IMG/VR virus record: IMGVR_UViG_3300050821_004090
Span: 1 to 35,628 of that record
Strand: one strand, 5' to 3'
Length of the DNA stretch: 35,628 nt
Source: a virus
The position numbers and the translations under genes are program-made. The notes beneath the pieces were generated by a model, which worked only from the letters and a program-made list of their open reading frames with translations, was not told where the DNA came from and searched no databases. Of the stretch, positions 1 through 35,628 are shown one piece after another. Within the stretch, counting starts at the first letter, position 1. Every line of letters starts with the position of its first letter.

Positions 1-31
1 GATAACGCTGCATTTTGAGTTTGCGGTTCAT
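1..31 (-). CDS. Possible divergent gene, 5' end only
   Basis: Read on the minus strand, an ATG at 31-29 opens a frame (MNRKLKMQRY) that runs off the left edge. An AGG-containing stretch (GGTAGGT) lies a few bases upstream, and a near-consensus promoter reading the same way sits at 58-86. Only ten residues are visible, so no function can be given. A gene divergent from a helix-turn-helix gene often encodes a phage repressor or the start of an early region, but that is only inference from position. Confidence 0.35.
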   Translation of the reverse strand, partial: MNRKLKMQRY

Positions 32-57
32 TTGAGTTACCTACCGTCACTACCCAA

Positions 58-86
58 ACTGTAGCAGCTTACTTACATACTGTCAA
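58..86 (-). promoter_or_regulatory. Sigma70-type promoter, leftward
   Basis: On the minus strand TTGACA (86-81) is separated by 17 bases from TACAGT (63-58), a close match to the housekeeping -35/-10 pattern. The predicted start near 51 gives a leader of about 20 bases to the ATG at 31. It resembles host-type promoters and is quite unlike the GTTTTATARAGTGTC element of the virion genes. Confidence 0.55.
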
Positions 87-116
87 GGGATAATTACCGG
101 GATCAGAAGCGGGAGC

Positions 117-380
117 TTGAACGGCTACTGGAGGGGGAGGCTCACAAGTAAAACCAAGGGGCCGGAACTGACAGCAGTTGAAGCCATGAAACTAAAGCCC
201 AAAGAACTCCAGATCATCGTGTTAGCTGCTGACGGGCTGAATGCTTCGCAAATCGGCGAAGCGATGAAACTCACTCCTGGGACTGTAGGAGTCTACCGTT
301 GGCGCGCGATAGAGAAGCTTGGTGCTGACAATCTCTACCACGCCATTGCGATCGCCTTCCGCCTCGGAATTCTGAAGTAA
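117..380 (+). CDS. Solo LuxR/GerE-type helix-turn-helix protein
   Basis: The protein of at most 87 residues is essentially one LuxR_C (GerE) DNA-binding domain, residues about 27-84. The recognisable pattern is LKPKELQII, then the helix-turn-helix GLNASQIGEAMKLTPGTVGVY, then the terminal helix ending FRLGIL. There is no receiver or autoinducer domain, so it probably binds DNA constitutively or needs a partner. The first base of the listed start is TTG at 117; ATG at 186 is an alternative that begins just before the domain, and neither has a convincing Shine-Dalgarno site. It stands directly before the sigma-like gene and may take part in switching on the late region. A second protein of the same kind is at 28394-28603. 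Confidence 0.75.
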   Translation: MNGYWRGRLTSKTKGPELTAVEAMKLKPKELQIIVLAADGLNASQIGEAMKLTPGTVGVYRWRAIEKLGADNLYHAIAIAFRLGILK

Positions 381-452
381 GTTACAAATCCGAAACTTGC
401 CAGCCTCTACTTCCTAATCCATATTCCTCTTGAAGCCCCCAACATCTTGTAT

Positions 453-1121
453 ATGGAAACTGCGAATCTTCCTGCGCGAGCTCCGATTTCAGACGAAGAA
501 CTCTTTCAAAAGTACGGCAAATTCTGCGGATACATGGCCTGGCAATTCGTCAAGCGCTCAGGATCTTATGACGACGGCGAACGAAACGTAAGACTCGACA
601 CAGAGGACGCCGAAGACCTTGCCAGCGTAGCCACCTACCATCTTCTGCGAATTCCTCAGCGCTATCGCGATCAGCCGCCCTACATCAAGCGCGTGATCAT
701 CTCGAAGATCATCACAGCTTGGCACAAGCGGATAAAATGGAGCAAAGAATGTCAGCCGCCCCGCTTCGTTAAGCAATTTTCACAGGATAAGGGAATGGGG
801 CGAAAGGGAGACGTTTTAGATTTGCAAACGGCATACGTGGATTATTTCGATCAACTCCCAGGTCGCGATGGCCTAGCAGAACACACACAAGTTTCCTTCG
901 ACTCAGCCGCAATCATCGCTCTCCTTCCGAAACTCCCCCAAGTCCAACGTATCGTCTTAGAACTTCATTTCGGTCTAAATGGTGCAAAGCCTTGCGGATC
1001 AGCGCGAATTGCTACGAAGCTCGCAAGAACGCGCTACTGGGTAGATGCTCGGCTCAATGCAGGCTTGCAGGAATTACGCTCCATGATCTCAGCCAAGCCA
1101 CTCCCGCCAGCCGTTTTATAA
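453..1121 (+). CDS. Phage-encoded sigma-factor-like protein
   Basis: The predicted 222-residue protein has the layout of a small sigma70-family factor. Numbered from TTG 447, residues 54-97 resemble region 2 (acidic DAEDLASVATYHLL, then YIKRVIISKIITAWHKR). Residues about 155-212 resemble region 4 (LPKLPQVQRIVLELHFGL, then the helix-turn-helix ARIATKLARTRYWVDARLNAGL). The segment between is not recognisable as region 3. ATG 453 is preferred; TTG 447 is two codons upstream. Its stop codon (1119-1121) lies inside the first GTTTTATARAGTG element, which drives the terminase gene. Expected role: direct host RNA polymerase to phage late promoters. It could instead be a sigma-like HTH regulator without polymerase binding; a structural comparison would settle this. 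Confidence 0.68.
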   Translation: METANLPARAPISDEELFQKYGKFCGYMAWQFVKRSGSYDDGERNVRLDTEDAEDLASVATYHLLRIPQRYRDQPPYIKRVIISKIITAWHKRIKWSKECQPPRFVKQFSQDKGMGRKGDVLDLQTAYVDYFDQLPGRDGLAEHTQVSFDSAAIIALLPKLPQVQRIVLELHFGLNGAKPCGSARIATKLARTRYWVDARLNAGLQELRSMISAKPLPPAVL

Positions 1122-1126
1122 AGTGC
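1113..1126 (+). promoter_or_regulatory. Late-promoter-like element, copy 1
   Basis: GTTTTATAAAGTGC, one base shorter than the other copies, is followed at once by the ATG of the small terminase gene (1127). It overlaps the stop codon of the sigma-like gene. With TATAAA read as a -10 element, transcription would start at or near the start codon. Confidence 0.65.
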
Positions 1127-1666
1127 ATGGCTACCTTGACAAAAAAACAGCGGATCTTTGTCAAGGAGTATCTCGTCGACTCAAACGCCACAAGAGCCGC
1201 AAGGGCAGCAGGTTACAGCAAATCGAGTGCCGATCAAATCGGTTCGCGTTTGTTGAAACATGTCAAGGTTGCTGCAGAACTTGACCGATTAACGACAAAA
1301 CGCTGCGAAAAGCTCGAGATTACCGCTGATCGAGTGCTTGCAGAACTGGCAAGGTTGGCCTTCGTGGACCCCCGGAAGTTCTTCAACGCAGACGGCACAG
1401 CGAAGGACATCGCGGAACTGGACGACGACACGGCGCCGTCCTTGGCTGGTATCGAAGTTGATGAGATCTGGAAAGGCCGCGGCGAAGACCGCAAGAAGGT
1501 GGGCGAGACTAAGAAGTTCAAGATCGCCGACAAAGGCATCAACCTCGAGCGGCTGGGCAAGCACTTGAAGCTATTCACCGACAAAGTGGAGCATACGGCC
1601 GACGGTGAATCACCCATTCGCGTTCTCTGGATTGGAGAAAGAAAGAATGTCGAACAACGGCAATGA
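1127..1666 (+). CDS. terS: Terminase small subunit
   Basis: This 179-residue protein begins MATLTKKQRIFVKEYL and continues with NATRAARAAGYS and a further helix ending near residue 50, the diagnostic N-terminal pattern of the Terminase_2 family. That part is a helix-turn-helix that recognises the phage packaging site; the C-terminal half would oligomerise and recruit the large subunit. An in-frame start further left (992) is possible, but ATG 1127 matches the family N-terminus and lies directly behind element copy 1, with no clear Shine-Dalgarno site, so the message is probably leaderless. The next gene overlaps its end. Confidence 0.9.
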   Translation: MATLTKKQRIFVKEYLVDSNATRAARAAGYSKSSADQIGSRLLKHVKVAAELDRLTTKRCEKLEITADRVLAELARLAFVDPRKFFNADGTAKDIAELDDDTAPSLAGIEVDEIWKGRGEDRKKVGETKKFKIADKGINLERLGKHLKLFTDKVEHTADGESPIRVLWIGERKNVEQRQ

Positions 1667-1976
1667 TCGCACTGCAGACTCTCTGCACGGCTACCCGATC
1701 GACATGATCGGCAACCAGATCCGCAAAGGCGATCTAGTGACCCTAACCTTCCCGTCGTCAAGCGTAATCTGTCGCGTGGTCGGCGTGAGTCCGGTCTCAC
1801 TCACGGACGGTATGGAGATCGAAGGCAATCTAGTTCTCGCCGTCCATCTCCCGCACCGCGGCGCCGTCCCGATGGCCTTGGTGATCAAAGAGCCAGAAGA
1901 GGCGAAGCTATCACAAGGCGGATCCGCGGCGGAGATCGAAGCCCTGGCCGCAGCTCAAAAGATCGTCAAGCAGTAA
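1647..1976 (+). CDS. Conserved-looking small phage protein, unknown
   Basis: The 109-residue product (MSNNGNDRTADS...) is not recognised. ATG 1647 is chosen because GGAGAAAGAAAG precedes it; an upstream in-frame ATG at 1605 lacks such a site. It overlaps the terminase small-subunit gene by 20 bases and sits ten bases before the large-subunit gene, so it is probably co-translated. Its centre (GDLVTLTFPSSSVICRVVGV) looks like a small beta-barrel, and the tail (EIEALAAAQKIVK) is helical. A packaging accessory is possible from position only. Confidence 0.7.
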   Translation: MSNNGNDRTADSLHGYPIDMIGNQIRKGDLVTLTFPSSSVICRVVGVSPVSLTDGMEIEGNLVLAVHLPHRGAVPMALVIKEPEEAKLSQGGSAAEIEALAAAQKIVKQ

Positions 1977-1986
1977 CTGTGTCTTC

Positions 1987-3780
1987 GTGGCAAACCTCGG
2001 CTACTTCATCGATCGCCAGGGCAGACTAGGCAGAGATCCGCGGTTTACGGATCTGGTCGAGAACTGGCGCGCAGTCAATTCCATCAATACAAGCTATGAG
2101 TCAGAGCACCGGCCGGCGCCTGGGGCGCGCTGGTCTGTCTACGAGACGGATCCTGAAGGCCTGAAGCTTATCAAGGCTGAGATCTTCGCGCAGGATCGCT
2201 GGAAGGATGTCCACTTCCGCGAGATCTACTGCCCGCACATTACTTCGATCCGCTACTTTGAGTGTCCACGGAAGCATACGTTGCTATGGGGCAACCGCGG
2301 CGGCGGTAAGTCCGTAACGCTGCTGTGGAATGCAATCTTTACCGCAAATCTGATCCCCGGCTCGAGCTCGCTCACTATGCGGCGCGTGATACCCGAGCTT
2401 AAGAAAACCCTGATCTCGGAATTGCTGAAGATCCCCGAAGGCCTCCGCGGACGCTACAACGACAATGACAAAGTTTCGCGCGTCGTTATCGGCAGCAAGC
2501 GCTCCGAGATCTGGTTTGCCGGCGCTGAGAACGAGCAAGACGTTAGAAAGATGCTCTCGGGTAACTATGACCTGATCCAGTTCGACGAGTGGGCAGAGTG
2601 GCCTTTTAAGATGTGGGACTTCATCACCGGCTCGGCGCGCTCGACGTACTCGCAAGACATCATGGAGATGGCAGCTCGAGCGCGGATCGGCGGTGCTACG
2701 AATCCGATGGGGACCGGCGGAACAGCGCTGCAATTCCTCTTCGGCTGCGATCACGTCAAGCAGCAAGTTCCCGGCGAGGATCCAACACTCTACAACCCAG
2801 AGCAGTACGAAGCTATTCGCAGCGATATCGAAGATAATCCGGCGTTCAAGGCTGGCACCAAAGCCGGCGACGATTACCGGCAACTGTTGCTAGGGAAGAG
2901 CCGGCGGATTCAGGCGGCCTGGATCTATGCCCGCTGGGATAAGTTCGAAGGCCAGTATTTCGAGAACCTCAACGCCGAACTGATGACGTTGCGCCATGAC
3001 ACCTTTTTGCGGATGGTCTTGCGCCAGCATTGGGCGCCGCGCTGGATGTCGATCGACTGGGGCATGGAGCATCATGCGGTTTGCGGCTGGTGGGCGCTGG
3101 TGAAGTTCGGCCAGTATGAGATCCCCGTCACCTACAGAGCGTATATCTGCAAAGGCCTGGGTGAGACCGGATTCGCGCAAGAGCTCGTCGACCATACCGA
3201 ATTGAACGAGCGAAAGAAGATCGAGAAGATTTACCTTTCGCCTGATTGCTTCGGTGACTCGAACCACTCGAGAGCCCGCAGGATGGGCAACGTCTTCGCC
3301 GAGAACGACATGCCGCGACCAGTGCCAGCCATGAACAAGCGCGAAGATGGCTGGTCTCTCATGGATGACCTGATGCGGGAAGTCCACGAGCACATTGAAG
3401 TTCTGCCCGACGTGTATCTCACGGTCTGCGGTTGGATGATTACCGACCAAAAAGTCGAACCGATTCCGGAGAAAGGCGAGTGGCCAACGATCATCGAATG
3501 CCTAGGGCAAGCCGTTCGCAACCCAAAGAAAGACGGTGACGTCATGGCTGAAGGCGACTCGCTCCATCTGGACGTGAACGACATGGCGCGCTATGGAATT
3601 GCTTCCCGAATCTCGCCGCGGCGGAAACCGTTGGAAGATCAGATCAGAGACAAGCTGGAAGGTCTGCCAGTTGAAGGGAATCAACGTTACATGGAGCACC
3701 TGAAGCTGTTGGCAAAAGATCGCAAAGGCGAGAATTCGGACGTGTTTTACCTGAAAGGGTTTCGAGGGAGACGACGATGA
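1987..3780 (+). CDS. terL: Terminase large subunit
   Basis: The 597-residue protein is the DNA-packaging motor ATPase and headful or cos nuclease. Walker A is GNRGGGKS (residues 102-109) and Walker B is LIQFDE (196-201), with D200 and E201 as the expected Mg-binding and catalytic acidic residues. The RNase H-like nuclease domain starts at MSIDWG, with D357 as the first metal ligand; D420 (YLSPDC) and the acids in LHLDVND near residue 529 complete the expected cluster. The start is GTG 1987. The stop overlaps the next start as ATGA, indicating translational coupling. The length is within the usual range and all key motifs look intact. Confidence 0.95.
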   Translation: MANLGYFIDRQGRLGRDPRFTDLVENWRAVNSINTSYESEHRPAPGARWSVYETDPEGLKLIKAEIFAQDRWKDVHFREIYCPHITSIRYFECPRKHTLLWGNRGGGKSVTLLWNAIFTANLIPGSSSLTMRRVIPELKKTLISELLKIPEGLRGRYNDNDKVSRVVIGSKRSEIWFAGAENEQDVRKMLSGNYDLIQFDEWAEWPFKMWDFITGSARSTYSQDIMEMAARARIGGATNPMGTGGTALQFLFGCDHVKQQVPGEDPTLYNPEQYEAIRSDIEDNPAFKAGTKAGDDYRQLLLGKSRRIQAAWIYARWDKFEGQYFENLNAELMTLRHDTFLRMVLRQHWAPRWMSIDWGMEHHAVCGWWALVKFGQYEIPVTYRAYICKGLGETGFAQELVDHTELNERKKIEKIYLSPDCFGDSNHSRARRMGNVFAENDMPRPVPAMNKREDGWSLMDDLMREVHEHIEVLPDVYLTVCGWMITDQKVEPIPEKGEWPTIIECLGQAVRNPKKDGDVMAEGDSLHLDVNDMARYGIASRISPRRKPLEDQIRDKLEGLPVEGNQRYMEHLKLLAKDRKGENSDVFYLKGFRGRRR

Positions 3781-4169
3781 GATACGGATATTCAACAAAA
3801 GAACTGCAACCCCGACCGCCGAAAGAGACGATTGATCAGACGTTGCGGCGATGGCTGCGGAACTGGCTTGGGATCGACGCTGTTGAATCCGGCCTGTCCG
3901 CGAACGAAGCAGCATTACTCGAATTTAAGAAACTACTGAAAGACGCCCTAAACGCGGTTGCCGACACCCGCCAAGACCTGATCCAGCGTATGCAGGATCT
4001 CTCGCTCGAACTCGCCAAGCCCAAGCATGAGGCAGACGAGTCCGCAAAGCAGGAATCTCAAACTGTCGTGCCGGCCCACGTCCCCTTCAGTGTGCGTCGA
4101 CGCCAGGCGGAAGGAAGCAAGCGGAACATGTCTGCCTACCTCGCTCCCGGCAAAAAACCGTCCGCATAG
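3777..4169 (+). CDS. Small coiled-coil protein after terminase, unknown
   Basis: The 130-residue protein has no recognised family. Residues about 45-85 (LLEFKKLLKDALNAVADTRQ and onward) form a likely amphipathic or coiled-coil segment, and the C-terminal part is basic and Ser/Lys-rich. Its start overlaps the terminase large-subunit stop by four bases. Its last base is the first base of element copy 2, so it closes the terminase transcription unit. Confidence 0.75.
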   Translation: MRYGYSTKELQPRPPKETIDQTLRRWLRNWLGIDAVESGLSANEAALLEFKKLLKDALNAVADTRQDLIQRMQDLSLELAKPKHEADESAKQESQTVVPAHVPFSVRRRQAEGSKRNMSAYLAPGKKPSA

Positions 4170-4183
4170 TTTTATAGAGTGTC
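4169..4183 (+). promoter_or_regulatory. Late-promoter-like element, copy 2
   Basis: GTTTTATAGAGTGTC begins on the last base of the preceding stop codon and is followed directly by ATG 4184. It is the TATAGA variant. No shared -35 sequence is visible upstream. Confidence 0.68.
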
Positions 4184-4561
4184 ATGGCACATGTGAACGG
4201 AAACCGTTATCGCTCGTTCGGCCAAGGTGCTCGCCGCGAGAAAGAAAAAGAGCAAGTCTCCACGGATAACAACAAGACCGAAGAAGGCGACAACGAAGCC
4301 TCGGACGCGCCCGGAATGAGCGGCCTTGAAGGCAAGATGACCGTGGGCAAACATCCGACTACTGGCAAATACCACGCCTACAGCCACGACGACAAGGAGA
4401 CAACCAAACACGAAAACGTCTCCGAGATGCTCGATCACATGGGGGAACACTTCGGCAAGGATGAGGAAGAAGAAGGCGACTACAACGAGTCCGAAGAGTC
4501 GCAGGCAGGCGAAGAGGGAATGGGGTCACTGGACGGTTCTGTTAAATCACTTTTGGGGTAA
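4184..4561 (+). CDS. Acidic low-complexity phage protein, unknown
   Basis: The 125-residue protein is very hydrophilic. It has a basic start (RYRSFGQGARREKEKEQ), an ordered-looking centre (KMTVGKHPTTGKYHAYSHDD, then EMLDHMGEHFG) and a strongly acidic tail containing EEEEGDYNESEESQ. Such proteins can be capsid decoration, scaffold-like or DNA-mimic proteins, but nothing here decides between them. The start codon touches element copy 2, making it the first gene of the unit that runs to the portal. Confidence 0.75.
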   Translation: MAHVNGNRYRSFGQGARREKEKEQVSTDNNKTEEGDNEASDAPGMSGLEGKMTVGKHPTTGKYHAYSHDDKETTKHENVSEMLDHMGEHFGKDEEEEGDYNESEESQAGEEGMGSLDGSVKSLLG

Positions 4562-4572
4562 ATAAGAAAACC

Positions 4573-5430
4573 ATGAAGCTACGAATTGCAATTCTTGCAC
4601 CACTCATGCTTTGCGCTGCGCTCGCATTTGGGCAGGTGCTCCCTGGGCAGTCGCTCGGTGCCCCGAAGTTCTCCGCATCGTATGATGGCGGAGTTTACTA
4701 CTCGCTCGGCTACCAGTATTCGACCTCTGTCTTCGCCGGCGGGCAGTCGACGAGCGGAACCTATTCGATCCAGCTCTTTAAGCCGTTCATCTCGACGCAA
4801 GACGGACGTTCGGTCTACATCTTTTCAGGCACAAACGGCGTTGCCATTCCGCCGATTACGATTGGCTCCCCCGGATCTTCGACACAGGAAACCGTAACGC
4901 CATCAGCATCTGCGAACTGCACTGGGCCAACGCCTCCAGGAGTCTTCTGCACCCTAACTGCAACCTTTGCCAACGGACACGGCCAAGGCGATCAGATCAT
5001 TTCCGGCGATCAGGGTGTACTTGAAGCCATTGCGGATGCTTCACTGAACGGCGGCGGTATGGTCTGGTGGCAGATTGATTCCGGGCCACTGACGCTTTCT
5101 ACCGGCTCGCAGAGCACTACCATCTCAGCAGCCAAGATTCCGATCCACTCGACAGTAGTGAATGCTGTCGGGCGTGTTACCACTACGATCACCGGTTGCG
5201 CGGGTGGATGGTCACTCGGTTACTCGACGGGTGTGGAATTCACGCCGGCGGATACCACGCTAACCGCAGGCAACACGACTGACACTCTGGCAACTCAGGC
5301 GAACCTTTACAACGTGTCATTCAACGTGGCGTCAACCAACCCCATCATCTTTTGCACGACTGGTGCGGCTACTGCGGGAGCGGTTCACGCGCGCATTCAA
5401 GGTTACAAGATGGCGCCTCCGGCCTTCTAA
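4573..5430 (+). CDS. Exported-looking beta-rich virion-region protein
   Basis: The 285-residue protein starts with a clear Sec signal peptide: basic MKLR, hydrophobic IAILAPLMLCAALA, and a likely cut after FGQ. The remainder is rich in Ser, Thr, Gly and Ala with alternating hydrophobic residues, typical of beta-sandwich surface proteins, and has several cysteines (ANCTGP, VFCTL, TGCAGG, IFCTT) that could pair in an oxidising compartment. No family is recognised. It lies among packaging genes, on the same strand and close to its neighbours, so a virion or cell-surface role is likely. A signal peptide in this location is unusual for a phage. Confidence 0.75.
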   Translation: MKLRIAILAPLMLCAALAFGQVLPGQSLGAPKFSASYDGGVYYSLGYQYSTSVFAGGQSTSGTYSIQLFKPFISTQDGRSVYIFSGTNGVAIPPITIGSPGSSTQETVTPSASANCTGPTPPGVFCTLTATFANGHGQGDQIISGDQGVLEAIADASLNGGGMVWWQIDSGPLTLSTGSQSTTISAAKIPIHSTVVNAVGRVTTTITGCAGGWSLGYSTGVEFTPADTTLTAGNTTDTLATQANLYNVSFNVASTNPIIFCTTGAATAGAVHARIQGYKMAPPAF

Positions 5431-5457
5431 GCCAAACTTTCTTGAGGAGTTGAAAGC

Positions 5458-5682
5458 ATGTCGAGTCACAACGAAGCGAAGTATCCGCAGGGCCATCCAG
5501 TAACCAGCACGAAATCGCCTGAGCCACTCCCGATGCACGTTGAGGCGACAGAGAAGGCAGCGGCCTACGAGAAGGCGATCCGCCTAAAGATGGCGACTGA
5601 CGATCTGGCATGGCCTGAGGCGAAGAAAGCGGTTGACGAAGAGGCTGCACCGAAAGCAAAGGCCTCGATCAAAGTTCAGTAA
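5458..5682 (+). CDS. Small hydrophilic protein, unknown
   Basis: The 74-residue, Lys/Glu/Ala-rich product is not recognised. A good ribosome-binding site (GAGGAG, then a short gap) precedes ATG 5458. Its stop shares a base with the next start (TAATG), so the two are coupled. The C-terminal half (KAAAYEKAIRLKMATDDLAW and beyond) should be helical. Confidence 0.7.
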   Translation: MSSHNEAKYPQGHPVTSTKSPEPLPMHVEATEKAAAYEKAIRLKMATDDLAWPEAKKAVDEEAAPKAKASIKVQ

Positions 5683-5996
5683 TGCCTTTTAAGTCGAAGG
5701 CGCAGCAAAGATTTCTCCATGCTCACCCTGAAAAGATTGGCGGGGCCAACAAACTGAAAGAGTGGGATGATTCGACCGATTTCTCATCCCTACCAAACAA
5801 AGTGGCGAAGCCAAAGAAATGGATGCAGGCCGAGAGTAAGCGCGAGGAGCACGCTGGGACCAAGGGCGTCTTCTCAGCAGCCGCCGCCAGTGCTGGAAAA
5901 AGTACGCAAGAGTACGCCGAAGAGAATAAGCACGCCAGTGGCAAGAAAGGGAAACGCGCCCGAATGGCCTTGATGTACATGGGTGCCAAGCACTAA
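5682..5996 (+). CDS. Small basic phage protein of the 'FKSKAQ' type
   Basis: The 104-residue protein opens MPFKSKAQQRFLHAHPEKI and continues with a Trp-Asp segment, a form I recognise from many small phage proteins near terminase and portal genes (motif F-K-S-K-A-Q-x-R-F-L). Their function is unknown as far as I know. The C-terminal half is rich in Lys and Ala. It is coupled to both neighbours by one-base stop/start overlaps (TAATG) and so belongs to one translation string reaching towards the portal gene. Confidence 0.75.
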   Translation: MPFKSKAQQRFLHAHPEKIGGANKLKEWDDSTDFSSLPNKVAKPKKWMQAESKREEHAGTKGVFSAAAASAGKSTQEYAEENKHASGKKGKRARMALMYMGAKH

Positions 5997-6421
5997 TGAG
6001 CCCAGCCTACGCACCCTCGACTGCCAGCCTTCCGATCACGCAAGTACGCCGCGGCGATCTTCCTGTACCTGTCTGGAACAACGAAAACCCGCTCACCGGG
6101 ACAAAGAGTCAAGCTGTCAACATCCAAGTCTCGGGCGGCGTGAACGATGCGGCTGGCGGAAGTTATGTAAGCATTCGCGGCACGTTCTCTGCTGCACCTG
6201 GTGCGTTCACGATTCAGGTTCAGACCGCAGACCAAGATGTTGATGCGGCCTATGTCTCGGAGAACTTCGGCGGCGCCACTCCTGGAACCATCACCACGGT
6301 CAACGCCAACAATTCTTTCAGTGTGGAACTGATCCCCATTGCTGCCCGCTTTATTCGTCTGCTGATGGTGTTGCAGAACGCAAACGCAGTCAACCTGACG
6401 GCTACCATCTCAAGGGGGTAA
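5996..6421 (+). CDS. Beta-rich virion protein candidate
   Basis: The 141-residue protein lacks a signal peptide and has the alternating pattern of a beta-sandwich (AVNIQVSGGVN, YVSIRGTFSAAPGAFTIQVQ, ARFIRLLMVLQNANAVNLTA). Small proteins of this kind near the portal are often capsid decoration or head-completion proteins, but the family is not identified. The start overlaps the preceding stop. Confidence 0.7.
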   Translation: MSPAYAPSTASLPITQVRRGDLPVPVWNNENPLTGTKSQAVNIQVSGGVNDAAGGSYVSIRGTFSAAPGAFTIQVQTADQDVDAAYVSENFGGATPGTITTVNANNSFSVELIPIAARFIRLLMVLQNANAVNLTATISRG

Positions 6422-6427
6422 CGCTCG

Positions 6428-8896
6428 TTGCCCCAAATCACCAAACCAGAGAAGATCGACCCGACAAAAGGGATGCCGGAGTATACAGAGAAGTTCGCTG
6501 CCGGCGAAACCTCTGCAGCAGAAGGCAATACCGAGTGGGGCATCAACCGCGAACGAATCCCAACTCGTTATCAAGAAGAGTTTCGCTCAATGGCGCGCAA
6601 AGTCGCGATGCGCGATATGTTTGCCAGAATTGAGGAAGTAAAGAACTCAGCCGTACGCCGTTTTGCGTGGCGCAACATGCTGGATGTGGTTTTCAGCGAA
6701 GACCAGGCAGTATGGACGCAAATCGGTGCTCCGCAGGGTCCACAGCTCAAGCACCAGGAAGACACAGGCGACGAAGAACTCCACTACCCGTTCAATATCT
6801 TCCAGCAATTCGGACGAGAGCACATTGCGATCGTGGCCGAACCTTGGAAGATTCGCATGGAAGCCACAGACCCGAGCAGTCCTGATGCCTTGCGAGTGGC
6901 ACAAGCCGCCGACGCCATGCGGGAGAACATAGAAGCCAAGAACGAACTTAAGCAGTTGCGTGTCGACGCCGCACGGCTGTCTTGGACTGATGGCAGGGTT
7001 TCACTCTACTCGCGCTGGGTCACAGACGGCGCGCGCTTTGGATACGAAGAGGAAGGACAGGAAGAGGAAACACCCGAAGGGGTTGGCGAAGGTGGCGATC
7101 CACCGAAGAAGAAGCCGCGCGAGCCCAAGGGTGGAGAACTGATCACGCCTTATGGAGTGTTGGAATGTAAAGTGCCGATCAACATGCGATCGAGTAGCGA
7201 CTTCATGTGGAGGCAGCTCTCGTATGAGATCGATCTAACTTCCGCGAAATCTATGTACCCGTGGCTGGCCGATTCGCTGCAAGGCGGCGAGCCTGGACCT
7301 GGGGAATACAACTTTGATCGCACGACCCGCCTGGCTGTAACTCAGGGCATTCGACTGATCACCGAGAGCGGCGACACAACCAAGAGTTTGCCAACATGGC
7401 AGCGGACATGGTTCCGGCCGTCCTTCTTCGCAGAGATCGAAGACGATGACGTGCGCGGCTGGTTCCAAGATAACTATCCGAACGGCGGCATGGTCGCATT
7501 TGTCGGAGACACTTACTGCGAATCGCGCGACGAATCGATGGACGATCACTGGAAAGAGGTTCATCCGCTACCCGGCGACGGCCAGGCGACGCCGGCCTGC
7601 GGCGAAATCATCATGCCAGTCCAGTATGCCGTGCTCGATATGGTAGACCTCGCAATGGAAACCTTCATGAAGGGGATTCCGGCGATCTACTGCAACAAAG
7701 ACATGGTGGATCTGCAGGCGATTTCGAAGCAGAAGGCGGGCCCAGGGGCACACTACTCTTCGAAGCAAGGACTTGAGCCTGATCAGAAGATGCAAGATAG
7801 TTTCTGGCCAGAGCCGATTCCTGAATTGTCGCAGTCGGCAATGGGGTTTCTCGAGCAGTTGTTTACGATCGTCCCGCAGTCGTTGACAGGACTTTCGTCT
7901 GCAGCGCTGGGCATGGCAAGCCCCGACAATCAGACCAAGGGCGGAATCCAGCTTCTTCAAGCAGCTTCGAAGGGTCAATCAGGTGTGGCTTGGGGCGCGT
8001 TTCGCGAGGGTTATGCGGGTTCAATGGCGCAATGTGTACGAATCGGCGCGTACTTCCGGGCGGCTGAAGCTGAGGACGGCAAGATCAAGCTAGGCAACGT
8101 GGAGATTGATCTCGAAGACCTCTTCCCTGGGAACTGGGCATGTAAGCCGGACGGTGACGAGAGCTATCCAAACACACATGCTGAACGGCATGAGGCAATC
8201 AAGGAACTAAAGGCCGACGTTGCGGCGATGCCAGCCTTGGGGCAAATGTTCTCAGCCCCAAAGAATCTTGCTCTCTTGAAAGATGACTACGGGCTAACGG
8301 ATTACGAAGTAGAAGGCGCCTCATCCTACGAAAAGCAGATGTCAGAATTGCAACAGTTGCTCGCTGAGACGCCGGTACCGAACGTGCAAGCGAAGCAGGC
8401 TTATGCAACGGCTGTATTGCAGGCTGCGGCGACTGGTCAACCTCCGCCTCCCCCGCCTCCGCCTGAAGCTTTCTTGCAGTCTTCTATTCAGCCGGGGAAG
8501 TACGATCGTGACGAATTTGAACTTGCGGCCTTAGTGGACTGGTTCAACGATCCAGAGGGGATTCAAGCAGCGCGCGACAACCCCGAAGGCTACATGAACG
8601 CCGTGCTTCACGCCGATCTACACCAAGCGAAAGTCGATCAGAAGCAGGCGAAGCAGCAACAGGCCGCGCTACTGCCCCAGATCGCACTGGAAAAGGCGAA
8701 GCATGCGCCTGCTCCGCCGAAATCTCCGTCAGAGTCGATCCAGTTCAAGGACTTGGGGCCATCTGGACAGCTTCAACTCGGAAAGCAAGCTGGTCTTGAT
8801 TTGACCGCAGACGTGGCGGCGCACATTACAGAGGACACCCTAGGCGGCGGTCAACCTCCCAAACCAGCCGCAAAGCCTCAGCCGCGCCCACAATAA
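6428..8896 (+). CDS. Portal protein
   Basis: The 822-residue protein has the size and organisation of portal proteins from short-tailed (P22-like) phages: an N-terminal helical wing, a beta-rich middle with Trp-containing segments (WSWTDGRVSLYSR-like), a long stem/crown region, and a helical C-terminal barrel ending in a Gln/Lys-rich coiled coil. A run of eight prolines lies at about residue 675, between crown and barrel. It would form the dodecameric ring through which terminase pumps DNA and to which connector proteins bind. The start is TTG 6428. Placement after terminase and before a scaffold-like gene and the capsid gene supports the call, though no single motif proves it. Confidence 0.82.
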   Translation: MPQITKPEKIDPTKGMPEYTEKFAAGETSAAEGNTEWGINRERIPTRYQEEFRSMARKVAMRDMFARIEEVKNSAVRRFAWRNMLDVVFSEDQAVWTQIGAPQGPQLKHQEDTGDEELHYPFNIFQQFGREHIAIVAEPWKIRMEATDPSSPDALRVAQAADAMRENIEAKNELKQLRVDAARLSWTDGRVSLYSRWVTDGARFGYEEEGQEEETPEGVGEGGDPPKKKPREPKGGELITPYGVLECKVPINMRSSSDFMWRQLSYEIDLTSAKSMYPWLADSLQGGEPGPGEYNFDRTTRLAVTQGIRLITESGDTTKSLPTWQRTWFRPSFFAEIEDDDVRGWFQDNYPNGGMVAFVGDTYCESRDESMDDHWKEVHPLPGDGQATPACGEIIMPVQYAVLDMVDLAMETFMKGIPAIYCNKDMVDLQAISKQKAGPGAHYSSKQGLEPDQKMQDSFWPEPIPELSQSAMGFLEQLFTIVPQSLTGLSSAALGMASPDNQTKGGIQLLQAASKGQSGVAWGAFREGYAGSMAQCVRIGAYFRAAEAEDGKIKLGNVEIDLEDLFPGNWACKPDGDESYPNTHAERHEAIKELKADVAAMPALGQMFSAPKNLALLKDDYGLTDYEVEGASSYEKQMSELQQLLAETPVPNVQAKQAYATAVLQAAATGQPPPPPPPPEAFLQSSIQPGKYDRDEFELAALVDWFNDPEGIQAARDNPEGYMNAVLHADLHQAKVDQKQAKQQQAALLPQIALEKAKHAPAPPKSPSESIQFKDLGPSGQLQLGKQAGLDLTADVAAHITEDTLGGGQPPKPAAKPQPRPQ

Positions 8897-8901
8897 GCCA
8901 A

Positions 8902-8916
8902 GTTTTATAAAGTGTC
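8902..8916 (+). promoter_or_regulatory. Late-promoter-like element, copy 3
   Basis: GTTTTATAAAGTGTC lies five bases after the portal stop and is followed directly by ATG 8917. It is the TATAAA variant. Confidence 0.68.
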
Positions 8917-10380
8917 ATGAACTTCCTTCGATCCTTCCTGCTCAATACGTTCTTTTTTGGCCCTTCTCTGTTCTTCGCATCCGGCGCTGCTCCCATTGGT
9001 GGGGGCGGTGGAGGAACAGAAGGGGGCGGCGGTGGGGCTGGTGCCGGAGAGGGCTCTGGCCCAATCGCTACATGGGGACCGCCGAAAACTGACGGAGGCG
9101 ATAAAGGTGAAGGGGGCGAAGGTGCGGGCGAGGACCGAGCAAGCGTTCACGGAGATGACGGAGCAGGTTCGGAGGTTGATGATCTCGGGGATGAATTCAG
9201 CGGAGAAGACGACGAGACTGTTGGAGATAGCGAAGAGAGCACGCAGACTTTCAAGCAGTTCCTCGACTCGATCAAAACCGGCCTCACATCCGAAGATCCG
9301 AAAGCCGCGAAGACCGCCGAGAAGCAGTTAAAGAAAATCTACGGTGAAAATCAGCAGTTTCGTGAGGCGGGATTCGAAACGCCGGAAGAAGCACGCGAAC
9401 TCACCGACCGTCTTGAAGCCATGGGTGGAATTGAGGGTATTGAGACCGAAACTGGAGAAGCCGCAACCCTCTGGAACATGCTCGGCGCGGGCGATCCAGC
9501 CATTCTCGACACGTTGCAGAAGGATCATGGCGAAGGCCTGGTCAAATTGTTCTCCCCCTACGTAGACCGCATGGCCCAAGTCGCGCCGGCGGTCTACGCG
9601 CACAAGTTTGCCCGCGTGTTCATGGCAACGATGAACGAAGCCTCAGCCGGTCAAATCTCGGCACTCGCTGCAATCAACCAGTTGATGAAAGTGGAAGGTG
9701 TACAGGACTCAGAAGCGTTCCAGCGCATTGCTGAAGTCATCAATCACATTGACGCCATCGCCAAAAAGGAGCCAACCGAGGCAATTGGCAGCGAAAAGCT
9801 CACAAAACGCGAGCGTGAACTGCAAGCAGAGAAGGCGGAACTCACAAAGCAGAAATTGGGCGGCCAGGCTGCGCCGCTTCTCAACGCTGGGGCGAAAAAC
9901 GCGATTGCGACTCGCCTGAATGGGCAAAAACTGAGTCAGCAAGCGATGAAACAGGTGATTGCTTGGACTCACGCTGAGTTTGCCAAGCTTGCCGCGAAGG
10001 ATGCGACCGCAAAACGCAATCGTGAAGCACTTTTAGAAGCTGGCGAGCATGACAAGTGGCTGCGCAACGTTAAAGCGATCTCAAAACGGCTGATGCCACT
10101 CGCTGCGAAGGCCGCACTGCGGCGTTATCGCGGAATTGCAGGGAATACTTCTACTGAAGCGGACAAACGCAAGGCAGAAGGCAGTTCCAGGCGTGAAGCA
10201 GGCGGCGGCGGCACTTCAGGCGGCACAATTCGGACGAACAAGGCGCCCGATCCAAAGATTGTTGACTGGGACCGCATGAAGATCGAAGCCAAGAAGAACG
10301 GCAAAGATGTAGAAGATATGTTCACGTTCGATCGAGCGTATTTCAAGAAAGGCGATCCGCGCCATCTGTATCGGTACTAA
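8917..10380 (+). CDS. Scaffolding-like protein with hydrophobic N-terminus
   Basis: The 487-residue protein lies between portal and major capsid protein, the standard place for a scaffold. It is acidic at first (EDDETVGDSEES), then helical with long charged coiled-coil segments (KRERELQAEKAELTKQKLGG), and ends in a basic, ordered C-terminus suited to capsid binding (AYFKKGDPRHLYRY). Scaffolds direct procapsid assembly in the cytoplasm. Oddly, residues 1-25 (NFLRSFLLNTFFFGPSLFF) are strongly hydrophobic and followed by a Gly-rich linker, like a signal or membrane anchor. No other early in-frame start removes them. The start codon touches element copy 3. The role rests on position and composition. 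Confidence 0.7.
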   Translation: MNFLRSFLLNTFFFGPSLFFASGAAPIGGGGGGTEGGGGGAGAGEGSGPIATWGPPKTDGGDKGEGGEGAGEDRASVHGDDGAGSEVDDLGDEFSGEDDETVGDSEESTQTFKQFLDSIKTGLTSEDPKAAKTAEKQLKKIYGENQQFREAGFETPEEARELTDRLEAMGGIEGIETETGEAATLWNMLGAGDPAILDTLQKDHGEGLVKLFSPYVDRMAQVAPAVYAHKFARVFMATMNEASAGQISALAAINQLMKVEGVQDSEAFQRIAEVINHIDAIAKKEPTEAIGSEKLTKRERELQAEKAELTKQKLGGQAAPLLNAGAKNAIATRLNGQKLSQQAMKQVIAWTHAEFAKLAAKDATAKRNREALLEAGEHDKWLRNVKAISKRLMPLAAKAALRRYRGIAGNTSTEADKRKAEGSSRREAGGGGTSGGTIRTNKAPDPKIVDWDRMKIEAKKNGKDVEDMFTFDRAYFKKGDPRHLYRY

Positions 10381-10553
10381 TGAAATTCGAAGTTCTCAGA
10401 CCGGATGGGATGCTTCGTGGCTACTTTGAGGGCTTCCACGATCAAGTTAATGGATTGATTTACGTAGAAACCCCCTTACCAGAAGGAACGGCCCGCGAAG
10501 ATCTCCTAAGAGTCTGCGAATGGAACTCCCTGACGAGAAAAAGTAATCCCTGA
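10380..10553 (+). CDS. Small 57-residue protein before capsid gene
   Basis: A short frame starts with ATG 10380, overlapping the scaffold-like gene stop (TAATGA), and ends with TGA 10551-10553 directly against element copy 4. The product, beginning MKFEVLRPDGMLRGYFEGF and ending LTRKSNP, has a compact alpha/beta look and no recognised family. Translational coupling, exact fit between two signals and same-strand codon pattern support it as real. It could be a small capsid-assembly accessory. Confidence 0.65.
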   Translation: MKFEVLRPDGMLRGYFEGFHDQVNGLIYVETPLPEGTAREDLLRVCEWNSLTRKSNP

Positions 10554-10568
10554 GTTTTATAGAGTGTC
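10554..10568 (+). promoter_or_regulatory. Late-promoter-like element, copy 4 (capsid)
   Basis: GTTTTATAGAGTGTC directly follows a stop codon, but here no start codon follows. Instead there is a leader of about 108 bases to the capsid ATG. This placement argues that the element acts in transcription rather than as a ribosome-binding signal. Confidence 0.7.
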
Positions 10569-10676
10569 ACGTACCAAGGCACTGTGACGGGGACGGACAC
10601 CCGTAGCTCTTGAGCTGAAACCGGATGATGCCGAGGGAAGTGGAGCAAATTTCCATTTTCTGAGTGAGGCGTCATC
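10569..10676 (+). promoter_or_regulatory. Structured leader of the major capsid gene
   Basis: The untranslated leader can form ACGGG/CCCGT and AGCT/AGCT hairpins, and a nine-pair stem between GATGATGCC (10624-10632) and GGCGTCATC (10668-10676) that ends right at the ATG. A GTGAGG Shine-Dalgarno-like site lies at the edge of this stem. It shares short blocks (CTGTGAC, GGGG, AGCTCT, TGAAA) in the same order with the leader of the GroES-like gene at 24713-24756. It could stabilise the message or tune translation. Confidence 0.5.
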
Positions 10677-12047
10677 ATGCGAATTCGTGGTTTTGAACGT
10701 TTCGATTCCCGCCCGATTGATCATTGCGTAGTTTTCGACCCTGCGGTAGTTACCGCGATTCTTTGTGCTGTCAACCCTGTCAACGCGGCGGCTTCGATCG
10801 GTGTTGAGCTTGAAGCAGTGCGCGATGCCGTCTGGCCACAATTCCAACAGGACGACACTTTCTATTCAATGGTGCCGGATAAGACGGATGAGATGGAAGT
10901 CTCTGACCGTCTGGCCCGCATTCCAATCCTCGTCTATCCCGGCTCGCAGTTCTCACAATTTGTGCCGGATGGTGCAGGACTTGGACCGGCAGGCGGCGAG
11001 AAGTACGACGATGGTGTAACCACTCCCGTCTACTTCGCGCAAGCCGTTGCAGTGACGAAGGAAGCTGAGTGGGCCACCAACAGCAAGAAGAAGTCGGTTG
11101 TCGATGTCTTCAAAGACTCTTTCAAGATCAACTTGCGGCAATTCCGTTCGAACGTCGAAGCTCTCATGGCGTCTTCGGACGGTTCCGGAACTCTAGGAAC
11201 AGTTTCGAGCGCGGCCACTGCCGGCCAGTTGACCGTTAACGTGGCGAACAACTTTCAGGCCCAGAACACTTATCAGGTCTGGTCTGCCCTTGGCGGAGTG
11301 TTCCGCGGCACGATCACCGTGCTGACCGTCGACTCGGTAAACAACATTCTGTATCTGATTGCTGCGGCTCCTCCGGGAACGACTACCGGCGATCTTCTGA
11401 TTGTCTCCGGTGCCCCGGCGGCGGCTGCAACTTCCTTGAACGGCATTCCTGCCATCAACTTCGGCTCGAATACCGGGCAGTTCTTCGGTATCCCTCGCGT
11501 GTCCTATCCGGGCATGTTGGTGACGCCGTACTACAACGCTTCCTCGGGCGGTCTGACTCCCCAAATCATTCAGATCCTCGAGTCCTACATGCAGCGCGCA
11601 ACCGGCGTGAAGACGGAAGACCTGGACGAGATTGTTGCGCATGCCAACGTGGATCAGGTTTCAGCCTGGGAGTTGCTTGGACTCGTCACCACGACCAACG
11701 TAGCAACTGCTTTCGCTCCGCAGGACTATCAGAAAGGCGGAGACACTCGCGTCGACTACCTGAAGGCGAAGCGGATCAAGACTCTTGCAGGCCGCCAGCT
11801 CGTGACCAACATTCACGCACTGCCTGCCCGCGTCGACTTGCTCTGCTTGAAGTATTGGGGACGTGTGGTGCAGAAGCCTTGCGAGTTGTTCGACATCGAC
11901 GGGATCACCGTTTTCCCCTTGTATGCGAATGATGGCAGCGTGGCTACGCAGCAAGCCTATTACTTTGTACACGGATTGCAACTTTTCACGAGCCGGGCGA
12001 GAAGCGGAGCCTATACCGATACGCTGGCCAAACCGACTGGTTTCTAA
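10677..12047 (+). CDS. Major capsid protein
   Basis: The 456-residue protein is placed after portal and scaffold, and has its own promoter-like element, leader and terminator, the usual signs of the most abundant virion protein. Sequence features fit an HK97-fold shell protein: a helical N-arm, a central insertion rich in Gly/Ala/Thr (residues about 170-260: TVSSAATAGQLTVNVANN and onward), then the beta and P-domain-like C-terminal half (ILESYMQRATGVKTEDLDEI, DYLKAKRIKTLAGRQ). I do not recognise an exact family, so the call rests on context, size and composition. The start is ATG 10677, preceded by GTGAGG. Confidence 0.85.
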   Translation: MRIRGFERFDSRPIDHCVVFDPAVVTAILCAVNPVNAAASIGVELEAVRDAVWPQFQQDDTFYSMVPDKTDEMEVSDRLARIPILVYPGSQFSQFVPDGAGLGPAGGEKYDDGVTTPVYFAQAVAVTKEAEWATNSKKKSVVDVFKDSFKINLRQFRSNVEALMASSDGSGTLGTVSSAATAGQLTVNVANNFQAQNTYQVWSALGGVFRGTITVLTVDSVNNILYLIAAAPPGTTTGDLLIVSGAPAAAATSLNGIPAINFGSNTGQFFGIPRVSYPGMLVTPYYNASSGGLTPQIIQILESYMQRATGVKTEDLDEIVAHANVDQVSAWELLGLVTTTNVATAFAPQDYQKGGDTRVDYLKAKRIKTLAGRQLVTNIHALPARVDLLCLKYWGRVVQKPCELFDIDGITVFPLYANDGSVATQQAYYFVHGLQLFTSRARSGAYTDTLAKPTGF

Positions 12048-12091
12048 TCCTGATACTCCGAAAGGAGGTTGGGGTTGGGTCAGAGCAAGAT

Positions 12092-12122
12092 GCGCCCTGG
12101 TTAACAGCCAGGGCGTTTCTTA
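12092..12122 (+). terminator. Rho-independent terminator after capsid gene
   Basis: A perfect eight-base-pair stem, CGCCCTGG (12093-12100) and CCAGGGCG (12108-12115), with loop TTAACAG is followed by TTTCTTATTT. It ends the capsid message just before element copy 5 at 12128. Confidence 0.88.
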
Positions 12123-12127
12123 TTTGG

Positions 12128-12142
12128 GTTTTATAAAGTGTC
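12128..12142 (+). promoter_or_regulatory. Late-promoter-like element, copy 5
   Basis: GTTTTATAAAGTGTC lies downstream of the capsid terminator and touches ATG 12143. Its position between a strong terminator and a gene is strong support for promoter function, because the genes downstream need a fresh start. Confidence 0.75.
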
Positions 12143-12334
12143 ATGAACTGGGGCGCGTGGCTAACGCTCGGACTTGCAGCAGCTTTCGTAATCTTGTTCC
12201 TCTGGGGTTGGCACAGGATTCAAACCCTAGATTGTCCGCGATGCTACAGCTTGAACACACGTGACTTGGTGCAGAATGGGAAACCGGTGACGAAGTGCAG
12301 AGACTGCGGCTACGAGTGGGGCGACGTTGGCTAG
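12143..12334 (+). CDS. Small membrane-anchored zinc-ribbon protein
   Basis: The 63-residue protein has one N-terminal membrane segment (WLTLGLAAAFVILFLWGW, about residues 6-24) followed by a short zinc ribbon with CPRC (31-34) and CRDC (52-55). The ribbon would face the cytoplasm or periplasm depending on orientation. It is the first gene after element copy 5, probably leaderless, and overlaps the next gene by eight bases. No family is recognised; membrane-linked ribbons of this size may act in host takeover or virion assembly at the membrane, but this is speculation. Confidence 0.72.
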   Translation: MNWGAWLTLGLAAAFVILFLWGWHRIQTLDCPRCYSLNTRDLVQNGKPVTKCRDCGYEWGDVG

Positions 12335-13001
12335 ATTGATCTACGCGCCCGCCTGGGCAACCGCGGGTCTTCGCAAGTTTCGAAGGACGCCTTACGGTGA
12401 GTGTGAATTCAGGGTGATCTGGGGTCCGTCAAAGATGCGGATCACGGGCGGATTGTGGGAAGACAATGGAAAAGTCGAATATCGGCTCATTCCCCAGTAT
12501 GGAAATAATCCTCGATGGATCATGGAACGATGGCTTCCGCCGTCTATCTTCGGCTCGCCGCAAAGTTGGAATGATCAGACGCTCACTCCCGAAGGCTTGC
12601 TTGGACTCGGCCCATTTCCGCATCGTGGCCGGTTCGAACACCTCTCGACATTCGGGCTAAGTGACTCACGCGAACGCCCGATCAAAGGTTGGGCCGGATA
12701 CGTTCCACTGGAGCCTGGAATGGTTGAATTAATGGCGCGGTTCTGCTGGATGGGCCGGACCATGACCTACGGAGAACTCAAGCGGGAGATGGAAGACGCG
12801 GCACTCGCGAAAGAAGCACAGCACGACAAGAACTTCGATGAAATGTGGGATGACAGGCAACTTACGAGACCCGGACTTAGTTTGGGAGCAGGTGGAGCGT
12901 TCAACAAGGAAGCTGCGATCGAGGATTACGCCAGAAAAATCGAACGCTCACACGCTTTTGTCGATGCTAGATGCTTTCGCCCGGGATTACATCAGCAGTG
13001 A
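12327..13001 (+). CDS. Phage protein of unknown function
   Basis: The 224-residue product is not recognised. It is rich in Trp, Arg and Pro in its first half (RKFRRTPYGECEFRVIWGPS, NPRWIMERWLPPSIFG) and helical and charged at the end. The proposed start is TTG 12327, inside the last codons of the preceding gene; a later TTG (12336) is possible. Its position between capsid and connector-like genes suggests a head or tail-joining role. Confidence 0.65.
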   Translation: MARLIYAPAWATAGLRKFRRTPYGECEFRVIWGPSKMRITGGLWEDNGKVEYRLIPQYGNNPRWIMERWLPPSIFGSPQSWNDQTLTPEGLLGLGPFPHRGRFEHLSTFGLSDSRERPIKGWAGYVPLEPGMVELMARFCWMGRTMTYGELKREMEDAALAKEAQHDKNFDEMWDDRQLTRPGLSLGAGGAFNKEAAIEDYARKIERSHAFVDARCFRPGLHQQ

Positions 13002-13005
13002 CGCT

Positions 13006-13020
13006 GTGAACTAGGTTCAC
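13006..13020. repeat. Short inverted repeat
   Basis: GTGAAC and GTTCAC form a perfect six-base-pair inverted repeat around TAG, between the genes ending 13001 and starting 13045. There is no T-run, so it is not a typical terminator; it may be an mRNA-processing hairpin or have no role. Confidence 0.35.
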
Positions 13021-13044
13021 AAGCACTTTACAGGATGGTCAGAC

Positions 13045-13800
13045 ATGCCAGAGATGGAAGGAACGTTTGTAGGGGTTGAAGCAATCGGGGGAATGAACGT
13101 TGCCCGCCGCCGTAGTTATCCCATGTCGTCATTTGAGAAGCGCGCGGTTGAGGAAGGCAGCAAGAAGCCTTTCTACATCTACAGCGTCAATCCAGTCCAT
13201 GAGTGGCCTGTCCAGCATGGTCAATTGGGCACGATTCTGATCCAGAAATGCGCCAAGGGTAAACGGGTGTCGACGCCCACGATCATCCCCGGCGTGATTG
13301 CGAGGCAATATGACAAAGGGCTTGGTAAGAAGGAGTGGTACATAGAGGAAGGCATCGACATCGTTGAAGACATCCTTGGATGTTCGAAGCGGTATCCTTC
13401 ACCGACGCCTGACAACAATCTGACGACTTTTGGAGTCTTCTATACTGACAAACCTTTCGAAGACCTTCCAGCCGCCGAGCAAGCCTCCCTGATTTCAGCC
13501 GCAACCCAGAAACTCATTGTCAAATTGCAGACCCTTGTGCTTTCTGCCGATCGTTTGCATTCCGAAGGTCATGGCAACTGGATCTCACAAGTTCATCGTG
13601 ACGCGCTTGGAACATTGAACGACCTGAGTGGCGGGAAAGAAGAACGACCGTGGGCTCCGATCCGGTTGACTGCCGCACGCGTGGAATGCGGATTCTGTGG
13701 AGCCATGAACAAGCCCAACACGGCGAAGTGCGCGAACTGTCACGAAATCATCGATCAGGAGCTTTACAGGAAACTGAAGAAGCAACAAAAAGAGGAATAA
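13045..13800 (+). CDS. Phage protein with C-terminal zinc ribbon
   Basis: The 251-residue protein has an unrecognised N-terminal domain (FVGVEAIGGMNVARRRSYPM, then FYIYSVNPVHEWPVQHG and LGTILIQKCAKG) that looks alpha/beta. A C-terminal zinc ribbon follows, CGFC (about residues 213-216) and CANC (231-234), with a charged tail. An AGGATGG site precedes the ATG. It is followed without a gap by the connector-like gene. Similar proteins occur near heads of podovirus-like phages in my experience, but I cannot name the family. Confidence 0.7.
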   Translation: MPEMEGTFVGVEAIGGMNVARRRSYPMSSFEKRAVEEGSKKPFYIYSVNPVHEWPVQHGQLGTILIQKCAKGKRVSTPTIIPGVIARQYDKGLGKKEWYIEEGIDIVEDILGCSKRYPSPTPDNNLTTFGVFYTDKPFEDLPAAEQASLISAATQKLIVKLQTLVLSADRLHSEGHGNWISQVHRDALGTLNDLSGGKEERPWAPIRLTAARVECGFCGAMNKPNTAKCANCHEIIDQELYRKLKKQQKEE

Positions 13801-14574
13801 TTGCCAGCCGTTGGGACTACACCTTACGACCAGTGCGAGAACGTGTTGCAGCTCGCCCGTGCAATGGCGAACGACGCCGCGCTCTCGATTGCTGGCAACG
13901 TCCTTTCTGACACGCAGCCTTACGTCTTTATTTTGCTTGACGGAGCCTTCCGCGCGCTTCGCAAAATGCTTACATCGGAAGGTGTGAGCACCTTTTCAAA
14001 GACCGTCATCGTTCAAGGTCTAACCCCAGTGGCGGCTCCTGGGGGAATTGTCGATCCAACCATTCAGGTGCAACTTTCCTACACCGGATACTATGATGGC
14101 GTTCTGAATCATGGCAACCCGACACTTCCTCCTGATCTTCTTGAGCCTCTGGAACTATGGGAGCGCCAGAACGGCACACAGAACAAATGGAACCCGCTGC
14201 GTCCGGCTTCCGATTCGATCAACACCAGCAGCCAAGGAACGACGTTTGGAGAGTGGTTATGGGAAACCGACATCCTCTTCCTACCAGGCGCAACCCTAAC
14301 GAACGACATCAAGATCAAGTATCTCTACAAAATGGCGATGCTGACTGCTCCGAATCAGCCTGTACCCATCAAAGACTGCATGGAAGCGCTTGCCGCCCTA
14401 TTTGTCGCTTTCGCTGCTCGGTCTCGCGGTGGATCAGCAGTTGCCGCGGACTACGAAGCCCAAGCACGCATCTTCGTCAAAGGTATGGTCAACCCAACCG
14501 CGCGCCGTGAAGGTTACGCCAACTTCCAGAGAAAACCCTTTCGCTCTCATGGCGGGCGCGGTCACCGTCGCTAA
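13801..14574 (+). CDS. Head-tail connector (adaptor)-like protein
   Basis: The 257-residue protein has a helical N-terminus (QCENVLQLARAMANDAALSI), a beta-rich middle with Trp (LELWERQNGTQNKWNPLRPA) and a helical end (CMEALAALFVAFAARSRGG, then DYEAQARIFVKGMVN). This arrangement resembles adaptor proteins that attach below the portal in short-tailed phages. The start is TTG 13801, straight after the previous stop. Element copy 6 follows its stop directly. The assignment is by pattern and position, not by a catalytic motif. Confidence 0.6.
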   Translation: MPAVGTTPYDQCENVLQLARAMANDAALSIAGNVLSDTQPYVFILLDGAFRALRKMLTSEGVSTFSKTVIVQGLTPVAAPGGIVDPTIQVQLSYTGYYDGVLNHGNPTLPPDLLEPLELWERQNGTQNKWNPLRPASDSINTSSQGTTFGEWLWETDILFLPGATLTNDIKIKYLYKMAMLTAPNQPVPIKDCMEALAALFVAFAARSRGGSAVAADYEAQARIFVKGMVNPTARREGYANFQRKPFRSHGGRGHRR

Positions 14575-14589
14575 GTTTTATAGAGTGTC
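14575..14589 (+). promoter_or_regulatory. Late-promoter-like element, copy 6
   Basis: GTTTTATAGAGTGTC directly follows stop codon TAA (14572-14574) and touches ATG 14590 of the spike gene. It is the TATAGA variant. Confidence 0.68.
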
Positions 14590-16584
14590 ATGAAATCGAC
14601 ACTTTTGGTGTGCCTGATCGTCTTCCTATCAATCTTTTGCCTTGGGCAAGGATCTGTTTCCACAGGTGCGCCTGTAGTCGTCAACGGGCTCGGTCAACCG
14701 CTTTCCGGTGCCTCAGTCGCGATCTGCACCAGCAACCCTGGGACCACAGCGCCGCCGTGCTCAAGTCTTGCGCTTACCTATACCGACATCACGCTTGGAC
14801 ACGCTTGTACTGGCACAGCCGGCACACAGCCGCTCAATAATCAACTGAATGCGACCGTCGGCACGGGCTGCTCGAATCCTGGGCTTACGGATGGGCTGGG
14901 CAACGCCGCCGCTTTTTCGTCAGCCGGGACTTACTGGTGTCAATACTACGGGCCGACCATCACAACGAGCGTAGTGCCGTGCATCTTCCCGGCTTCCGGA
15001 ACGGGTACAGCCGCCGGCAATACAGGGCAGAAACAGGTTAAAAACCAAGCCGGTTCATTTGGTGCGGAAGCCGATTATGCCGTAGATCAGCTTACGGGCG
15101 CCACTTTCGACGCAAAAGTTGCGACTTGTGTCGCGAATCTCGGAGGCCTCGCCGGAACCTGCGATGCTACCGGCTTCACTAGCACACAAACCATCAGCGC
15201 CACGGTGATCGTGCCGGCCAATACGACCCTAAAACTCGCGCCCGTTGTCCACACCTGCAACGTAGCGGGGGCGCCTTGCATTAAACTCACCGGCCAAGGC
15301 GCGAAAGTCATCGGCACAAATATCGGCTCGACGATTTCGAGTACATCACCAAGCACAGCGACCGGATCGATCATTCGCATGGGCACGATCAACTCGTCTA
15401 CCGATGGGATCGCCATCCAGACCACGGCGGCTAGCGGCAGTTTCACGGGTTACGAAGTCGGATTTGTTACGGTTGATTTCAATAATGCGGCGAGCAACAC
15501 CGGCCGTCACTGCCTCGTTGGCTATTCCTTTTCACACTCCGAGATTCACAACTTGCAGTGTTACAACGCGGGCGTCAACGGCTTAGAGTTTGAGACGACG
15601 GCGGGTGGCTGGGGATACGACAATCATCTCCGTGATATTACCGTTTTTGCGGCCGGGAATACCGCTTTCAACTGGACGACTGTACCCGGTTCGGGTGCAT
15701 CCGATTTTGATCGCTGGTATTGTGATCGCTGCAAAGCTGTACCCACATCTTCCGATGGCAGTTTTCACAGCGTCAATTCTTTCGCGCTCAACACCGGCAC
15801 AGGTACACAGCAGACCATCGCCGATTTCTTTTTTACGAATCTGCAGACTTATGGTGTGGCTGTTGGCGGAAATGCCGGCTTCTATTTGAATCAGACCGGG
15901 ACCGGAAACCCGCCTTACATCGAGAACATTTACGTTCACGGCGAGATTGAGCAGCAGACTGGATGCGGATGCGGAACTGCGGTAAAAGTATCCAATGCCG
16001 GCGCGGCGAACAGTGTCGGCTACATCAGTCTGGACATCATCAATCAAGATACGGGGTTTTGGTTCGCGCAAAACAATTTCACTCCGACGAATATCGTCGG
16101 TTGGCGAATTCACTTTCAGCAGCAAGGCATCATTTTCCCGCCTACGACCGTGCCGGTTGCGACTACAGCTTTCCCGTATCAGGGCCTCGTCTGGAATAGT
16201 TCGACTGGAAATTACGAATGGATACTCACACCCGATGGCATCGTTCATCTGATGCGTACAGACGTGGGGCCGATCGATTGGTTAGATTTCGATCAGTCCA
16301 ACGAACGCCTTCTTGCCAAAGACAATGTAAGTTACATCGGAACACCTGGCAACATTTTCAAGTCAATGAGTGCCTACCAATTTATCTCCCCGACATCTGT
16401 GGCCTTCGCATCGCTGCCAGCCGCCGCAGCCGGAGCACAACAATATTGCAGCGATTGCCAGCCGACGGCCAACACTTGCACAGCCGCAAGCGCGGCGAAC
16501 TGCGTTTGCAAGGGCGCTGGAAGCGGCATGTGGGCGAAAGCCGAGAACTTCATGGGCAATGGTTTGAACTGGTATTGCCACTAA
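14590..16584 (+). CDS. Signal-peptide-bearing tailspike-like protein
   Basis: The 664-residue protein begins with a signal peptide (MKSTLLVCLIVFLSIFCLGQ). Residues about 28-130 form an Ig- or CNA-B-like domain (QPLSGASVAICT, then TDGLGN and AGTYWCQYYG). The middle, about 160-520, has the repeating hydrophobic pattern and GxN turns of a right-handed beta-helix, as in tailspikes and pectate-lyase-fold enzymes. The C-terminus is unusually Cys-rich (QQYCSDCQPTANTCTA, then CVCKG). Role: receptor binding or surface-glycan cleavage. Signal peptide plus many cysteines suggests it folds outside the cytoplasm, which is odd for a tail protein. It could instead be a host-surface protein carried by the prophage. 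Confidence 0.72.
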   Translation: MKSTLLVCLIVFLSIFCLGQGSVSTGAPVVVNGLGQPLSGASVAICTSNPGTTAPPCSSLALTYTDITLGHACTGTAGTQPLNNQLNATVGTGCSNPGLTDGLGNAAAFSSAGTYWCQYYGPTITTSVVPCIFPASGTGTAAGNTGQKQVKNQAGSFGAEADYAVDQLTGATFDAKVATCVANLGGLAGTCDATGFTSTQTISATVIVPANTTLKLAPVVHTCNVAGAPCIKLTGQGAKVIGTNIGSTISSTSPSTATGSIIRMGTINSSTDGIAIQTTAASGSFTGYEVGFVTVDFNNAASNTGRHCLVGYSFSHSEIHNLQCYNAGVNGLEFETTAGGWGYDNHLRDITVFAAGNTAFNWTTVPGSGASDFDRWYCDRCKAVPTSSDGSFHSVNSFALNTGTGTQQTIADFFFTNLQTYGVAVGGNAGFYLNQTGTGNPPYIENIYVHGEIEQQTGCGCGTAVKVSNAGAANSVGYISLDIINQDTGFWFAQNNFTPTNIVGWRIHFQQQGIIFPPTTVPVATTAFPYQGLVWNSSTGNYEWILTPDGIVHLMRTDVGPIDWLDFDQSNERLLAKDNVSYIGTPGNIFKSMSAYQFISPTSVAFASLPAAAAGAQQYCSDCQPTANTCTAASAANCVCKGAGSGMWAKAENFMGNGLNWYCH

Positions 16585-16591
16585 AGATCAT

Positions 16592-19500
16592 ATGGCCCAA
16601 AACGCAAAAGATTCTTTCAGTAAGGCTCTGACGCTCTTCTCGTCGCTTTATCAAGATATGTCGCCGGCGGATCTGCCGGAAGGGCTTAGTCCCGACAATC
16701 AGGATCAATGGCCGTTGCCGGGATCGACTGGTACACGGCCAGGTCTGCAGCGCTTGCTCGGCGCCGCATTTCCGAACTTGCCAGCGATCATGTCAGTCGC
16801 CGACTTCTCGGCACCGAGTGGCGATTTCTGGATGATGAGCCTGGATTCGCTCGGAGTGCAGCGCTGGACAGGAGTTTTAGGGCAGGCACCAGCACAAATC
16901 AACGTCCTTCCCGGTGTGCAATGCAAAGCCGAAAGCGCGTTCGATAAACAGTGGTTCGCTTACTATAGTTCGCTCATTGCGAGCCAGCAAGCAGGGACCT
17001 CTTTTTCTGACGATTACTTCGTGGGTGTAGATGTTCCGCGTTACGTTGATGGGTTGACGGGCATCACGTACCGAGTGACGAGCGATGCGCCCGGCGCAAA
17101 TCCGATCGTGCTGGCGGACATTGCTCCGACCGTACGCATCACGAGCATCAACAATCCGACCGGGGCGGTCATAGTCGCATCTCCAAATGGTGCAACCGAA
17201 TCTGGTTCGATCGTCACCATCCAAACGACGACGCCGCACGGCCTACACGCGGGCGATTTTGTCTCGATCGTGGGTGTCGGAGTGGCTGGCTATAACAACC
17301 CAGTTCCGTCGCCTTGGCAAGTTATTGCTACGCCCTCGCCGACCGTTTTCACCTACGCCATTTCGGTGACTGGACTAGCTCCGAGCGGCGGCGGTTCCGC
17401 GATCGGTTGTCTCACGCAATTGTTTACGAGTACGCCACACGGTCTCAATCAAGGCGATGCATTCACCGTTGCAGGCACGGCCAATTATGACAATGCGCCG
17501 GCGAATCCAGTCAATCCGCCGTTTTGGACTGTTTTCCAAGTTATCTCGCCTACTGAGATCAGTTTAATCGGAATTGGAAGCTCTGGAACTGGCCCCGGAA
17601 CGCTCACAGTCGGCGGCTTGAGTGTTGCAGGGCCGCGGAATTGCGTGCTGCTCTTTGTCATCAATGGCGAGATCACCGGGCCATCGGTGCCGATACAGTT
17701 TACTTCGGCAGGCCAACGGCAGTTTCAGGCGACCAGCGTGCCGCTTGGGCCACCGGGTTGCACTCAGCGAATTCTTGCCTTCACGCAAGCCTACGGGTCA
17801 ACGTACTTCTATTTGAAAGCGGCCAAGATCCCGGGAATCGGCGGGCTACCCTCGCAAACTTCGCTGGGCACGATCATCAATGACAACGTAAGCACTTCGA
17901 TCTTGCTCGACTTTAGCGATGCGCAACTCGCAACCGGAGTGAACATCAGCGCACCAGGCAACGATCTTTTCAATCAGATCGTGCTCGCGCCTTGCCTTGG
18001 AGTAATCGAATATCAGCAGCGCCTTTTCTGGTGGGGTGAGATAAATAACATCAAGAACCTGCAAAACTGCGGGTTTGAGGGCGGCTATGTGGCCCCGCTC
18101 GCTTCCGCAATTCCGCTTGGTTGGTCGGCGGTAGGCTCAACCGGGGGAACCGCTGGACTGGTACAGAGCACGATGCTTGCGACCGGACTCGCCTACAGCA
18201 TGCAGAGTGCCGGCGGTCTTTACGACTGCATGATCTCGCAGCCGGCGCAGCAGGACTACTACGGCGGCCCGATCTTTCAGCCTTCGCTCGCCTATCTGAC
18301 GCGAATCGCCGTCTCGACACGCGTCGCACTCACTCAGGGAGAACTGGTATGTGATCTGTACTCGCCGAGCTTGAATCAGATTTTGGCGGTCTCAAGCCGA
18401 CCTGCTGCAGGAATCCCGGTCACGCCGAATATTTATGCCTGGATCACGATGCCGATGTCAAATGCGATGCCGGCCGTCGTACCTTCCGACCTGATTGTGA
18501 GGATCTATCTACAGGGCATCGACTTCGGGAAAACCATCCTGATTGATGAAGTCGAATTCATCAACGCAAACCAGCCGGTGCTGAATAATCAGATGCGTGC
18601 CAGCTACGTCGGCAACCCTTTCGGCTATGACGAGATCACAGGGATCATAGGACTCGACAGTGATGACAGCATTACGGCCTGCTTTAAACAGCGCGACTAT
18701 CTTTACCCGCTGACCAATAAAGGCCGATGGATTACGCAAAACAATGGAACGACTGAGCCTTATCTGTGGCCGATTTCACTGCAAGAGGAGGATTGCGGGT
18801 GTGCTGGTCCGAATGCCGTGACCGTGACCGAAGGCGTTGCTTTCTGGGCAGGTCGGCAGGGTCGGCGCGTGTTTACCGGCGGTTCACAATCAAAACTAGT
18901 TTCACTCGAAGTCAAGGGCTACTGGGATCAAATCAATTGGGCCAGCGAATTGTTTGTCTGGGTCGCAACGGACACGATCGAACGCATGGTGCATTTCGGT
19001 GTACCGATCGGCCCGAATGCGATCACGCCAACCGCCGACATCCCCCTAAGCTATCGGGCCGTCGATGCAGTTTACAACGTGCCAGATCCGATCCGGCAAT
19101 CCTTCCGCGGCAACATGATCGCGCTTGAGCTCTGCCGTAAATCGACCGTCTGGTTTCGCGCCTTGAACTGTGGAGCGATGATCACGCGGCAGCTTCCCCC
19201 GGGCAATGCAGGCACAGGAATTGCCTCGCTTTTTGTTCTCGGCGGCGGCAATGGGCTCGCGCCGGGTGTGGGGCAGACTTTCGGCAATCTCTATTGGCTC
19301 AACGTCAACCGTTTCAGCGATGACGATTATGGAGTGATCGGCAACGGGACGGGAAATTACTACATTACTTTTGGCTGGTGGACGCATGACACTGAAGAGG
19401 CAATTCAGCAACTCGGCAGCTATCGCAAACTCTATGGCTACTGCGGCGTCTACATTACAGGGATTGGGCTGGTGACGATCACGCCATACGTTGACGATCT

Positions 19501-19774
19501 CAATCACCCATTCATTCCGACCGGTGCCACGTTCAATGCGGCCTTGGGGTACTGGGTGCCGAACGTAACGCCGAATCCCCTGCCAAGCTACCAGTTGAGT
19601 CAATCGATCGATCACGATCTTGAGTGGGCCTTAAATATTACTGGGAACCGCGTGTTCTTCAAGGTGCAGGTACAACCGCTGCCGGGGCAAAAGGATGCTG
19701 CTTTTAAACTCCAGCACATGATTGTCAGTGGACGCCTTGAGCAGGTCTTCCCGGTGAGAGGAGCGGTGCTCTGA
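16592..19774 (+). CDS. Large tail/spike-base structural protein
   Basis: The 1060-residue protein, without a signal peptide, starts MAQNAKDSFSKALTLFSSLY and is beta-rich throughout. Two copies of a module occur at residues about 205-262 and 272-330, each with T-PHGL-x-x-GD and a later W-x-V/F-x-V/I and S-PT-x-F/I. The C-terminal half (NKGRWITQNNGTTEPYLWPI, FWAGRQGRRVFTGG, QLPPGNAGTGIAS) resembles large tail-hub or tail-tube-base proteins of short-tailed phages such as P22 gp10-like proteins, which plug the portal channel and seat the spikes. It is the largest product of the window and overlaps the next gene by one base. Function is inferred from size, position and fold pattern. Confidence 0.7.
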   Translation: MAQNAKDSFSKALTLFSSLYQDMSPADLPEGLSPDNQDQWPLPGSTGTRPGLQRLLGAAFPNLPAIMSVADFSAPSGDFWMMSLDSLGVQRWTGVLGQAPAQINVLPGVQCKAESAFDKQWFAYYSSLIASQQAGTSFSDDYFVGVDVPRYVDGLTGITYRVTSDAPGANPIVLADIAPTVRITSINNPTGAVIVASPNGATESGSIVTIQTTTPHGLHAGDFVSIVGVGVAGYNNPVPSPWQVIATPSPTVFTYAISVTGLAPSGGGSAIGCLTQLFTSTPHGLNQGDAFTVAGTANYDNAPANPVNPPFWTVFQVISPTEISLIGIGSSGTGPGTLTVGGLSVAGPRNCVLLFVINGEITGPSVPIQFTSAGQRQFQATSVPLGPPGCTQRILAFTQAYGSTYFYLKAAKIPGIGGLPSQTSLGTIINDNVSTSILLDFSDAQLATGVNISAPGNDLFNQIVLAPCLGVIEYQQRLFWWGEINNIKNLQNCGFEGGYVAPLASAIPLGWSAVGSTGGTAGLVQSTMLATGLAYSMQSAGGLYDCMISQPAQQDYYGGPIFQPSLAYLTRIAVSTRVALTQGELVCDLYSPSLNQILAVSSRPAAGIPVTPNIYAWITMPMSNAMPAVVPSDLIVRIYLQGIDFGKTILIDEVEFINANQPVLNNQMRASYVGNPFGYDEITGIIGLDSDDSITACFKQRDYLYPLTNKGRWITQNNGTTEPYLWPISLQEEDCGCAGPNAVTVTEGVAFWAGRQGRRVFTGGSQSKLVSLEVKGYWDQINWASELFVWVATDTIERMVHFGVPIGPNAITPTADIPLSYRAVDAVYNVPDPIRQSFRGNMIALELCRKSTVWFRALNCGAMITRQLPPGNAGTGIASLFVLGGGNGLAPGVGQTFGNLYWLNVNRFSDDDYGVIGNGTGNYYITFGWWTHDTEEAIQQLGSYRKLYGYCGVYITGIGLVTITPYVDDLNHPFIPTGATFNAALGYWVPNVTPNPLPSYQLSQSIDHDLEWALNITGNRVFFKVQVQPLPGQKDAAFKLQHMIVSGRLEQVFPVRGAVL

Positions 19775-20331
19775 TGTCAGTTCCGCAGGTAAAACAGCTT
19801 CCCTACATAAAGTCGGCTGACTATCGGATCGGCGAAGCTTTTGACGATCTTATTCGCGCGCACGACAACACTTCGAAAAATCTTCAAAATGATCCAAATG
19901 GCGCGAACGTAACTCCGCCGGCGATCGGTTCGATTCAAACCAGCACCGGATCACAGACATTCACAACTAGCGGCGCAGCAACCGTGCAAGTGGGCGGGGG
20001 CGTGCATGTCGCGATTACGGACAACGGTCAGATCGGGCGGGCGGTAAATTACTTCGTTGAGTATGACGTCACGCCGAATTTCCTGAATCCTTGGGTTGAG
20101 CACCTTGGCGCGAGTCGAAACAAGATGATCTCGCTTCCGAATGGAACCTACTACATGCGGGCCTACTCGCAATATCCCGCCGGCGGGCCGCCATCGACGC
20201 CGATCACAGCGCCCGCTCCCGTGGTGATCACCAACTCGCCATTCCCGGCTCTCTTACCGTCGCAAGCTTCTGGAACTGGCAAGCCTTCAACGGGCGGAGG
20301 GCACGGCGCTGGAAAGGTAATCTCCCGCTAG
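19774..20331 (+). CDS. Fn3-like structural protein
   Basis: The 185-residue protein has a helical start (YIKSADYRIGEAFDDLIRAH) and a fibronectin-III-like beta domain (about residues 75-150: VNYFVEYDVTPNF, LPNGTYYMRAYSQYP). A Pro/Ser/Gly-rich tail follows. It overlaps the previous stop (TGATG) and its own stop supplies the first base of element copy 7, so it closes the spike unit. It could bridge the tail hub and spikes. Confidence 0.68.
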   Translation: MSVPQVKQLPYIKSADYRIGEAFDDLIRAHDNTSKNLQNDPNGANVTPPAIGSIQTSTGSQTFTTSGAATVQVGGGVHVAITDNGQIGRAVNYFVEYDVTPNFLNPWVEHLGASRNKMISLPNGTYYMRAYSQYPAGGPPSTPITAPAPVVITNSPFPALLPSQASGTGKPSTGGGHGAGKVISR

Positions 20332-20345
20332 TTTTATAGAGTGTC
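20331..20345 (+). promoter_or_regulatory. Late-promoter-like element, copy 7
   Basis: GTTTTATAGAGTGTC begins on the final base of the preceding stop codon. It is followed by one extra C and then GTG 20347, the start of the GNAT gene. In place of ATG, a GTG starts the gene at almost the same spacing as elsewhere. Confidence 0.68.
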
Positions 20346-20346
20346 C

Positions 20347-20754
20347 GTGATTCGCCCCTTCAAACCCGAGGACTTGCCACAAGTGCGCCAGATTCACCAG
20401 CGCGCGGGTTACGATTTCGAACTCCCCGAGAACATGGTCGATGCCTACGTCATGGAAGATGAGGGCCGAATTGTCGCCTTGGCTGGGGCCGAGATTTGCG
20501 CGCACGTCTTTATGGTCATTGATCCGACTTGGGGCAGTCCGCACCGACGCATGGAACTAATCGAGTCGTTTCACTGGCCGATTTCGGCAGATCTGCTGAA
20601 GCGTGGAATTCAGCGCGCGGTGATCTGGTGCGAGCCGCGTTACAAGAGTTTTGTGCGGCGCATGCGCTGGCTCGGTTGGGCGTTGCATGTGTGGCCGTGT
20701 ATGACCATTTCTCAGGCCGAAGTAGCAAAGCGGCTCGGAAAGAGGGTCGCGTAA
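20347..20754 (+). CDS. GNAT-like N-acetyltransferase
   Basis: The 135-residue protein starts MIRPFKPEDLPQVRQIHQRA when read from GTG 20347, the normal beginning of a GNAT (acetyl-CoA:amine acetyltransferase) fold. EDEGRIVALAGAEI provides beta strands 2-3. The central acetyl-CoA-binding Q/R-x-x-G-x-G/A loop is not obvious, so acetyl-CoA use is not assured; the later part (YKSFVRRMRWLGWALHVWPC) fits the C-terminal helix and strand. GTG 20341 would add two residues and disturb this pattern. It sits between tail and ejection-protein genes, so modification of a virion or host protein is possible. The substrate is unknown. Confidence 0.65.
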   Translation: MIRPFKPEDLPQVRQIHQRAGYDFELPENMVDAYVMEDEGRIVALAGAEICAHVFMVIDPTWGSPHRRMELIESFHWPISADLLKRGIQRAVIWCEPRYKSFVRRMRWLGWALHVWPCMTISQAEVAKRLGKRVA

Positions 20755-21324
20755 ATGTTTGGCAGCGGCAAGGGGCAGGAAAAGCAAAACGCTTCCACGG
20801 GTGCGAACTGGGGCGGCCAACTCAGCACTGAATCCGGGCAAACGCTCGGCGAAGTGCAGCCGTTCCTTCAGAATGAACTGATAAGCCCGACCGGCTTCGG
20901 GCAGCCGACGGTTAATCAGATGAAAACCACTGCCGGCGAGTCGGCCGCGGCTGGGGTAGGCTCGGCTGCTGAACAGGCAAGACTCAATGCTTCGCGCACC
21001 GGCAACACGGCGGCAACTCCTGGAATCATCGACGCGGCAACTCGGGCAGCGCAAGCAGGCGAAACCACGGCCGCGAATAACGTCGACGTACAGAATGCGC
21101 TTTTAAAGAATGCGCAGTCTCAGGCTGGTGCCAGCGGACTTGAAAGCATCTACGGCAAGCAACTCGGTGCTTCGCTGCAGTCGCTCGGACTGTCGAATCA
21201 GGCTGCAGGACAGCAGACGCAGGCGAGCACGGCAGGCGTGGGAGATGTACTCGGGATTCTCGGGGCGGCTGGGGGTCTTGGGACTGCTGGCGCAAACGCT
21301 TACAGCACGGTTGAGAACGCATAA
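20755..21324 (+). CDS. Internal virion (ejection)-like protein, Ala/Gly-rich
   Basis: The 189-residue protein has long Ala/Gly/Gln/Asn-rich helical stretches (ESAAAGVGSAAEQARLNASR, AATRAAQAGETTAANN) and a hydrophobic glycine-rich end (GVGDVLGILGAAGGLGTAGA). That composition and position, as the first of four tightly packed genes, match ejection proteins of short-tailed phages, which leave the head with the DNA and help it cross the cell envelope. No specific family is recognised. The start follows the preceding stop without a gap. Confidence 0.65.
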   Translation: MFGSGKGQEKQNASTGANWGGQLSTESGQTLGEVQPFLQNELISPTGFGQPTVNQMKTTAGESAAAGVGSAAEQARLNASRTGNTAATPGIIDAATRAAQAGETTAANNVDVQNALLKNAQSQAGASGLESIYGKQLGASLQSLGLSNQAAGQQTQASTAGVGDVLGILGAAGGLGTAGANAYSTVENA

Positions 21325-22818
21325 ATGGCTGACGAAGACGTTCCTATTGTCGCAGCAGATGAAGATCAGCTTGCCAAACGCAGGCCGATTCTACCTGTGC
21401 GTCCAACTCCTGACGAAGCCCCTCCAGCGATCGATCTAGGACGGCAATCGGGTACTGCTCCGATCCTGCCTGCAGTCCAGACGGCGCGTCCTGTCCTTGT
21501 CGGCCATTCGGGGCAAGCCGTTCCGGTTGGCCGACATGCCGCTATTCCAGGGTACGTGAATCCAGACACAAACGGCGAACCAGGCCTATTCAATCCTCCG
21601 CATGAAGTGGGTGTGGCGCAACTCGCAAGCAAAGCAGAGAACATTCACAACCCATTCCTGAGGGCACTGGCGAAAGTCGGCGCAGTCGGAGCTCGAGCAG
21701 CGGATACCGTAGGAACAATTCTGACTCCCGGCATAGATGCAGCCATTCCCGGCACAACCATGAATCAGGCGGTAAAAATCGGCGGGCAACGAAAGGAAGA
21801 GACTCGCCAAGCAAAGCTTGGACTGGAAAAGGCGCAGACCGCCGACGTTGAGGCACAAGAGGAAGAACGGCGCAACGCCCAGCCGAAGACTCCAGCTGAG
21901 GAGCAGGCATTCGCAAGTCTTTTGACGCAGGTAAATCCCACAACCCAGAAGCCTTACACGCCGATGGAAGCATTTCAATCGGTGAAGCAAGCGGGACAGG
22001 ATGTGAAACCAACGCCTCGCGCCGAGCAACCGGTTACGGCCGATGAAGCGAACACGATCAACGCCGAGCGCGCGCAACAGTGGCATGTCCTACATCCCAA
22101 CGCGGAACTTCCAGCCTCGTATATGTCAAAGGCTGGTGACACGCGGGATGTTGTCAAAGAGGCGGATGAACGATTCGGGCGGCTGGGCGGAGCGGAAGGA
22201 ACGGCGGTTACCCGAGAAGCGACGGAAGCGCAGCGAAAAATAACAAATCAACAGCATGCGGACTCCGAAGCCGACCGCAAAGCGCAACGGGACCAGGCCG
22301 AGGCTGATCGGAAAGCGGGCAAAGACACTGCACTCAAAGAGAAGGTCCTGACTTATTGGCAGCCGACTCTTGACTCAGCAGAGCGCGTCAATGTGATGGC
22401 GAAGAACTACCGCGAAGGTGTGGACAATCACAACCAGCAAGCAATGCTGTCTCTTTTGGCGAACCATCTGGGCATGACGATGGGTCTGCAGAAGGGCGCG
22501 CGGATGAACAAAGACATTATCCAAGAGGCTCAAAAGTCCCAGCCGTGGCTCGCGAGCATGAAAGCCAAATTTGACAAAGACGGCTATCTCTCTGGCGTGA
22601 CGCTCGGGCCCGAGCAGATGAAGCAAATGCTAGATCTAGGATTTGAGCGCTACCGCGAAGACGTGAAGAAATCGCGGGCCATGTCTGGGTACATCGGAGT
22701 TACCGACGAACCGCCGCGACACATCAGCAAAGAGGCCGCTCGCTACTATGCTGAAGGCGCGGGTGGAGACGCTGGAAAAGCGCGGGCGATGGCAACCGAG
22801 GACGGGTGGACATTTTAG
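21325..22818 (+). CDS. Internal virion (ejection)-like coiled-coil protein
   Basis: The 497-residue protein has a proline-rich N-terminal third, then a long charged coiled-coil stretch (about residues 145-345: RKEETRQAKLGLEKAQTADV, HADSEADRKAQRDQAEADRK) and an ordered C-terminal domain (DPNHLG-type helices ending MATEDGWTF). It has neither signal peptide nor catalytic motif. It starts straight after the previous stop. The predicted role is a second ejection or internal core protein; a structural tail component cannot be excluded. Confidence 0.65.
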   Translation: MADEDVPIVAADEDQLAKRRPILPVRPTPDEAPPAIDLGRQSGTAPILPAVQTARPVLVGHSGQAVPVGRHAAIPGYVNPDTNGEPGLFNPPHEVGVAQLASKAENIHNPFLRALAKVGAVGARAADTVGTILTPGIDAAIPGTTMNQAVKIGGQRKEETRQAKLGLEKAQTADVEAQEEERRNAQPKTPAEEQAFASLLTQVNPTTQKPYTPMEAFQSVKQAGQDVKPTPRAEQPVTADEANTINAERAQQWHVLHPNAELPASYMSKAGDTRDVVKEADERFGRLGGAEGTAVTREATEAQRKITNQQHADSEADRKAQRDQAEADRKAGKDTALKEKVLTYWQPTLDSAERVNVMAKNYREGVDNHNQQAMLSLLANHLGMTMGLQKGARMNKDIIQEAQKSQPWLASMKAKFDKDGYLSGVTLGPEQMKQMLDLGFERYREDVKKSRAMSGYIGVTDEPPRHISKEAARYYAEGAGGDAGKARAMATEDGWTF

Positions 22819-23100
22819 ATGACAGACCAAGATATTCGCAGGATCAAGGCGGATTGCCTGTTGGCTATTCGGGAGACAGAACAGCAACTCGCGATGGTGA
22901 GAAAGGCGATTACCATCGTTGCGGATACATTGGGGAGGCTGGCGAAGCGACTTTCTACCTTCCACGACTTCTCGCCGCTTTCCGCTGAGGAGTTAAAAGC
23001 GCTTGATGGCGTTCGTCTTACCGCCTTGCTTCAAGAGCAGAAGGATGTAGCTGAGAAACTGGAGCAGTTATCCAAAGAACGTCACGAACTCGGAATCTAA
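22819..23100 (+). CDS. Small coiled-coil protein in ejection block
   Basis: The 93-residue protein is nearly all helix and forms two coiled-coil segments, residues 1-48 (IRRIKADCLLAIRETEQQLA and onward) and 65-91 (LLQEQKDVAEKLEQLSKERH). It starts with no gap after the preceding stop and is followed without a gap by another ejection-like gene. It may be a chaperone or partner for its neighbours. Confidence 0.68.
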   Translation: MTDQDIRRIKADCLLAIRETEQQLAMVRKAITIVADTLGRLAKRLSTFHDFSPLSAEELKALDGVRLTALLQEQKDVAEKLEQLSKERHELGI

Positions 23101-24531
23101 ATGGCTGATGTATTCGATGAAGTTGCGAAAGATGTACCCAAGACGGCGCCCGCACAAGCAGCGAAGCCTGAAGGGGATATTTTCGATCAGATCGCGAAAG
23201 AACAAAGTAAGCCTGGATACAAGGGTGAAACTACTTCCACGGGCATTGCTGCTCCACAGGGAACTGCGTCTGGTAGCGGTAGAAGCATTCTAAGAGGTAT
23301 CGCTGAAGGAGCGGCCAATACAACCGGCGGATTGCTCTCCACAACCGCGCGCGCTATCCATCACATTCCTGTCATCGGAGAAACATTAGCACCGGAAGTC
23401 GGCATTCGGGCCATCGAAGCCCGGACGGCGGAGCGTTCCAAACCAGCGAACACGGCGGAAGCGATCGGAAAGGGTGCTGAACAGGGCGCGGAATTCCTGA
23501 TTCCGGGCGGGGCAGAAGAAAAGATGGGTATTCTCGCAGGGAAAGCTCTGCCTGGTGCTGCGAAGCTGGCCGTTCCGATTGCGCGCGCTGCAACTTCAGC
23601 TCTGACGACTGGAGCGCTTAACAAGGTGCAGGGCGGAGACTTTGGGACTGGTGCGACAGTCGGTGGCGTCGGAGGAATTCTCGGCGAAGCTGGTAGAGCG
23701 GTTGCGCCAAAGATAGCTGAGAGCGCGATCCGCATCCCAGCCAAAGAAAAGGGATTCGATCGAGCCATCGGAGAATCGGTCCTTGAGAATACGCGCGGCA
23801 TTCGGCCCGCGACGATAGCGAAACAGGCTGGCGAGAAATCTAGAGCGCTCACAGGAACACTTGAGGCAAACGCCAAGGCTGCTACGGGACAAGCTTCGAT
23901 GACTCCAGCGATCAGTGTTATCGATGATGAGATCGCCAAAGCCACCAAACGCAATAGTGGTACTGTGATCGGCCAGCTGAACAGCCTGAAAGATCAGCTC
24001 ACGAAGCGTGTTGGAACTGGGGCACCAATCCCAGCGAATGTCAGTGCGGAAGAGATCCTTAACCTGAAGCGCGGCATAAATGATCTGATCAGCAGTTGGA
24101 CGAGCGAACAAAAAGCCGGAATCCGCCCAGTGATCAAGCGCGTTTACAGCGCCCTAGACAAAGAACTTGACCGTGTTGTGCCAGCATCGGAAGGGCTGAA
24201 TCGCCAGATTTCAAGTCTTATTCCAGCATCGAAAGCAGCAGCTAAGACCGCAAACGCACCGGGCATTATTAGATCCATCATGCGCCCTACAGGTGTTGCG
24301 ACGGCTAGAACGTTGATCGGCGCTGGGGCTGGATATAGGCACGGCGGTGCTGACGAGGCTGTACTCGGTGGACTCCTCGGGATGCTAGGACCGGAAATTG
24401 CATTTTCGCCCGAGGGACAGATGCTGGGTGCGCGATTGGCGAACAGCCGAATCCCGGTAAGCATCTTGAAAGCTGCCACACTGCAAGGGAAGAAAGCTAT
24501 CGAAACAGGGGAATCAGAAGAAAAACCGTGA
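23101..24531 (+). CDS. Ejection-like protein with FDxxAK repeats
   Basis: The 476-residue protein begins with two copies of a short motif, VFDEVAK (residues 4-10) and IFDQIAK (27-33), typical of the N-termini of phage internal and ejection proteins. The middle, about 65-215, alternates Ala/Gly-rich hydrophobic helices (GAEFLIPGGAEEKMGILAG, GATVGGVGGILGEAGRAV) that could insert in membranes. A helical region follows (IDDEIAKATKRN, ILNLKRGINDLISSWTSEQK). It is the last of the four packed genes 20755-24531. A lytic transglycosylase motif is not visible. Confidence 0.68.
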   Translation: MADVFDEVAKDVPKTAPAQAAKPEGDIFDQIAKEQSKPGYKGETTSTGIAAPQGTASGSGRSILRGIAEGAANTTGGLLSTTARAIHHIPVIGETLAPEVGIRAIEARTAERSKPANTAEAIGKGAEQGAEFLIPGGAEEKMGILAGKALPGAAKLAVPIARAATSALTTGALNKVQGGDFGTGATVGGVGGILGEAGRAVAPKIAESAIRIPAKEKGFDRAIGESVLENTRGIRPATIAKQAGEKSRALTGTLEANAKAATGQASMTPAISVIDDEIAKATKRNSGTVIGQLNSLKDQLTKRVGTGAPIPANVSAEEILNLKRGINDLISSWTSEQKAGIRPVIKRVYSALDKELDRVVPASEGLNRQISSLIPASKAAAKTANAPGIIRSIMRPTGVATARTLIGAGAGYRHGGADEAVLGGLLGMLGPEIAFSPEGQMLGARLANSRIPVSILKAATLQGKKAIETGESEEKP

Positions 24532-24652
24532 AAATTACGCAGATCCAGAACGCTTTTGATGTAAAGACGGCGGTAACGCTCCGCTCATAGTAACCCTCGC
24601 CCAGCGCGCAGAAAGCAGCGAGAAGCGCAAAACCTCCCAGCAACATCTCCAT
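24497..24652 (-). CDS. Candidate antisense small membrane protein
   Basis: On the minus strand ATG 24652 opens a 51-codon frame, ending at 24497, in an otherwise gene-free gap. The protein, starting MEMLLGGFALLAAFCALGEG, has two membrane segments (GGFALLAAFCAL and FWICVIFTVFLLIPLF) joined by a charged turn with YYERS. A GAGAG stretch precedes the start. It overlaps the 3' end of the 23101-24531 gene by 35 bases in antisense. All neighbours are on the plus strand, so it may be a chance frame; its hydrophobic pattern looks better than random. Confidence 0.38.
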   Translation of the reverse strand: MEMLLGGFALLAAFCALGEGYYERSVTAVFTSKAFWICVIFTVFLLIPLFR

Positions 24653-24697
24653 AACTCTCGCACTCTACCCCTGCCCTTCAACCTTGTCAACTCCAGA

Positions 24698-24712
24698 GTT
24701 TTATAGAGTGTC
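24698..24712 (+). promoter_or_regulatory. Late-promoter-like element, copy 8 (GroES-like gene)
   Basis: GTTTTATAGAGTGTC lies in an intergenic gap and is not followed by a start codon; a 44-base leader precedes ATG 24757. Together with copy 4 it separates the element from the start codon. Confidence 0.7.
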
Positions 24713-24756
24713 TGCCCCTGTGACTGACGGGGCGAAGCTCTGAAAGGAATCCAAGA
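24713..24756 (+). promoter_or_regulatory. Leader with hairpin and ribosome-binding site
   Basis: GCCCC (24714-24718) can pair with GGGGC (24729-24733). GAAAGGA then serves as ribosome-binding site before ATG 24757. Blocks CTGTGAC, GACGGGG, AGCTCT and TGAAA recur in the capsid leader at 10569-10676 in similar order. Confidence 0.5.
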
Positions 24757-25293
24757 ATGGCAAATGATAGTCACAGCATCCCAGGCGGCGGCGATTCACT
24801 CGCGAGAGGCGCTCCCAAGGTAACGTTCCCCGGATTATCGAAGTGCCCTCCGAACTGTGAGTGTGCGAGCTGCAGGCCGGACATGCACTTCGTAGCGCCC
24901 GAAGAAGCCGAGGCAATTCCCTCCGTTGTCGACAATTCGGCCATTTTTGCGGCCAAGAAGCCTTCAATCATCTACCGGGGCACACCCTTAAACGACCGCA
25001 TTCTGATCAAGCGGGTTGAGCGGGAATCCGGATCATCCATGCTGGTCATTCCAGACAGCGCGCGCGGAAAGTCGGACATGGGCATTGTGGTTAGTGTCTC
25101 GCCCTTCTCCCAGCTCGGACTTCTGCCCAACATGCTGATCCTCTTCGATAAATTCGCGGCAGTCGGCCAGGAGATTGAACTTGTCGACGAGCAGGGGATT
25201 TCTTCCGAGCACTTACTGGTGCAGGAGTGCGATGTTTTGCTGGTTCTCGAAGCCTACAAACCTCAGCAGGAGCAAGGGAATTGCGTTCAGTAA
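24757..25293 (+). CDS. GroES/Cpn10-like co-chaperonin with Cys-rich extension
   Basis: Residues about 75-166 of this 178-residue protein match GroES: TPLNDRILIKRVERE, then the mobile loop with a hydrophobic MLVI (95-98) followed by PDSARGKSDMGIVVSVSP, MLILFDKFA and VQECDVLLVLE. GroES uses such a loop to cap GroEL, so this is probably a phage partner for the host chaperonin, functionally like T4 gp31, which helps fold the capsid protein. Unlike the roughly 97-residue GroES, it has a 74-residue N-terminal extension with four clustered cysteines (C30, C34, C36, C39), perhaps a zinc site. It has its own promoter-like element and leader. The next gene overlaps its end. Confidence 0.85.
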   Translation: MANDSHSIPGGGDSLARGAPKVTFPGLSKCPPNCECASCRPDMHFVAPEEAEAIPSVVDNSAIFAAKKPSIIYRGTPLNDRILIKRVERESGSSMLVIPDSARGKSDMGIVVSVSPFSQLGLLPNMLILFDKFAAVGQEIELVDEQGISSEHLLVQECDVLLVLEAYKPQQEQGNCVQ

Positions 25294-28025
25294 AGCTCAT
25301 TGTTGTGCTGTTTTGCCTGAGTGTTTTTGCGTTCGGGCAGAGTGGCAACAATCAGAACAATCTGCCGTCCGGGGGGCCGATTCCGTTTGCAGGCGTCCCT
25401 TCGGGTAGTTGTTCTGCGACCCAGACCGCCGTCAATACGACCAATGGCGCACTTTACACCTGCAACGCTGGAAGCTGGCAGTTAGCCACGGGCTCAACCG
25501 CTCTCTCTGGAATTACGGGCGGCACGCAAGGCCAACCGATAACCGGAACATCTGGGGGCGGCGTTGGTTCCAGCCCGATCTTTCTCGACATTTCGAAACT
25601 CTCCGGGGCCGACTTCTGTCTCCAAACACAATCTGCACTAGGACAGACAACGACCTTGGTCTATCAAGGCGGCGGCTCAAGCGGTGCCACTGTGCCCTGC
25701 TCTGTAAATCCATTCGCTACCTTCCAAGGTGGATTGCTACAACTTCCATCGAGTCAGATTCTCGCGCAGACTTTATGGTCATGGGGAAACGGGAACGGGT
25801 TAGATATTAGCGGTACTGGTCGCGGCCCCTCGCCCGCGAGTAACACAGGCGCTCAGTACAACACCGTAATTGTCAGTTGCCACGGGCAGACCGGATGCAA
25901 CAGCAATTCCGTAGCGCCGACTGGCTACCAGAGCACCGGAAACCCGGCCGGAACCTACACCAATCAAGCTCTCTTCCAGGAAGGCAGTTATCCTGCGGTT
26001 GGATTTTTCGGTTCTCAGATTACTCACGCCGTCCTCGACAACCAGGGCACTCCCGGCCTGATGACCTTCTGGGATCTGAACGGCCAAGAACAATCCGGCA
26101 CGTCCTACATGATCTTTGAAGGCGCAGGTCCTTACATGCCGAATGTGGAGTTCGGCGGATGGGATACGACCGGGAACTATGGCGGCGGTTTCTTTATCGG
26201 CCACTACACTCCGGGGATTCAGAACGGGGTCAACCTCTGGAATTATGAAACGTCCTACCCTGGCACCAAGACGATTCAGGGCGCACAGGTCACGGCGGTA
26301 GGCGCGAGTGTAACCACTTGTTCCGTTGCGAATGCTCCCGCAGTCACCGGCAACATCAACGCAACGTGCAAAGCGATCACCGATGCAAATGGCGCGCTTC
26401 TGTTTGTGGACATCACAAATCCCGGCTACGGGTATACATCCGTCCCTGCGATCACTCTAAATGGCAGCGCGACGGCGACTGCAATTCCGGGCGGCGAAGG
26501 ATGCGGCGGCGGATTGCACGGCATCGCTGCGACCGGGATCACAGTTACTCAGCCGGAGAACGATAACCGCGATCCATCCAATCCGAATATCTTAGGCCAG
26601 GCTACCGTGACCCTCGCGGCGGCGCCCCCCTTCACCATCTACCCGAACATGACGTTTCGGCTCGATGGATTCGCGGCGGGCGCAACGCACGGAACCGTTT
26701 TCACGAATACATCGGCCTACGACGCAAATATTATTCTGACGGTCGCGGCGAACCAGCTTTCATTTACCTACCTCCAACCGACTCCTCCAGCAATGGCCTC
26801 CGCCGACTCGACCGGTGCTGGGACTATCACATTCGTCACGGTGCCGATGGTCTTCCTAAGCGGCGCAGACGCCTCGAACCGGGGTTTCGGCAACGGCACG
26901 ATCAACATCAATAATGGCTGTGGGAACGTCGGCACGAACAACATCAAAACGTATACGGGCTCCGCCGTCGCGGTCTCTGGCGGCGTTGCGACCTACACCA
27001 TCTCCTCGGACACAGGCGCGGCCAGCAATGCCCTGGCTGGTATTCCGTTCGTCGTTACCGGGTTTTCGAACGTCGGCAACAATACCGCGCAGAACACACA
27101 GACGTTCATTGCAACTGGTTCGACGGCGACCACGATCACGTTCACTGCGACTTCTCAGGCGGCGGAGACCCACGCCGGGACCCTGACAATAGCCTCCTTG
27201 GTCAACAATGGCGAAGCGCAGATCGGAACCGAGGTTTCTACAGGCCAAACGGAGCAAGTCGGGGATCACATCGAAGGAGCAGTTGTCGGAAACGGTGTCG
27301 GAGAAATGGGGCCCAGTCAGGGCTACATTAGTTTCGGCAACAATCCAGCGAACATCATCAACAGCGCGGCCCATCTCAGCGCACGCTATGGTATCCCGCT
27401 GTCCGCAGTCTTCATCAACGAATGCTCGGGCGGAAACTCTGGCGTCCAAGGCAACATGAAGCTGCTGACCGATGATGGAAACTTTAATATCCTCCATCGC
27501 GCCAACGGTCGCTGCATCCCGTTCTACGCTACCGATACCTCAAACGCTGCGGGCGGCGTCTTTACCCTGTCGAATCCGAATTCGGGCGCAGACGTCGTGA
27601 ACGGCGTTTCGGTCTATGCGGGCTCGATCGACATTTGGAAGGGAACTAGCGTTGGCAACGGCGTGAATATGTTCCACGCGGATTACTCGACCGGCGCCGT
27701 GAAACCGACGCTCTACCAGAGCCAAACAAACTGCGCGGTCAACTCTGCCTCGCCTGCGGTCTGCGGTTCTGCTCCGACCGGGGCCTTCGTCGTGCCGACC
27801 ACGACTGCTGCCTACACGGTGAATACAACGGCGGCGACGACTACAAGCCGAATCTTTCTCCAACCGCTCTCCTTCGCCTCGAACTTGCCTTCATCTCCGA
27901 CGTGTGTGACTCCGGCCGTGACTTCCGTTGTCACCGTCTCAGCCATCTCTAACGGGGTGTCCTTCTCGATCGCACTCCCGTCTACGACGGGGCAAACTTG
28001 CTGGCAATACTGGATCGTCAATTGA
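25281..28025 (+). CDS. Exported-looking long fibre/spike protein
   Basis: From TTG 25281 the protein has 914 residues and opens with a signal peptide (MRSVKLIVVLFCLSVFAFGQ). AGGAG lies at the right distance; starts further left would place it deep in the co-chaperonin gene. The rest is a Gly/Thr/Asn/Ala-rich beta protein. Two related modules occur at residues about 450-523 and 583-640, each with a G-F after a V/L-x-G/D, an F-x-N/A segment and I-x-x-T-A. The C-terminus (SISNGVSFSIALPSTTGQTC) looks like a compact beta cap. It is a likely tail fibre or adhesin; the signal peptide leaves open that it is placed on the host surface. Confidence 0.72.
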   Translation: MRSVKLIVVLFCLSVFAFGQSGNNQNNLPSGGPIPFAGVPSGSCSATQTAVNTTNGALYTCNAGSWQLATGSTALSGITGGTQGQPITGTSGGGVGSSPIFLDISKLSGADFCLQTQSALGQTTTLVYQGGGSSGATVPCSVNPFATFQGGLLQLPSSQILAQTLWSWGNGNGLDISGTGRGPSPASNTGAQYNTVIVSCHGQTGCNSNSVAPTGYQSTGNPAGTYTNQALFQEGSYPAVGFFGSQITHAVLDNQGTPGLMTFWDLNGQEQSGTSYMIFEGAGPYMPNVEFGGWDTTGNYGGGFFIGHYTPGIQNGVNLWNYETSYPGTKTIQGAQVTAVGASVTTCSVANAPAVTGNINATCKAITDANGALLFVDITNPGYGYTSVPAITLNGSATATAIPGGEGCGGGLHGIAATGITVTQPENDNRDPSNPNILGQATVTLAAAPPFTIYPNMTFRLDGFAAGATHGTVFTNTSAYDANIILTVAANQLSFTYLQPTPPAMASADSTGAGTITFVTVPMVFLSGADASNRGFGNGTININNGCGNVGTNNIKTYTGSAVAVSGGVATYTISSDTGAASNALAGIPFVVTGFSNVGNNTAQNTQTFIATGSTATTITFTATSQAAETHAGTLTIASLVNNGEAQIGTEVSTGQTEQVGDHIEGAVVGNGVGEMGPSQGYISFGNNPANIINSAAHLSARYGIPLSAVFINECSGGNSGVQGNMKLLTDDGNFNILHRANGRCIPFYATDTSNAAGGVFTLSNPNSGADVVNGVSVYAGSIDIWKGTSVGNGVNMFHADYSTGAVKPTLYQSQTNCAVNSASPAVCGSAPTGAFVVPTTTAAYTVNTTAATTTSRIFLQPLSFASNLPSSPTCVTPAVTSVVTVSAISNGVSFSIALPSTTGQTCWQYWIVN

Positions 28026-28033
28026 GGATCTCC

Positions 28034-28384
28034 ATGCGAAAAACTCTCTTTGTCTTTTTCTTGCTCACGGTCGCAGCCTTCGCCAACAATCCAGGCAAAC
28101 ACAGTGTCGCACTCTCCTGGACGGCTTCGACCACGACCGGAGTCACCTATAACCTCTATCGCGGATCAGCTGCGGGCGTCTGCAGCGGCACCCCGACACC
28201 CTACGCGACCGGCATCACTTCAACCACGTTCACGGACACCGCGAACCTCACGGACGGGCAGACGATTTATTACAACGTCTCTGCCGTGAAAGGGGGTGCT
28301 GAGAGTGCTTGCGACGGAGAGTTGCAAGTGCTGATACCTGTTTTACCTGCACCACCATCGGGTCTTAGTGGAACAGCCCAGTAA
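28034..28384 (+). CDS. Secreted fibronectin-III protein
   Basis: The 116-residue protein has a signal peptide (MRKTLFVFFLLTVAAFA) and one fibronectin type III domain, recognised by HSVALSWTAS, YNLYRGSAAG, TTFTDTANLTDG and IYYNVSAVKGGAESA. A short Pro-rich end follows. TGAGGA precedes ATG 28034, which is preferred over an upstream in-frame ATG (27998) lacking the signal pattern. The domain style is common in Acidobacteriota secreted proteins. It could decorate the fibre or the host surface. Confidence 0.8.
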   Translation: MRKTLFVFFLLTVAAFANNPGKHSVALSWTASTTTGVTYNLYRGSAAGVCSGTPTPYATGITSTTFTDTANLTDGQTIYYNVSAVKGGAESACDGELQVLIPVLPAPPSGLSGTAQ

Positions 28385-28393
28385 TGGAAACAC

Positions 28394-28603
28394 ATGGGTC
28401 ATCATTCGCTCACCTTGACCGATAAAGAATTGCTGATCACGCGCCTGGTGACAGCAGGATTGAAGAATCGGGACATTGCAAAAGCAATCGGCAACACAGA
28501 GGACACGCTGAAGAACTACTTGCGGCGGATCTTCGATAAGACGGGCATGGACACGCGGTTGCAGTTGGCTTTGTGGTATCTCGCACACCGGGAGACTTTG
28601 TAA
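28394..28603 (+). CDS. Second solo LuxR/GerE-type helix-turn-helix protein
   Basis: The 69-residue protein is a single LuxR_C domain: LTLTDKELLITRLVTAGLKN, RDIAKAIGNTEDTLKNYLRR as the helix-turn-helix, and MDTRLQLALWYLAHRE as the last helix. No sensory domain is present. It lies between the fibre genes and the lysis cluster, where a DNA-binding protein is unexpected. It could regulate lysis timing or act in host takeover. It is related in type, but not close in sequence, to 117-380. Confidence 0.8.
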   Translation: MGHHSLTLTDKELLITRLVTAGLKNRDIAKAIGNTEDTLKNYLRRIFDKTGMDTRLQLALWYLAHRETL

Positions 28604-28825
28604 ATGGGCATCTCTCTTAACGTCGCAACGCTGATCGTGCAAGCACTGGTCGCGGTCTACGTGTACGGGCGTTTAACCGAGAGAGTCAAGACGCTCGATG
28701 ACCGAACTATTGACCATGGGCGCCGCGTAACGAATGTTGAAACCGTCTTAAACGGTACAGGCGGCCACGGGGAACGTCTCACAGCTCTAGAGGCGTGGCG
28801 GATTATCGAGAGCGAGAACAAGTGA
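28604..28825 (+). CDS. Small membrane protein, lysis cluster
   Basis: The 73-residue protein has one N-terminal membrane segment (NVATLIVQALVAVYVYG) followed by a helical hydrophilic tail (RLTERVKTLDDRTIDHGRRV). This shape matches small phage holin accessories or inner spanin-like proteins. It follows the HTH gene without a gap and its stop overlaps the next start (GTGA). Confidence 0.68.
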   Translation: MGISLNVATLIVQALVAVYVYGRLTERVKTLDDRTIDHGRRVTNVETVLNGTGGHGERLTALEAWRIIESENK

Positions 28826-29040
28826 TCTGGCGACTCACTTTCGTTCTGCTGATCCTGATCATTGCGGCTCTCGCGTCGAAGAAGCCCGTCTATGAGCTTT
28901 ACTTCGCTCCGGTGTGCATCGAGGAAATTCAGCAAACAGCCGAGACCTACTGCCACGGCCCAGATAAGCAAAACCTGACTTGTCCACACCTGAAGATGAA
29001 GGTCAAAGTCGGATGCGAAAGCTTACGAGTAGTGAAATAG
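28822..29040 (+). CDS. Small membrane protein with periplasmic Cys region
   Basis: From GTG 28822, which overlaps the previous stop by four bases, the 72-residue protein has a membrane segment (LTFVLLILIIAALAS) and a tail with cysteines in CIEEIQQTAETYC, LTCPH and VGC. The earlier frame start (28795) would remove the usual coupling. With its neighbour it could form a holin/spanin-like pair, but no family is recognised. Confidence 0.65.
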   Translation: MIWRLTFVLLILIIAALASKKPVYELYFAPVCIEEIQQTAETYCHGPDKQNLTCPHLKMKVKVGCESLRVVK

Positions 29041-29625
29041 ATGGCCGACTTTAGACAAGCCGCGGACTTCGTACTCAGGAACGAAGACGAAACCCTTGAA
29101 GGAGCAGTCACCCCGGACCCTACGGACGATGATCCCCATGCGGTCGCTCGTTTTGGGGTGAATTCGGCCAGGCATCCAGAGGCAATAAGAGAAGGTTTTT
29201 ACGAGATGGGCCGCGATGCAGCACTGATGTGGGCTGAAGACTGTTTCAAGTTCAACTACTTCTCTCCCATCGGCGGTTATCACATCGTTGTGCAGGACGT
29301 GGCTAACAAGATTTGCGATTTGGCTTTCAACACGGGAATTAACCAGGCAGTCAAGATTGCCCAGCGCGCGGTGAACTCCTGCTTGCCCAATCTGATTCCG
29401 GCCCTGAGTATTGACGGCATCGCGGGTGATCGGACCATCGGAACGATCAACGCCTGCGAGCCGGAACGCCTGCTGCCCGCCATCAAGGAAAAGGCAAAAG
29501 ACTTCTACATGATGGTTGTGGCCGCAAAACCGGACAAGCGGAAGTATCTGGTCGGCTGGCTGGCCCGCGTGGACAAAGACGCAAGCTCATTTCCCCATGA
29601 CCACGTAGCTGAAGGGAGCAGTTAA
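29041..29625 (+). CDS. GH108-type endolysin with peptidoglycan-binding domain
   Basis: The 194-residue protein resembles the GH108 lysozyme family (N-acetylmuramidase). FVLRNEDETLEG carries the probable catalytic Glu (E15) and the following DPTDDD...ARFGVNSARHP matches the family's Gly/Asp-rich loop and F/Y-G-I/V segment. A PG_binding_3-like C-terminal part follows (CDLAFNTGINQAVKIAQRAV, LSIDGIAGDRTIGTINA). It cleaves cell-wall glycan at lysis; there is no signal peptide, so a holin must release it. The start is directly after the preceding stop. It is encoded in a cluster of small membrane proteins, which supports the lysis role. Confidence 0.8.
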   Translation: MADFRQAADFVLRNEDETLEGAVTPDPTDDDPHAVARFGVNSARHPEAIREGFYEMGRDAALMWAEDCFKFNYFSPIGGYHIVVQDVANKICDLAFNTGINQAVKIAQRAVNSCLPNLIPALSIDGIAGDRTIGTINACEPERLLPAIKEKAKDFYMMVVAAKPDKRKYLVGWLARVDKDASSFPHDHVAEGSS

Positions 29626-29627
29626 GG

Positions 29628-29972
29628 ATGAAGAAAGTCTTGGGGTTGACTCTATTGTTTTGCTCACTCGCTGCGTCCGCACAGGTGAAGTGCATCGGCG
29701 TGGGCTGGCTGAAGCTGTCCAACAAGCAGTCCGATACTGTCTGGTGCAAGGACGGGAACGGCAAGGTTCTATGGGCAGTCACATATGGCGCGCAGAAGAA
29801 CCAGTTCATTCTCTACAGCACTCAGATGAATTCCTTTTTCTATGTGCCCGCGCAGCCCAATCAGCGTTACATAGGCTCGGCGGTGCGGGCGAAATCGGAC
29901 GCGTGGTACAGCATGACCAGCAGCCCTTATGAGGACGATCACCAAGTGTTCATTAATTTGGAGGGGCACTGA
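29628..29972 (+). CDS. Small exported protein, unknown
   Basis: The 114-residue protein has a signal peptide (MKKVLGLTLLFCSLAASA) with cleavage probably before QVKCIG, and a beta-rich remainder (WLKLSNKQSDTVWCKDGNGK, FFYVPAQPNQRYIGSAVRAK). Two cysteines could pair. AAGG precedes the ATG. It belongs to the lysis cluster by position and may act at the cell wall or block superinfection; neither is demonstrated. Confidence 0.72.
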   Translation: MKKVLGLTLLFCSLAASAQVKCIGVGWLKLSNKQSDTVWCKDGNGKVLWAVTYGAQKNQFILYSTQMNSFFYVPAQPNQRYIGSAVRAKSDAWYSMTSSPYEDDHQVFINLEGH

Positions 29973-29974
29973 AA

Positions 29975-30202
29975 TTGAATCCGACTTGGAAAGCCTATCT
30001 TATCGGACTCGCCAACGCCGCACTTAGCGGAGCGGCAGTTACAGCGAGCGGCTTTGGACTCGGCGTACCGTGGAAAACCGTCATGCTGATGACTGGTTTT
30101 GCCGCATACAGTTCACTGGCGAAGTGGATGGCACAACATCCGCTCCCAGGAGCACTTAACGGGAATGGGCATGCCCCGGACCCTACACAGCCCAAGCCGT
30201 GA
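29975..30202 (+). CDS. Holin-like small membrane protein
   Basis: The 75-residue protein has two predicted membrane helices (AYLIGLANAALSGAAVTASGF and VMLMTGFAAYSSLAKWMA) and a hydrophilic Pro-rich tail, the size and layout of class II holins. It would form holes that let the endolysin reach the wall. The start is TTG 29975, right after the exported-protein gene. Confidence 0.6.
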   Translation: MNPTWKAYLIGLANAALSGAAVTASGFGLGVPWKTVMLMTGFAAYSSLAKWMAQHPLPGALNGNGHAPDPTQPKP

Positions 30203-30267
30203 CCAAAGTTCTTTCATGGCAGGGCGCAGGAAGTTTTGTTGAACAACCAAAAAAGGAGAATCATCAC

Positions 30268-30576
30268 ATGTTCGCAGAATTTGTAAAGATCGGCGAAGAC
30301 ATCAAGAACGGTATCGAACTGGCCGCAACCGACGCAGAGAAAGCCCTCGCCTTTCTGACGGCGCACAAAGCTGTCATTACTGGCCTAGCTAGTCTCGCTG
30401 GACCGGCCGCCGCAGCTATTACCAGTAACGCTCTGAGCCTCTACGACACAGTGGCGTCCTCAGTACAGGCGGCCGGTGTAGCAGCCTCAGCCAATGGCGT
30501 GAGCGTGCAGCTCGACCAAGCTACGCTGCAAGCAATTCTGGCTGACATCGCCGCAGTCAAGAACTTCAAGGCTTAA
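30268..30576 (+). CDS. Small Ala-rich protein, unknown
   Basis: The 102-residue protein is helical and Ala-rich, with a central hydrophobic stretch (VITGLASLAGPAAAAITSNA) that could be a membrane hairpin. ATG 30268 is preferred over an upstream in-frame start (30199) because AAGGAG lies just upstream of it. It may be a second holin or antiholin, or a structural protein; no family is recognised. Confidence 0.65.
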   Translation: MFAEFVKIGEDIKNGIELAATDAEKALAFLTAHKAVITGLASLAGPAAAAITSNALSLYDTVASSVQAAGVAASANGVSVQLDQATLQAILADIAAVKNFKA

Positions 30577-30578
30577 CC

Positions 30579-30896
30579 ATGACTGACGGAATCCAACCTC
30601 TCACTCCTGCCCAGACCGTCCAGCAAGAGCAGCAAGCGGCCCACGAAGCCTACATTCACCGTCTGCTTGTGGGCTTTGACCAGTTCATGAATACCGTCAC
30701 AGACGGTGACCCAGACGAGACGATCTCGAGCCGGGCTGCTCGAGCGGCAGAAAAGGGTAAGCCGTGGGGCGTAGCCATGAGCAAGTTTCTTGACGTGTTC
30801 CAAAAGGATCACGGCGCGAAAGCTCAGGCCGGTGATCTGGAACGGGCTGAAACGGTCGCCACGCTCGAAGAGGACTCAGGAGCGCTCAACAAGTGA
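30579..30896 (+). CDS. Phage protein with DETISSRAARAA segment
   Basis: The 105-residue protein is helical and charged. The central segment DPDETISSRAARAAEKGKPW and following VAMSKFLDVFQKDHG resemble proteins I have seen near phage lysis genes, of unknown function. The N-terminus is Gln/Thr-rich. It overlaps the next gene start by four bases (GTGA) and lies two bases after the previous stop. Confidence 0.68.
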   Translation: MTDGIQPLTPAQTVQQEQQAAHEAYIHRLLVGFDQFMNTVTDGDPDETISSRAARAAEKGKPWGVAMSKFLDVFQKDHGAKAQAGDLERAETVATLEEDSGALNK

Positions 30897-31528
30897 AAAC
30901 GCTTTTCTTGGCAGTGGCGACAATAGTAGTCGCTTCGGTTGGAGTCATGATCTGTTTGCGCCTTGGGGAGGCTAAGCAGGTCATGGCCCACGCCGACGCC
31001 CTGATCCTTCAAGAGCAGAAAGAATTTCATGACACGGCGCAGAACGTAAACGCCATTCTCTTGCAAGGTGGTCTAGCAGCGTACCAGGCTCAGATGGCAG
31101 CACGGGAGCAGCGGGCCTACTGGAATACGCTGGGCAAACAGTCTGAGCAGTTCCTTCTGGGCCTGCAATACAACATCAACGATCCAAAGGACGGCTTCCT
31201 GCCTAACTCCCGTCACGCCATCATGGCCCTCACGCTAGATGCGCATGATGAATTAACCGCCATGCAGGGCGCCACAGAGGCGGTACACTCCGCCACCGAC
31301 TCCCTAACTCTAGACTTTGACAGCCTGCACGCTCGAATCGACGATCCGCGCATAGACGAGATTCTTGGCAACCTGCAAAGCACGTCATTTGAGATTGCGG
31401 GCACAACCGCAGACGTTCACACCGAAATCCATAAGTTCGTCTTCCCGCCTCCGCGCAAGTGGTACGAAAAGTACATCTTGGACCCCTTGAAATTCGGGGC
31501 GAAGATGCTTACGGTTCCCCTAAGGTAG
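30893..31528 (+). CDS. Membrane-anchored coiled-coil protein
   Basis: The 211-residue protein (GTG start, coupled to the previous stop) has an N-terminal membrane segment (FLAVATIVVASVGVMICL, about residues 5-22). Long helices follow: ALILQEQKEFHDTAQNVNAI, LTLDAHDELTAMQGATEAVH and a coiled tail to about residue 185. A basic, Pro-containing end (PPPRKWYEKYILDPLKF) follows. This resembles phage or host methyl-accepting-like or spanin-like membrane rods but has no recognised domain. It is the last gene before the strong terminator at 31547. Confidence 0.7.
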   Translation: MKTLFLAVATIVVASVGVMICLRLGEAKQVMAHADALILQEQKEFHDTAQNVNAILLQGGLAAYQAQMAAREQRAYWNTLGKQSEQFLLGLQYNINDPKDGFLPNSRHAIMALTLDAHDELTAMQGATEAVHSATDSLTLDFDSLHARIDDPRIDEILGNLQSTSFEIAGTTADVHTEIHKFVFPPPRKWYEKYILDPLKFGAKMLTVPLR

Positions 31529-31540
31529 TTGAACCGACTG

Positions 31541-31729
31541 TCAGGAAGCCGCTCTTCGGGGCGGCTTTTTCTTTTTGCCCTTCTTCGGGCGTCCGCCCTT
31601 CTTACCCCAGAGCTTTGCTTTCCCCGGGTAGAGTTTCGCCGTTTTCCGCCCGCCTTTCTGGCCTTCATGCGTAGGGCAGATCAAGCGATCTCCATGGATG
31701 GGGCAGTAGACTACGGGGAATTTGGCCAC
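31541..31729 (-). CDS. Small basic Cys/His protein
   Basis: On the minus strand a GTG at 31729 opens a 62-residue frame. Its N-terminal half has C-x2-H-x5-C-x2-H (CPIHGDRLICPTH, from residue 9), a possible zinc site, and its C-terminal half is very rich in Lys, Gly and Arg. No clear ribosome-binding site is visible. It converges with the lysis cluster, and the terminator hairpin overlaps its 3' end. It may be a DNA-binding protein; chance coding is possible. Confidence 0.45.
   Translation of the reverse strand: MAKFPVVYCPIHGDRLICPTHEGQKGGRKTAKLYPGKAKLWGKKGGRPKKGKKKKPPRRAAS
31547..31575 (+). terminator. Strong terminator closing the late region
   Basis: AGCCGCTC (31547-31554), tetraloop TTCG (31555-31558) and GGGCGGCT (31559-31566) form an eight-pair stem with one T-G pair, then TTTTCTTTTT. 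The UUCG loop is exceptionally stable. It ends the transcription unit begun at element copy 8. Confidence 0.9.
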
Positions 31730-31917
31730 GCAATGGTTTTACGCGCATGGGTTGTGAGGAAACCTAGGCCTGCCTTTTCGCAATTCGTAAAATATATTTT
31801 CAGAAGTGGAAGAAAGTCTCTTGACGAACTCTCACAGTTAAGGCCTACTACTCAGACTTTGTTCTGAATTCGTAACATGCCGTCTTTCTTCTCCCCCCAG
31901 AAAAGAAAGAAATGGCT
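31730..31917. other. AT-rich intergenic stretch
   Basis: No convincing gene is visible. It holds an AT-rich palindrome AAAATATATTTT (near 31790-31801) and two direct copies of AATTCGTAA (31782-31790 and 31867-31875). These could be integrase or repressor arm sites, but the evidence is weak. Confidence 0.4.
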
Positions 31918-32070
31918 TCACTTAATCCGCCACGTTTGCGCTTCAATGGTGCGCAAGAGTATACGCAGGGCCGTGCGAATGATCGCAGCCATGTCGAGAC
32001 CGGTCAGTTTGTGCAGTTTCCGCAGGAGCTTCCGGTCGGCTTCGGACAACCTGATCGTCGTAGCCTTCAA
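31918..32070 (-). CDS. Ribbon-helix-helix (CopG/Arc-type) repressor
   Basis: A 50-residue frame runs on the minus strand from TTG 32070 to TGA 31918, too short to be noticed easily. The protein has the classic pattern: strand KATTIRLSE, helix ADRKLLRKLHKLTGL and helix DMAAIIRTALRILLRTIE. A TAA stop lies two codons upstream, so TTG must be the start; AAAGGA lies rather close to it. Such dimers bind short repeats in DNA, often as autorepressors or antitoxins. The upstream region holds a near-palindrome at 32136-32155. It probably belongs to the regulatory region of the adjacent recombinase. Confidence 0.7.
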   Translation of the reverse strand: MKATTIRLSEADRKLLRKLHKLTGLDMAAIIRTALRILLRTIEAQTWRIK

Positions 32071-32135
32071 CTTCCTTTAGATGAAGCACTTTGCGCTTTG
32101 GTTTCAACCCTCCCTGAAGGTTTGTATGCCGCCCG

Positions 32136-32155
32136 TATACCGCTACTAGCGTATG
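32136..32155. promoter_or_regulatory. Operator-like near-palindrome
   Basis: CGCTA-C-TAGCG (32141-32151) is a perfect inverted repeat, flanked by ATAC and GTAT arms. GTAT recurs at 32124, 32135 and 32151. It lies between the divergent repressor and recombinase genes and is a good candidate binding site for the ribbon-helix-helix protein. Confidence 0.45.
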
Positions 32156-32288
32156 TAGTTGCTTTCCACAAGGTAGGGGTACCATTATTGCGCCGCTCTC
32201 CCCCAAGAGCTGCTAGTCGTTTTTCAGGCCGATGCCCAGACCCACGGGCAGAGCGCCGAACGTATCAGTCGATCGAGGGGGCGATCTG

Positions 32289-33263
32289 ATGCGGACGGCG
32301 GCTCTGACACAACTCGACTTCCGCAGCGCCGCCGAAGCTTGGCTTGAAACAAGGCGACACCATCTCTCACCGCGCACCTTCCTCGACTACGGGAATTACA
32401 TCAAGACATTGAGCCTCTTCTTCCGCGAGATGCGATTGCCCGAAATCGATGGCGACCAGGTGCGAGCCTACCAACGCAGCCGCCGAGTTCGGTGCGGAGC
32501 AGGGATCATCAACAAAGAATGCGGCGTGCTGATGATGATGCGGGAACGCGTCGGCATGCCGCTTGCCGATTATCAGCGCCTCAAAGAGCCGAAGGATTAC
32601 GAGTCACCTGGACGAAGGCTTACACAAGAGGAAGAGATCAAGCTGGAAAAGGTGTTTCGCGCAGCTGCAGACGTGCCCAAATGGGCCGTGGCGGGATTGA
32701 CTTCGCTGCTTTCGATGAAGTCCGGATGCGGCCCGGGAGAAATTCGCTTCCTGCGATTGAAAGACTGCAACCTCAACCCGCCGCAGATCGAGATCCCAAG
32801 GAAGGGCGCCAAGAATCAGCGCCGGGAGCGCCTGGTCGCACTCAATGACAGCGCCGCATGGGCGCTCGAGAGGTTACTGGACCGCGCTCTCGACGTCTGC
32901 AATTGTGCACTTCCTGAACATTTTCTGATCCCATTCCGAAACCGCGATCGCACGTTCGATCCAACCCAGCCATGCAGCGAGGACGGCTGGCGCACTGCCT
33001 TGAATCAGCTCTTAGGCATGGCCGACGTCAAGGTCAGACCCTATGACTTCCGGCATCACGCGGTGTCTGTGGCCCTCTCGAACAGGAAAGTCACACGCGA
33101 AGGGGCAAAGGCCTACTTCGGCTGGATTTCGGAAAAGATGTTTCGGAGGTACGGACATCAGGAGCTCGCTGCCCTCCAAGTGGTAGCGGCGGCAATTGAC
33201 AAGAAGCCTGTGCAAATCTCGGAATACGATCCTCGCAAACGACTGAAACGAAAATCAACATAG
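32289..33263 (+). CDS. int: Tyrosine recombinase/integrase, Box I Arg replaced
   Basis: From ATG 32289, which has GAGGGGG upstream, the protein has 324 residues: an N-terminal core-binding SAM-like domain (AAEAWLETRRHHLSPRTFLD) and a C-terminal catalytic domain. Catalytic Arg II lies in YDFRHHAVS, with R255 and H256; a Trp takes the H/W position (FGWIS, W279) and the nucleophile is Tyr288 (RRYGH). The Box I motif normally reads G-x-R-x-G-E, but here SGCGPGE has Gly (codon GGC, 148) where Arg is expected. The His of H-x-x-R is Tyr, which many relatives tolerate. It may be impaired or a diverged member. An upstream ATG (32232) would add 19 residues. Confidence 0.82.
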   Translation: MRTAALTQLDFRSAAEAWLETRRHHLSPRTFLDYGNYIKTLSLFFREMRLPEIDGDQVRAYQRSRRVRCGAGIINKECGVLMMMRERVGMPLADYQRLKEPKDYESPGRRLTQEEEIKLEKVFRAAADVPKWAVAGLTSLLSMKSGCGPGEIRFLRLKDCNLNPPQIEIPRKGAKNQRRERLVALNDSAAWALERLLDRALDVCNCALPEHFLIPFRNRDRTFDPTQPCSEDGWRTALNQLLGMADVKVRPYDFRHHAVSVALSNRKVTREGAKAYFGWISEKMFRRYGHQELAALQVVAAAIDKKPVQISEYDPRKRLKRKST

Positions 33264-33278
33264 GTATCAAAATAGTTC

Positions 33279-33307
33279 TTGACACGTGTTAGCTAACGCG
33301 GTAATGT
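33279..33307 (+). promoter_or_regulatory. Promoter-operator of XRE-like gene
   Basis: TTGACA (33279-33284), a 17-base spacer and TAATGT (33302-33307) form a near-consensus promoter. A perfect ten-base palindrome GTTAGCTAAC (33288-33297) fills the spacer and is a likely repressor site. The GTG start codon at 33315 lies seven bases beyond the -10 element, so the message may be leaderless. Confidence 0.72.
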
Positions 33308-33314
33308 ACGCACT

Positions 33315-33542
33315 GTGAAGCGAATGACGCAGGACGATTTGATCAAAATGCTCAAGCGGGAACAGGGCAAAAAGAGCTTGCGTCAGTTTGCTGAAGAGAT
33401 TGGAATTTCCGCCCCGTACCTGTCCGACATTTACAAAGGTAGGCGGATGGGCGGCAAGAAGGTTCTCGATTACTTCGGGCTGGAAAAGACGACGACCGTC
33501 GTAACCGAGATCAGCATCAGCAAGTCTCAAGCAGCCGATTAA
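33315..33542 (+). CDS. XRE-family helix-turn-helix regulator
   Basis: The 75-residue protein is a small lambda-repressor-like domain: DDLIKMLKREQGKKSLRQFA, then EEIGISAPYLSDIYKGRRMG as helix-turn-helix, and VLDYFGLEKTTTVV. No dimerisation or cleavage domain follows, so it is closer to Cro than CI in size. ATG 33324 is an alternative start. Its promoter contains a palindrome that could be its own operator. It lies next to the recombinase and the tRNA att site, where phage regulators often lie. Confidence 0.8.
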   Translation: MKRMTQDDLIKMLKREQGKKSLRQFAEEIGISAPYLSDIYKGRRMGGKKVLDYFGLEKTTTVVTEISISKSQAAD

Positions 33543-33616
33543 CAATTTCCTAGGGGTGATGATGCAGTTCTAGTTCGATGCGGCACACACCTCGGATGCG
33601 CGATTTCAAAGGTCGC

Positions 33617-33662
33617 TTTTCTAATCCGAGGGTTGCAGGTTCGATTCCTGCCGCGCCTACCA
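33617..33662 (+). other. tRNA-Arg(TCT) 3' half: attachment site
   Basis: Bases 33618-33624 form the anticodon loop TTTCTAA (anticodon TCT at 33620-33622). TCCGA is the 3' anticodon strand. GCAGG-TTCGATT-CCTGC (33635-33651) is an intact T arm. CGCGCCT (33652-33658) is the 3' acceptor strand, followed by A and CCA. The 5' half is missing: no AGGCGCG lies at the right distance, and bases before the loop do not pair. This is the signature of a tyrosine-integrase attachment site, with crossover near the anticodon loop. Confidence 0.88.
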
Positions 33663-33684
33663 ACTAACTCCTTGACCCTGTTCA

Positions 33685-34868
33685 TCAATTGGTGTGTACA
33701 GCTTCACTCGAAGGTGCTGGCGGAACGTCACTATGCCCAAACCTATGACCGTCCTGCCTTGATTGCAGTTTGTTCATAGCGTCGGCAATGTCGGTCTGGG
33801 TCACGATTGCATACCTCTCGAACACGCTCCGTGTACGCCATCCACCGATCTTCTGTATGACGCCCTCGGCCACTCCAGCACGACGAAGATTCCTCGCTGC
33901 GGTCCGCCTCAGATCTGGAAAATCAATCCCTCATACTTGAGATCGTCCAAATCGCAAGCCTCGCATTTCTTGCCTGACACGGGTTGTGAGCAACGACAAC
34001 AGATCATCCTTCCGATTCCGGCTCGCACACAAGAGTTCCACCACGTCTTGCGAAAGTCCCGAACTGGCGTTCCATCCTCGCGGGTAAGAACGAAATCGTC
34101 AGGCCGTTTGCCCGCAACACATCGACTCAGCAATAGGTAAACGAGTTCAGTCATGGTGACCTCACGGCCATCTCTGTTTTTCGTCGTACCCGGTTCCAGA
34201 CGTAACGTCCTTGCAAGTAGGTCTACTTCCTTAACCCTCATGCGGAGGAGTTCACCTTTTCGCCAGCCGTAGGTTCGAGCAAGCTCTAGCAGCGTACGAA
34301 ACCATAACTCAGGGCAGTCATTGGCCAGTTTGGAATAGGCAGAGTCTTCGAGAAAGCCTTTCCGGATGTTGTCCTCCCGCAGCTTTGGAAAAACGGGCAT
34401 TCGGTAGACCTTTGGAGGGGTCATGCGTTGTGCCAGGTGATACATCCGTTTCAAGCACGCCAGTTCTCTGTTGATCGTGGCGTTCTCGGCCCCTTGCTGT
34501 TGCCTGGAGTCCACATAACGCGCAACCAAGTCGCTTGAGACCTCGACAGCCCGGAGGTTGCCAAAGAACGGCTCAAGATGAAGCCTCCAGCGTGCCTCAG
34601 CGTCCGGGAGTGACTTGCGACCATTGATCCGGTAGTCGCGCAAGAAATCCTGCGCTAGTTCATCGACTCGAATCCGCTCAGCCCGAGGACCACAGAAACT
34701 TCCCGTGATGATTTCTGCTAATCGCCGCTTCAAGAAGCCTCGTGCCTTGCTCTCATCTTTGGTGTGAGTGGTTTCCCGATAGGGTTTTCCGTTTCGGTAA
34801 TACTTGATCCACCAAACAGAACTACCTTTCTGGAGGTAAATACTGCCCGTTCCTCGTGGTCGTGACAT
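33685..34868 (-). pseudogene. Tyrosine integrase broken by a one-base frameshift
   Basis: The first frame (start ATG 34868, AAGGAG nearby) has an AP2/arm-type N-terminus, SAM-like domain and catalytic Arg in YGWRKGE. A C-x2-C and C-x2-C zinc-ribbon insert (ICCRCSQPVSGKKCEACD) precedes the H-x-x-R motif. The frame stops at 33909, but the missing end continues in the -1 frame: DLRRTAARNLRRAGVAEGV, GGWRTRSVFERYAIVT with Trp and nucleophile Tyr, to 33685. Restoring one base after CA at 33916 rebuilds F-H-D-L-R-R, about 394 residues in all. The lesion is exactly in the His codon. It faces the tRNA half, as element integrases normally do. A sequencing error or programmed shift is possible. Confidence 0.85.
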
Positions 34869-34886
34869 CTGTTCTCCTTTCGTTTC

Positions 34887-34905
34887 GGTCATAGTCTGGT
34901 CATAG
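34887..34905. promoter_or_regulatory. Direct repeats at the integrase promoter
   Basis: GGTCATAG occurs at 34887-34894 and again at 34898-34905, 11 bases apart, about one helical turn. On the minus strand a TTCGAC/TATGAC promoter with 17-base spacing overlaps these repeats just upstream of the integrase start. They may be regulator or arm sites. Confidence 0.45.
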
Positions 34906-34983
34906 CATGTGTCGAAACCAGCATGGATACTGGATTGTCCGAGGCGCAGCGGATATCGAAACCGCTGGTGTGTTATATGCTGA

Positions 34984-35027
34984 ACCGCTTGAGCATGTCA
35001 ACAGAAATTGCTATACCGCTTGAGCAT
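34984..35027 (+). promoter_or_regulatory. Promoter with two 13-base direct repeats
   Basis: ACCGCTTGAGCAT occurs at 34984-34996 and 35015-35027. TTGAGC (34989-34994) and TATACC (35012-35017) are spaced 17 bases, so one repeat covers the -35 and the other overlaps the -10 to start region. This is a plausible operator pair for the small gene at 35046. Confidence 0.5.
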
Positions 35028-35045
35028 TCTTTAGAATGTGGGCCT

Positions 35046-35198
35046 ATGACGAAGAAGAATCCCGCAGCGGTCGCGTTGGGAAGGCGCGGAGGAAAGAAGA
35101 GTGCCGAGGCTCGAATGGAGAAACTAACGCCCGAGCAGCGGTCTGAAATCGCAAGGAATGCGGCTAAAAGAAGATGGGAGAGGGAGGGCAAGAAGTGA
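35046..35198 (+). CDS. Small basic protein with LTPEQRSEIARxAA motif
   Basis: The 50-residue protein (ATG 35046) has MTKKNPAAVALGRRGGKKSA and then LTPEQRSEIARNAAKRRW, a combination found in many small bacterial and phage proteins of unknown, possibly nucleic-acid-related, function. Starts further left (34923) would run through the promoter and its direct repeats. No convincing Shine-Dalgarno site is seen. Confidence 0.65.
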   Translation: MTKKNPAAVALGRRGGKKSAEARMEKLTPEQRSEIARNAAKRRWEREGKK

Positions 35199-35628
35199 AA
35201 CTTTTTCGCCCAGGTTTAAGCTTCCGTCAAGCCGGGAGGCCTTCGATACTCGTGTGGGAGCCCGGACGAAGAATTTGAAAGTTTGAATCTATATTTCGGA
35301 GAGTATGGACCGATGGAGACGGTCTCTCCATTTTCCTCGCAAAAAACGGGGTTAGAACTGGTCACGGCCCGAGGTTAAAGCTTATCGCTCGGCGGGTGGC
35401 AGTTTCTATTAGGGTCCCATCTGCCCAAACGAAAAATATGAAATTTGAACCCTCCCCCCTTCATCGCAAGGGTGTACCCACCTTTTTCGGACGGGAGTCC
35501 CAAATATTTTATAGAAAAAATTGGGGACGGGAGCCGATGGTGCGGGAGGGTGAATGTGTCAGGTCCGCCATAGCAAGCGATGAGAAAATTTCGGTAGTGT
35601 CTTAATGGATTGTTGCTGATTCCACATG
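35199..35628. other. Flank without a supported gene
   Basis: No convincing coding frame is visible over 430 bases. A hairpin ATGGAGA (35313-35319) / TCTCCAT (35325-35331) followed by TTTT is a possible terminator for the 35046 gene. A TTTTATAGA at 35507-35515 resembles the late element but lacks its G and GTGTC. The stretch is probably host or island sequence outside the phage. Confidence 0.5.

Follow-up and report, generated by a model that had tools for sequence, protein, structure and literature searches.

The window analysed here, that is the whole stretch of DNA under study, is a virus record of 35.6 kb whose head and packaging genes form a podovirus-like module. The core genes of this module are as follows:

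1987..3780, + strand: terminase large subunit (phrog_979 match); cytoplasmic core protein, no signal peptide
6428..8896, + strand: portal protein, SU10-type by a weak match; core protein, no signal peptide
8917..10380, + strand: protein in the scaffold position, with a hydrophobic N-terminus and no Cys; signal peptide not called, not counted as exported
10677..12047, + strand: major capsid protein (phrog_14242 match); core protein, no signal peptide
16592..19774, + strand: 1060-aa core virion protein, structural (phrog_3287), assigned from its position and N-terminal motif to the nozzle/stabilisation type; no signal peptide

The window also encodes an endolysin at 29041 and two tyrosine recombinases (integrases), and the phage therefore is, or was, temperate. 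One of the recombinases shares 54% identity with a protein from an Acidobacteriaceae bin, and relatives of the terminase were detected in 45 of 299 genomes of the class to which that bin belongs, so that the host is most likely an acidobacterium. Relatives of the window were reached by the acidobacterial integrase match, the class-wide terminase search and capsid alignment, and no other route gave any. When IMG/VR was scanned with patterns from one protein at a time (capsid, spike, terminase) or with the repeated motif listed below, no match was returned, and tblastn against isolated phages gave no relative of the spike, capsid or portal.

Signal peptides in the window

To our knowledge, tailed phages are taken to assemble wholly in the cytoplasm, and in viral metagenomes a signal peptide is usually taken as the mark of a host gene. 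A first-pass annotation of this DNA had proposed Sec signal peptides on the products of five genes, and these are borne out by our signal-peptide caller, which found Sec-type signal peptides in 5 of the 36 window genes, and most strongly by the conservation of the spike signal peptide in relatives (see below). The genes, along with a repeated motif next to one of them, are:

4573..5430, + strand: protein of 285 aa; predicted signal peptide 4573-4626 (MKLRIAILAPLMLCAALA, cut before FGQ); 4 Cys in the mature part
14575..14589, + strand: repeated motif GTTTTATAGAGTGTC, one of seven exact copies, directly abutting the spike ATG
14590..16584, + strand: tailspike-type protein of 664 aa; predicted signal peptide 14590-14646 (ending IFCLG, cut before QGS); 22 Cys in the mature part
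25281..28025, + strand: second spike or fibre, 914 aa, TTG start; predicted signal peptide 25281-25337 (ending VFAFG, cut before QSG); 16 Cys in the mature part
28034..28384, + strand: protein of 116 aa with a fibronectin-III-like domain; predicted signal peptide 28034-28084 (MRKTLFVFFLLTVAAFA, cut before NNP)
29628..29972, + strand: protein of 114 aa, adjoining the endolysin gene at 29041; predicted signal peptide 29628-29681 (MKKVLGLTLLFCSLAASA, cut before QVK)

N-termini were read from direct translations of the DNA. The caller is rule-based and home-made, relying on a charged n-region, a hydrophobic core and the -3/-1 rule, and some cases were decided by eye. The signal peptide of 14590 was called, with its cleavage site placed by eye between MKSTLLVCLIVFLSIFCLG and QGS, and cleavage of the 25281 leader was read between MRSVKLIVVLFCLSVFAFG and QSG; read from the sequence, the ends of the signal peptides fit no lipobox. 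The start codon of 14590 is supported by the motif GTTTTATAGAGTGTC, since this ends immediately before the ATG. The first-pass coordinate for 25281 was also right, the start being a TTG and the codon at 25290 a GTA. The hydrophobic N-terminus ascribed earlier to the 8917 protein is indeed hydrophobic (MNFLRSFLLNTFFFGPSLFFASG), but as a signal peptide it does not hold up, being uncalled, on a protein with no Cys, and absent from the scaffold proteins of relatives. The N-terminus of 30893 was also called and looks like a plain membrane anchor.

Taken on their own, the window numbers are modest. The caller accepted 5 of 157 spurious ORFs, with signal peptides weaker than those of the genes (Fisher p=0.02 against 5 of 36), and none of the 45 genes in the virion modules of P22, SU10 and K1F (p=0.01 against this second background). 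The case for the signal peptides therefore rests on the relatives, where conservation is strong. The same conservation refutes the idea that the signal peptides arose by chance or from wrong start codons, which might be entertained from the calls in 3% of out-of-frame ORFs: more than 40 loci share an invariant cleavage context, and the probability left to this explanation is negligible.

The spikes and their companions in relatives

Prophage-like regions from 22 genomes were compared, and 14 of these carry, within the virion module, a spike with the N-terminal domain of 14590, a CarboxypepD_reg-like domain (about 14647-15000 in the window) whose Cys pair is invariant. The terminase, portal and capsid of the relatives are only about 30% identical to those of the window. 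In all 14 syntenic acidobacterial elements the spike begins with a hydrophobic leader, in most cases closing with A-X-A, and Q(G/S)(S/T)RKD or a similar sequence follows directly; the leaders themselves vary, and the sequence after the cut is nearly invariant, the mature QGSRKDD being among the most conserved stretches. A leader of signal-peptide type is found on the spike at 25 of 25 readable genome loci (including the 14) and in 42 of 42 complete IMG/VR copies, with formal acceptance by the caller for 18 of the 25 and 30 of the 42 and the remainder judged by eye. The N-domain profile matches 43 of the 299 genomes and the capsid 40 of the 299, many on the same contig and a few kb apart. One alignment, in which a row (L077) had been read in a wrong frame, was left out of the analysis. 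The leader-bearing spike keeps to the slot between homologues of 13801 and 16592, and the elements listed contain no other long gene outside the core; a spike of this kind is missing from the distant contig G312.

The spike evolves fast, most pairs being 31-49% identical, versus 76-99% for the capsid. The spike of genome G046 matches Pect-lyase_RHGA_epim, a rhamnogalacturonase/pectate-lyase profile, at 45.7 bits (cut-off 27) and also has PHROG tail spike matches, and the C-terminus of the G152 spike matches K1-lyase_C at 22.6 bits, below the cut-off of 27. The C-terminal 130 or so residues of the 25281 protein match this K1-lyase_C region of the G152 spike. Among the 299 genomes there is next to nothing related to the bodies of the 14590 and 25281 spikes, 14590 gave no match to a spike-domain profile, and its AF2 model (pLDDT 39) is too poor for a fold search. 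The N-domain profile matched the head-binding domain of the Pam1 tailspike at E=0.13, too weak to use, and a single weak N-domain match was obtained among isolated phages, in Nocardia phage P3.1 (tblastn/N-domain search).

The 4573 protein has relatives 36-49% identical in four contigs; a hydrophobic leader is present on 6 of 6 aligned family members, and the signal peptide is kept in five other contigs. A structural model is confident only in the C-terminal beta domain (the C-terminal half). The model, with a modest pLDDT of 59, has among its best PDB matches in Foldseek the Pam1 capsid asymmetric unit (7eel_H, probability 1.00, E 5.5e-4; TM score 0.29 to the query and 0.52 to the target). 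A baseplate-tail complex of R4C and the capsid of GP4 (8h89_J) are also among the best, and the KHP40 cement protein (7dou) comes further down. The model resembles the cement/decoration proteins of Pam1, GP4 and KHP40, and 4573 is a probable decoration protein; unlike them, its family has a Sec signal peptide and cysteines, and identity to them is 12-18%.

The fibronectin-III-like protein at 28034 has a homologue with a signal peptide in phage contig G309 and, in PHROG, weakly matches a virion structural protein. No relatives of 29628 were found; it is perhaps a lysis accessory. The exported set recurs in longer phage contigs: in G308 the terminase is immediately followed by a 4573 relative, and the contig also has two spikes together with two small proteins bearing signal peptides; G309, G310, G311 and G317 have from one to several signal-peptide proteins each.

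The first-pass annotation had offered two readings of these proteins, namely surface proteins of lysogenic conversion or maturation of part of the particle outside the cytoplasm. The former, in which a prophage would express host-surface proteins that benefit the lysogen, agrees with the presence of two integrases in the window, but it is disfavoured by the gene positions, by the tailspike domains in relatives and by the fixed linkage to capsid genes. The motif upstream of 14590 is that of structural genes, and the 4573 model resembles a capsid cement protein, which also speak against it; we regard lysogenic conversion as very improbable. Maturation outside the cytoplasm fits better, in a narrowed form: signal peptides are confined to outer parts (the spikes and the probable decoration protein), and the capsid, portal, scaffold and nozzle have none.

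Proposed oxidative folding and assembly of outer parts

The mature spikes mostly contain 12-32 Cys. When they are clustered at 60% identity, 21 of the 23 clusters have an even number (p=3.3e-5), and so do 18 of the 20 signal-peptide proteins encoded by the window and five phage contigs (p=2e-4); both p-values are only indicative because the sequences are related and not independent. The N-domain Cys pair is present in 49 of 49 spikes. Other proteins of the same elements have no parity (even counts in 7 of 21 portals, 9 of 20 TerL proteins and 8 of 17 members of the 16592 family), and the capsid and scaffold families contain about 0.1% Cys. Within the window, the five signal-peptide proteins have 22, 16, 4, 2 and 2 Cys; the Cys richness remarked on in the first pass is confirmed, with 22 Cys in the mature 14590 product. 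Parity in the window alone says little, since 9 of 13 window proteins that have Cys and lack a signal peptide are also even. These sequence patterns are most simply explained by spikes that pass through the inner membrane and acquire disulfide bonds.

Podovirus tailspikes (P22 gp9, the K1F endosialidase and pectate-lyase-like depolymerases) are like the relatives' spikes in their enzymatic/beta-helix domains, and like the exported spikes in their fast evolution and place in the virion module. The P22 and K1F spikes lack a signal peptide and have 8 Cys each, whereas the spikes described here combine a predicted cleavable signal peptide, the CarboxypepD_reg-like N-domain with its Cys pair and, mostly, 12-32 Cys. 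Perhaps a share of the product is not exported and enters the particle in the cytoplasm with an intact N-terminus, while the rest goes through Sec, and there are alternative in-frame start codons near some of the signal peptides that would permit this. A high and even Cys content, however, would be hard to fold in the reducing cytoplasm, and the conserved QGSRKDD comes right after the cleavage site, as the N-terminus of the mature protein; we consider such a division into two pools improbable.

The explanation that we favour, at somewhat better than even odds, is that the particle is built in two compartments, as a cytoplasmic core and a set of Sec-exported outer parts that are joined at lysis. 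The core (capsid, portal, scaffold, adaptors and nozzle, filled with DNA) would form in the cytoplasm, and the tailspikes 14590 and 25281, the probable decoration protein 4573 and perhaps the Fn3 protein 28034 would be exported by Sec. The signal peptide would be cleaved off, between A-X-A and Q in most relatives, and disulfides would then form in the periplasm. When lysis proteins open the cell, finished cores would meet the waiting outer parts and be dressed with them. The predicted export, signal cleavage and oxidative folding of the outer parts are strongly supported by the sequences, and gene position, domains and fold support the view that the exported proteins are outer parts of the virion; that they are joined to the particle at lysis is a step that we infer.

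The same signal peptides and Cys parity would be expected if the proteins were exported and disulfide-bonded but never placed on the particle, acting late in infection as periplasmic, surface or released glycan-degrading enzymes that might, for example, clear the producing cell and debris of receptors or provide superinfection exclusion. The CarboxypepD_reg-like N-domain, which is common in bacterial secreted proteins, would suit such enzymes as well, and bacteria use tailspike-fold enzymes of their own, such as Pantoea WceF (PMC7949094). Against this, the slot inside the virion module is fixed over deep divergence, the elements listed have no other candidate for receptor binding, and it is hard to see what the cement-like fold modelled for 4573 would do away from the particle. 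We judge this alternative, the chief rival, a serious but unlikely one, and prefer two-compartment assembly to a purely cellular role because the parts of outer type are exported and those that contact DNA or scaffold are not.

Pantoea WceF and the chimeric fibres of Bdellovibrio have a phage-type fibre or spike fold that acts outside the bacterial cytoplasm (PMC7949094, PMC10769870), but they are cellular proteins, whereas the spikes here are encoded among phage terminase, capsid and lysis genes. The coat proteins of filamentous phages are virion proteins with a leader peptide that is cut after membrane insertion (PMC3185693); those phages use membrane-anchored extrusion and have no tailed head, in contrast to the tailed dsDNA phage with lysis genes described here. 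One argument against two-compartment assembly is the dilution that the parts would undergo if joined after lysis, except where they are plentiful or kept in place. Tailless P22 heads can acquire their tailspikes in vitro. Addition at a late stage makes physical sense, since Dec-type decoration proteins can bind mature heads in vitro (PMC7602432) and the long tail fibres of T4 are added at the end of assembly (PMC3185693). A literature search, made without most subscription journals, found no Sec-exported tailspike of a tailed phage. If two-compartment assembly is correct, a conserved Sec route for outer parts would constitute a new assembly logic for tailed phages, would explain the use of disulfide-stabilised spikes by a soil phage, and would change the search for receptor-binding proteins in viral metagenomes.

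A chromosomal locus in Acidobacteriota

The acidobacterial relatives sit at a single chromosomal locus and look vertically inherited, a pattern typical of domesticated phages, gene transfer agents among them; our literature search found no earlier report of a gene transfer agent in this phylum. Ordinary prophages had been considered for these elements, and that identification was dropped in view of the shared chromosomal locus. We put at about even the chances that an acidobacterial lineage of tailed phages uses two-compartment assembly and that the design has been kept in a vertically inherited element resembling a gene transfer agent.

In 13 genomes the element is followed downstream by a DsbA/DsbC-type gene (Pfam DSBA, DsbC_N), NadE and usually IDH (G007, G016, G066, G104, G128, G136, G144, G152, G201, G219, G249 and G264, with G255 assigned by its flank). 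Distances among the capsids, and among the 16592 proteins, track the NadE and IDH distances (Mantel r 0.84-0.87, p=0.0005), and the value between the two host genes is 0.92. No integrase was found among the G066 genes scanned, a subset of the genes of that element. Of the 61 genomes from one family, 32 have the capsid, usually as a single copy, and in the acidobacterial elements the core is found together with an SLT transglycosylase.

A repeated motif and a possible sigma-like protein

The motif GTTTTATARAGTGTC is present in the window as seven exact copies, all on the + strand, and an ATG lies immediately 3' of four of them; the chance expectation, with up to three mismatches allowed, is 0.7 sites.

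4169-4183, 8902-8916, 10554-10568, 12128-12142, 14575-14589, 20331-20345 and 24698-24712, +, copies of GTTTTATARAGTGTC
447-1121, +, putative sigma-like protein (weak Sigma70_r2 match, E 0.008)

The repeats look like a phage late promoter that would produce near-leaderless messages. The C-terminus of the 447-1121 product appears sigma-4-like on visual inspection, and this protein may be what recognises the motif.

Chromosomal elements of acidobacterial relatives

Acidobacterial relatives of the phage occupy one common chromosomal locus, where DsbA-like, NadE and IDH genes adjoin them (13 loci listed).

L057, L060, L074, L078, L081, L083, L088, L091, L128, L130, L132, L138 and L142, element loci of relatives
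L081:9948-10856, -, DsbA/DsbC-type thiol oxidoreductase, a host gene with counterparts at other element loci

The elements show host-like divergence and have retained genes for packaging, head, spike and lysis, which makes them candidates for a domesticated phage, whether a gene transfer agent or one of another kind. The neighbouring oxidoreductase carries its own signal peptide, and the spike near this host gene is predicted to be exported and disulfide-rich, a pairing that may be coincidence.

Other proteins

The phage genome also encodes a GroES-like protein.

24757-25293, +, GroES-like protein (phrog_3188, E 7e-4)
L002:8373-9668, +, fibre-like Acidobacteriaceae protein

The latter, with a signal peptide and, by eye, a peptidase-S74-like intramolecular chaperone end, would be a further fibre-like exported protein of the same phylum.
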